NCBI RefSeq assembly: GCF_024713945.1
Contig: NC_134680.1
Span: 6,941,501 to 7,005,500 of the forward strand
From: Dermatophagoides farinae
Taxonomy: Eukaryota; Arthropoda; Arachnida; Sarcoptiformes; Pyroglyphidae
Reading direction: 5' to 3'
Length of the DNA: 64,000 nucleotides
The notes below the pieces were generated by a model. It had not been told where the DNA came from. It made no database searches and was given only the letters and a program-made list of their open reading frames with translations. Shown one piece after another: positions 1 to 64,000 of this stretch (the stretch's first letter is position 1; every line of letters begins with the position of its first letter). Made by a program: the position numbers and the translations under genes.

Positions 1-1588
1 AAATGTCAATTTTATTATCCGATTCTAATCACATTGCAAATTTTTTTTGTCAAATTCTAATTTTCGTTACAAAAAAAGATCTAATTTATTAAATTTACAA
101 ATTCTGCAATCTATTGACTTGTATTTGATGCAAGAAATTCTACTGTTATTTTCAGAAATTCCATCGAATAGATGGATAGATGGATTGGTGGTGGATTGCT
201 ATAATAAATAGCAAAATACACTGGTTCGCAAATATGGCCAATAAAGCTTCAATGTCGTTTATTATTATTGATGCATTGCTTTTGCCTGTTTGCCTGTCTG
301 GCTGTATCGAGTATAACGAATCCATTGTATTTTCTGAAATCATTTTTACGGCCAAATAGCATCATTGCGTGAGTTTTTTCTACCACCACCACCACCCCGA
401 AAAAAAACACATCAACAACCAAGATGATGATGATGGAAAGAAAAAAGTTTTTTCTTCTTTCCATCGTTCACACGCCAGAATAATAAAGACATTCTATAGT
501 TCTATGCAATGATGATGATGATGATGATGATTATGACTGAATAACTGAACTGAATGATTGACCTAGTAAACGTTAAATGAAAATGGAAAGTAAAGTCAGA
601 AAAAATGGGTAAATGGCTTTGTTGTTGTTGCAAAGAAAATAATTTGCTTATTGTCGTCCATAACCATTTGCTTTTGATGTGTTTTTCTATTCTGGAATTA
701 GGTTTTTTCGTTTTTGTACAACATTGTTTTTTTTACCATTGATTTGGATCAATCTGCCCTGCATGTGAACGAAAACTTTTTTATAGTACGATTAATGTGT
801 ATGTGACTATGTAACTGTCATTCTATCCGTAGAGGTCAAATGTGGTTAATGGACCACCATCATTATTTGACCACAACAATAATCAATGATAATATGCAGA
901 TCATCACAGAAGAAAAATGAAAAAAAACAATTTCCTTAAAAGTAAATGTGATCATTTACATCTCTTTATCTCATTATCATTTCTCACCATCAATATTATT
1001 ATTTGGCGGATGTACCGAAAAGCTATCGGTTATTGTCTGTGATAATTAAACAAGTAAATCCCAAAGAAGATGTTGCCATCAATCCGGTGGAAAATATTTT
1101 ATTGAAATATCCGAAAACAACCGAAAATAAATGGTCATACATTTGTATTAGTTGGTGAAACTTTTAATCTCATCTTTTTTTTTGGTTTCGTTTTGTTTTG
1201 TTTCGCCCATTTGAAGAAATTCTCGCCTAAAACAATAATGATGATGATGATGATATGGCAATCAATTTTCGTTTTTTGTTTTTTTTTTGTTGTAGTTTTT
1301 ATTGTTATTGTCTATTGTCGAATATTTATTGTCGATTTATCGATTTATATCGGGATGTGTCATCACCATTATCGTTTACACTTTCTTTTTGTTGTTGTTG
1401 TTGTGGCTAGTGATGATGATGATGATGATGTTGCTTTTGTTTTATAAAACGACAAACAATTTGATTGTTTGTTCCGGGTTTGTCTTTTTTTTTATTTACG
1501 GGTTGTTTTTGGTTCATTTTTTCGCAAAACATTTTCCCATTCTTATGATTGATTTGTTTATTTTCATTTTTTTTTCTCTTATTTATAG
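1..1588. other. Non-coding stretch upstream of the first recognised nephrin-type exon
   Basis: This holds AT-rich, low-complexity DNA with (GAT)n, (TTG)n and poly-T tracts. The first recognised exon begins at an acceptor at 1587-1588 in a phase that needs one base from an earlier exon, so the start codon and signal peptide must lie upstream, here or outside the window. I found no ATG-hydrophobic-donor exon I would defend. Confidence 0.5.
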
Positions 1589-1976
1589 TCGAAGCCCAAA
1601 TTACTCATCATCAATATTTTAAAATAACACCACAAACCGAAGTAAATGTGATTGAAGGTAGTACAGTGGTACTACAATGTGTTGTTGGCAATCAACGTGG
1701 TCCAGTGCAATGGGCCAAAGATGGTTTCGTTCTGGGTTATGATCGTAATATACCAGGTTTTCCACGTTATTCAATGGTTGGTGATGCTAGCCTTGGTATA
1801 CATAATTTACGTATCATGGATGCACGTAATGAAGATAATGGTGAATTTCAATGTCAGGTAAGTGTCGCTAAAAACAGCGAAAAATTGAATCATCTTATCC
1901 AATTTTTTTCCGCAGGTTGGTCCAGGCGGCAAAAACTATGCTCCAATACGAGCTACCTCAAAAGTTACCGTACTAA
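1589..1976 (+). CDS. Nephrin-type gene exons 1-2: Ig domain 1
   Basis: Exon 1589-1857 ends on CAG before gtaagt; exon 1916-1976 follows a short 58-base intron and ends in phase 1 before gtgagt. The translation has the family's Ig1 hallmarks: VQWAKDGFVLGYDRNIPGFP then RYSMVGD and FQCQVGPG. This W-x-K-D-G-F-x-L-G and PGFPRYS signature is shared by nephrin/Sns and Kirre/Rst first Ig domains, the region that makes the heterophilic contact. Both canonical cysteines are present. Confidence 0.92.
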
Positions 1977-4900
1977 GTGAGTATATATAGTCCACATATT
2001 CTGTTTTTTTTTTTTTTTTTTTGTTGGAAAAATACGGTCGATTCACCCACTGTATCTGTGCTCACACAACACACACACATACACACCCAAGCAGGAAGCC
2101 AGCTTTTTTGTCATCCTTTTTTTATTCAATATATCGTCCATGTGTATCGTGTCTGTGTTTGTCTCGTTTCATTTAATTTAATTATTATTTTAAATTTTTT
2201 TCAGTTTTTTTTTCCAGTTTAGCATGGATGACGAATAGTTTCATAGACATAGATAAAAAATGAAAAGTCTAATGAAATCTAATTATTTTCATATCACACA
2301 CGCACACACATGATCCGAATAAAATGAATAAACATCTAATGATGTCACTTGTGCACATCAACCAGACAATTTTCAAAAAAAAACCTAAAAGCATCATTTG
2401 ATCATCAGGAACGGTAATTGGCTACCATGAATGAATGAATGAATAAATGACAGTGGTGAAAAATCATCAGATTTTCCAATTTTTTGCATCAAAATTTTAC
2501 CAAAACAAATCCAGACCGAATTATTTAACATTCTAGTTCCATAGGTGCCACTGGTAGTGAAAAGAGATTGAGATTTCTCGAAAACCAACGAAAAAATAAA
2601 TGATTGCCAGTTAGTTTTGTTTCTTGCTTGCAGATCTGTGTCTGTATGTGTGTGTGTGTTTGCCCGGTTTATTTCCAGTCATTGATTTCGGAGATATTTC
2701 AAGTTTCTTCGACCATAGATGTTATTTCTCGATAATGGTAATAATTAGTACGTCAATATTAATCAAAAATTCTACGATAATAAATTCAGTGATTCGATCA
2801 ACCAAAAATATCAAAATCAAAATCATTTTCCCAATCTATAAACCTAAATATAATGATAATGATAATAATCAGTTGGCAACAAGCAAAGTGCACATTTCTA
2901 GAACAAAATGATAAATTCCATTGATATTTTCATTACAAATCACTTTTTTTTCTTTATGGTTCCTGGATCGATTCCAAGATAATGATAGAAAAGGTCGAAG
3001 ATGATTATTATGTGATGCTTAAATTGTCTGTTTTATTTCTTTTTCGTTTTGTGGATCGATCATTCATCAATTATTTTCTCTTTTTTCAGAAATTAAACTT
3101 TTTTTGTTTTAAATTTTAATTTAATTTAAATTTATTTTTCTTCTTTTTCCTCTTTTATCGATTAAATGTAGTACCACCAACTTCGATTGAAATTGTTACG
3201 CCATTAAAAGGTAAAAGTTTAACGAAAAATTCATCAAATGTTGAACTGCGGGAAGGCGGTAGTGTAACCATTGAATGTTTGGTTACGGGTGGTAAGCCAC
3301 CAGCTCAAATTAAATGGTTCCGTAAAAATGTCGAGCTTCGTCCAGGTATGATGTTTTTTCTCCAAGTTGTTATAGTTACACTACATGAAATCATTGTCAT
3401 TTGATTCATAATAGAAATGGGCACCAATCCTGAAACAACAACCGTGACGACTACATTGGTGGATTCCAATAGTATACAGGAAATCGAATCGGTTGTTTAT
3501 ACAAGTAAATCAAAAATAACCGTATCCGGTAATGCAGAAGATAACGGAGTACCATATAAATGTGAAGCCGTCCATCCAGCCTTAACTAATAGCCGTCCAA
3601 TGCGTCGTACAATATCATTATCTGTACTATATCCACCGGGTGAGCCAGAAATCACTGGCTATACCGAGGGCCAAAATCTTAAAGTTGGTGATACATTAAA
3701 ATTGGATTGCCGTGCACGTGGTGGTAATCCATTAGCACAATTAGTTTGGTTCCGTAATGATGAACAGATTGATTTTTCCTATACAACTGTTGCTGAAAAA
3801 TATTCTGTGAATGTAATGCAATTCAATGTTGAAGCGCGTGATAATAATGCCGTCTATCGTTGTGTGTCATCATCACCAATTATGGAACGTTCCATTAGTA
3901 AAGAAATTAAATTACAAGTTTATTTTGGTCCTTCGAAACTGTCAATTACATCCGTGAAAGATGTTAAGGCCGGTGATGTTGTATCCGTCAGTTGTCGCAC
4001 TGAACCATCGAATCCTGCTGCACAAATCAGTTGGGTAGTGGATGGCCGTCCAATTATTCACAATAGTACTGTTGAATCGGCTAAAGGTGGTGGATTTATA
4101 ACTACGGCCAACATAACAATCACAATCACCAATCAGGTATGTCTATTCTTTTTTCAAAAAATTAACGAACAAAAAAACCAAACCAAATTATTCAATCGTT
4201 CGAGTTCACACACACACACACAATAATATTGCATCGGATTTTCTTATTATTTTCATTCTCGATTGAATCGTAATCTTGGAAACATTTTATTCATTTGACG
4301 ATTTAAAAAAATAATGATGGCGGCTTTCTAATGTCAACATAGCGAAGATTATGTATTAAGAAGAAAAAAATGAAAGAATCAACCAATTGAACGAAATGAA
4401 TCAGAATCTGTCAGAATTCTGGGCTTCAGTCAGATTAATTTTCTTATTTTTTCTCTTCCTCTGTGAGCATCATCATCTTATTTCGAGATATTCCGCCTGT
4501 TTGCCTGTCTCTTGTCTTTCTTTTCTTTCACTAATTAAAAACCTTTTGATGATAATGATGATGCAACCATCATTGTGCTTAAATGACAACATTTTGTTCA
4601 ATGTTTCTCACAGACTAATAATAATGATGATGATGACAAGAGAGATTTTGTTGACGACGACGACGACGGCGGCCACCAAAGAAAGAGAGAATAACAAGAT
4701 AGAAACAAATTCATGATGAAACGAAATAGCTTGACTTAGAAATGAAAAAAAATCGAAGACGCCCTTAACCATATGTCGACTGTGTGTGTGTGCACGAATA
4801 TTAGTCATATGAATCTTGCCCGAATTAATGAATCTTCTTCTTCAAAAAGAATTCCTTTTGGCCATATAATATAGTTATTGCTCTGCATTTTTTTTTTGGC

Positions 4901-7900
4901 TTCTAGTTTGGGTTCAGTTTCTTACTTATAATTACGCATTATTAATGAAGCTTTAATTGAAAACAAATGATATGGATAGATGTAAGCTGAATCTTGTTTT
5001 GTGTCATTGAGGTAAAAGCTGAGCTACTTGAATTATTCTCATTCGGACACTATTTCTTTATAAAGAAAAATTCTTGCATTTTTGAATTATTGCAATCAAG
5101 TTGGCGATTTTCCGCATTAATTTTGATGATGATGATCAAAATGACCATTTTCAATATCCTAATCATTTTCTTGATTGCAACAATCATTTATTTGAAATGA
5201 ATGCAATTCATTTTGATTCTTCTTGAATTTGAAATTTTTGTTTTGGGTTGTTGAAAATAACCAATAATGTTTGCCGACCAATCACATTCGATTGCTTAAA
5301 TCTTTTTTTTCTTTTTTGCTTGCTTATTTTCGACAAATGGTTTTTGTTTTAGTGTTTTTTTTTGCATTCCCGACTTGTTTCATTGGAATTTTTTTCGCCA
5401 TAATCAAATTGAATGTATTTTTGTTCTTGCTTCTGCTGCTGGCTGTAATGACAATCCGGAAAAGAAAATCAGCTTTGCTTAAAAATTTGAATTCAATTTG
5501 GATCCATGGATTTAAATTGTTCCAGAAAAATTTTGCTTGTTTTTTTCATTATAATTCAATTAAATTCAATTTTTGTATGGCGAGAAAGAAATTGGCTGAA
5601 CAAAACAAAAACAGAAAAACAAAGAAAAAGTTTTTTACCCCTTCATTTTTCGTTCACTGTGTTTATGTGTTTGTGTTTTGTAATGATTTTCATTACAATT
5701 TTCATAATTTTTTGCAACATTCATTCCTCTGGTTTTACAATCCATGTGATGTAATATAATGTAATTTTGATACTTTTACGATCCCAATTCTATTCTCTTG
5801 TTGTTTTTGTTGTTCATTTTGACATTTGGACTCTGGTATAAAAACAACAACAACAACAACGCAACTGGGCACTTTTGGGAATTCTGTCCATTCTCTAAAC
5901 TATTACATGAATAAAATGTTGAAAATTAATTGCCACACATACACACACACAAAACATCTCAGCCCGAATGAAATGATGATGATGATGATCAACACAGGCC
6001 ATATATTCACTGATGTCCCTTATGACGTTTCGAAAAGAATTGTGAATGAAAAAAAGAAGCGAGAAAAAAGTTCATTTCGTTCATCTTTCTCATTTTTTTT
6101 TTATCTCCATGAATCAACATGAATGATGAATAGCGCAAAACTCCCCGAAATCACAATCACACACACACACAAACGATCATAACGATGATATGGAATTAGT
6201 ATGAATTTCACTTTTCGCACCAAACCAAACAAACAAACAACGAATTTGTGAGTGTTGGACCATGCTGCTGTTGTTGTTGTTTTTTTCTGTTTTTTGTTTT
6301 GTTTGTCATATAACAAATTATCCCAATATTCTTGTTTTCACACTCATCTCATTATCATTCGGGCTGACAGGCAGTTGAAAATGGAGCATTATTCAAAAAA
6401 GTAAGAATACTCTGTATTTGCTGATAATACATCACCACCACCACCACCACCACAAATATTGTAATGACTTTTGCCAATCACCATCAGATAGATTTGTCAA
6501 ATCCATTCAGTCATTTTAGTCTTATTTTAAAATCCTATTGATGTTATGTTTGTACAAATGTTGTGTGGTCTAAACATAGCCATGGCATTCCCCCTCAAAA
6601 AACAACAAGCTCTCGAATGACAAATTTAGATGACACCGTCATCATTCACAATGGATTGTTGATCATAAATAACATGTTGTGAAAAATCGTTATCTATGAA
6701 TGGTACAAGAGCCGAGCGCGCTCAACGAATTTCGCGCCAACAAGAAAAACACAAGACAGACACACACACAGTCGCAAGCAACTCGGTTTTTTGAGACACA
6801 CACACACACATGAATCAACACCTTTGATGTTTTTCTTTTTCTTTCCACAAATTGTTCTTTTTCAATAAAGTCAATTACAAAACATTCGTGTTCGAGTTCA
6901 CATTCCTGTCCAAAAGATTATGAGACTGAGTTGGTGATCAGAAAATATCATCAATATCGAGCAATCATTTTTTCAAAGTTTTTTCATTCGTGTCTGAATT
7001 TCAATCCGTGTGTCAACCACAACAAACAGTTTCATCATGAGTGCTAACGAAGAAAATTTGGCTGGGTTGTTATCACAAAGAAAATCGTACCGTGCAGCAA
7101 TAACAAGGGCGTACAATCAATTGAGATCAAATGGTACAATGCCATCGTTGGAGTCAGCAGCCACGCTTCAATCTGAATACGCGGAAATTACGTTACAATT
7201 GGCGGATTTGAATCATGAAGATGACAGTGATTATATGGAAAAGATTAATCTCGTCATTGATTTCATATCTCTATATCATAGTGTTGATCGTCAAACATCG
7301 CGGCAAACAATGTCGTTGACAGCTAGAAATCGATGTCAAGTGAAGATCGAACAATTGGACAAACTGGTAGAGAAATTTCCTACTAGAAATGGATTATTGG
7401 ATGATCTACATGAGAAATTGGAAAATATGTCTATCGAATCGACTAGTCAGTCAATGTCATCGGCACGAAGCAATGTGCTTTCACCATTAGCAGTAGTCAC
7501 GACTCCTAGTCCTAGTATATCATCGAGATTTCAAAGTGTTCATTCCGATCATGCTAGTCAAACGGCAAACGGTCATTCATTCACTGCATTACATCGTCAA
7601 AATGTCACGTTCGGGTTTGGTAATCGACCAACGCCACCGATTATAGATACTTTGCCAAACCATGAGGACATTCAATCACAAAACGGGTTTCAGATTCAGC
7701 AACCCCTTCTTCAAACATCACCATTGGTATCATATCAACAACCATATTTCACAGGCAACAATATGTTCAATCCACAGCAACAACCATATCAAGTGCCAAA
7801 CAATATGTTCAATCCACAGCAACAACCATATCAAGTGCCAAACAATATGTTCAATCGACAGCAACAACCATATCAAGTGCCAAACAATATCCAAAATGAA

Positions 7901-10900
7901 GTGAATCCGTACGTTTCAACGGATATCAAAATAAAATCCGAAGAAGTACAAAAGTTTGATGGTACAGCTGCAAATTGGCCCGATTTCAAAGATGCAGTTG
8001 AGGAACTAATCATCAACAATAAGCAAGTACCAACCCTAGGATCAAAGTTTCGTCGACTTATGAAATTGCTTCCACCGTTGGCACAAAAAAGAATCCGTGG
8101 TGAAAAGTCTAATCCGGATTTTCAACGAATTCTGAACGTCTTGGATGAAATTTATGGTTCACCCGCTCTGGTCATGAAAGAGTTGGGTCAAAATATACAA
8201 TCATTGCCATTTTTACGACTGGATTCACATCATAGTTATTTCACAAAATTCTATGAAACGATGGTAGATATTAAAGGAATCGATTTAAATGAAGGCGACA
8301 GTCGTACGATAATAGGTAAAATTCTCGGAAAAATGGATCCCGAACACCGACGAAGAGCATTTCATAGTCCGAGTCAATCAATAACAGATGAAAAGAAGAG
8401 AATCGACAAGTTATATGAATACTTTCGACAGATTACTCAAGACGACTTATTGATCAATCAAATGTCCAACATTGGTGTTAATCGTCAACAACAAGGCAAT
8501 GAGTCCAAATTTAATAACAAATTTAATCGTCAGAGTGATCAAAGAAAAACATTGGCAGCAACATCGAGTGATAACGGAAGTACATCCGACTACAAACCAA
8601 AGTGCATTTTTTGTGGTCAATTCCATCTTCATATACATTGTCCCATGTCGTATGACCAAAAGATGCTGGTGCTAAATAAAGAGAAACGTTGCTACCGCTG
8701 TGCCGGAAAAGGCCACGGCACACGAGATTGTACCAGAATCTTTAAATGCAACAAGTGTGGATCAAATCATCAGTCATATTTGTGTAAAGGTACCGCAAGT
8801 GGTAGCCAACATCCATCAAATCAAACTGCGGTAAAAACATTGATGACTTCTGAAAATCAACCGAGTACTTCCTCAGAACAGCCAGTACAAAACGATGAAA
8901 CCGTCACATCCGCGTTGGCACGCTCAGAAAGTGCATCACAATATTTACAAACATTGACCACTGTAATCAACGGGACCAAAACCCGCGTTATCTTCGACAG
9001 CGGTTCTGAAATTTCCTTCATCACGAATAAATTGGTTAACAGATTGAATCTCCCGAGAATCAAAAATAAACCAATCTGTGTTAATGGTTACGGCGGACAA
9101 CGTGGCCGCTACATTGGTCATTATTATACCACACTTCAATTACCGGATCGTGATGGATCGTTGAGTGAATTCAAACTTATAGTCGATGATACAGTGGCAC
9201 ATTTCAATTTCAACGTTCTACCTACAACTGTTCAAAACCAAGTGAATGACGAGTACAATATCGATTTCAAGGACGAGAATATAAGTGTCGATATTCTGTT
9301 TGGCAACAACGATAAAAATCGTCTAAAGTGTCTTGTCGCTGATAAAGCATACAACGATTCGTTGCTTATTGGTAAAACATCATTGGGATACATCGTACAT
9401 GGTCGATCGGATGATTATCGTTCAAACATCGTTGCTTGTCTATCGGAAATACATGATCCACCAATCGATATGTTAATCAATCCAGAGGATGAACGTGCAA
9501 TGCAGGAATTTATTAACGGGTTCATCAAGGATGGTATTCTTTACGACACAAATGAACGAATCTACAGAATAAAATTTCCGTTTATTAGCAACAGTGTAGT
9601 CAATTCGAACTTCAACAATGCTAAACGATTATTGGTTTCTAAAAAATCATCGCTGTCCAATGCCGAATTCAACGACTACAACGATCTAATAAAGGAATTG
9701 GAAACCAATAAAATTGTCGTAAAGTGCAATATTCAACCAAACGAGGGTTATCATATGCCCCACTCAGTGGTGGTCCGAAAATTGGATTCGGAAAAAACGA
9801 CAACTAAGAAACGTTTGGTATTTAACGCATCCAACGGCAACAACAATTTGAACCAAGCTATATTCAAAGGAATTACAACTTGGTGCTTGCCGCGATCGTT
9901 ACTTCATTTTCGCCTACGAAACATTGCAATCATAGCAGATATTAAAGCTGCTTTCCACAACGTACACATCCAATCCGATCATCAGAAGTATGTAAAGTTT
10001 TTGTGGTACGACAATAATAAAAATGATATCGAGTGTTACAAATTTCTTCGACTTCCATTTGGCCTAACATCATCGCCATTCATTTTAAACGTAGTCATCG
10101 ATCATCACATTAAAAAATACAAAAACAAATTTCCAGAAATTGTAGCTGCCATCAACTCAAACTTGTACGTGGATGACTTGGTCCATTCGGTAAATAGCAA
10201 AGCCGAAGCGATTAAGTTTCATAATGTCAGTTCCGAGATTTTCAAAGACGCTTCGATGCAACTAAGGAAGTGGCAATGTTCCGATTCCGATATCGACAAT
10301 TTGTGGTCTGACGGTTTGGGTGAAAACAAAGTTCTCGGCGTAATATGGCATAAAAATGACGACACCATCAAAATATCATTTCCATTGTTCAATTTTTCCA
10401 ATGATATCACCAAGAGGTCATTGTTATCAACCTTGGCATCCATTTACGACCCCATGGGATTACTTTTGCCGTCCACCATTCAACTTAAATTTTTCATTAG
10501 CGAACTATGGACGCGTAAAATTGATTGGGACGATTTATTGCCGCCAGAATTACATGGCCAAGCTCGTAGAATCTTGACCGACATCAACAAATTGAAAAGT
10601 TTCAAATTATCAAGAAAGCTGTTCAACGAAACGTCGACTGAATATGATATGATAATTTTTTGTGACGCCAGTAAAAAAGCAATCGGTGTAGCAGTGTATC
10701 TTTCAAACGGTGCTGAAGCAACATATATATTCGGAAAATCAAAGATGCTAAAACCACGTAAAATCGTTACGGGAGAATTATTGGCATTATCTGCTGGCGC
10801 TAATCTTGGAAGCGCATTGAAATCCATGTTGCCAATCAACAAAATCATAGTTCTGTCTGATTCGAAACCAAACGTCGATCGATTAACCACGGATATCAAC

Positions 10901-13900
10901 AAATTCCCACAATGCGTCGCCGTCCATTTATACAACATTCGATCAAAAATCGACGCTGTTCATTGGGTATCGGGTAAACAGAATCCAAGTGACGCACTCA
11001 CCCGTGGAGTATCATTTGAACAACTCAACAAATTGCATAGTCTTGATCAGAAATTTCTTGAGGAAATTTATCGTGATTCTCATCAGTTTTCTTCTCTCAC
11101 CGTAAAAATTGAAAACCCCTTGACAATCAATATCGACGTCAATCAGTCGCTTTCGTATAATGAATGGATACAGCTGATCCAGCAACATATCAACGATGGA
11201 GATGACGATCCATTAACAGTCTTGATCAAACTGAACCAACAAAGGTTTCTTAGCGACTTAGATCATTTTCAGAATACGTTCGTCGACGAATCGGGCATAA
11301 TACGGTGTAGCACCAGACTCGATAATTCAGATCTCGACTATGATTGCAAAAATCCAATCTTCGTACCGAATTGTCCTTTTTTGCTGTCACTATTGTATGA
11401 AATACACGAGAAGGTTGGTCACGGATCTGAATACAGAACCATGACTGAGTTCCGGGAAACTTATTATACACCGAAACTTCGACAAAAGGCGAAAAAGGTG
11501 ATTAGCCGATGTAACATCTGTCGAATAAACAAAGCAAAACCATTGACGGTACCAAATGGAATTCCTCCTGCAAGCCGAGTCACCAGAAGTGTACCGTTTA
11601 ATACGACCGGCGTGGACATGTTCGAGATTCGTCATCCGAATAAATTGTATGGGCTATTATTCACATGTTTCGTAACCAGGGCCATACATTTGGAGCCAGT
11701 TGAAAATGCATCCGCTTCAGAGGTGCTCAAAGCCTTAAGAAATTTTGCAGCGTTGAGAAATTGTCCTTCAGTAATATTCTCAGACAATGGAACAAATTTC
11801 AAGAAACTGGGAAAGCTGCTTAATCAATGTCTGGATCAAATTAAAATAGAGTGGCATTTTATTACACCATATAGCCCTCATCGTGGCGGAATTTGGGAGT
11901 CATTGATCAAGACCACAAAGAGAGCTATGAAGTCAATTGTTTGGAAAAAAGATCTAAATTCTGAAAATTTTCGCACGATTCTTTACGAAATTACCGCTAT
12001 CGTCAACTCTCGACCAATTGCAGACATGAATGGTTCAATATTGACCCCAAATAAACTGATCTATGGTACCGAAATCCGTAAACCACCACAACCACCATTC
12101 AAATCAGATGTGAAAATGGATCTATTGACGGAATGGAGAAGCAAACAAAGAAATGTAAATGCGGCATGGAAAGTCTGGAAAGACTTGTATCTGAAACAAT
12201 TACGACATTTCCAACGTAACAAATCAAAATATGAATATCTCAACATCGGTGACCGCGTATTGATAAAAGATCATTATCAAAACCGTGAAAAATGGCCGAT
12301 TGGCGAAATAATCGAAACCGTACCGGATTGTAAAGGAATAATTCGCACATATCGTATCAAAATTGGTAACGACAAAATAACCAGAAGCAACCGTGACGTT
12401 TTTCCTCTAGAAGGGGGAAAACTTGCAGCATAATTCAGTGAAAAATCGTTATCTATGAATGGTACAAGAGCCGAGCGCGCTCAACGAATTTCGCGCCAAC
12501 AAGACAAAAATACAAAAACACACACACAGTTGCAACAAACTCGGTTTTTTGACGTACACACACACACACACGTAAAATCAATTCTTTTGATGTTTTTTCA
12601 TTTTTTCATAAATTGTTCTTTTTCAATAAAGTAAATTACAAAACATTCGTGTTCGAGTTCACATTCCTGTCCACCTTGTGTATATTAACACTGACGACCA
12701 AAAAAATAAAAATAAAATAAACCCAACAACAACACCGACATTGATGACATAATCATTTGATCCGATTTATTTATGCTCACCAAATAAGAATTTAATCAAT
12801 TTCATTCATTTTCATGATTTTGTTTTTTCCTTGAAAATGATGAACCGAGTATTTTCCAGATTTTTCTTTTTTTTGGAATATTCATAAACATGTTTTGAAA
12901 GAATGTATTTCCCAAGAAAAGCATAAAGTTGATTGGTGGTGGTGGTGGTGGGTTGATCATTTACAAAACATTTACAAAACGGTAATGTTTGGACATGCAA
13001 ACATGAAATTATCGAAACATTTTTTTCGATTCGATTCGATTTGATTTTGTTCAATTTCATTAGTGCGTGTTTTTTCGTTTGCATGAAAGAAGAAGCCTAC
13101 GATGCATTTCTTGCATTTTTTCGGAATTTTTTTTTCTCTTGGAGAGTAATTCTTGGATTCGTGTGTTTACTTTGGCCGTCAAATATGCAAATCACTCTCT
13201 AAATGAATGAAAATTTCTGGAATTTCTAAAAATGTTTTTGTTGTTGTTGTTGCTATTAACATGCATCATCATGTGGTTGATTTTTTTTGTTTTGTTTTAA
13301 AATGGCAAACAAACACCCACACATTGATTTTATTTTGTTTGAATTTCAGGGAATTCTAAAGATTTTCTTTTGTTGGAAAAATTTTAATGATAATGACCAT
13401 CATCATTATTTTTTTCGTAAAGTTTTTCCCATTGATAAACTTTTGTTTTTTCCACTTTAACGTCGCTAATAAATTGTTTAGTCCGATTCGATATTGAGTG
13501 CGTGAATCCATTGATGGTGATGATGAAATCCAAAGTTGCAAACAAAGTGATCATCATCTGTCTTTCGATTCCAGACCAAATTCTAAGAAACAATCCAAGA
13601 TTTGTGCAATCAAAAAACAAACGGTAGCTCATTTCTATTTGTCAATTGATGAAACAAAACAAATATAAAAGAAAACTTCATGATTGAATCGTAACAATGA
13701 ATAAAAGATTCTAAATGGTTTTTCATTCATTACTCAAAAGTTCGATTTTATCAGAATATCATTTTTTTGCACACAAAAAACATATCATTATTCTATCTGT
13801 TCGATGTATGTATGTGTGTGTGTGTGTGTTCATGCATTCCTGCTGGGTCCACGCTCATAATCAGTTTTGAGCCAGAATTTCGCCATCCATGTATTTGTTT

Positions 13901-16900
13901 CTGGCCGCACATTTATTCCAATGATTGTCGTTATATAACCACCATCAATAGGCCATAACCATTCTCATGATGATGATGATGATGATGATGTTGTAGATCC
14001 CATTCATTCATTTATTCACGAATCTTTTTATTTTTCTTTTTTTCTTCTAGGACCGTAATATGAAAATGTTGTCCTGTTATGCAGTTAATGGTAAGCTTAA
14101 TTTATAATCTTTTTCCTCCTTTTTTTCTTCTTTTTTTCCGTAACATTTCTGTTAGGCCTTAGTGTGGTAGTTACATACATTTTGTGTCTGTGTATGTAGA
14201 CCATAATATAAATTGTAATTGCATTTTTTCTTTTCTTTCTTTTTTTTCACATACCCACACATGCACACACATAGACATCACTCCCGGTGATTCTTTTCGA
14301 CCATTAGAAAGTAGAAGTGAACAATGATAATAATAACAATACTTACCGAAAAGCGCCTGCCATAAGCAATATCAATATTTAGAGCAATGTCAGGATTTAT
14401 AATGCTCTAGAAGTCCCAATAATTGTCTCTCTCTCTCTCTCTATGTATGTGTGTGTGTTTGTTAAAGAATAAAGGTGGTATATACGGTTCCAACGGTATT
14501 GATAAAACACACACACACATTTCTTTCTTTTTTTCAAAGAAAAATAACATTCCTTGCTACAATCAGCCATCCATTTTATTCCGTTGTTGTTGTTGTTGTT
14601 CGATTGCTTCTCAATTCTCATTTTTTTTCTAGTTTCGCTTTTTTCGCGAAAGATAATGTGTTGAAGAGGAATGCTTGGAGCTTAGCGGGCTTTCATAGTA
14701 ATAGTTAATTGCCCATTATATTATTTCTAAGGTCTCAGGATTCATTCATGAATTTTGATTTAGCATTTTTTCTCTCTTTTCATTTTTACTGTTATTATGA
14801 TCATTATTATTCTGATATATTGATACTAAATCTATATTTTTTTCACTGAAATTCTTTTATTTGATTTTGTCGATGTGGTCGTTGACGTTGCCGCCGCTGC
14901 TATCGCCGTGAATGCCATTAACCATCATCATCATCATCTCTTGTCTATGCAGATAAAATCAGCGAAACGATCGTTGAATCTTCCGTATTGAATGTATTAT
15001 GTAAGTACTGTATATTCAACTTTGAATATCATCACATACTTTACTTTTGAAGATTTTCTCTTTTTTGAGAACAAAAAAAAATGGTTTCATTCATTCACTC
15101 ATTCATTCATTTTCTTTCTTTTCTTTTTTCTCTAAAAAATGGTTATCATCACCATTATCGTCGTATTGGTGGCGGTGGCACGCGAAAATTGCTAATTTGT
15201 ATTGAAATGAAAATCGATCCATTATTATTGTTGCATAACAAACATGTTCATTGGTCGAATGGTGATGATGAAAAATGGCGTGAAAAACAAAACAAAAAAC
15301 AAAACAAAACAAAACCAAAATGATACAGATCCACCCGAATCGATTCATATATTTGGTTATGATGAACAGAAAGCATTACAATATGAAACTGTACAGCGTT
15401 TAACCTGTACATGTAATGGTGGTAATCCAATTTGTACACCTAAATGGTTTAAAGCAGATAAAGAATTGAATGAAGGAACACAAATCTCTGTCAATGGTAA
15501 TACCGTTACTAATGAGCTTGGTAAGTGAAAAGAACTCTTCATTTTGTATGAATTATTCTGAAATTCTCATTTTCATCCATTAGTATTCCGTGTTGATCCA
15601 AGTGATAATGGTGCCATGTATAAATGTATGGGTGAAAATTCTGCATCACTTACACCGATCAAAGCTATAACAACATTGACCGTTCATTGTAAGTATCATT
15701 TTGTTGAAGGTCAAATGTAATCATTCAACCTAGCAATCTTGAGATTCAGGCCTCAATGATTCATTCATTTACTGGTGATGGTGGTTACACCTTGAATTTT
15801 TTTCTCCCATTACACTGGTGTTTTGCTCACTGATGACATGTAATTATTGTCATTATTATTAAGTTGTCGACAATTATTGTCAATACGAAAGGGATGTGTG
15901 TGTGTCAACTTTCACCTAGAACGATAGAATTACTTAGAATGAAAAAATAGGGACACACCTATGGTTTGGCGTTAAATTTCATCCGGTTGTTGAAAGAAAT
16001 TTAATTAATGTTGTTGTTTTTTGTTGTTGTCAAGAAATGAAACAAAAAAGAATGAGTTTTCTTATCGTTGTCATTATGATTGTAACTCGAAAAATCTTTT
16101 TCTTTTTTTTCAAGTTCCACCAAATAAAGTGTCAATAAAGTTGACGCCTAAACAACCGATTGCCGGTACACAATTGGAAATCTTATGTGAAACGGGCAGT
16201 TCAAACCCACAATCAATGATTACATGGTGGCGTGATGGTTTCATGTTAACCGGTCACCAAGATGGTATACATGATGGTCTTTTTGGTGGTAAAATCACTA
16301 GGAATATTCTACGTTTAAATGTTAGTAGTCAAGATGATGGAACTGTCATTACATGTCAAGGTATGTGTTTTATTTGTTGTCTTGTTTTTCAACGACAAAG
16401 TTTTATGATTCAATTTCTATTTGCATTGAAAGCCAAAAACCAAGTACTTCAACAAAGTGTTCACGATGCCACTACGCTGAATATTCAATGTAAGTCCTCC
16501 GCGTGAGACGAAACATACATCTGATAATCTAATAATGAAATGTTTTTTCTTTCTTGATTTTTGGTTCTCATCTCAGATCCACCGGAATTCCTGAATCCAC
16601 CATTGACACAATTCGATGTGATAGAAGGTCAATCTGAATCATTCAATCAAACAGCACGCGGTAATCCATCAGCTATAACATATAAATGGAAACGTGAAGA
16701 TGATAGTGAAATTAGTGATAATACTGGTCATCGTATCGTATCCGATGGTCCTATCCTTAATATGACGAATGCACAAAAATCTGATAGTGGTATCTATAAA
16801 ATATATGCAACAAATGATCTTGCTACAAGTGAATCATCCATACGTGTTAATATTCAATGTAAATTTATTTTTCACTGTCGAAATCATTGACTAAAAAGTA

Positions 16901-19900
16901 TTTCATTCATTCATAGATCCGGCAATAATCAAAAAGACAACCGAAATGGTTTTGGTTGATGAATACCATAATGCACATTTAGAATGTTTTATCGATGCCA
17001 ATCCAATCAATGAACATGTTATACAATGGATTCGTCGTAAAAATGATTCAGATTATGGTTCGTCATCAATCAATGTTCATCATCATCACAATGTGCCTTT
17101 ATTAACATCCTCATCATCATCATCATCGTTTGATGACATTGCTTCCTCATCAACAAATCGTATGCATTCTGAAGTGGAATTATTATCCGAAGAATCACAG
17201 CCATTCGCTGATGGTGCAAAATTGAAAAGTTCATTATTAATAATCAATGCTACATTACGTGATTCTGGATCAATATTTGAATGTTTGGCCAATAATGGTA
17301 TTGGTAAAGAGGTTAAATCGTCCATTATATTGCTCGTACTTCGTAAGTTATCATTTTTTGTTGAACAAACTATTTTCTACCTTTCATTATTGGCGCTGTA
17401 TTAGATATGCAAATTAGGATGAATTTTGAACAGCAGTTTTTTCCTTATTCTTATATCTGACAAATATGCCACTATTAAATTGCAACCACACACAAACAAA
17501 AATAATTCTTTATCTTAGCGTCTTTCAAGATAAAAACTACAACAAAAAACCTATGCTAAAACTTGATGACAATTGAATAATGTCAACAACAACGATGGAA
17601 CCACACAGCTAAAAATACCAAAACCAAAATAAATATGCAGCCAGAAAAAAAAACCAAAAACAAAAAATGATTTAAATTTATGCCATGAAGACCTATCTAT
17701 CGTATTTAGTTGTTGTTGTTGTTGTTTTTGTTTTTTCGTTTACCTTATAATGAAATGGCAGGAATCAACCAAATGTAGAGAAAAACCATAAAGATCCATA
17801 GGGAAAATAAATGAACTAATAAATGAGGATGACGCCGATGAATTTCATTATTTTTCATCATCATCATCAGGATTTTCGATTTTTTCTTCCATTTTCTACT
17901 GCTGTTGTTGTTTTTGGCTTAAATTTTGTTTCCCATCTCTTGTCATTCATCTTTTTTTGTTTTTTTGTTTCGAATGATATTTTTTTCGGTTTACACTGGA
18001 AAAGAAAAAGTTTTTCCTTCACGTCCGGGAACATTTATTCATTCATTAGATTCATTTCCATTGAATTCTGGTTGTTTTTGTTTCCCGGTTTTAAAGTTTC
18101 ATTAACGTTATTTTTTCTGGTTTTTGCTGCTGTTGCTGTTCAAATTCATTACAGCCGTAGAAATTTTTTTTTTTTTGTTTTCAACTTTTTTTAAGATTAT
18201 TCTTTTTTAAAATTTTTCATTTTTTTTCTCTCTCAGATAAACCCATAATCGATCGATCACCATCAATTTCGAAATCAGCTTCAGAATCAGGCTCATCAGC
18301 GAAACTTATATGTCGTGCACAAGGTACGCCCAATGTAACATTTACCTGGAAGCGTGAAGGTTCCGTTTTGGAATCATATGATTCATCATCGGACTCGTCA
18401 TCTTCATCATCAAATTATCGTTCATCATCCAAATCATCATCTAAATCAAGTGTTGAGAAACCCGCAACAAAATATGTGATTGAAGAGACGAAAAAATTGG
18501 ATCTAATTAGCTATCAGAGTGTTCTTATCATAAATGATGTTACAAGCAATGATTATGGTCCATATGAATGTATTGCTCGCAATGATCTTGGTTTCGATGC
18601 TATGGCCATTGCATTGAATCGTACATCAAGGCCAGATTCACCACGTTCATTGCGTGTGGTGAATGTAACATCTGGTTCGGTTATGTTACGTTGGATGCCC
18701 GGTTTTGATGGTGGTTTACCGCAAACATTTCGCATTCGTTATCGGCCATTAGATTCATCATCGACTGGTGGACAAAATATGGATGATATTACCACCACTG
18801 GATATATGTATCGTGATGTTTATCCACCAAATGCAACTACAATAATTGTTGGCGGTCTGCGAGATAATACTGAATACATTTTTAGTGTTATGGCTACAAA
18901 TGAAAAAGGTGATAGTGATTACAGTGCCGACATTGTTAAAGCTTCAACCCTTAAAGGTACGTTGATTTTCAACACTTGAATTTCAAAAAAAGGATTGTTA
19001 GCCTTATAGAAAAATAAATAAAAAAATGGAAACTTCCTGTTATTATTATTATCGAGTTTTAGATCAAAAATATTAAATGTATTGGATAGAATATTTGGTT
19101 TTCGCATCGAATTTGAATTTTATATTAGGCGTCGACATTGTTGATGTCATTTTTCAAAACACACACACACACATACACACTTATTTTGGACCATTCGGCA
19201 TTTTGCTAGTGATTTTTTGTGTGTGTAAATAATATCCATTCTAATAACAATATTAATATGTCATATTTTTTTTCGTTCTGTTTCTGTTATGTTCCCGGAT
19301 CGACCAAAACGAATAAACAACAATCAACTCAATGATGATGATGGCTACGATATGACAGAAAGTGGAATAACCGAAACTGAAAAGATTATATCGAAAGTTT
19401 TGGCCGAAACTGGTTTTGATATACCACGATTATTCGTTATCATTTGTGTCGTATGTTTTGCATTGTTGTTGTTCAATTTTGTAAGTATTCTCCATTTTTT
19501 TTTTTTTTTTTGAAAATATTCTGTCGACATTTTTTGTTTTTTTTTCTTCAATTTTCATCATTTGCTTCGGAATTTATCGTCTGTATTCGTTCGTTTCAAC
19601 AGCCGGGTGATTTTTCTTGTTGTTGTTGAGAAAAAATATTTTTTGTCCATAAAGTGAATGAATGTCATAAATGCAAAAAAGTATTCTTTATGAATAAATA
19701 GTGATCGAGCATAGAAAAACATCAAAATGATGATGATGATGATGATACACATAATTTATCTCCTTTAGGACCGTTTCTCAATGACTTTGAATGTTTATTA
19801 TATTCCCGGCTATTTTCGGAAAAAATTGTAGAACCACATTCTGAGAGGGCCATTTCCAAAGTTTTTTTTATTTATCTCGCATAGTTTTGTTGTTGTTGTT

Positions 19901-22900
19901 TTCGAGATTTTCTACTCTAGTTTTTTTATTTATTTATTTATTTCAGATTCACAAGATATACTTGTTCGGAAGAAGAAGAGAAAAGTTTCTCACTTCACTA
20001 CACTATCGGCAAGTCTAATATTCAATAGTGATTGAACATACACACACACACTATGTGAATGTTTTCTTCAACAACAACAACAAGAACAAAAAACCTCGAT
20101 AATCGAATCATGAAAACATTCACAACACACACACACACAGAGAGACAGACAGACAATGGCCCTAGCATCCATCTATAGCACAACATATTGATAGTCAAAC
20201 ATCGACCCGTCAAAATCCAAATAAAAGAAGAAAAGAAAAGAAAGAAAACATGAATACAGTTTTCAATCTGTTTGATTGAAAACACACACACACACACACA
20301 TGGATATTATTGTTCATCCTGAAACATAAAGACATCCATTTTTTTTTTCTTTTGCTTTGCTTTATTCATTTTCTTCTATCGACGTCCATGTATACGAAAG
20401 CCGTACAATATCAATTTAATGATGATGATGATGATGATGTGAATTGATTGTCAATGAATTTGATGTTTAAGTAAGTCAATGTTGTTGTTGTTGTTGTTGT
20501 TTGTGGATCGATATTGGCTTTTCATCATCATCATCATCATCTACATGGTACACATATTCCAGATTCTTTCGTAGTTTAGTATTTTATGTTGACTTTCAAT
20601 GTCGTCGATCCAAAGAAAAAATACAGTTTACCCATTATCATCATGATGATTGGGCCAAAGTTTGTTTTTTTCTGCGTGATGTTGTTGTCTTGTATAAAAA
20701 TTGGCTTAAATTGTTTTTGTGCTATCACTCTCACTCTAGAGTCTCTGGTCAATTCCCAGTTATCCAGTTATGGATGAAATGGTTGAAAAAAATGAAAATG
20801 TTTTTCATCCTGAATGCGGTGTTTGTGTTTGTGTATGATTTCTCTTTGAAACCACTTAACACTTACTACACTCGTATTTATATTGAAAGAATGAGAAAAA
20901 TGGTTCAATTTTTTTCTTATTGTAAAACGTTAGTTTCTTTCAATTTTCTTCATTTTCCACTTTTTGCTTTTTTTCTATTTATTTTCATCATCATCATAAT
21001 GAAAATACCAACAACAACAACGTTTTCGTTCAATCAAGAATTGTGATCATGTGACTGAGTGAATTTTTTTTTTTTTTAAGATTTGTCGTCAAAGAAAATG
21101 AAAATGGAATACTTCATAGCAGTTCTATTACATTCATGTGTGCCGATTTTGTTGAAAAAAATGTTGCTTTCTTGTGGAAAATTGTTTTCTCTCTCTCTCT
21201 CTTTCACTTTGCAGCATTTTTTCATTTTTCTTTAGCTTCTTTTTTTCGTTTTATTTTGTTTCTTGTGAAAAATCCAAAATAACAACAATAAAACTGAAAA
21301 AAATAAGAAAAAAAACTTTTTTCAAAAAAATTCATGCCAGAATATTTCCCTCGTTTTCCCCTAATCTTTGCTGTATTATTCCTTTTCTCTTCTTTGCTTG
21401 CTGTTTGAAAATTGGCTCCCATTTTCCACACATTCAGATTTGTTCTAGTTGTCGTTTTTGTTTGTGGTGTACAACGATGATGTCTTACTATAGCACCAAA
21501 CTTACATCGATACTAAGAACATTATTATTATATGACCGATCATGAACAACTCTCATAAAAATACCCCAAAAAACCAGTAAAGGGTGCCACATTTTTTTTC
21601 GGAAAACATATTGAAAATGGAAAAAAAATCTCATAAAAACATTCTCCATACCAAATGTGTAGTTGGGTAGCATGCAAGTTTATTATATGAGAAAAATCGA
21701 AATAAATAAATGGATTCCAATTTGAACTGAAATGATGGTTCAGTTCACTTCCATCGGATCCAGAGAATCCAGGTTTACCACCACCACGATGGAAACTAAC
21801 CATTTCCAGAAAAGGATTAACTCACGTGCTACCATTTTTGTTTTTCTCATTTCAGTCCAATTTCCCATTTCTTCCTGTTGTATTTTTATTGTTTTTTTCT
21901 CATTCTTTTTTGAAATTGATTTATTGAATAAATATGTTTTTTTTCTTCTCGTATAGGTTGTCGTTTTCTATTTACGAGCACGAAAAAGACGCAAACGTTA
22001 TGAAGAAGGTAAGTTTTACATTGGTTTTTTCGTTTGTTTGTTCTGAAACACAAACCAAATTTTAGTATTCAAGTAAAATTACTCAACTTTCAATCGCATA
22101 TTAGCAATATTAGTCTTTCAATAAGTGTTTGCTTCTCAATTGCAATTGTGTGTTTAATCCAGCGGCCATTATTTTAAATTGATGTCGTATTAAACTATTT
22201 CCGTATGTTGGATACTTTTCATTCATTCATTATTTGACAACGATATCGACTTTTTGTTGGCCAGACTATTCCATATCATTTACGTTTAAATTTGAATAAA
22301 TGTCTCAATGTTTGTGTGAGAATGGAATGACTGGCCATTCATTCAATAAAAACGAAATTCCAAAATCCAAACAAGACTTTGAGATTAATTTCACATTTAT
22401 TTCATTTACATCTAAAGATTAGTTGTTTTTTCTTTTCTGTTTTGTTCATTTGGAATTTTAAATGTTATTTTTTGCATTGAGAATTTCACTGTCACTGTGG
22501 ACAATCTTGATGTTGACCATATTTTTTTTTTATTCTTTGTGTGTCTTTTGTGTTTGTCCTTTAGCAATGTCAATTCTTTGAATCGAAAAGTTTTTTCCGC
22601 GAAAGTTAGACCCAAAAATAAATCTAGTTTCAAGATATGTAGAGAACTGTATGTGTGATTCAAAGTTGAATACAAAAAAAAGATAAATAAATAAATGGAT
22701 GGCCGAATGTTGAACATCATCATGATTGAATAAGAAGATGAATAAGAATAAGACGAACACTTAGAAATCAAAGATTAGTCAAGCTCATTTTTAAATCAGT
22801 CACCATCATCAACAACAACAAACCAAAGAAAAAAGCAACAAAACTGAATTCAATCTGAATGAATGAATAAATTTCATCCATCCATCCATCCATCCGAATA

Positions 22901-25900
22901 CAAGATGGAATCATTCAAAGTGTGAATGGCCTGCTGTAAAACAAAAATTTCCAATGAATTTGAATTGTGACAGAATGTTTGAATTTTTTTCTTGAAATTC
23001 TTCATCCTCTTACAGAGGTCAAAGAACAACCTGAAATAGTTGTGATTCTAAGAACAAAAAGTATTATTTTCCGTATGTTTCGGCCGAGAAATAGCTGCAA
23101 TTATAATCATCCATCATTCACAGAAAAGGTCCAAAATCGTTCGTTTTTTTTTTTTTGATTTAACTAACTCTGTATCACATTCTAATGACTTGCCTCTTAG
23201 ATTTCATTGATTTTCAATGGTCCAACGAGTCAAATAAACAACAAAGTTGATGATGATGATGATGAAGACTATTGTAACGGCCGTGCATTTCTAGAATATT
23301 CGTTATTTGATTAGTTCAAACAATACGTTTTCTTAGTATTTATATATGTTCGTTCTGATTAAACATAATCATTCTTGCTTGCTATTACTAAAAATTCTTC
23401 TGGTGTCAGAAGTTATGAATCCTGCCAATTTAAAATTGTTACGTCGCCAGATTTCGTGTTTATTTAATCGATTTGAATTAAATCAACTGATTTTGGATCA
23501 TGAAACTATCGATAAAATTGAGAAATTGGCTGAAAAACTGGCGATTGAACATGAAAACTATTTCAATGACGAATTCGATGAAGAAGATTTGGAAGTAAAT
23601 ATCAAAATATCGGAGTATACTTTGAAAATGAAAAAGTTGTTGGAATTTATTTCTTCTGCCAAAGATGAGTCCAAAGTAAAGATTCCAAAGTTAAAGTTAC
23701 AATTTTCTGGTTTTAAAAAAGACTGGTTGTCTTTCCTAAGTCTCTTTCAAGAAATGTCTCAACTGAATAATTTTAATATTAAAGAAAAATTTTTGTTGTT
23801 GCTAAGTGCCTTGCCAGAAAGATTGAAAAATGGAATTTCCTTGGAACCGAATGAGTTAAATTTTAATTGGTTAATTGATTTCTTGAACAATAAATTTGGA
23901 AGTGAGGAAATCAAAGAAAGCGAAATTCTTTCTCAAGTAGAAAAATTGAATGTAAAAAGTGGTCCGACTTGGCTAATTATTGAAAAAATTGACAAGTTGT
24001 TCATTCAGGCTCTAAATGCTGATATCTCTTTCGATGTTAGAGAATATGTTTTCCGGAAGAAAATTTGGTCAGCTATTCCTTTGGCTACGGCTAATGAAAT
24101 CAAGAGAGAGGAAGATCAATCTGTGCAAAATATTTTAAAGCTTCTCAGAGAGAAAGTTCGAATAGAAAGAGAGTGGAAATTATTCCAAGATTCAAGAATC
24201 AATTTTTCTAAAGATTCTTTCAATTCTTCTGTGAAATGTGAAATCTGCAATTTAAAGAATCATCAAACCTTCAAGTGTCGCAATGGTTCTGTGGAGTCAA
24301 GAAAAGAAGCTGTTTTTAAAAAGAAATTATGTTTAAGATGTTTGAAGCCCGGTCATAATGTTAAAGATTGTAAATCCAAGTTTAAGTGTTCTTTTTGCAA
24401 AGGTGATCATGCTTCAGTTATTTGTAAAAAGGAGAAAGATAAAAAAGGAAATGTTAACAATTTGGAACAAGCTTCGATTGACACTTGTGATTCCGAGATT
24501 TTAAACTGTTAAGCCCTCCCGAAAATTTAATAAAAATCAAAATTAAATTATATGAGAAAGATTTATTGGCTTTGTATGACACAGGAGCGACTATTTCTGC
24601 AATTTCTTTAAAGTTATGCAATTTTATAAAGGCAAATGTTCAAGAATCTGATAAAAGTATATCTCTAGCAAATTGTGTCAAGACAAAATCTTTCGGGAGG
24701 GCTATCATTCCAGTGTCAATTAATGGAATCTGCAAAGAAATTTCTTTTGAGATTCTAGAGAATCTGAAGCATTCGGTTATTCTTGGTTTGAATTGCATCA
24801 AGTCTTTTGGTTTGGAACAAAGAAAAGATCTTCGTGTTTATATGAATGATGTTGTGATTTTCAATGAATATAAATCTTCTTCAAATGAGATTCAAAGCTT
24901 GGAAAACGAAAATTGGTCAAAAATTGTTGATCAATTTTCCGATCTTTTTGAAGGAATTGGAAAGAATGAAAGAATATTTCATAGTATAAGTCTTACGTCA
25001 GATAAAGTTATCAGACACAAGATTCAACAAATTCCGATTCACTGGAAAGTTCAATTAAAAGAGCATATCAAAGAATTAAAAGAGATGAAGGTTATTAAAG
25101 AATCAACAAGTGAATTTAGGTCAAGAATAGTTCCTATTAAAAAGAAAGATGGTACCGTCAGAATGGCAATAGATTATAGAGATTTGAATAAGATCACAAG
25201 ACATGACGCGTTTCCTATGCCAAGAATTAATGACATAATCATCAAAGTTTCGAAGGCTACGATATTTTCAAAGCTTGATCTCAAGAAAGGGTATTACAAT
25301 GTTATGATGGACAAAGATTCAAGAAAGTATACAGCTTTTGCTTTTGAAAATAAGTTATATGAATTTGAAAGGATGCCGTTTGGGTTAGTTTCCGCTCCGC
25401 AAACGTTTCAAAGAATGATGGAAATGATTCTCGGTCATCTAGAATTTGTTGAATGTTATTTAGATGATATAATTGTCTTCAGTGAAAATAAAAAGCAACA
25501 TGAGAATCATTTAAAGCAAGTGTTCAATATTCTTCGTAAAGAAAAGCTTCGTTTGAATAAAGAAAAATGTGAATTTGGAAAGTCGGTGATAGAATATCTT
25601 GGTTTCAAGATTGATAGTGGAAAAAGATCGATTATAAGTGTTAATAAAGAAAAAATTCTCAAGTTTCCTCGTCCGTCTAATCAACAAGAAGCTAAGACGT
25701 TTGTTTGTTTAGCAAATTATTACAGAGATTTAATTGAAAATTTTTCTAAATTGGCTCTTCCGTTATATGAATGTTCTAATCAAAGAAAATTTGTTTGGAA
25801 AGAGGAACAAGAGAAATCTTTTATGGATATCAAAAAAATTATTGAAAAGGATCCTTCTGTCAAAATTCCGGATCCGAATATTCCTTTTATCGTCACTACT

Positions 25901-28900
25901 GATGCTTCCGATAGATCTTTCGGGGGTACTTTATCTCAGATCATCGATGGAGAAAAAATGCCGGTTGATTTCTTTTCTCGAAATTTCAACCAAACCCAGT
26001 GTAGATATTCTACATATGAAAAAGAAGCAACGGCTATCATCGAGGCGTTAAAGCATTGGCGTCTATTTCTTTTGGGAAAGCCGTTTCGTATTGAATCTGA
26101 TCATCGTCCTTTACGTTGGTTGTTGTCAAAGAGGGACTGTTCGTCAAAATTGGGGCGTATGGTTCTTAAATTACAAGAATTTCAGATTGAAAATATTGAT
26201 TACATCAAAGGTTCTGATAATGTATTAGCTGATGCTTTAAGCAGATTGCAGATGAATCTTTTGTCTTCTGATGCTGAGGATGAATTGGACGATGTTATCG
26301 AAAAAGATAAAGCCAATTTTATCAAGAAAGATGGTAGATGGTTTTTTGTTGATAAATCTAGAGAACGTGAAATATTAAGATTATACGTTAAAAATGAAAA
26401 TGAAAGAAGAAATATTTTGAAGGTGGTTCACGAGAATGGTCATCTTGGTCTTTTTAAGAATGAGGAAGAATTGAGGAGAAGATTCTGGTGGCCTTTTTGG
26501 CGAAAAGAGCTGAAGGCGTTCATCAAAAATTGCAGTAGATGTGAATTTTTCAAAAATGATGATGAAAAAACGAAACTGCCGATGGTTCCCAGCGTGTTGG
26601 AGCCGTTGAATTGGTGCAAAGTCGGTTTGGATTTTTGTGGTCCTTTACAAGTTTCGGAAGCTGGAAATAAATTCGTCATCTTAATCCAGGATTATGCCTC
26701 AAAATTTTTATTGGCTGAAGCTGTAAGAGATTTGAAGTCGGATTCGTTAATTGCGTGGTTGCGTCACGTTTTTGGAATTTTTGGTTGGCCAAAGTCAATT
26801 GTGTGTGACAGGGGTCCTCAATTGGAAAGTCGGAAATTTAAAGAATTTTGTTCTGCTAATAATGTCAACATTGAATTAATTTCTTTGGGGCATCATCAAT
26901 CGAATGGTTTAGTTGAACGCGCCATCAGAACAGTTGAGGATATGTTGAGAACATCTGTCTTGGACAAGAAAAATTGGGATATGGAGCTACCTTCTTTGGT
27001 TTCTGCTTATAATGGTTCAATTCATCACTCTACAAAAATTGCGCCATTCAAACTTATGTTTGGGCATGATATGTCCATTCCTTTGGATTTAAAGTATAAT
27101 ATTTGTCATAAGTTTGAGGACGTTTCTGATTTGGCTAGGAAAAGGATTTTGGAAAATGAAGCGGCTCAAATGAAACAAAAATGTTATTATGATCGCAAAA
27201 TTAAGCTAGAACCTTTATTTTCTGGAGATTTGGTTCTTTGGCATCAATGGGATCATTCGGTTGGTTCTTCTAAAAAATTGAATAAAAAATGGCGTGGTCC
27301 TTTTGTCATCAAGAATAGGTCGGTTACGAATTATGAGATCGCTGATAAAAACGGGAATAGCAGATGGATTCATCATAATCATCTTAAAAGGTTTAATGGC
27401 GATTCTGCTACTCCTCTGGATACGATACGTAATCGTGGAAGACCGGCACACCGATCTTGAGGGGGAGGTGTAACGGCCGTGCATTTCTAGAATATTCGTT
27501 ATTTGATTAGTTCAAACAATACGTTTTCTTAGTATTTATATATGTTCGTTCTGATTAAACATAATCATTCTTGCTTGCTATTACTAAAAATCATCATTAT
27601 GATTACCATATATTTTCTTATGAATAATTAAATCCTGGTAAAGAGAGTGAGAAAGAAAAAAAAAGAAAATGAATTATAGACCAAAATGGACTAAAATATC
27701 CCATGATTGTAGCTGTGATGATGGAAAGCCATTACTTTGTGTTTGTTTTGTTTTGTTTTTTTTTTGTTACATACACCGAATAAAGAGAGAAAAAAGTTTG
27801 CCATTTTTTTGTCATTGATTCTGATTCATTTGACTTTTTTTTCTTGTGCGAGGTCATTCATAATATTTTCTTTAACAATTTTTTTTCTTTGGATTCTTCA
27901 TATTTACAACGTTCAGTTTGTGTTGTGTTGTTTCAGGAAAATGAAATTCAAAGTGTGAGAATGCATTGAGAATCGGATTTCGTCATGATGATGATGATGA
28001 TTTGGCCAAACGTAACTTTTTTTGTTTCTATCATATTCACTATCCAAATATGAAGATGCTGATGATGGAAGAAAAATTTACATATTTCTTGGCGAAATAT
28101 TTTCCATATTTTTATCATCTTCCATGTGTGTATGTTGGATTCGCTGTTCAAATTGAATAAAATAGGCCCTAAGATAAGATGGCCGTTTGTTTATGTTGAT
28201 GATGACGTAATTTTTTCTTTTTTTGCAAATTGTAATTCAAATTTTCATTATCACAGCACAGAATTTTTTTATATTCTATTTGCATTCTTGTTTCACACAC
28301 TTTTTTTCATTCGAAAGAATCAAACAACAAAATCAGGAAAAACTGACTTTTTCTATTACAAGTTTCATTTTGATAGCAAATTATGTTGCGACACTGAACT
28401 GGCAAAGACCTGGCCACATTTGATGTATTTTTTCCTGAAAAAAGTTTTCTTCCTATGTCCATGAATGTGATGGTTGACAATATTCTGTATTTTAACTGGA
28501 ATTATTTTTTTTTGTTTCAATTTTCAAATGGAAACAAACTTTCAAAAAAATGACTAAATAAGTCAGATACATTTTTGTCAAACAAAAAACAAAAAAAAAA
28601 TTATCATCACACCACCACACTCGTCTGTTTGACACCATGGATTATTTTATTTATATGTCAGCAATCATCATTATGTGTGAAATGAAAGAATTAAATCCCG
28701 AGATTTACCTTTTTTCTTTCTCTCGTTAGAACAAATCATGTGTATATTATCATGACCATAGTATGATTTACTTGCTTATCCGAAATTTTTCTGTCTTGTT
28801 CGTGTAAAAAATTAGATTAAAGCTTCGTTGTCTGTGCCCAAATTGGCTACTCATTCAGCGTTATAATTCTTAGTTTTTTTTTTGCTGTCCAACATTGCTG

Positions 28901-31900
28901 ACTGGCGTTGGTTGTGTATGGTTGGTTTGTTTTGTTTGAATCATTGGATCACGTTAAATCATGGATCATTTATACATTTCATATTTTCATTTTCATTCGT
29001 TTCGTTTGTTTTTTCCTGTTGTTGTTGTTGTTGTTTATAACATTGGATTATAACATTTATAAAAGTTTGGGTGATGAATGAATGAACGCTGAGTCTAAAT
29101 GTTTTTGCTGTATGCATCATGATCATGATGATGATGATGTTTAGCCAAACGTGCCTTACTTTATTAATTAGCTTTATTTATTATTTCTGTTTATGTTCAT
29201 GTTCTGTTTTCTATATTTGATATTTGATGTTTATTTCAAAATTAAATAGAGAGTGATGGATATTCTGGTGGTACCGATAGTAAAACGACTACAAGTAGTA
29301 AAACGACAATAGAACTTTATGATTCCAATGGTACAAATGGTACAATAAAACCATCGACAATATCGAACTTAAATCATCATCATCATCACCATCATCATCT
29401 AAATAATAATCATATTGGCCATTCACATATGAATGGTGTTAAGAATGGCAATGGTATCATAACAGAAACATCATTGAGTGGCGGTGGTTCACCAGCACCC
29501 GGCGAAGATGAATTGATAAGCCAAAAAAGTGATGATCGTTTTTCTGGACAAACCGAATATGAAATGGTATGATTGCAATGATATGGATGTATTAATTATT
29601 AATTGATTATTATTTATCGAACGTTTCTAATGATTATCAGGAGATTTCTGCCAATTCCATTATGGCATTGGATGATCCGAATTTCGGTGCAAATTTATTG
29701 CAGCCACATCCTCATCATCTTCATTTATCTGGTGCTGGTATTCATATTACCGGCAATGGCCCTTTAGGAGGTGGAGGTATGAGCACCTATTTGATTGACG
29801 ACCCTAATCATAACCCGATGATGATGAATTTGAATGATGAATCAAATAATGGCGCAATTAATACGAATTTTCACCATCAACAACAACAACAGCAACATCA
29901 TTTAATCAATTCAAATAGCAATACTTTGCCACCATCAAGACCGCCATCAATACCTGTACATTATTCGACAAATTTACGTTATTCATCACTAGGTACCCAT
30001 TTTTCAAATTTTTTTTTGTTTTTGTTTTTCCCATTTTCAATTAACCCTCGTTTTTTCAATTTTCCATTCACACACTATCACTGTTTTCTTTTCTCAGTTC
30101 TGGTTGTTGCATTGCATTGCATTTATTATTTTCGGTGATTTTTTAAGGCTTAATTTATTTTTCGTTTTTTGCTCAGTCAATCACTCTAGTTTGCTAGCGA
30201 AAAAATTCTTATAGTCAAAATTTCTCTGCAACAACAACAACAACAACAACTAGGTCAGTAATGCATTCACAGTGTATAGATTTTTTGGATTCTCTTGAGG
30301 TATCTCACTACTACTTACTACCCATCACATACACACAAATTCAAATTAGACAATTTCCATTTCTTGGTATTTTTTTTCTCTTACCACCATGAACACACAC
30401 ATTCTTTTCGTGCAAAAAATATGTTACTGTCAGATGTATTTATACAATCCATTCATTTATTCATTCATTCAGTTCAGTTCAGTTCAAATTCAATTCTAGT
30501 TTTTATCACTGAAAACATTTCTCGCACGGTCACACACACACATCAATTTATTTTGCTAAATGCATGCATTACGCCCACACCCACAAGCACATTGGATCCA
30601 ATTCTTTTTTATTGTTTTTTCTCATCACTTGTGTCATTATCATTTTCTCAAGCGTTATTAATTCCATCACCATCATCATCATAATCATAGAAAGTGTTTG
30701 TGTGTGTGTGTGTGTGTGTGAGTTTCAATCATAGAATCTTTGCTTGCTTTCTCATTAGATTTTTTCGAGAGTTGATTTCAACCATGGGACTCATCATTTT
30801 TTAAGATGGAAATAGATCTGGTGTAAATATACATGAGAAACAAACCACTTTCCTTTTCCTTTTTTTCAATTGATTTCTCCCGCTCTTGTTGAGAACAAAT
30901 TACATGTTGAATGAATTTTTTTTTTAAATTCTGTCTGTCTGTCTGTCCGTCTGTCTGTGTGTTTGTTTGTTTGCGTTATTTACGAATTTATTCGTTTTCC
31001 TCTATTGCCTTATCTATTCTCGAATGAATGAATGAATGCACAAGTAAATGATCGTGGTAGTTATCGATAATTATTGAAAATCTTTAGAATGTTTTTTTTC
31101 GGTTTTTTATACGTAATGCAAAACTACACAGGTCTCCAAATGATGATAGGCAACAACAACGAGAAAAAAAATCAAAACTAAAGAATCGTCAAGAATCAAG
31201 TTTTTTTTATCGTTATTTTGCCTTTATATAACATTGTTATACCCAAAAAAAAGTCTTTGTTCTTTTTTTCGAGACACAAAAAAAAGAATTCCCAGTCTTT
31301 TGTTTTCGCATTTCCGTTCACAATTTACTAACTGCTGTTGTTGTTGTTGTTGTTGTTGTTTACTTCGCAATCCCAAGACACAAACACACACAGACAATGA
31401 ATGTGTCCCAGATACTGAGACAATGACTAAATTATTATTTTTTTTATTATTTCTCGTGAAAAAAAAACAAAACAAAACAAAAAGACTTTTCTCCACCATA
31501 TAATATAATAGTCATGCTCGTCATCACAAACAAATTAAGAATAATAACAATTTAAGAATATTCAAACAAAATATAGAACAACTCACTGAATTGCTGATGT
31601 ATGCTTCTGCTGCCTGTCTATTTATTCATCTTCAATCTTTTTATACTTATGCGCTTTACATTTCTCAAATTGACTTCTAATTATTATTTATGTGGAATTA
31701 CTTTTGCAATCCATTTCAGGTTCAGATATTGCTCCAGCAGCATTCTATAATGCAATTGCAGCCGAAGAAGATTACCTTAATGCACTACAACAACATCATC
31801 AAGCTGTACAGGCTGCAATGGCTGTCAATACTCATCATCATGCCAATAATAATGGCACAGCAACATTAATTACCGCTAATGGTCCAATTGGTACGATACA

Positions 31901-33887
31901 AACATCACAAGGACCAATGCAAATTCAATTGAATAGTAGTGATCTCACTGGTTATGGTACTATTGGTGGTGGTCATCCACATCATATTGATCATACAATG
32001 GCCAATACTGCCACCACCACATATCATCTAGTGGGACCTGATGGAACGCTCATTTCGGTATGTTTGTTTATTTTTGCTTCTTTCAAATTCCCGATTCTTA
32101 ATTGATTGATGGATTGATTGATCGATTCATTCATTTATTCTTTCAATCATCAATTGATTATTCACTATTGTCAAAATTTCTTTTCAATTTTTCGGAACAA
32201 TTCAATTCTTTGTGTGTGTGTGCGTTTTAGCATCGTCCCAAAAAACGATATTGCTCACAGTGTATGTGTTTGGATTATTTCCAGAGAGGATTATATCTCG
32301 GCAAACAAAAAAAAATTCAAAAAGCTTTGATAACCGAACACAGAAAAATGTGAAGAAAAGAAAAATCTTTTGTGTGCCACAGCAAAATGAATGAAGCAAA
32401 AAAAAAAAAAAAATGATAACTTTTTCTTTACTGAAATAATTCTGTGTGTGAAAGTAAAAAAAGAATGAATTGAATAGAAAATTATTGAAATCGATCATTC
32501 AAAAAAAATTCGATAGAAATTTTGATTTTTTCCATTTTTCAATGAATTCTAAAAGGGCGACAAATGAAACACAATAGAATCGAAAACAAAAAGAATTTTA
32601 AATTTTCCCCCACCACCCTCTGCAAATTGATTCAATTCTCGAATCATTTTGCAGAAAAAGAAAATTGAATTGATTGAAAGCGAAAGTAGAAAATGAAAAA
32701 AATGATAATGAAAAATATGAATGTCAGATTTCAATACATTTTTATTATTTTGGAAACAAAATTTTTAAATTCCACACACACACACACAAAATTCAGTGAT
32801 TCTCAAACATTTTTTTGTTTATTTGGTCCTAAGGATGATTCTCGCTAATTTTATGTGATTCGCGATCATTGACATTGTAGCTTTTTCTTATTCCAGTTTC
32901 ATTATTGTTATTACACACGTATACAGCCAAGAAATAGTCATCATTTTGTAACCAATTTTTTTTGTCCAGGATTTCCTTTCTTTTGCCATTTAGTAGCTAA
33001 GTATAAGTTTGTCCCTGTTGTTTTTTTTTGTTAAATTTTCTTCATTTTCCAATGAACAGAAAAAATGTTTGCCAAAGTTATTTCTTATAGTTAGGTTTGA
33101 TGACAAAGAATAAATGCTTGACTTGCAATTTTTCTTTTTTTTTGTCTGCAAATTATGTTCAGTTTTCCCAATTCTCTGCTGGGCCATTTTCGCCTATGTT
33201 TGTGGGTGAGTTGCAACCGATTGAAACCCGTTAGGATGTGAGTGTATCGACATCATTGATTGGCAACATAATGGGTTGCTGGTGGTGGTTGTTTGAAATC
33301 CTTTCGAAAAAAGCAAATAAAAAATTAAATTTCTTCATTTTTATTTGTTTACATTGATGTTCGGGTGCATTTGATGTCCTGATATTTGATTTGTTTCAAT
33401 TGCCCTTTCTTCTCTCTCTCTTATGAACTCAGAAGTAGCATACTTTTTTGTACAATCTCGGGTCCCGTGGGCAGTTTCTACTATTTTGTTGCTTCTCTCT
33501 CTGTGCTGTGCACTGAATTACCGTATCTATATATTATTTATCCTTTCCTTTCTATTCTTGCAACTCTGATTAAAACTTGTGTTTTTTTTACAGTCATCGA
33601 ATTCTCCACCATCATCAACAACGGTAATATCGCCATCAAATGGCCCGATTGGTGCTGGTGGTGGTGGTGGCCTCATTCCACCACTTCCGCCATTACGAAG
33701 TATAATGCCACAGGGACCATCATCAACATCATCAGTATCAACATTGCAACAACAACAACAACAACCACCACCACTGCCATCATCATCATCAATAGCAGCA
33801 ACGGCTACGAGTGGTGGATCGATGACCACATTTTTGCCGGCCATTACCGAAGAGCCACCAATCACTCCTATTGGCCATCTTGTCTAA
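1589..33887 (+). CDS. Nephrin / Sticks-and-stones / Hibris-type cell adhesion receptor, 5'-incomplete, 19 exons
   Basis: This is a single-pass adhesion receptor of the nephrin family, whose members bind Neph1/Kirre-type receptors on neighbouring cells in myoblast fusion, eye patterning and nephrocyte slit diaphragms. Exons: 1589-1857, 1916-1976, 3172-3345, 3415-4136, 14051-14090, 14953-15000, 15329-15520, 15584-15688, 16115-16360, 16433-16489, 16577-16858, 16917-17342, 18237-18956, 19359-19480, 21957-22008, 29250-29566, 29641-29992, 31720-32057, 33594-33887. Every junction is GT-AG and phases match, giving 1604 residues plus stop. Numbering from 1591, the order is Ig1 1-108, Ig2 110-242, Ig3 243-340, Ig4 341-437, Ig5 438-536, Ig6 537-637, Ig7 638-731, Ig8 732-873, Ig9 874-1003, FN3 1004-1112, transmembrane about 1138-1160, then a basic stop-transfer segment and a tail of about 440 residues. 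Nine Ig plus FN3 separates it from the five-Ig Kirre family. The signal-peptide exon is missing. Introns 4 and 15 each carry a retrotransposon. I cannot tell sns from hbs orthology. Confidence 0.9.
1977..3171 (+). other. Nephrin-type gene intron 2
   Basis: Intron of 1195 bases from gtgagt to an ATGTAG acceptor at 3170-3171. It is low-complexity, with poly-T near 2002-2021 and a (CA)n tract near 2064-2080. No additional exon was seen. Confidence 0.7.
3172..4136 (+). CDS. Nephrin-type gene exons 3-4: Ig2, Ig3 and first part of Ig4
   Basis: Exon 3172-3345 opens Ig2 (SVTIECLVTGGKPPAQIKWF). Exon 3415-4136 carries the rest of Ig2 (PYKCEAVHP), all of Ig3 (LKLDCRARGGNP ... VYRCVSS) and the first strands of Ig4 (VVSVSCRTEPSNPAAQISW), ending NITITITNQ in phase 0. 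Inter-domain linkers end in the family-typical YPP and FGP. The second half of Ig4 lies 9.9 kb downstream because intron 4 carries a BEL/Pao element. Confidence 0.92.
4137..6679 (+). other. Intron 4 of the nephrin-type gene, left of the retrotransposon
   Basis: AT-rich intronic DNA with (GAT)n, (ACA)n and (CA)n tracts. Long open stretches such as 5271-5759 are phenylalanine/lysine-rich translations of poly-T and poly-A sequence and show no domain. Nothing else was seen. Confidence 0.7.
6680..6912 (+). repeat. 5' LTR of the BEL/Pao element
   Basis: 233 bases with TG...CA ends. It contains a 10-base palindrome GAGCGCGCTC at 6714-6723, (CA)n tracts and an AATAAA signal at 6864-6869. The first ~65 and last ~55 bases are identical to the 3' LTR apart from one substitution near 6872; most differences lie in the centre. 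Confidence 0.92.
7037..12433 (+). CDS. BEL/Pao gag-pol polyprotein, intact, 1798 residues
   Basis: One frame encodes the capsid and enzymes for reverse transcription and integration. The first ATG in the open frame is at 7037. Residues from that start: Gln/Asn-rich linker with a threefold 14-residue repeat (241-282); DUF1759-like gag region from about 306; three zinc-binding modules about 522-585, including CYRCAGKGHGTRDC; aspartic protease with DSGS near 654; Pao-type RT with YVDD at 1044-1047; RNase H with FCDAS near 1210; integrase with an HHCC region before the core triad D1527, D1583, E1621 (37 residues between the last two). No stop, frameshift or missing catalytic motif was seen, so it may still be functional. 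Gag and pol are fused without frameshift or readthrough, as is usual in this superfamily. Confidence 0.95.
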   Translation: MSANEENLAGLLSQRKSYRAAITRAYNQLRSNGTMPSLESAATLQSEYAEITLQLADLNHEDDSDYMEKINLVIDFISLYHSVDRQTSRQTMSLTARNRCQVKIEQLDKLVEKFPTRNGLLDDLHEKLENMSIESTSQSMSSARSNVLSPLAVVTTPSPSISSRFQSVHSDHASQTANGHSFTALHRQNVTFGFGNRPTPPIIDTLPNHEDIQSQNGFQIQQPLLQTSPLVSYQQPYFTGNNMFNPQQQPYQVPNNMFNPQQQPYQVPNNMFNRQQQPYQVPNNIQNEVNPYVSTDIKIKSEEVQKFDGTAANWPDFKDAVEELIINNKQVPTLGSKFRRLMKLLPPLAQKRIRGEKSNPDFQRILNVLDEIYGSPALVMKELGQNIQSLPFLRLDSHHSYFTKFYETMVDIKGIDLNEGDSRTIIGKILGKMDPEHRRRAFHSPSQSITDEKKRIDKLYEYFRQITQDDLLINQMSNIGVNRQQQGNESKFNNKFNRQSDQRKTLAATSSDNGSTSDYKPKCIFCGQFHLHIHCPMSYDQKMLVLNKEKRCYRCAGKGHGTRDCTRIFKCNKCGSNHQSYLCKGTASGSQHPSNQTAVKTLMTSENQPSTSSEQPVQNDETVTSALARSESASQYLQTLTTVINGTKTRVIFDSGSEISFITNKLVNRLNLPRIKNKPICVNGYGGQRGRYIGHYYTTLQLPDRDGSLSEFKLIVDDTVAHFNFNVLPTTVQNQVNDEYNIDFKDENISVDILFGNNDKNRLKCLVADKAYNDSLLIGKTSLGYIVHGRSDDYRSNIVACLSEIHDPPIDMLINPEDERAMQEFINGFIKDGILYDTNERIYRIKFPFISNSVVNSNFNNAKRLLVSKKSSLSNAEFNDYNDLIKELETNKIVVKCNIQPNEGYHMPHSVVVRKLDSEKTTTKKRLVFNASNGNNNLNQAIFKGITTWCLPRSLLHFRLRNIAIIADIKAAFHNVHIQSDHQKYVKFLWYDNNKNDIECYKFLRLPFGLTSSPFILNVVIDHHIKKYKNKFPEIVAAINSNLYVDDLVHSVNSKAEAIKFHNVSSEIFKDASMQLRKWQCSDSDIDNLWSDGLGENKVLGVIWHKNDDTIKISFPLFNFSNDITKRSLLSTLASIYDPMGLLLPSTIQLKFFISELWTRKIDWDDLLPPELHGQARRILTDINKLKSFKLSRKLFNETSTEYDMIIFCDASKKAIGVAVYLSNGAEATYIFGKSKMLKPRKIVTGELLALSAGANLGSALKSMLPINKIIVLSDSKPNVDRLTTDINKFPQCVAVHLYNIRSKIDAVHWVSGKQNPSDALTRGVSFEQLNKLHSLDQKFLEEIYRDSHQFSSLTVKIENPLTINIDVNQSLSYNEWIQLIQQHINDGDDDPLTVLIKLNQQRFLSDLDHFQNTFVDESGIIRCSTRLDNSDLDYDCKNPIFVPNCPFLLSLLYEIHEKVGHGSEYRTMTEFRETYYTPKLRQKAKKVISRCNICRINKAKPLTVPNGIPPASRVTRSVPFNTTGVDMFEIRHPNKLYGLLFTCFVTRAIHLEPVENASASEVLKALRNFAALRNCPSVIFSDNGTNFKKLGKLLNQCLDQIKIEWHFITPYSPHRGGIWESLIKTTKRAMKSIVWKKDLNSENFRTILYEITAIVNSRPIADMNGSILTPNKLIYGTEIRKPPQPPFKSDVKMDLLTEWRSKQRNVNAAWKVWKDLYLKQLRHFQRNKSKYEYLNIGDRVLIKDHYQNREKWPIGEIIETVPDCKGIIRTYRIKIGNDKITRSNRDVFPLEGGKLAA
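7757..7882 (+). repeat. Three tandem 42-bp repeats within BEL/Pao gag
   Basis: The unit encodes NNMFNPQQQPYQVP. Three head-to-tail copies span 7757-7882, nearly identical; the third has R instead of P after NNMFN. A partial fourth start (NNI) follows. The unit is a multiple of three, so the frame is kept. Confidence 0.92.
12409..12421 (+). promoter_or_regulatory. Candidate polypurine tract of the BEL/Pao element
   Basis: A 13-base all-purine run (AGAAGGGGGAAAA) lies 17 bases before the 3' LTR and overlaps the end of the coding frame. This is the usual place for plus-strand priming, although it is a little farther from the LTR than typical. Confidence 0.5.
12439..12673 (+). repeat. 3' LTR of the BEL/Pao element
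   Basis: 235 bases, TG...CA, with the palindrome GAGCGCGCTC at 12473-12482 and AATAAA at 12625-12630. In sense orientation this poly(A) signal lies inside a host intron and could terminate host transcripts. Confidence 0.92.
12674..14050 (+). other. Intron 4 of the nephrin-type gene, right of the retrotransposon
   Basis: Intronic DNA ending in a TTCTTCTAG acceptor at 14049-14050. It contains (GTT)n, (TG)n near 13810-13830 and (GAT)n near 13972-13991. No exon was recognised. Confidence 0.7.
14051..15000 (+). CDS. Nephrin-type gene exons 5-6: end of Ig4
   Basis: Exon 14051-14090 is only 40 bases and encodes DRNMKMLSCYAVN, supplying the F-strand cysteine of Ig4. Exon 14953-15000 (48 bases) encodes DKISETIVESSVLNVL and runs into the YPP linker. 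Phases (1, 1) join exactly to the neighbours. The intron between contains (CT)n, (CA)n and poly-T tracts. Confidence 0.88.
15329..15688 (+). CDS. Nephrin-type gene exons 7-8: Ig domain 5
   Basis: Exons 15329-15520 and 15584-15688 encode Ig5. The canonical pair is in RLTCTCNGGNP and AMYKCMGEN. Two extra cysteines (TCNGG and NPICTPKW) sit around the B-C region and could form a second disulfide. The domain ends TTLTVHFPP at the next junction. Confidence 0.9.
16115..16489 (+). CDS. Nephrin-type gene exons 9-10: Ig domain 6
   Basis: Exon 16115-16360 (LEILCETGSSNPQSMITWW) and the 57-base exon 16433-16489 encode Ig6. The split falls directly after the F-strand cysteine (ITCQ|AKNQ). The acceptor before 16433 is a weak GAAAG, but phase and domain continuity support it. 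Confidence 0.87.
16577..16858 (+). CDS. Nephrin-type gene exon 11: Ig domain 7, lacking the canonical disulfide
   Basis: One exon encodes a whole Ig-like domain with the usual YKWKRED tryptophan strand and a DSGIYKIYATND F-strand. Both canonical cysteine positions are changed (ESFNQTARGNP and IYKIYATND). There is no cysteine anywhere in this exon. It lies where vertebrate nephrin has a spacer between its sixth and seventh Ig modules; equating the two is my inference. Confidence 0.88.
16917..17342 (+). CDS. Nephrin-type gene exon 12: Ig domain 8 with a Ser/His-rich insertion
   Basis: A single exon encodes Ig8: HLECFIDANPINEHVIQWIR and later SIFECLANNGIGKEV. Between the C and E strands there is a long Ser/His-rich low-complexity insertion (from about 17059 to 17170), built on (CAT)n/(TCA)n repeats, that lengthens the domain by roughly 40 residues over a usual Ig module. 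Confidence 0.9.
17343..18236 (+). other. Nephrin-type gene intron 12
   Basis: Intron of 894 bases from gtaagt to a CTCTCAG acceptor. It is AT-rich with (GTT)n and poly-T runs. Nothing coding was recognised. Confidence 0.7.
18237..18956 (+). CDS. Nephrin-type gene exon 13: Ig domain 9 and fibronectin type III domain
   Basis: The exon encodes Ig9 (AKLICRAQGTPNVTFTWKRE ... YGPYECIARNDLGF) with a long Ser-rich insertion at about 18374-18460. Immediately after comes an FN3 domain: PDSPRSLRVVNVTSGSVMLR, then a TEYIFSVMATNEKGDS segment typical of the FN3 F-G strands. A membrane-proximal FN3 after the Ig array is diagnostic for nephrin/Sns/Hbs as against Kirre/Rst. Confidence 0.92.
19359..22008 (+). 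CDS. Nephrin-type gene exons 14-15: juxtamembrane, transmembrane helix, stop-transfer
   Basis: Exon 19359-19480 ends LFVIICVVCFALLLFNF; exon 21957-22008 continues VVVFYLRARKRRKRYEE. Together they form one hydrophobic helix followed by a strongly basic cytoplasmic anchor. The exon-14 start is the only acceptor (GACAG) between an upstream in-frame stop near 19226 and the helix that keeps the phase, although its polypyrimidine tract is about 70 bases upstream. The 2.5-kb intron between them contains only repeats and poly-T. Confidence 0.82.
22009..23272 (+). other. Intron 15 of the nephrin-type gene, left of the gypsy element
   Basis: AT-rich intron sequence with a (CCAT)n tract near 22876-22894 and (GAT)n just before the insertion point at 23273. 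No exon was recognised. Confidence 0.65.
23273..23395 (+). repeat. 5' LTR of the gypsy element
   Basis: 123 bases starting TGTAACGGCC and ending CTAAAAAT, unusually short for an LTR and without a CA end. It contains the palindrome ACGGCCGT and an ATTAAA poly(A)-like hexamer. The end is set by where identity with the 3' copy stops. Confidence 0.92.
23401..23412 (+). promoter_or_regulatory. Candidate primer-binding site of the gypsy element
   Basis: TGGTGTCAGAAG begins five bases after the LTR and starts with the TGG that pairs with a tRNA 3' CCA end. The tRNA species was not identified. Confidence 0.6.
23415..24512 (+). CDS. Gypsy-element Gag with BEL/Pao-like architecture, 365 residues
   Basis: The open frame starts inside the LTR, but the first ATG after the primer-binding site is at 23415. 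The N-terminal part is helical and charged. The middle (about 23685-23925) has the P-K-L-x-L-x-F-S-G-x-x-x-x-W pattern of DUF1759, found in BEL/Pao gag. The C-terminus at 24237-24425 has three zinc-binding modules: CxxC-x4-H-x4-C, CLRCLKPGHNVKDC, and CxxC-x3-H-x4-C. Spacing matches the BEL/Pao gag at 7037-12433 almost position for position. The frame ends TAA at 24510-24512, six bases after a TTTAAAC slippery site, so Pol is expected as a -1 frameshift product. Confidence 0.9.
   Translation: MNPANLKLLRRQISCLFNRFELNQLILDHETIDKIEKLAEKLAIEHENYFNDEFDEEDLEVNIKISEYTLKMKKLLEFISSAKDESKVKIPKLKLQFSGFKKDWLSFLSLFQEMSQLNNFNIKEKFLLLLSALPERLKNGISLEPNELNFNWLIDFLNNKFGSEEIKESEILSQVEKLNVKSGPTWLIIEKIDKLFIQALNADISFDVREYVFRKKIWSAIPLATANEIKREEDQSVQNILKLLREKVRIEREWKLFQDSRINFSKDSFNSSVKCEICNLKNHQTFKCRNGSVESRKEAVFKKKLCLRCLKPGHNVKDCKSKFKCSFCKGDHASVICKKEKDKKGNVNNLEQASIDTCDSEILNC
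24491..27460 (+). CDS. Gypsy-element Pol: protease, RT, RNase H, integrase; reached by -1 frameshift
   Basis: The frame opens at 24491 after a stop, overlaps gag by 22 bases, and has no ATG near its start, as expected for a frameshift product. Domains in order: aspartic protease with DTGA at 24578; RT with the Ty3/gypsy signatures MAIDYRDLNKIT and FGLVSAPQTFQRMM and YLDD at 25457-25468; RNase H with TTDASDRSFGG and ESDHRPLRWLL; integrase with an HHCC zinc region (HENGHLG ... CSRCEFF), catalytic D at 26630 and 26807 and E at 26915 (exactly D-x35-E), and a C-terminal GPF module. There are no internal stops. It ends TGA at 27458-27460, inside the polypurine tract. Confidence 0.95.
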   Translation, partial: FRDFKLLSPPENLIKIKIKLYEKDLLALYDTGATISAISLKLCNFIKANVQESDKSISLANCVKTKSFGRAIIPVSINGICKEISFEILENLKHSVILGLNCIKSFGLEQRKDLRVYMNDVVIFNEYKSSSNEIQSLENENWSKIVDQFSDLFEGIGKNERIFHSISLTSDKVIRHKIQQIPIHWKVQLKEHIKELKEMKVIKESTSEFRSRIVPIKKKDGTVRMAIDYRDLNKITRHDAFPMPRINDIIIKVSKATIFSKLDLKKGYYNVMMDKDSRKYTAFAFENKLYEFERMPFGLVSAPQTFQRMMEMILGHLEFVECYLDDIIVFSENKKQHENHLKQVFNILRKEKLRLNKEKCEFGKSVIEYLGFKIDSGKRSIISVNKEKILKFPRPSNQQEAKTFVCLANYYRDLIENFSKLALPLYECSNQRKFVWKEEQEKSFMDIKKIIEKDPSVKIPDPNIPFIVTTDASDRSFGGTLSQIIDGEKMPVDFFSRNFNQTQCRYSTYEKEATAIIEALKHWRLFLLGKPFRIESDHRPLRWLLSKRDCSSKLGRMVLKLQEFQIENIDYIKGSDNVLADALSRLQMNLLSSDAEDELDDVIEKDKANFIKKDGRWFFVDKSREREILRLYVKNENERRNILKVVHENGHLGLFKNEEELRRRFWWPFWRKELKAFIKNCSRCEFFKNDDEKTKLPMVPSVLEPLNWCKVGLDFCGPLQVSEAGNKFVILIQDYASKFLLAEAVRDLKSDSLIAWLRHVFGIFGWPKSIVCDRGPQLESRKFKEFCSANNVNIELISLGHHQSNGLVERAIRTVEDMLRTSVLDKKNWDMELPSLVSAYNGSIHHSTKIAPFKLMFGHDMSIPLDLKYNICHKFEDVSDLARKRILENEAAQMKQKCYYDRKIKLEPLFSGDLVLWHQWDHSVGSSKKLNKKWRGPFVIKNRSVTNYEIADKNGNSRWIHHNHLKRFNGDSATPLDTIRNRGRPAHRS
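24500..24703 (+). promoter_or_regulatory. Candidate -1 ribosomal frameshift signal: TTTAAAC plus long-range complementary arms
   Basis: In the gag frame the codons read AT[T TTA AAC] TGT TAA, a canonical X-XXY-YYZ heptamer at 24500-24506. After a 5-base spacer, AGCCCTCCCGAAA (24512-24524) is the exact reverse complement of TTTCGGGAGGGCT (24691-24703), leaving a 166-base loop. Pol lies in the -1 frame as required. The heptamer class is well established; use of a distant pairing as stimulator here is inferred. Confidence 0.85.
27459..27468 (+). promoter_or_regulatory. Polypurine tract of the gypsy element
   Basis: GAGGGGGAGG directly abuts the TGTAAC start of the 3' LTR and overlaps the pol stop codon, the classic plus-strand primer position. 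Confidence 0.88.
27469..27591 (+). repeat. 3' LTR of the gypsy element
   Basis: 123 bases, identical by eye to 23273-23395. ATTAAA is at 27554-27559; no AATAAA is present. Confidence 0.92.
27592..29249 (+). other. Intron 15 of the nephrin-type gene, right of the gypsy element
   Basis: AT-rich intron ending AAATAG before exon 16. It has (GTT)n near 29019-29033 and (GAT)n near 29125-29140. Nothing coding was recognised. Confidence 0.65.
29250..29992 (+). CDS. Nephrin-type gene exons 16-17: proximal cytoplasmic tail
   Basis: Exons 29250-29566 and 29641-29992 are joined in phase 0 across a 74-base intron. The product is low-complexity and rich in Gly, Asn, His and Ser, with a run of nine histidines encoded by CAT/CAC at about 29379-29400. 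Scattered tyrosines (IELYDSNG, GQTEYEMEIS, VHYSTNLRYSS) are possible phosphorylation sites; nephrin-family tails signal through tyrosine phosphorylation, but no known SH2 consensus is exact here. Confidence 0.87.
29993..31719 (+). other. Nephrin-type gene intron 17
   Basis: Intron of 1727 bases containing (TG)11 at 30699-30720, a CTGT-type tract near 30931-30956 and (GTT)n near 31336-31360. No exon was seen. Confidence 0.7.
30699..30720 (+). repeat. (TG)11 microsatellite
   Basis: 22 bases of uninterrupted TG in intron 17 of the nephrin-type gene. Confidence 0.95.
31720..33887 (+). CDS. Nephrin-type gene exons 18-19: distal cytoplasmic tail and stop
   Basis: Exon 31720-32057 (GSDIAPAAFYNAIAAEEDYL then Gln/His-rich) and exon 33594-33887 (Ser/Pro/Gly-rich with proline runs PPLPPL and a QQQQQQPPPLP stretch, possible SH3 or WW ligands). 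The stop TAA is at 33885-33887. The last residues are TPIGHLV; valine-terminal, but without the Ser/Thr at -2 that a class I PDZ ligand needs. Confidence 0.87.
32058..33593 (+). other. Nephrin-type gene intron 18
   Basis: Intron of 1536 bases with a 16-base A run at 32398-32413, (CA)n near 32774-32788 and poly-T tracts, ending TTTTTACAG. No exon was recognised. Confidence 0.7.
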
Positions 33888-35193
33888 AATAAAATCTGTT
33901 CATGTGATGTATATGTTTGTGTGTGTGTGTGTGTTTTATTCCCATTACGGGTTATAAAATAACTAAGGAATACAAACCCAAAAATTTGGAATTGCAATTA
34001 CCGATAGGCCATTACCGCTATGATCGCTATGAACGTAATCGACGAACAACATTTGATCACATGCACAATATACAGTTGCAGAATTTCCATCAAGTAAAGT
34101 AAATTAAGAGAAAAGAGAAAACTTGGAAAAAATATTTCGGGCGCCAAGTTTGACACCAACAGCCAACCAACATAACCAACGAATCGCTTCATTTCTCGCT
34201 TCTCAATTTCCTCGGAAGCATACATTCAGAAGATTTTTTGAAAAACGAAAAAAAGTTGATTTTGATCCACTTACACATTATTAACTCTTTAAAGAAAGTC
34301 TACAATCAATCAATTTTCTTGCCGCCGCCATCGGTTTGGTCGATTCAAATATTATTTCTTTGCGCTTTGTTAAACTTTAAGTTGGCTTTATTTATTCGTC
34401 ATGGAAAGCAAGAAGAAAAGACTCCCACCACCAAGTGTTATTACCCCATCATCCGCCCACTTATTTAGATATTTTTTCGAACGAATTTTCCTGAAAATGC
34501 ACTTGGTGGAATGGCAATGTCACAGCAATTGAAATTTAAAAAATTTTCACATTCCATTCATACAATTTTACAACATTGTACATGCATGAAAATTGATTGG
34601 AATGATTGAAAAGAATTTTTTATTTTTTCAAATCCATTTCATGTGCCTTATTCACAACAACGACAAACCTACTCACTTACTATCTCTCTGAGGATTCATT
34701 TCAAATCACACGACATTACATAGATGACGCCCGAAAAAGAGATTTTAATTTTTTTCGTTTGTTTGTTTTTCGTTCGTTCCACAGAATTGCCATCCCATTT
34801 CCTTGTTGTTTTTTATCTTGTTTTTTTTCTTTTATTTCTGGAACGAATTGTCGCAAACTGTCTATACAAACAAATACTTTGTCCACCAAAAATTAATGAG
34901 ACTAGTCAATAATAGAAAAGATACGACGACAATTTCCATCTTTCAGAATTGACATGAATATTCGTTTTTGTCATTTTTTTTTATTTTATCCATTACATTT
35001 TTTGATATTCAAATTTCCACCCACCCAAACACACACACACACACACACATTACATCTTTTCTTTGATCCATCAGTTTTTTATTTCTATGGCCAATATTAA
35101 TTTTTATGTGCCTCATTCATTTACATAAAATCATCAAAACAAAAAATGTGACTACCACTCTACTACTGTTAGTTTGTACATATATTACCAATG

Positions 35194-35194
<1 letters not shown>

Positions 35195-35225
<31 letters not shown>
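35195..35225 (+). repeat. (CA)n microsatellite, 31 bases
   Basis: Uninterrupted CA run in the 3' region of the nephrin-type gene, the longest dinucleotide repeat noticed in the window. Confidence 0.95.
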
Positions 35226-35228
<3 letters not shown>

Positions 35229-35703
35229 CAATAAACATTATCCCACCGATTCATCAATCAGCAATCAAATTATGAAAAAACCTGAGAAATCTGAAAACAA
35301 ATCTCAATGGCCTTTTTTCATTTTCTCATTTTGATTTCAAGATTTTCATTCTTGGAATCTTTATTCCATTTTTTAGTACAATGAAAATTCATCAGTCTCT
35401 ATGCTTCAGACACCGACAATATTGAAATATTGAAATGAATCGATTCGAACCAACCAACAAATCTCAAATATTATCATCTCCCAACAGTTGAAAACAACAA
35501 CAGTCAAATTGGTCAATCATCCGGATTGATTCGAAATTATTGTTTTATCTTTACAATAGAGCCATTTTATATATTTTTATGATGAATTCAATTCGACTCA
35601 CTACTGATTGATTCATTTGTGTATAATATTTGTAAATATTCATCATGTTTCCTATATGTTGCCAATCTTGTAATGGATTGAATATAAAAAAAATTGATTT
35701 ATC

Positions 35704-35714
35704 AATAAAATAAA
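35704..35714 (+). terminator. Candidate poly(A) signals for the nephrin-type gene
   Basis: Two overlapping AATAAA hexamers at 35704-35709 and 35709-35714, about 1.8 kb after the stop codon, in AT-rich 3'-UTR-like sequence. Confidence 0.45.
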
Positions 35715-37867
35715 ATAATTTTTTTCAAAATTAACTCATCATTTAATCTTAATCCTGGATAAAAGGTGGCGCTACCTTTTTTCGTTTATTTTTCTGTCTG
35801 ATTGATTGATAACTGTCAAATACAACCACGATCCGCTGATCGTTTCAAAATAGAATGAATCTGAATGAATAAATCGAGAAAACGTCGAACATAAACAGAC
35901 GACATTGACCAATTTTCATTTTATCTGTTGGTGAACAAAAGCGAATACATTACACCAATATTGGCGAAAACGATCCAGGAACCAGTATATCTAGTTAAAG
36001 ATTGCATTACTACTATGTGAATGCCTAGCTGATTCTTGTTGACAACGTCGACTGTAGCAACTGATACAAAAGGTGAATGTTCTCTCTCAAAAAAAACAAA
36101 CAGTTCCTGGTTATCAAAATTTATATTTGTTTCGTTATTATTATTAGCTAACAGGAATACTGAAAAAAATCGAAATTTTGCGGTCGTTGTCGTCTCCACA
36201 TACATTCGATTCCAGAAACTTGGTTATTTCTCCTCGGTTTTTTTTTTGGTTCTGTTCATACGACTATAACTCATATCTACATGGCTATTATTGATAATGA
36301 CCATTCATAATAACCAGAATCATCATGCATATTACTACTCCGTTCATCACTTGGTCCTTGAGATTCTTCTTCCAAACCAAAAACATTACACAATGATGAC
36401 GCAATTGTTTGATTATCTCTCTCTGCATTCTTTTTCTATCAAGTTATTTTTGTTGTTGTTCTGGTGACAAGAATTCAATGAAAAGAAGGAAAAGTTATTA
36501 ATAATAATCAACGAAATGTTGTACGTCCAATCCATTTGAATGATGGCTTGATGAAATGAGAGAACAATAATTTCAATTCCATACCGCCACTATTACTGAC
36601 TGACACCCAACTGCTTTGGACATAACAATTTGGCCAAAACAAATGAAAATGAATGAATCAAACTGACAAAAGCCAGTCATGGCAACCATCATCACCACAT
36701 ATTCAATTTTTTTCACTATTTGTGTCTGGTTGTGTTTTTTAAATCTATCTAACCAGAGATCTAGCAATTCGAAATGTTTCATTTCCTTATTTGTGCAGGA
36801 CAAGTGAAGATCGCAGGATGACATATCGACGACAGCAACAACAATCAATTTCATCATCGTTGTATCGTTATTTTCTCATTTTCTCGATGTCAAATTTTCT
36901 AAATGTAAATCACCTATTGACCAATTGATCTGCTGATATTTTATGAATTCCAAGTTCAAATTTCTATATTCAATTTCAACCATTTTTTTCACAACTGCTC
37001 CATATTTCTGTGTCTGTGTCCTGCAACAACAACAACAACAACAACAAAAATATTTGGAATTCCTATTTCCACCATAGTCATCGTCGATCGGTGGATCGAT
37101 GGATAAAACTTCAATATAATATAATCGGATCAGTTTGCTTTTTCAATTGAGAAAATTGAAATGAAAAACCGATTCCGCAACAAACAGAGAAAAAGTTGAA
37201 CTAACAAAAACTATGAAACTTGACCAACTATAGATTGTTGTTGTTATTGCAGGAAATCGATGCTTATTTATAAAAATATCGATCACATCACCATCATCCA
37301 AAAACGTATTACAAGAATTGAAATTGAAGACTGAAAACAATTGAATCGAAATTTTGTCGCTTCCCCCCATTCATTCGACATTACAGTTAAATAATGATTT
37401 TCAATTGTGTATGTGCCATCTGTTTGTCTGTATCATCATGCATCAAGTTGTAAACTACATTTCGTTGGTTCCGACGTTTCTATGATAATTTGATACTTTT
37501 TTCAATATTCACTGTTTTTTCGATGCGAAATTTCAACTCTTTATTTAGAGTAAAATTTTTTTTGTCTACTGAAAAAATCGACCGTTTCGTTGAATTACTA
37601 ATAATGATCATTGATTTTGAATCAAATATTTTCATAGACAGTTTTGCTATTCATTTTATGAATCTATCCTATTCTAATTGTGTATGAATCATTGCTATAT
37701 ATAAATTGTTATTAACATCAATTGCCGATAACGGTCGGTTATCTCATCATTATCATTATTATCGACGAAAGAAGAAAAAACAATTGTTTCAAGGCAATCA
37801 CATTGTAATAATAATAAAAGTCGTTGGAAAATCGTTTTCTTCGTTTTTTTCGAAAACAATTATCACA

Positions 37868-40800
37868 ATGGCAACGATAAGCCATTATATTGTCGCCATT
37901 GTCGTTATAATGGTTGTTTATGATGATCATTTTCACCACCGAAATTCATCGATGGCCGCATCGATATTATTATTACCACCAACAGCATCACTATCATCAT
38001 CTACACTCATAAGAAACAATGAAGCTGATACAGCATTATTATTGGATTTACCGACAACAAATGATGATCGGACAAAACTTGTCACCCACAATAATGATAA
38101 CCATTCAATTTTGTTATTTCCAAATTCACCATCATCATCATCTTCGTTGACTCAATCGAACGGTAAGTCGTAATGTAGTTCAATTTGATTTGGATCACTT
38201 TCCATTCGTATTCATTCATTTTATTTCATTCGTTAATTCTTTTTCCATTTCAACTAATTTAATGCCAATCATTTTTTTCTGTTGAGCTTCGCTCTATTTC
38301 GTTTCCCTGGGTTCATTTTTGTTTGCCACAATTTTTGGTTCAGAAGAAATAGCTTGAAAGAATGAAAGAATGAAAGACCTAGAGTAAATAACGAGAAAAC
38401 AAATCCATCCACCCACATACACATAATGAGAGAATTGCATTCAATTCGAAATGAAAACAATTTTTCCCGAGCAAGGAGTTTCCGTTCACAAATTGTGTCT
38501 GGTATGTTTTTGTTGAGTTGATGGTGATGTGATGGGAATGAATTTCGTTCTTTAAATAAAACATCCTTTTTTATCGCACCAAATACACACACACACAATG
38601 AATGTCAATATTATTTCTTCGACAATTGTCATCATTATACAACGATGATTGTCACCATCATTTTACTTGTTTGGTTCATCATCAATTAATTAATTAATTA
38701 TAATTAAATTGATATTGTTATTGATATCTATCCATTTATTATTATTTAATATTAATTAATTAATTAATCGGTCACATTTGGATGGTCATGTGATTTGATA
38801 ATATGAGAATGATGATGATCATTATGATGATGGCAAAGTGTTTGTCTTTGTGTGTTATCTGTGATTGTCAATTTGCGTGCAACAAAAAAACAAAAATATT
38901 CAAATCTCGATTTTTTCTGCTTCAACGCTCACATTTGTGTTTGTTTTGGTTAAACGTTTTTTTTTCAACGTATGATGACGATCAAACTAGGGGGTTGAGT
39001 TGCACACATGTTCTGATTAATTCTGATCTTTTCACGAAAATTTTTCAAAAAAATTGTTAGCTGTTTAATTTGAATTTTATTATTCATTAGTTTTCGCTTT
39101 ATATAACGAAATTTTGTTGACGAAATTTATTTTTTCGCTGCCTAGCAAAATGTCGATCACAACAATTCAGTTATTGCACTAAAACCACTCGATATCAAAG
39201 TTGAATTTGATAAGTTTTTTCGTTTCGTTTTGGTTCAGGCAAAAAATACTCAATGACGCTGATGATTGTTTTGTTTCGTTTCGTTTTTTCATCAATTTTC
39301 TATTACATTTGAACTCTGTCCCGACTGATTTCACTCGTTTCGGGAGCCGTTTCCGATTAAATGAAACGTAAAAACCATCCACAATCAATCTGAATGAATG
39401 GTATGGTATGGGGTGGCAGAAATATAAACATTGAAAAAGAAAACATGGAAAAAGAACAGCAGAATTTAATCCGAAACAAGCTGTAGGATTTTAATAGAAG
39501 TTGTTTTTTTCAAATTCAAATAAAACTTTTTAGCAATCCTTAATGGAATCTTCAATCGAATGTGATATTTTTCAACAACACAACAAACAAAATAAAAAAT
39601 AAAACCAAACGATCGAGCAAAAGGGAATTGACTCGATTTGAAAATAGTAATGATTTTTAAATCGATTCATCAAGTATTTTTTTGTTGTAGTGTAATCGTT
39701 TTTGAATCGAATTGAATTGGATGATTAAATGGTAGAATTATTTCAGATTTCACTTTTTTTTCATTGTAATTTCTGATTATTTTGTTGTTTTTGTTTACTA
39801 GTCTTGTATAAATCTATGAGCGCATCCTTGTTGAATGCGAGAATGAATGAATGAATGAATGAATGAAAAGGAAATTCATAATGAAAGTCATCATCATTGC
39901 CAAGTACGGTGAAAAAGGCAAAATATTTGTTACCCATTCGTGTTTTTTTCGTGGTTATCATGTTTGTAAAAGTGTTCGTTGTTGCTGTTGTTGTTGTTGT
40001 CTTGAAATCCACTTAGATGGCATATTGACAAACTATTGTTGTCATCATTTCGTTGAAGGCCTATTGTAGATAGTTTCAAATAAGAATTTCGTTTTGAAGA
40101 AAATATATTTCATTTTCAAAACTCAACTCAACTCAACAACTAATATCTCTGTTTTTTCGTCGAAAATTGATGCCATCGTCTCATTCAAGTACAGCAGGGA
40201 GAGAGAGAGAGAGAGAGGAAAACCTAGAAACAGCGAATCCATCTTAGTCTTTTTTTCGCTGTTATATTCTGGATCTTTTCACACTTAGTTTTGTTTAATA
40301 AATAAATGTCGTTTATTTCTTCTTTCGTGTTTTTTTTTCTATTTTCTCCTGATTCTATTCGTAAAACATTTAAATTATTTATTCTTGATTCACCACATAG
40401 TGTCATTGTACAATAAACAATGTTGAGACATTTTTTTCAACGAGAATGTCATTTCACTTTCTATTATCTTGGTATTAATTTTCTATCTTAGTTTTTTTTG
40501 AGCTTAAGTAATGGATGTGAATGAAGGAAAGATAAAAAAAAGTAGAGCCATTAGTTTGTTTTGGTTTTAAGCTTTAATTTTTTGTTTCGTTTTCGTTTTA
40601 AACATTTCAGAGTCTTGGAAATATAATTTCAACATGAATAAAACCTGTACAAAACAAAGCGAATGTGCGGATGAAAATCAATCAATGGATAAATATCATT
40701 ATTATTGTGACCTGAAATTGAGCCAATGTATTTGTGTTGGATCATCGTATCTTCAATGTCAACAGCGAAATCATGCCACTTTGAACGATAGCGAAAATAA

Positions 40801-41953
40801 TAACCAGAAAACACTCTGGGATAATGGTAATTATCAGTTTCAATATCGATCACCGAATTCAATCGATATTCATATTTATGCCGAAACGACCCTCCCACAC
40901 TAACCGAAAAAAGATTTGCATAATTTTTAATTATCAATTAATAATTACATTCATATTCATATTCAAATTCATAGATGTTTGGATAGCTAGATTGTTCGAA
41001 TATGAATACACCAATTGCAATCGACCCATTAATGACTATATGTTGAATAATTTATTCATTCCCTTCATTTGTTTTTTGTTTCTTTTTTTCATTATTTTCA
41101 AATATAACGATGCTGATTATGATGATGACGACGATAGGATTGAAAGATTTTGTTCGTCGTATGCCAATGTTACCGATATCGATTATATTGATATCAATGT
41201 TTATCTCTATTTGTATTGTACTACAATTGTTTGCCAAGTAAGTATAGATTAGTGTGTGTGTGTATGTTTTATTTCTAATCTTATCTTTTTTTCTCTATTT
41301 TTGTTTTGTTTTATGCATTCTTCGTACACAACAAAACAAACGACTAACGACTATGATGATAATGATGAAAATCGATTTTGAATTTCACTTTATATTCGAT
41401 GACTATGGAATTCCATTTCTGTGTTTGTTACGTTTTTGTTTCATCTGGGTTCAATACCATGATGATGATCTATTTGAACAAAAAAAATCGATTCATCTAT
41501 AGGGCTCGTTTTCGTAATACTCATCGTTCGATATTTGCTAATCCACAAAAATTAGAATTGGCCAAAGCACAGGAAAGACGATTGTCTCAACTATCGCAAT
41601 TATCCGGACAACAACAAGCTAATAATAATTTGGCATGTTCGGGTTCAGAGAATCAACGGATATATTCATTGAGCCATTATAAATATCCACGATTATCATT
41701 GCCACAGGCACCAATACCAACATCCTCGTCATCATCATCATCGATTCGTCGTTCAGCACGTAATAGTCTTGGTTCGACAATCGTTCCAACAATAATTGGA
41801 CCAACATTGGCAACAGCAACTCCTACTTCGGCTAATTCGTTCAATACTTTATCATCATCATCATCATCGCAAAATCATCTCAGTGTTAAACAAAAACAGG
41901 AAAGAAGAAACAACAATTTGACGACATCTGAATCACTATCAATTGTATTTTAA
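37868..41953 (+). CDS. Predicted single-pass membrane protein with an EB-like cysteine module, four exons, 353 residues
   Basis: I do not recognise this gene. Exons 37868-38162, 40611-40826, 41138-41237 and 41503-41953 join in phase (1, 1, 2) with GT-AG ends. It starts MATISHYIVAIVVIMVV, a signal peptide or anchor. A Ser/Thr/Asn-rich stretch follows, then six cysteines spaced C-x5-C-x14-C-x6-C-x-C-x7-C in exon 2, like the EB module of small secreted or membrane proteins. Exon 3 encodes a hydrophobic helix (LPISIILISMFISICIVLQL); exon 4 begins with basic residues (KARFRNTHR) and is a Ser/Gln/Pro-rich tail of about 150 residues. The exon-3 acceptor (GATAG, weak tract) is the least certain junction; an unspliced exon 2 would stop at 40903. 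It lies between the nephrin- and Neph1-type genes. Confidence 0.65.
38163..40610 (+). other. Intron 1 of the EB-like gene
   Basis: Intron of 2448 bases from gtaagt to CATTTCAG. It holds an AT-only inverted repeat at 38684-38768 built from TAAT units, poly-A/T runs, (GAAT)n near 39840-39866 and a (GA)n tract at 40199-40219. No other exon was recognised. Confidence 0.65.
38684..38768. repeat. AT-only inverted repeat of TAAT units
   Basis: AATTAATTAATTAATTA at the left and ATTAATTAATTAATTAAT at the right flank a central AT-rich spacer of about 45 bases, so the segment can form a long hairpin or cruciform. Confidence 0.75.
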
Positions 41954-41980
41954 ATTGATCTTTAATGAAATGATTTTGTG

Positions 41981-41999
41981 ACGGCGCTTCAAGCGTCGT
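41981..41999 (+). other. Short GC-rich hairpin after the EB-like gene stop codon
   Basis: ACGGCGCTTCAAGCGTCGT can fold with a 7-pair stem (one G-T pair) around TTCAA. It begins 28 bases after the stop and stands out in AT-rich surroundings. Its function is unknown. Confidence 0.4.
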
Positions 42000-43323
42000 T
42001 TGAGGTTCTGGTGACCTTTTGTCATCAATGAAAATGTATTTAAGAGACGATTTGAATGAAAAATTTTTTATTTCCCAAGTTTTTTGTCTCGAACTCGCTT
42101 CGTACACAAATTTTTTTAGTATAAATTAAAAATAATTTCACCATCAACAATTGAATCACCAGTGAAGCAAAGTGTTTAGCTGTTATTCATCTCTAATTCA
42201 TCTATCCATCATCTCTATCAACTTGGAGCAACGCAACATGTGACTCAATCGTTATGGTTTTTTATCGTGAAAAAAGTTTTGTATCAAAATGTTAATGTAC
42301 GAATATCAGGTGAGAAAATCAGCATTACTTGCAAAAGAACTTTTTGTTTGAAAATAATGATCAAGTTCCTTATAAAGGATGGCCACACATTGACTGCACA
42401 ACTAACTATTCATTTTGAATTGTTATTGCTAATGCGGTATCATTTTTGTGTACATTGTCTGAATCGTTGTCGTTTTGCAAACGTTTCTTTACTTTTGTTT
42501 TGTTTTGTTTTTCTTCTTGAAATTCTTCACATTCCATTCGAAGGAAATTCTGGTTCTATATTTTTTTTAGCCAATCTTTCGATCTCGACAAATCGAAATT
42601 TTTCCAATTGCAAATGAAACATAGAAAAAATAGAGAGAGAGAAAGAGAAAAGAGAAACAAAAACAAGACCGAAATTGATGGTTATGGCTGGAATTCACCA
42701 TTGTTATTGTATCGGGCATTCAGAAACGAACAAAACAAAAAGAATCAAATCATTTGTTTTCGAAACGATTTTTTTTCTTGCCCAAACCATTATCATAAGA
42801 TTTGGTTTTTTCTTCTTTTTGTTAAAGTCACATCATCATCATCATCATTGTGTCCAACAACGAGAAAATGAGAAATAAAATTATCTTGCATTCAAAACAA
42901 AAACAAAAAAAACATCGTTTACAAGAATGATGATCTAATCTCCAATCAAAATTGGCATGACTTTATCATCATCATTGAGCTATAGCTAAAGAAGCAACTG
43001 TTTTTTTTTTGACTATGATGTTCATCAGTTCGTCATATTCATGATTTTCCATTACTTTTTCTCTAACTATTGATATTTTTTTTTTGCAATTTGATTTTAA
43101 ATTATACAAGTGACGCCATCTATTAACAGAAAAAAAATCTATGAACAGTAAATGCTCTATAAATGTGAAAAATTGGCTAAATTATTAATTAATACTGTTT
43201 CTTGACTTTTTGTTGTAGTTTTGTATCTCTATTTTGTATCAAATGGAGAATCGTAAATTCCATGACCAGTCTTTTTTGAAATCTATCCACATTTTTAGAT
43301 ATAAACTTGTACATATTGAATGA

Positions 43324-43329
43324 TTTATT
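43324..43329 (-). terminator. Candidate poly(A) signal of the Neph1-type gene
   Basis: TTTATT on the + strand reads AATAAA on the - strand, about 150 bases past the stop codon. Confidence 0.4.
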
Positions 43330-43474
43330 TGATTTAATACAATGAATGATGAATGAAAAAATTTGTACAAAGTGATAAATAAAACAAAAATTAATTTTCT
43401 TGACAGAAATAGAGAAAGCAAAAGACTAAAAAAAGATTGACATTTTCAAAAATCAAATTGAATTATCATCATTA

Positions 43475-43870
43475 TTATACATGTGTTGCAATGCTTATTT
43501 TTGAAATGCAATTATCCAATTCTTTGGCAAGAGATGGCGGTGGTGTAGGCATCGGCGTTGATTTGACTCGATTATTATTAACAGCAATGCCAATCGGTTG
43601 TGATGAATGAACCGAATACGGATTTGCCTGATACATATCGATCGTCGATGGTGATGATATAGGATTTTGATTGGCGGCCATCTGAATATTATTATCAAAT
43701 TGTTGTTGTTGTTGCTGTTGTTGTTGATAAAATTGCTGTGCCAGATATGGTGAATAGGAATTTCGATTTGAATTCGGTATCGATGCTAAATGTCTGGTCA
43801 ACGTTGAATAATTAGTCGATGATAACGGTGGCATAGCAACAATTTGATCCGATTTGGCCATGTTGTTATT
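43475..43870 (-). CDS. Neph1-type gene exon 9: C-terminal tail and PDZ-binding motif
   Basis: The acceptor CTGCAG on the - strand gives a phase-0 start. The tail is Asn/Ser/Pro-rich with a nine-glutamine run (YQQQQQQQQQF) and a proline-rich TPMPTPPPS segment. It closes CISKISIATHV; THV is a class I PDZ ligand (Thr at -2, Val at 0). Confidence 0.88.
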   Translation of the reverse strand, partial: NNNMAKSDQIVAMPPLSSTNYSTLTRHLASIPNSNRNSYSPYLAQQFYQQQQQQQQQFDNNIQMAANQNPISSPSTIDMYQANPYSVHSSQPIGIAVNNNRVKSTPMPTPPPSLAKELDNCISKISIATHV

Positions 43871-46800
43871 CTGCAGAAATAAATTGAGAAAACATTAAAA
43901 CCATCGAACATTCATTAAATCAATTGAATAATGAAAAACATAAATTACATTGATAATTCATTCATAAATTGATTCACTTAGACAAACTGAAATCATCAAC
44001 CTGATCCAATACTGTAAATCAATTCATGAAAACATCCTCATTTTCATTTATCGATCAATCAATGGATTGTTACAGGTTTCTACTACTATTATTTGAACAC
44101 AAACATTTTCATTCTCTTAACTTTATCGCCACTGCCTTTCATACACAATCATAATAATAATCATAATTAAGTCATTAATTTTCTTCCAATTTGAACATTG
44201 GTTTCTATAACAAACAACCAGATCAACAACAGCAGCACGATGAATGTATACATAGAAGAAAAAATGACGATCATCATTTACGAATCCAAGTTATTATTAG
44301 TTAGTTTTCCATTCAGAAGTTCGATTTGGGCGAAAATTGTGACAACAACAACAATCGCGAAATCAGAATGAATGGCCAGCCAATATTTACCCAGTTTATT
44401 CATGTTTGTTTGGATAATCTAATCTTTGATCTTGTGGTCTGTCTGGTGGATTGATGATTGTTGTTATCATCAACATCATTATTATGATGATTCCAATTAT
44501 ATATCATTTTCTTAAATACAAAATGAAGAATGATCCTGTCGATAAGAGTTTGTTTTTTTCTCGGCTAAAATTGGCATCAATCTTTTCACATCATCATCAT
44601 CATGATGATGTATCAACATAATAGGTATGGTCGTGTGATTATTGTAGATTTATTTTCCTAGTTTTTTGTTTGTTTGTTTGTTTGTTCTGTCAACAACTGG
44701 TTGGTCAATCCATTTTTCATCGATTATATTGGTTCTGAATACAAGTGGATTCCAATTTTCTACTAAACCATCCACAAAAAGGATTCATCTCATTGATTTA
44801 GATTTATTATTCAGCTTTCTGTATTTGTCTTTCAACAATGACATGACACACATAATTCGAAACTCGAATTCATTCGTACTATGATGATGAATGAAGATCT
44901 GAGAAAAAAACATGTATCAATTGTGTGTCCACAACAGATCTAACTTGGGATTCGTGAAAATCAACAGAAAAAACACAGCCTTTATGTGAAATTATCTGAT
45001 TACATTTGAGGAAAAAAGTTGATCAAAACAATTATGCTATGTGTGTGTTTAGACAAATTAACTGTTTGATTTCCGTTGGATTAATGAGTGGATGGATTTT
45101 GTGGCTACCTGTTTGCATCATGGCTTGATAGGTTTTTCAATCAAAACAAAATTCATCGTTGACAAGCATCAACAATCATCATCATTATGGATTTTGATTG
45201 CTTTTTGAATTGATCCATTTGATTCATTTAGAAAATCTCCTACTATGTGTTTATGTGGTCTATCTGATACAATAATGATGGCTTGTTGGACCAAGTCAAT
45301 CGTTTTTTATGGATCAATTTATAACAGGTATTCAGACACTTATGTAATGCCTTTGTTCATTCGACCTGACCACAACACGCAAACTAATTGATGATCAATC
45401 ATTTCAACAATATCCATCATCAAAAACATTGCAATCAAAGTCTTCAACATAGTCATCATTATCATCTATAGATCTAAATTTTGTTTTTTTTTTGTTTTCA
45501 TCATTATACACTGCTGTTTTATGTGTGCTGAATTTCGTTGATCTATACATTGTTCAAATGTTACTTATCTCAATCAACAACATTCGAATGGACATTATCT
45601 TTTAAATTTTTGGCTTTACTTGTCAATTCAAGTCTAAAAATTCATTATCATTTCTCTTCTTTCATAGTCGTCGCCGGTCAATGAATCTGAAAATTTTTGC
45701 CATGTTCTGATTGGACCAATTTTTTCATGTGACAAATTAATTCATGTTCACTATTCATTGAATGAATGAACGATCTATCTATCTATCCATCTATCTATTT
45801 ATCAATCTATGTATGTATAAATGTAGTCTGTTTGATCAGAAACATAGCCGAAATTCATCAAATAAATTTTCTCTGGCAATCACTATTGAGATGTCGCATC
45901 TGTATGTCTGTCTATTGAATGATCGTGGTGAATGTGAACGACGACCATCTCGATATCTCAACATTTGATATTGAATGGTAAAATATTCTTGTTGTGTGGC
46001 CTGTGTTCATCAATGAAATGGATACAAATTGATTCTGTGACATTGAAATTGTCACAGTCTCTCTCTCTCTCTCTCTCTCTCTCAACATATCATAATTCAC
46101 TTTGGATTTGATCAATCCAAGCAAAAGTAATTATGAAATTCAAAAAACTCACCGATATCATCGGTGAATTCAATTCACTAGCTGTATCGAAAACTGAATT
46201 GGCAAAAAATGGTGGTGATGTTGGTCTCTGATGATGATGAGGATGATGAGAAACATTAGCACCATTCATAGTACCAAATTGCATTGCTTGATTGTTCATC
46301 AATTGTGAATGAGGCGATCGCCGTTGATGATTATGAAGGCTATTAATTGTTCGACTGATAATACCAGTGTTTGGTCCAGGTGATGAACTGCTAGTGGGCT
46401 GATCTAAATATACAGGAAACGAGGATGATGTTGATGAACGTTGCGATCCAGTCGATCCGGATCGTGTAATAATTGTTCCAGTTTCTGTTGGTCCATTTTT
46501 ATCTAGAAAATAATGTGCTATAATTGAACAAATTATGTTTTTCAAAGACACAAAAACGAAGCATTTACCGGAAGAGGAATTTGTCCGCGTTGAATGTGTT
46601 GAATAGATATTATGATTATCTGGATTATCCAAGCTACCCATGTAATGTTCTTTGCTATCTTTTTCACCATCAGATTCAGTTTCCTGATTTTGACGTTGTT
46701 GTTGTTGTTTCACAAGATTTCGATGTTTAATCGACAACAAAAGAATTGTTGTTGTCAATACGACAAACACAAGAATCAATATGGCAATGGCAACGAATAT

Positions 46801-49800
46801 GACAATTGTGGAAAAACTCGCTGTTGTCAATGAAGAAGAATTATGTTGTCATCGTAGCACAGAGTTTAGAAAACTTACTTTTTTCTTCTAACGACACTAG
46901 ATGCCAATCCGAACCATAACTATTAACTACAACACAATTATAATAGCCGAAATCATTCTAATTTCGATCGAAATGTATCATGTGAAAAAAACAAAACCCA
47001 GCTGAAATTAATGCGAATTACTTGGAGAAAAAAAAATTACCTCGAACGTTTGTCGAATATCAAATGATGTTCGTTGTACGACCATTTCTTCTTTTAGTGT
47101 TTCCTCGTGTATATCGATATTGATGGGAATATTGTTGGCTGATCCTGATGTGAAAATCTGTCCATTATGTATCCATGTAATGGCTATTGGTGATGGTACC
47201 GATTCGACTAGACATTCTAAATGTCCCGGTTCACCCAAAACCGCAAAGAAACGATTATTCTGCAATGATGACGATGACTTTTGTTTTGGATTTGTACCAA
47301 GATTATTATCATTAACTGGATAAAGTAGACTATAATATGATGATGTCGGTGACGGTGTTGATGATGATTGCTGTGCTTTCCGGATCTTTGGTGGACCTGC
47401 ATATAATAATCATCAATCGAAATGAAACAAAACGATCAGATTTAAAAAAAATCTTGAAACTTGATCGATAATCATAATCATCATTATCCATCATCATGAT
47501 ATCTATGGCTATCTGTTTGTTGTTGTTATTATGAAAATAATGATGCTCTACACATATGATGATGATGATGATATTTAGATTATCGATCTCTTTTCTTTTC
47601 CCATTCGCGATATTCGGTTATTATCATGAAAAAACAAGACCAAATAAAACACTATCACTATCCAATGATGACGATATAATGATGATGATACCCCGAAACA
47701 ACAACGATGTAAGCAACTAGCCAACAACAGTGCAATTAGCATTATTCCCCGTGTTTTTTTTTGTCTTTATCACACAATCTTTTCTTTTGGTCACTACAAA
47801 CAAAATTGAAATGATTGCCCGCTGGCTTTTTTCCAAGTCGCACTTGTTGCTGTTGATGCTGTGTGTGAATCACGAACCTGTTGCGCGCGTAATAATTAAC
47901 TTTTTTTTCTTTCTTTTCGTTTTTATCATCGGTATTTCGGTAGCCTATGCGATCTGTTTTTTTCGATTTCATTTCAAAGCCACACAAACAACGACTTTGA
48001 ATCACTGGAAAATTAAAAACGGCAACAAGACAGTGGCCATTATCTTTTCTACGAAATGAAAATCTAGGAGGGTAAAACATTGTTAATAGTCATGAAAATG
48101 CTAGAAATGTCCATGACTACTGTATTTCAAAGGATCTCTGGCATACGGTCATAAAAATTGAATCGTTAATCGAATCTTAATGATTAGAACGTGAACAAAA
48201 GACAACAATTTCTTTGCAATTGATGTTTTTTCCATAACAATAAAGTTGCACGAACTTTGAAATGTTTTGATTTTCGAACAAAAATTCTAAAAGACACTTT
48301 TACCGAACGAATCGCCTTTTAATTCACGGTTATTCAATCATCATCTTGGTTGATCTATTCTTTATGGGTGTTTGGCAGTGAAAAATACTACAATGTAACC
48401 ATATACCATTCATAGAGGGTAACCCGACTGTTGTCGTGCAGACCGTATAGAAAAAAATCGGCCAAAACTAGCTAGAGGATTCGAAAATCATAATTTACAC
48501 CCTTGGTCTGTGTATTCACTTGCACGACATCATTATCGCACATCTTATAGAAACATTTGTAGATGTGTAAAAGCCAACAGCCAAGCATCTTAACCAACAT
48601 TGTTGATTGTGGATTTGGATGGCCATCAAAATCGACACTAAAATTTTTTTTCATAACTTAAAGTAGTAGCTTTATGTTTTTTATTTGATGCTATTCACAA
48701 TCAAATTCTCATGGCACGTTTTCACATTACTACTACTCATTTGGTTACATTGTTGTTCATTTAATGTGATGGAGAAAATGGCGGGTTGGGTTTCACAAAT
48801 GTATGTTTCAAATTCTATACAACAAAAAACATTTCTCTTTTTATCCTTGAACAAGAAAATTTTGTCATTCCATCAATACAATCGTTTTGAATTTGAATTC
48901 AAACTCAAACAAAACATACGCTGAAGGTCGTGAAATTCTGTGTGTGTGTGTGTGTGTATGTGTCTATTCTATTGAATGCTCGTGCAGTATATACATTATT
49001 AAATTATACAATTGAAAAGTACCGAAATGATTTCAAAGTGAACAGATAGAGATAGAAATTGTAGGTAGGTATTAATTATGGTTTTTGTTTAATTTTGATT
49101 TGATAATTGTCCAACAATTGTTGCCAATCCAACCATGTATTATACAATGGACATCTGTACTATGGATGTCGATGATGGATGAATTTTTTGTTTTTAATTT
49201 CCAGGATCATTTACATTTGAGAAAATCCTTCCACCATTCTTAATTCTTAATCTTTACCGAATATCGATTTTCACTTCCTTATAAACACAAATTTCTGCCA
49301 TTGCTCAATCTCTCAATCAATATCAATATACTTTAATTAAGAGCACAAATCTTTTGCCACATCTCATCATTGTAATGGCTGAATTAGCGGGTGAAATGAA
49401 AAAAGGCAAAAGAGAGGCAGCCACTTATGAAATGTATCAGACAAACAAAACAAACAAATAAATGAGCCATTAGAGTTTGTTTGTTTAGAATCAATACATT
49501 GATCAGTTCCTGATTTGATTCATTCGTTCATTCATTCATTCATTATTCCATGTGTGTCTGGCTGTTTTCATAAGAATTTGTCATGTTGTTTTTACAAGCA
49601 AAATGATTACACTAGTACTTACCATTAATTCGAAGATAAATGATGGCCGAAATCTCTTGGAATCCTTTCACTGAAACTCGACATAAATATTCACCAACAT
49701 TCTCTTCTTGAACATTACGTATGGTCAATTTCGGACCAGTGCTCATCACTGAACTTGTGCCCACTTTAATCCATGTTATTTCTGGTGCAGGATTTCCATC

Positions 49801-52800
49801 CACTGGACAAGCTAATCGGACAGTATCACCAGGATTCGCACCATAAACATATTCAATTGTTGGCGAAAATGAAGGACCATATGCAATGTTCAATGTAATC
49901 GATGATTGTCCAGTACCGACTGGATTCGATACTTTGCATTGGATTTCGGCACCATTAAATGATTTGTCCACATTATCGATAACTAATTCATTGCCATGAT
50001 CGCCAATGATAACTTCGTTATTACGTAACCATTCGTAAATCATGGAATTTTTGCCTGGATTGCCATCTGCCATACAACGGAATCGTATCGTATCGCCAAC
50101 TCTGCCATGCAAATTCGACACACCAAACACTGACAAAGGCTGTGATGGCAATGTGTTGCCGTTATTATTATTATTATGAGCAACGACAATTCGTGACACT
50201 TCTAATTTAACTTCGGGTGCATATTTAACTTCTAACATAATGGCCGCCGTTGGTGTGGTCATCGATGAATTTATCGATGCGTATGGTGATGATGAAGCAA
50301 ATGTAGGATGTGACGAACGACAATATAGACGTTTTTGATGATCACTTTTTGTCGGTTCAAACGTCCATTTTAAAGCCGTATTGAATCTTTTACCATCATT
50401 CATAGTCGTTATCTTTGTGGTAATGCCTTTTTTCACTACACGATTTCTTGAATTGATCCATGAAAGCTATTGAATGATAACGATAACGACAATAAAAAAT
50501 CAAATCAGATTTTACATTTTACATAAAAAATAAATGTCGGAAAGTGAATTGAAAGAAACAGGTAAAAAAATTAGATTAGATTTCGGACTTTGACCAAAAA
50601 AAAGTTTTACTTTTTTCGATTTGTCATTATCAATTCGAATAAAAATCTTTTCTAGGAAATGGCTAATCATCATTGGCGAATCAGAAGCGTTGAATTTCAC
50701 CAGGCACGCAAACCTTTTTCGGAATTACATTCGAAACGGAATCGATCATGCACGATCAATCATTGAATGAATGATCAATTGTTTTTTTGTTCAATTTTAA
50801 ATTCAAAATTCAATTGAAATGAATAAATTTTTTTCCCTGTGCAAAAAATAATCAGCTCAGCTACCGTCGTGGTTTTCATGTAACAAATCAATATTCAACC
50901 AATAAATATTGAGGGGGTATCGATCAATCAATAAAGATGATGATGATCAAGACATCGGAGAGGAGTATGACTAACTTTGATTTAAATTTAATTAAATTAC
51001 AACCATTTGAATGGTGGAGAAAACAAAAGAGTCTAATATATCGATTGAAGGGTGTACACTGTACACTGCACACACTCTATAAACATTTGCCATCAATTTA
51101 TTGTGTTATCTATCAATCTAACGAAAATTGGTTTGGTAATTTGAATTCCAATGTCGATGGTTGATGGTGAAGATGAAGATGATGACCACCATCAGTGTGT
51201 GTGTGTGTGTGTTTGTGCTGCGATCATCCTCATTATCATTACCGCACACAAGTGATTGAAAAATAATTCTGTGCTCTCTGCTCGTCGTTTTCTCATCATC
51301 TAAAAATCAATCTGGTTTTTTTCGTCAATTTTCTTGTTGTTGTTGTTGTTTGCCATTCATTCATTTTCAAAGTTTATCATTTTTTCTTTCTCAGACTCAT
51401 AATTCAAACATTTTTGTGTTTTTTTTCTTGTTTGGATAAGCATGTGACCGACACACGAGACTGTGTGTGTTGTCCATGTTTTGACATGCAACTAAAATAT
51501 TTACTTTGGTTCATCTTTGGTGACCAGAATGAAAAATACAGGTAGCCTAATCAATGATTTGTTCAAAATAGTGAAATCGATGATCATTGATTTGAATGAA
51601 ATAATTGAAAAAATTGTGCAAGTTTTAAAACAAACCTCAGCAGCAGGTCGACCACCATGTGATTCGCATGTTAATTCAATTTTGTTGCCCGCTGTGGTCG
51701 ATAATAGTTGTACTTCTTGTTGTTGTAGATTATTATTATTTAGATGATGATGATATGGTACAAGATTACCCAAAACAATGACAGGATCATCGGGTCGTAC
51801 ACGTACGGTCAAACGTGCATTCTGTGATCGAATTCCTGGCACATTATCCAATGCACCAACTTGACATTGAAATGTGGCATCATCTTCCAGTGTTACTGAT
51901 GATATTTTCAATGAATAATCGCCTGAAATGAAATTTTATAGAACAAAAATTAAATTAAATTAAATTAAATTCACAAATTTAAAACAGAAATGTTGAGATG
52001 TGATCACAATGATTGGTCACGATTGTAGTTTTCAAACATTTTTTTCTTCTCAATCTTGACAAGAGAGATAAATGAAATTCATATCGATACAGATAAGGCA
52101 CATGGGTTATATGCCAAATACGAAATTTCGCTAATTAGCTGCTGTTGTCTATCCATCTAAATGAAATCAGATTCCTCGTCAATCAATCACTCGAGTCTTA
52201 TCATTATCATGATCTGTAGAATTTAATCCAGGAAAAATTCCTTATTTTATTTCGTAGAAATCAAGTCATCAAAATGGTGGTAATTTAGGCCAAATTATTA
52301 TTGCTAATCCTTTGACAAACAAGGATCAATGAATTACCAAGACTGTATATCATTATGTCCTTCTTATCATTAACACTATCATTTCATTTCTAAGTTAAAT
52401 TGGCAGTTTTTTAATTTTTTAAAAATAAATTTAGCACACACATGAATATCTCCAGTAATGAATGAATGTTTGCCATCTCTCTATATATGTTAGTTCTAAT
52501 CTAATTCATTTCCATCGACAATTTTTACCAATAATCAATCGATTTTAGATGATTTACGATCAAAGAGTCAGACACGTTTGTCTTTTTGTTTCAATCAATC
52601 GAATCAGTTCAATGAGTTGATTTCATTTTAGCTCAATCGAACAAAATAAAATCAGATCATTATCATCATTGATTAAAGGGGATCGAGCTGTTTTTGTCCG
52701 ACTATAGTTTTAATTTTGAAAACAAAAACAAAAACAAAAAATGAAATTAAATTAAATTTTCGCCCATCGAATCGAATGTGAAATGAAATCACACCTGACG

Positions 52801-54795
52801 TGTTTGAATGCTGAAACACTCACACCTGTTGCTTCACAAACATTCATGTTTTAATCAAGTGGTATCATCGACTCTGAAATTATAGCGAATCAAATCAAAT
52901 TAATGAATTTAATGAAAACTTACCAGTAGCATCATTATGCATCATTGAATAGGTGGGAAATCCTTCCAATCGTGGATCAGCGCCAAGACCGAATCCATCT
53001 CGTGTCCCTATGAAAAAAAGTTGAAAAATATGAAAAAAAAACATACAAAAAATCATGACCTTTGGCATGACTATGTGATATCCATAGTTAATCTATAATG
53101 GGACCTGCAATCATTTTCTTGTGATTCACATTCATTTATTTTTGACTTTTATCTCGAGTGAACGAAAAGAAAAAAAAATTTTTCTTTTCGTTTTGCAAAT
53201 TCATATGTTGCTAATGGATTTTTTTTTTAAATTTAAAAATTTTTTTCCTGATGAATGAAAATTGTCAATTTTAAATTATCCAATCAAGATATATTCATGG
53301 TTATCGGCAAAAAAATGTCACCAAATCAAAAAGAAAATGGTGACAGAAATCTTAAAGGCGGCCATATCATATTGCTCTCTTGTTCGGAAGCATCAATAAA
53401 GCCGCCGTTTTTTGGATAATGATGACGATCTTTCAGGAGATCAACACTAGAAATTCAACGAGAAAATCACTTTTTCTTTATTCGATTTAATGAATATCAA
53501 ATTTTGTTTCAATTCATTTTTTTCCACAATACAAACAACTTTAACTTTCAAACAAAAAGTGAAACCAAATTATCAGTTCAAACACTACTCCATCTTGGAA
53601 TGAATGTTAGAATGGTAGAATGACTGGCTCAGCATGATAATCATCATCATCAGTAATTACAGGTAATATAAATTTGGCAGAAAAAATGACTTGATTGAAT
53701 GTGAATTTTGTACTTGGTTGTGAGACCCTGATGTGAAAGATTCTTCTTCTTCAAAATAGAAAAGCATATGATGCCTGTAGCGTTTGTTTTTCACAGACAA
53801 AGAAAAACAAAAACATCAGTCTAATCTAAGAATATATAGGAAAAATCGTTTTTTCCGAAAAGCATCACTATTTAAATTGAAAATAAAAAATCAAATGTTT
53901 CACATAAATCAAATGTTTCAAGTTTATAGTTCTGATGATTCTACAGGTCGTCGTTGTCGTGTGCTGTCGTTCGTATTTCGGTTGCTAAATCAAGGATGAA
54001 AAAATAAATTCATCCAACATCAAAAACAAAAAAAAAAAAAACAAAACAAAACAAAAACTAATCCCTAACTCCACATACACACGAAGCTACTGTGTGTGTG
54101 TGTGGATGATTTGTCGCACGATATCTTTATCTCTTTTATCTTGGTGATCAATCTATCTCTATCATTCACCATAAATTGTCGACTTTGCTATCCTGGATGA
54201 TTACCATCTGAAGGATTAAAAAAGTTTGTGATCCAGAAACAAATAAACAACAACATTAAAGTGTAAATAACGAGTTTGTGGTTATATAGTTTTACTGATC
54301 CAGTTTGATTGGTGATGAAATGGTGAAAATAAAAAAAAAAAACTTACATTGAACAGTACCAGCTTTATTCGAAACACGACATGGTAATATAATCGATTCG
54401 CCAATATTAACGGTTAGATTTTCTGGTTCAATTAGAAATCTTTGCAATTTGATTGTGCTACTATGATGATGATGATGATGATGTGAATCTGACAGTGATG
54501 ATGACTGTCGTTTAAAACGATCATTAATAATGATCATTTTTGTGGATGACGCATCAATCAAAGATGACATGCTCAACATTGCTTGTTGTTGTTGTTGTAG
54601 CTGTTGACATTGTGACATGTTTGTCATCATCATCATCATCATGATAATGAACGATAAACAATCCGTCCATGGGTGTTTCTTTCGTTTTTTATCGAACCAT
54701 AATGAACCAATACTGCTGCTGTTGCTGCTGCTAGTTGTTATTGATATTGTCGGACACATCGTTTGTGGACAATTGAATTGATTAAATGAGACCAT
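43475..54795 (-). CDS. Neph1 / Kirre / Roughest-type cell adhesion receptor, nine exons, 1031 residues
   Basis: This is the five-Ig partner family of nephrin/Sns. Exons in transcript order: 54795-54348, 53007-52924, 51922-51636, 50466-49623, 47396-47041, 46957-46879, 46820-46569, 46502-46153, 43870-43475. All are GT-AG with matching phases. The first in-frame ATG after a stop at 54868 is 54795-54793. A hydrophobic LSFIIMMMMMM stretch follows about 45 residues later, an unusually late signal peptide. Then come Ig1 (residues about 125-225), Ig2, Ig3, Ig4, Ig5 (about 560-698), a transmembrane helix at about 704-729 and a tail of about 300 residues ending ATHV. Diagnostic features are WTRDGFGLGADPRLEGFPTY in Ig1, GGRPAAELSW in Ig2, exactly five Ig domains, no FN3, and the C-terminal THV known from Neph proteins as a PDZ ligand. 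Kirre versus Rst orthology is not resolvable by eye. Confidence 0.9.
43871..46152 (-). other. Neph1-type gene intron 8
   Basis: Intron of 2282 bases containing (TC)13 at 46058-46083, ATCT-type tracts near 45775-45800, (GTTT)n near 44667-44686 and many CAT repeats. No exon was recognised. Confidence 0.65.
46058..46083 (+). repeat. (TC)13 microsatellite
   Basis: 26 bases of uninterrupted TC within intron 8 of the Neph1-type gene. Confidence 0.95.
46153..46820 (-). CDS. Neph1-type gene exons 7-8: transmembrane helix and proximal tail
   Basis: Exon 46820-46569 encodes FSTIVIFVAIAILILVFVV and onward to LLLSIKHR, a membrane span with a basic stop-transfer, then a Gln-rich and acidic segment with SKEHYMGSLDN and HNIYSTHS tyrosines. 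Exon 46502-46153 follows a 66-base intron and is Ser/Pro/His-rich with SPPFFANSVFDTASELNSP. Confidence 0.88.
46879..47396 (-). CDS. Neph1-type gene exons 5-6: Ig domain 5
   Basis: Exon 47396-47041 begins GPPKIRKAQQ, has a Ser/Asn-rich insertion, then FFAVLGEPGHLECLVESVP and ITWIHNG. Exon 46957-46879 supplies the F-strand cysteine (DFGYYNCVVVNSYGSDW) and joins the membrane exon after SLEEK. Confidence 0.88.
47397..49622 (-). other. Neph1-type gene intron 4
   Basis: Intron of 2226 bases. Besides CAT and TG repeats it contains a more complex stretch, roughly 48060-48660, that might be a decayed transposon (see findings). No exon was recognised. Confidence 0.6.
49623..50466 (-). CDS. Neph1-type gene exon 4: rest of Ig2, Ig3 and Ig4
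   Basis: This large exon completes Ig2 (LSWINSRN ... RLYCRSSHPTF ... LEVKYAPEVKLEV), then Ig3 (DTIRFRCMADGNPGKNSMIY ... EIQCKVSNPVGTG) and Ig4 (DTVRLACPVDGNPAPEITWI ... GEYLCRVSVKGFQE). The YAP and YGP linkers between domains are family-typical. All canonical cysteines are present. Confidence 0.92.
50467..51635 (-). other. Neph1-type gene intron 3
   Basis: Intron of 1169 bases with a gtttgt donor, (TG)n near 51196-51212 and (GTT)n near 51334-51350. Nothing coding was recognised. Confidence 0.65.
51636..51922 (-). CDS. Neph1-type gene exon 3: end of Ig1 and start of Ig2
   Basis: GDYSLKISSVTLEDDATFQC then QVGALDNVPGIRSQNARLTV closes Ig1. Ig2 starts after RVRPDDPVIVLGN with an Asn/His/Gln insertion and NKIELTCESHGGRPAAE. 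The donor is gtttgt, a minor but accepted variant; phase 0 joins it to LSWINSRN in exon 4. Confidence 0.88.
51923..52923 (-). other. Neph1-type gene intron 2
   Basis: Intron of 1001 bases, AT-rich, with AAATT-type pentamer repeats near 51947-51971. Nothing coding was recognised. Confidence 0.65.
52924..53007 (-). CDS. Neph1-type gene exon 2: core of Ig1
   Basis: An 84-base exon encodes WTRDGFGLGADPRLEGFPTY and SMMHNDATG with split codons at both ends. The motif is the adhesion-family Ig1 signature also seen in the + strand gene at 1708-1776. Confidence 0.92.
53008..54347 (-). other. Neph1-type gene intron 1
   Basis: Intron of 1340 bases, AT-rich, with poly-A near 54031-54042. A 15-base direct repeat (AAATCAAATGTTTCA) occurs near 53889-53919. 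Nothing coding was recognised. Confidence 0.65.
54348..54795 (-). CDS. Neph1-type gene exon 1: signal region and first strands of Ig1
   Basis: The exon starts at the first ATG (54795-54793) of a frame open from 54867. A charged KKRKKHPWTD precedes a short hydrophobic Met-rich stretch, then Gln-rich and His-rich low-complexity segments (QQLQQQQQ, HHHHHHH). Ig1 begins with QRFLIEPENLTVNIGESIIL and the first cysteine (PCRVSNKAGTVQ). The start is uncertain; a further upstream exon is possible. Confidence 0.78.
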
Positions 54796-57401
54796 TTTTT
54801 CGCAGGTTGATGAATGTGATGATTTTTTCAATGATCGACTAGAGTGATGATGATGATTTGAATCAAATTATAGTGATGGATAAGGCACTTGAATGATGTA
54901 GTCGGAAACGGAATAACGATAAAATAAATGATTGAATAAATGATTGATAATAATGATGATGATGATTGATTGATTGATTGATGTTTGTGCAAATATTTGA
55001 TTTTTTTTTTGTAACGGAGTAATCGATTATTATTATTACCGCTTTTATGACCAATAATCAGCGTTGGCGAATGTTTGTGGTGGTCATCACTTTGTGATTG
55101 ATGGAAGCTAGTAGGAATATAGGCCATTCACAATAATGACGATGACAACTGATGCAATGATCATCCATATTGATGCGGTTATTATTATTATTATCGATCA
55201 TATATAGATAGATTTAAATTGCTACAAATCACGCAAAATAAAATGCTGAATGTTTTTAATTTTTCCATTTTTTTCGTCCATTGATAATTTTGAGCAGAGA
55301 GTGAAAAAAGAAATGAAAAGAAACAAACAAATTAATTCAATTGAAATGTGTTATATATTCACAACAACAACAACAAGTCATTTGGCAAAGACATTTATAC
55401 ATGATTTATTTGCCATATTGTTGCCAATATCGATTAACCAAATGTTTGTATTTTGTCAAAGATAAACACCCATTACAAGTAAATGACATTGTAAAATTTG
55501 GGGCGTTATAACCACTCTAACACTAATCCATTCACTGGCTTTGCTAGCAAGCTGCTGCTGCTGCTCAAGAATTGGCTGATCGAATGATGAATGAATGTGA
55601 AAAATACCGTGTGAAAATGAAATTAGAGTCTAGAAAAAGAATTTAGTGAGCACGATTTTGTTTGTTTCGATCATCATCATCATCATCTTTTTACTAATTC
55701 GGATCTATAATCATTTGGGAAGAGAAAAACAGATCATCATGACAAGACCTCATGAATGTCATGAAAAACAAATGCCATTCCCAATAATAGTAGTGAATCG
55801 GTTAATCAAAATATTTTCTTACGATTAAGATTTCGAAGAAAAAATTCATAACATCTGTCAATAATCTACAAATTGATGCTTTGATCACTTGTCAAGATGA
55901 TGATGACAACAACATGAAATTTTCATTTCATCTATTTCCACGTTCGTTCACTCCGCCATGTATGTTTGATCTTTGTGTGTTTTTTCTCTGTTTTACCAAC
56001 GTCCGTTTGTGTGCGTGTGTGTGTGAGTGTGTGTGTGTGTTAGTAGATGTTCGTGTGTGTTCTTGCAGATCATCATCATCAAAAATAGCCAAGGAACTGA
56101 TGTTTGTTGATGATGGATCCATCATTCCGATCATGGTTTAATCTAGATTTTGGCTAATTAAAAATTATATTTAAAACATCATCGACATCGACAACAACAA
56201 CTGTCCAAACGGGAATGAAAAGATTTGACCTGGAAAAAACTTTCCACAAAAAAAAGAAATGGGAAAAAGCTTTGTGAGAAAAAAAAATGAAAATGTAACT
56301 TATACAAACACCACACAGTATTGATGATATTGGCTCGAATAAAATTTAATTTTATTTCCTCCACTTTCAGACTCGTTAATTTGAGTTTTATATAGGCACA
56401 AACTACATGTTGATACAAATGTTTGATGATGATGCTGAGAATAATGAAATTCGCCAAAATAAATAAACTGAAAATTGAAATATCTGATGACGATGATAAT
56501 GATAATTGGAAAAAAGTGATGTGCGACAATTATGAATGCCATAAAAAATCATCATCATCATCATCATTTGAATTTTCGAATCGACGAAAGAAACAAGTAG
56601 ATGCCTGTATAGTCAATTGGTGGGTGACAATTTTCAATGGAAATTGTCATCATAACAAAGCCTCGCAATCAGAAAAAAATTGAGAAAAACATTTGATACC
56701 TTTTAATTTATCCATTATGACCATTATCAGTTATAGGTCAAAGATACAATTACCTGGACACTATGAAATGACCATTAGTTTGGAATATTAAATACAGAAT
56801 CCAAATGAAAAGATGTCAACAACATTGGCGAAGAAAAATGAAGAAAGAAAAAAATTTTTTATTGCTCAGTGGTTCTAATCAAGATTTTTATTTAAAAAAA
56901 AATTTCAACTCAAAAAACGGGTCCCAAAATTTGACTTTCTTTGCTTTTTGGCCGCCTATGTCATTGAGAACGAAAATGTTCGGGCCATTTAGATAACCGA
57001 ATGATGATTATCATTTCCAATTTCATCAAGTTTTTTCTTCATCGAACCAATAATTAAATGAAATTATCCAACATTATCAACCATCATACACTTGTGGATA
57101 TCGAGAAAAAAACTTTGCCTTATCATTCAAATCAATGATGTTCATGTCTGTGGCTACTGAACAAAAACGCTTGAAACTCAAGAAAAATATGGTGACATTT
57201 TCTGGATTTGAATTTTGAATTTTTCTTCCCCATTAAATTTTGCATACAAAAAAATGTGTTTTTTTTGTTGTTTTCAGTGATAATAAGATAAAAGCCCCAT
57301 TTTTGGATCTAAATTGACAAGCGAGAAACATTGAAAATGAATGACTATGAGTATGATGACATTTGACACATAGTGAAAATCAGCATATGTGTGATTGACG
57401 T

Positions 57402-57590
57402 TTGGCTCGCGACTACTGTGTTGATGCATGTTATAACTTTTTTAGCCAAGAAAACATTGCCATTCAATTTATCATAGACTCAGTATACGAGTATGTGGAT
57501 GATTTGTTTTTGTTGAAAAATCTGTTTGAAAACATTATGAAACGAATCATTATTTGTTTGGCAAATCAATACTATTTGGGGTGCCAATAA
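57402..57590 (+). other. Short open coding-like stretch, no start codon, unidentified
   Basis: A 63-codon open frame (LARDYCVDACYNFFSQENIA then a hydrophobic-charged pattern ending NQYYLGCQ) is free of the simple repeats around it and has helical periodicity. There is no ATG near the start and no clear splice signals. It could be a gene remnant or chance. Confidence 0.2.
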
Positions 57591-60023
57591 AAACATAACA
57601 ACAAACATTGAATGCATCGATTAATTGTTTTTGATGGCCTGGAAGTTGTCAAACTAAAAACTTTTAAATGGCTGATAATGTCAAACATAACAACCAGTTA
57701 TCGATGCAAAAGTAGGTGGATTTCAATTCAATATCATCATCAACATCTTGTATGTAAACATAGTTAAACAAATCGTTGATCAATCAATCACTATTAATGT
57801 ATTGGGATTAACGTTTCAAACCGAACCCCTTTTCTGTATGGAATGAAAAACTGTCCTTTGGCATGTTGGATCAACCGACAAAACAACAAAAAAAACAATC
57901 ATCATCATTATCATACATTCAAACATGGCCGTAAATTTCATCATTTCAACCATAGTTTCATGGAAAATGCTGATGATGGACATAAAATGAGCTGCCATCA
58001 CAAGAGAGAGGTCAATTTGATTCAATTTATGGTCAAATAAATTGAACAAAAACAACTATCAAAGGGGTCACCATGGCAAACACACACACAAAAATTGATG
58101 AATTTCCGCACGGTAACGTAACTTGTAATAATAATAAAAAATGGAAACAAAAGAACAAGGAATTCGAGTGAAAAAAAAGAAATTGGAAACTAATTTGCCA
58201 TTATTTGTTTAATAATAATATCAAACTGACCGCTCCATAACCGAGCACTAGTATTTTGTTTCTATTCAACAATTCAAAACAAAACAAAAAACATCGAGGA
58301 TGATGATGATGAGTGACCCTTCTGAATGGATGGATGTAAACCTCATGATGGACTCGGACCATCAACCATACTGATTGATTGGTCGGTCATTTGGTTGGTC
58401 GGTTGGTTGGTTGGTATATCGATCGATCTATAACCAAGCAAAATTTGAAAAATTTTCAGAACCCTCGAATGTTGAGGTTACAGTTATCGAATAGCAGAAT
58501 GATGTTGTGCATTCAGATTTTGATGATTGCATAAAGATAAGATACAGATTACAGTTTGGTGTTTGGGAAAATAAAGAAAATTTAAAATTCAACTTTATCA
58601 CTACACAACTTGTTTGCAATCAAGTGTCAATGTTCAAAGTTCAACGATTCAACTAAATGGAATGAATCAACATACCAATAAAAGAATATGATCGGAAAAA
58701 ATCAAATCAAATCAAATCAAATGATGACTGAAACTTTTCCCGAACCACATATCGAATCATCGGCCAGGAACCGATAAAAAGAAGAGAAAAAATCGTGGTA
58801 TCTGACTACTAAATTACTCTAAACAACAACAATTGATCAATTTGATTGTCCGAATAACATCATTGATGGTGAACAATTCAGATAAAAATGATGATGAATA
58901 CCGTTCAAGTCATCAAGTAATCTTTTACGAACATTGCACTACTTCCGATCAACGAACAAACAAGCAAACAACAACAACAACAAAATGGCTCGATTGATTG
59001 ATCGATTGGGAAAACCACCACCACCACCACCACCAATCAATCGTCAGTGTAATCAAATGAATTATACAATAGCTACATGATTGTAGTGTCATCATTGATA
59101 TCGATCATGAACCATGGCTATCCATTCAACAACATTAAGATGATTGGGGCCGCGGCGGACGAATCGTTATTATTATGATGATGGTGATCATGGACAAGAA
59201 TGGAGATCATTTTTTTACCCATCTCCATTGAAAGAGAGTTTTTATGATCATCATTTTTATTCATTAAGATGTTTGTTGGTTTTTTTATTTCTTTTTTTTT
59301 GATTTTTTATGAAATAATCAATGAATTTATGAGAAATAAATGATTATTCTGTAAATATGATGGGTGCATGAAAAGAACCTTCCCGCTGTTTTCAAAAAAA
59401 GAACTCATTTTCATTGATTGATTGCTCGAATCGACGAATCAATTTTGTTCAAGATTGTTGTAAACTCATATGAATAATCAATTGGATAATTGAATTTTTC
59501 GTATTAAAAAATCGAAACATTGAGATTGGCCAGTGTTTTATTTTTTCACATGAAAAATTAAATGTTTTTCGTTTACTATATTATCAATGACATATGCGTG
59601 TGTGTGTGTGTGCGTGTGTGGCCGGATGAATATAACCGGCATGAATTTTTTTTGTTGCTATTTCAATTTTCATCTTGGTGGTCGACTGTTTTTCATTACT
59701 TGTTGTTATGGTCGTGTTTTCTCACACACACACACACACACAAAGACACTCATTTTTTCTAATCGAATGAATGTAAAAATCTTACAAATTGAAACAAATT
59801 TATTTCTCAAGTTCGATGATCGATCGATTGATTATACAGACAAAATAATGAATACCAGCCATCACTATCAATGTATAGTAGTAGAGTAAGATATAATAAG
59901 AATCAAAAACCAAAAAACGGAAATTTTATTCGCACGACATTCGTATTTCACACAGCCATCACCATCAACACCAAAACTAGCACCAATAAAAACAAATTCG
60001 GGGTTTATTGTTGTTTTGTTCAC

Positions 60024-60057
<34 letters not shown>

Positions 60058-60347
60058 TAAGCAAGCAAATTCACAACTGTCATCGTCACTTTCCTCTTGC
60101 GTTTAGTGACAAAATTCGTGAAGAAAAAATAGAATTTTAATGGAAAAAACAAAGAAGCCTTATTGTTTTTCAATCGTGCGAAAGAAATAATTCAACAAGT
60201 GTGACAATTGTTGTTCTCTGTCAAATTGATCACATAAACTATCATTAATGTCGAATGGTATTAACATCGGAAGAATGTGTGTGTGTGTGTATGTGACAAT
60301 TACTGCCAAAATTAGCACCGATAATGAACTACCTGTTGAGTTGGAAT

Positions 60348-60554
60348 TCACAGCTCTATAGTCAGATTGGAGAACACAAAACATTCTTGGTGGTCAATAG
60401 CCAAAGACCGAATCTTCGAAACTCGTCGCAGCTGTGCTAGCCATATCAAATTGATTATTTCGTACAAAATGTCATGTGGGAATCGATTTATCACGATAAC
60501 CTTTACTGGCCATGAATTTCCATGTGTAAAATAGTGTGGACAATAATCAATCAA
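60348..60554 (-). pseudogene. Possible F-box-like fragment
   Basis: The - strand open frame contains NRFPHDILYEIINLIWLAQL followed by RRVSKIRSLA. This resembles the start of an F-box (L-P-x-x-I-L-x-E-I then L-x-R-x-x-x-V), the Skp1-binding helix region of SCF ubiquitin-ligase adaptors. There is no in-frame ATG, and the frame ends at TGA soon after. Downstream - strand sequence at about 60161-60270 is also repeat-free and open in another frame. A decayed copy or an exon of an unseen gene is possible; the resemblance is by eye only. Confidence 0.25.
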
Positions 60555-61564
60555 TCAATGAGTGGACAAAACAGTGATTCACTGAATTGCATAATAATTT
60601 ATATCAAAAAATATTGATCAATGTACAGATGCAAATTATGGATTCAACAACAATACGAACAATCGAAAAACGAAGCAAAACGCATCCTTGTCATTAATGA
60701 ACTTTGGCCAAACATATCATCATCATCATCATCAGTGGTGATGAACCTGAATTTATAACTTACATTTGTATTCACTGATGTTCTGTGGATTATAATGATC
60801 AACTTTTTTGAATGTTTTTTCTCAATGTTCAACACACTTAAACACAAACCAAAAAAAGTGAAGGAAAATGACAGGTCAACATTAAACGACGACCAAGAAA
60901 ATCAAATTCCTTTCTTGATGACGATGTGATGTTCGGTTATGTTGTTTATTATGACGATGATGATGATTATCACAAGGAATCTCACTTTTGTAAACACAAC
61001 ACAACGATAATTGAAAATTGTAATCGATAAAACTTTTTTGATCAATTTCAATTTACTGATGTTAATGTTAATGTTAATGTTTATGTTTATGGTTATAATG
61101 GTGATAAATTCTGTCTTCTCTCACTCACTCTTGTGACACTTGTGGCATAAATCAAATGGAGAAAAAATTCACCCGTTGCACTACCAAATTCATGTTTGTA
61201 GCAAATATAATCAACTGGGTGATTTGTGGTGATCATTAACTACATAGACGATATAAAAAATAAAAACTAAATGATCATGATTCAATATGACAAGATTCGG
61301 ATATGAATTCATCGATTTGTGTTGATGATGATGTTGATCACTTTCGACACCGACATCAACGACATGATTGTGAAATGCACTGAGATATACACACTAGCAC
61401 AAACACACACTTGACCAAAGAAGAAAAAAATGACCACTTAAATAAACACAAATACACAAGATGGTGATTGGAACAAAAAATGAAAATTAATTTAATATAT
61501 CGATCGATTGGCAAACATGTCGATCATCATCAGTGGCAGAATTTAAGTTTGAAAACTAAACAAC

Positions 61565-61747
61565 GTGCCAATCAACGACCACAACGAAGATCCACACACA
61601 TCGGATACTAGATTCGTACTGAATGTACAAGAGCGCAATTCAGACACAGTGATTGTGAATGCAGCTAGTTTATTGTTTGAAAGAATGTTGTGTCAGTCAT
61701 GGATACAGACCACTGCCAAGGAAAATGTTGTGAAGAGAAACACTTGA
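61565..61747 (+). other. Short open higher-complexity stretch, unidentified
   Basis: An open frame of 60 codons without ATG (RFVLNVQERNSDTVIVNAAS, LLFERMLCQSWIQTT) lacks microsatellite character. The repeat-free sequence continues to about 61850. No family was recognised; probably a remnant or chance. Confidence 0.18.
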
Positions 61748-64000
61748 CTTGTTCTGCCTGTGGTATCGTATCGTATCCATTGAAAAACCAAATCTTCGAA
61801 GCCAAGCTTTCAATTGTTGAATTCAGCTTCGGGCAATCACGAGCTTAAGTTTTTTTTTTCTTATCAGCCTAGTTCTCTATGTGGCAAATGGGGGCCAAAC
61901 ATTTTTAGTTTTCAAGAATTTTCTGGTTCGAATTGTTTTTTTCTTTCTCATTTTCACACATAGAAACTTTCTTATTGTTACTTGTTGAAATGATGATTTT
62001 GAAATGGGAAAATATAATCATCACGGGCATTTGTCAAAGATTTAAAAAACCCTGGGACCAAGAAGATGTTCAAACAATAAAATAAAATGAAAATGAAAAA
62101 TGAAATTTGCAAGTCTCTCGCACATACGTATGGATGAATGAAGATCATTAATTTTCTTATTTATATAATGACCATAAGATTATTATTATTATTATGAATT
62201 GATTGACGAACAAATGTGTGGTTCATTAAATGGTTGTTTGTTGTCCATCATCGATTAGATTAGATGATTATTACACCTTGATACACGCAATCTCAACGGC
62301 CATTTATTGTCATCATCATCAATTGGGCAAGGCTTGGTAGATGTTTAGGCTAGTTAGACGAATTAGTTAGTGAATGAAATTATCAAATTCGTGTTTGTGT
62401 GAGGTATCATTAAGATGATAATACGAGAATGTGAAATTAACTTATCGATCAGGCACCAACAAAATCGATTCATTCAGCAAATATTTGTTGAATTAAATCA
62501 ATCATTGAACAAAATTATTACAGGATATTATTATCATCAACTCGATGAAATTCATTGAATGATTATTGACCTTCGAATGAACCAACAACAACAACAACAA
62601 CAACATTTAAATTTTCAAAAACATGACACCTGTTGCTATGTGAAAGTATTCGAAAAACTGCGGTTCCTGTATGATCAATTTCAAATTCAATGCACGCAAC
62701 GAATAAACAAAACAGGTTCCATGCATACAATATTTTGTCATCAATTAAATGATTTGTCTTGTTAATTATGATCATCATGACCATTGGAACATAAAGGATT
62801 GATTTTATGTTGGAATCGGCACTTGCAATCAACATTTTTTATGACTTTTAATTTTAAAAACAAAAACAATAACCACGCATTATCATGTTGATAATGATTG
62901 TTGTTGTCATAATCATTGATCACATATCAAGACAGATGGATAGCGATATTGTTATTGAGCTTGATTTACCGATCATCTTATGGCAATAAACTAAAATGCT
63001 TTTTTCGAGAATAACTTGACGACCACCGACAGAGGAGTTGTGGAAAATGATTATCATTATGGCCATCATTATGAGGAAAAAATATCATCACGAGACATAC
63101 TGATAATAATGATGATGGTAGTGTTAATGGTGTGTGTATAAGTGTGTGATCAAATCTTGGAAGAATTTAAATCATCTTGGAACACAAGTATTTCTAATCG
63201 ATGTTTAGCACTATTATTTGCATAAAGCCGTTTTGAATGGAACGAATGTTTTTTTTTGAAAAGACATCATTATATGAAATGAATGAATGAAGGGTCAAAT
63301 GGTTATGAATGGCCACCACACGCCATTAACACCTTCATTATGGATAATGATGATGATGATGATCTTATCGTTTATTCATCATCACTAATTTTAAATCCCA
63401 AAAAATGGATCATTATCACCGCCGTCATCATCATTATAATTTTGATTCATTATTATTCATCATCAATGGTCTTGATAATGAAGTAGTGAAAAAAAACCGG
63501 CCTAACCAAAAAAAAAGAAAAGAAATTGGGAGTCATCCAGATGAAAAAATGTGAACAAAAAAACCTCTAAAAACCCACTTGAAATTGAGATTTTTTTCTT
63601 TTAATTTTTTATTATTTGCTCCAGAAAAAACATCATTACTTGTGAGGATGATGTTTGTCAGTCGTTGTTGTTGTTGTTGTTAGTGTTGAAAATTTATTTA
63701 TTTATGTTTCTTTCCACCGCTGTTGTTAATGAATTCATTCTTCATTCATTCATTGGAAATAAAATGCAAAAGAGTGATGTTCCTTCTAATTGATTCATCA
63801 TTAATGAATGTCTATGATACATGCACATGATGGATTCAGGCGATCCCGATGATGATGTTGTCGACACGTTAATAAATCGATTTTCGATTCTATTTTAAGG
63901 CTATACCGTTGTTGTTGCTTCGTGCCATCACTATCGTCATCATCGCCATCATCATCATCATCATGATCGACGACGATGACTAGAAGCATGATGGGGAAAA

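Follow-up and report, generated by a model that had tools for sequence, protein, structure and literature searches.

Nephrin-type receptors are defined by an ectodomain with 8 or 9 Ig-like repeats and one FN3 domain, and Neph-type receptors by five Ig-like repeats (PMC3152562). In humans, NPHS1 and KIRREL2, which encode nephrin and Neph3, are neighbours at 19q13.12, standing head to head, as the initial annotation of the present locus had held, and 5 kb apart, and the accessible text on their shared regulation is worded more weakly than a shared promoter would require (PMC2736951). The same two families are represented in Caenorhabditis elegans by one gene each, SYG-1 and SYG-2. Both syg-1 and syg-2 are on the X chromosome. 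The excerpts available of PMC3156230 and PMC8843091 contained no chromosome position for either gene. Drosophila carries two Neph-type genes, rst and kirre, and two nephrin-type genes, sns and hbs. The two fly families lie on different chromosomes, as the initial annotation also stated, with sns on 2R and with kirre and rst on X. For hbs, a published account gives the position 2R, 51C3-51D1 (PMC7556441). No report of nephrin/Neph linkage in an arthropod was found among the listings and passages of the open-licence literature.

In the mite, as in humans, one nephrin-type and one Neph-type gene, here called NephA and KirA, stand side by side. Both lie within the window, the whole 64-kb stretch of DNA analysed (C4:6941501-7005500), which contains no N at any position; the genome searched comprises 62.4 Mb in 22 contigs, and contig C4, at 7.118 Mb, makes up 11% of it. 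Both genes are models predicted from genomic sequence, and both are found where the initial annotation had placed them, with joined frames that stay open to the stop. Judged from their sequences, NephA and KirA are the mite nephrin-type and Neph-type receptors of the irre cell recognition module.

NephA, a gene for a receptor of the nephrin/Sns/Hbs/SYG-2 type, occupies 1589-33887 on the forward strand in 19 coding exons (1589-1857, 1916-1976, 3172-3345, 3415-4136, 14051-14090, 14953-15000, 15329-15520, 15584-15688, 16115-16360, 16433-16489, 16577-16858, 16917-17342, 18237-18956, 19359-19480, 21957-22008, 29250-29566, 29641-29992, 31720-32057, and 33594-33887), and all introns between the exons found are GT..AG; a search for a signal-peptide exon found none. 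The ectodomain has nine Ig-like segments by eye, seven stretches by Pfam Ig_3, and one FN3 domain (PF00041, E 2.9e-11 when the joined protein was run against Pfam), the last Ig-like segment and the FN3 domain both lying in the exon at 18237-18956. The joined exons, read by eye, give a single transmembrane segment, with the stretch DIPRLFVIICVVCFALLLFNF in 19359-19480 continued by VVVFYLRARKRRKRYEE in 21957-22008, and a long cytoplasmic tail. The best match among solved structures is SYG-2 (4ofy_D, E 4.7e-34, 121 bits, over Ig1-4), and fly Roughest comes next (89 bits, across Ig1 and some of Ig2). The Ig count, the FN3 domain, SYG-2 as the closest solved relative, and the single transmembrane segment with its tail are all those of the nephrin class. 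The seventh Ig-like segment (16577-16858, I-set) lacks both usual cysteines, with SFNQT and YKIYAT in their places, and its Pfam score is still good.

KirA, a gene for a receptor of the Neph/Kirre/Rst/SYG-1 type, runs on the reverse strand from 54795 to 43475 in nine exons (54795-54348, 53007-52924, 51922-51636, 50466-49623, 47396-47041, 46957-46879, 46820-46569, 46502-46153, and 43870-43475) that encode 1031 residues from ATG to stop. Five Ig segments are recognised by eye, and Pfam reports four Ig_3 stretches and a V-set domain over residues 7-101 with no FN3 match; a transmembrane segment is present. Its first two Ig domains match fly Rst best in the PDB (4of8, E 4.2e-40, 141 bits), and the first nine places in the ranking go to Rst, Kirrel1, Kirre, four SYG-1 constructs, Kirrel2, and Kirrel3, with SYG-2 far lower (E 3.2e-7, 33 bits). 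Read directly from 43475-43489 (reverse strand), the protein ends in ATHV before the stop (SIATHV in full), and this THV end resembles a PDZ ligand like that of Neph1. We take the C-terminal THV ligand to be a Neph1 motif and a defining end of the Neph family. Five Ig domains, the absence of FN3 among Pfam matches, Neph-type proteins as the closest solved relatives, and the THV end thus place KirA in the Neph class, and the family assignments of the initial annotation are upheld for both genes.

The two proteins are ordinary members of known families. From what is known of the family, the first Ig domains of NephA and KirA would bind each other between cells, and both receptors would signal through their tails; such contacts may be made, for example, at the slit diaphragms of nephrocytes, when myoblasts fuse, and in the choice of synapses.

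The arrangement of the genes departs from the human one in several ways. The human pair is head to head, whereas NephA and KirA are convergent, tail to tail, with 9,587 bp between their stop codons, close to the 10 kb first estimated; the spacing is 5 kb in humans and 9.6 kb in the mite. Unlike the human pair, the mite pair also encloses a small predicted gene, and another Neph-type gene follows at a distance of 133 kb. The enclosed gene, gene X, lies in the interval 33888-43474 and is predicted to encode a small single-pass membrane protein from three forward-strand exons (40611-40826, 41138-41237, and 41503-41953) whose joined frame is open; one TM-like stretch was seen by eye, no Pfam family matched, the sole matches in a search of the genome were the exons of gene X itself, and an upstream first exon was looked for without success. 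NephA and KirA thus stand one small predicted gene apart: the linkage described by the initial annotation holds, with this correction to the term neighbours. Under uniform placement, the chance of two given genes lying so close is about 7e-4, a post hoc figure that carries no correction for the many other pairs that could have caught a reader's attention.

The linked pair is also not the complete set. Searches with parts of the NephA and KirA ectodomains, with scoring restricted to the best 49 and 51 candidates, followed by tblastn on the fetched stretches, gave at least four family genes (NephA, NephB, KirA, and KirB), all on C4. The mite thus resembles Drosophila in having two Neph-type and two nephrin-type genes found, and differs from C. 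elegans with its one gene per family; the fly families are on different chromosomes, whereas all the mite genes found share C4. KirB, the second Neph-type gene, has its matched exons on the reverse strand from C4 6,809,759 down to 6,800,231, at a distance of 133 kb from the first exon of NephA, on NephA's own side of the gap between NephA and KirA. Its best PDB matches are Roughest and Kirre, and its first Ig domain is 62% identical to that of fly Rst, vs 51% for KirA. NephB, the second nephrin-type gene, extends on the reverse strand between C4 4,722,029 and about 4,697,634, with Ig, FN3, and a transmembrane stretch seen by eye; it is more diverged, lies 2.2 Mb from the NephA/KirA pair, and the one Ig exon run against the PDB has SYG-2 as its best match. 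The worm protein is thus the best solved match of both NephA and the NephB exon. Under uniform placement, three further genes would all land on a contig as large as C4 with a probability of about 1.5e-3; this figure, too, is post hoc, and it would be higher with local duplication. Matches on C1, C2, C3, C5, C7, and C9 and on C4 at 1.86 and 3.59 Mb were taken for general Ig matches; they were left uncounted as family members because of their weak scores and the absence of an Ig1 match, a judgement made without a tree.

A tree of both families, which the initial annotation had suggested as a check, was built on the first Ig domain (9 rows, 111 columns), with SYG-2 and NephB on long branches. KirA and KirB formed a clade with support of 96/95, and trees in which the fly Rst/Kirre clade was forced together with KirB or with KirA fitted worse, at marginal p-AU values of 0.039 and 0.035. 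The KirA/KirB clade and the poorer fit with Rst/Kirre indicate that the Neph copies were probably duplicated separately, and the Neph-type gene was thus probably doubled independently in the mite and fly lineages. NephA, NephB, and SYG-2 grouped with support of 90/87, which is below the mark and involves the very long SYG-2 branch; when SYG-2 was left out, NephA and NephB grouped at 97/95. A forced clade of KirA and NephA was rejected (p-AU 0.003). This rejection rules out a recent tandem duplication as the origin of the linked pair.

Outside the window, 106 open frames of at least 100 residues were collected in a joined 224 kb, and the 64 that passed a simple-sequence filter were viewed; six of these outside frames were run against Pfam (Tim17/22/23, hydrolase, RyR, trypsin, and two of KirB), and the others were judged by eye. 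Beyond KirA lie, all on the forward strand of C4, an open frame for a Tim17/22/23 family protein at 7,006,909, one for an alpha/beta hydrolase at 7,007,936, and the ryanodine receptor (RyR), with its first domain beginning at 7,010,037 in a frame region from about 7,010,010. The gene order on C4 is KirB(-) ... NephA(+), gene X(+), KirA(-), Tim23-like(+), hydrolase(+), and RyR(+), with NephB 2.2 Mb off. A distance of 13.7 kb separates the start of RyR from the start codon of KirA, and the RyR first domain has a match at one other place only, on C5, which we take for a putative IP3 receptor. Human RYR1 is located at 19q13.2, and the fly genes sns and RyR (Rya-r44F) are both at 44F. The presence of RyR near KirA, together with the shared 44F position of the fly genes, may point to a wider conserved neighbourhood. 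Notch is near fly kirre/rst; the Pfam NOD (Notch) profile gave no match, but as it gave none in the control genomes either, this negative carries no information on Notch. Between KirB and NephA (C4 6,810,000-6,943,000), a trypsin exon at 6,868,000, identified by Pfam, is the sole recognisable gene exon, with 48 of 83 long frames screened by eye.

Wider human synteny was probed with four chr19q13 genes picked before looking, GPI, PEN-2, PAF1, and fibrillarin. One of the four, GPI, has a match on C4, in a small set and on a contig that is 11% of the assembly, and PEN-2, PAF1, and fibrillarin have none there; this small probe gives wider human synteny no support. A second fibrillarin-like match, with stops, on C13 (43074-43681) and a second PGI-like match on C17 (148987-150456) may stem from a different organism within the assembly or represent further copies. 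A frame resembling a group-2 allergen aligns with Der p 2 at E 2.9e-30, with 46 identities in 103 aligned residues, which makes a mite the likely source of the genome.

The best explanation of the locus, in our view, is an old linkage of the two families that the mite would have retained with some local rearrangement, and within which the Neph-type gene would have doubled in the mite's own lineage. We give ancestral linkage about an even chance on the evidence of this single animal genome. The neighbouring human NPHS1 and KIRREL2 and the four mite family genes found on one contig argue for it, the X-linkage of both worm genes and the positions of the fly and human RyR genes may point the same way, and against it stand the different orientation in humans, the separation of the families in the fly, and the chr19q13 probe, in which a single gene of four matched C4. 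These opposing observations suit a secondary juxtaposition, in which a rearrangement in the mite lineage would have brought the genes together fortuitously, with no connection to the order seen in humans; in the fly, with kirre and rst on X, the families are unlinked. The published position of hbs on 2R agrees with this (PMC7556441). Such a juxtaposition is a serious candidate, though short of an even chance. It has to accommodate four family genes found on one 7.1 Mb contig of a 62.4 Mb assembly, and two Neph-type genes that flank NephA, which fit a single chance move less easily unless the duplications came later. An assembly misjoin that set NephA and KirA side by side between 33887 and 43475 is very improbable: the 64 kb hold no N, the interval has a GC content like that of its surroundings, the contig extends over 7.1 Mb, and KirB lies on the other side of NephA. 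Since KirB is on NephA's side of the gap, a misjoin there alone would leave the two families linked.

Selection could also have held the receptor genes together, through shared long-range regulation or co-inheritance of matched alleles, but we regard this as improbable. The initial annotation had named co-regulation as a possible consequence of the linkage; in the form of a shared two-way promoter it is excluded by the tail-to-tail order and the predicted gene in between, and any co-regulation of NephA and KirA would thus need a common regulatory domain. A shared regulatory domain of this kind is conceivable but unsupported. The partners are, moreover, expressed in different cells in fly myoblasts and at worm synapses (PMC8805411, PMC3156230). 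In view of the tail-to-tail order, the linkage itself is probably dispensable for function.

Returning to the old linkage, a broader and decidedly tentative version of it would place a nephrin-type gene, a Neph-type gene, and a nearby RyR on one chromosome in the protostome-vertebrate ancestor, with the mite retaining its four copies found on one contig and RyR 14 kb from one of them, humans retaining NPHS1-KIRREL2, and flies having moved the Neph-type genes. If this were true, the two adhesion partners would have passed down together, physically linked, for more than half a billion years. An old linkage in itself would give a date for the origin of the nephrin/Neph recognition system in the form of a linked pair, help explain the adjacency of human NPHS1 and KIRREL2, and allow the co-regulation of adhesion partners to be studied by comparing mites, ticks, and vertebrates. 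A secondary linkage would instead be a caution against inferring age from two similar neighbourhoods. The genes are ordinary and the arrangement is a new variation on a known neighbourhood, which deserves the attention of comparative genomics.

Two LTR retroelements are located in the introns of NephA. The 9.9 kb intron holds a BEL/Pao-type element in sense orientation (6679-12673), with Peptidase_A17 and RT found in a piece of it, an open frame of 1811 residues, and terminal repeats (6679-6912 and 12438-12673) that are 89% alike in a gapped alignment. The 7.2 kb intron past the transmembrane exons holds a Gypsy-like element (23273-27591), with RT and RNase H found in a piece of it; its 123-bp terminal repeats are 100% identical, and its insertion is therefore probably recent.
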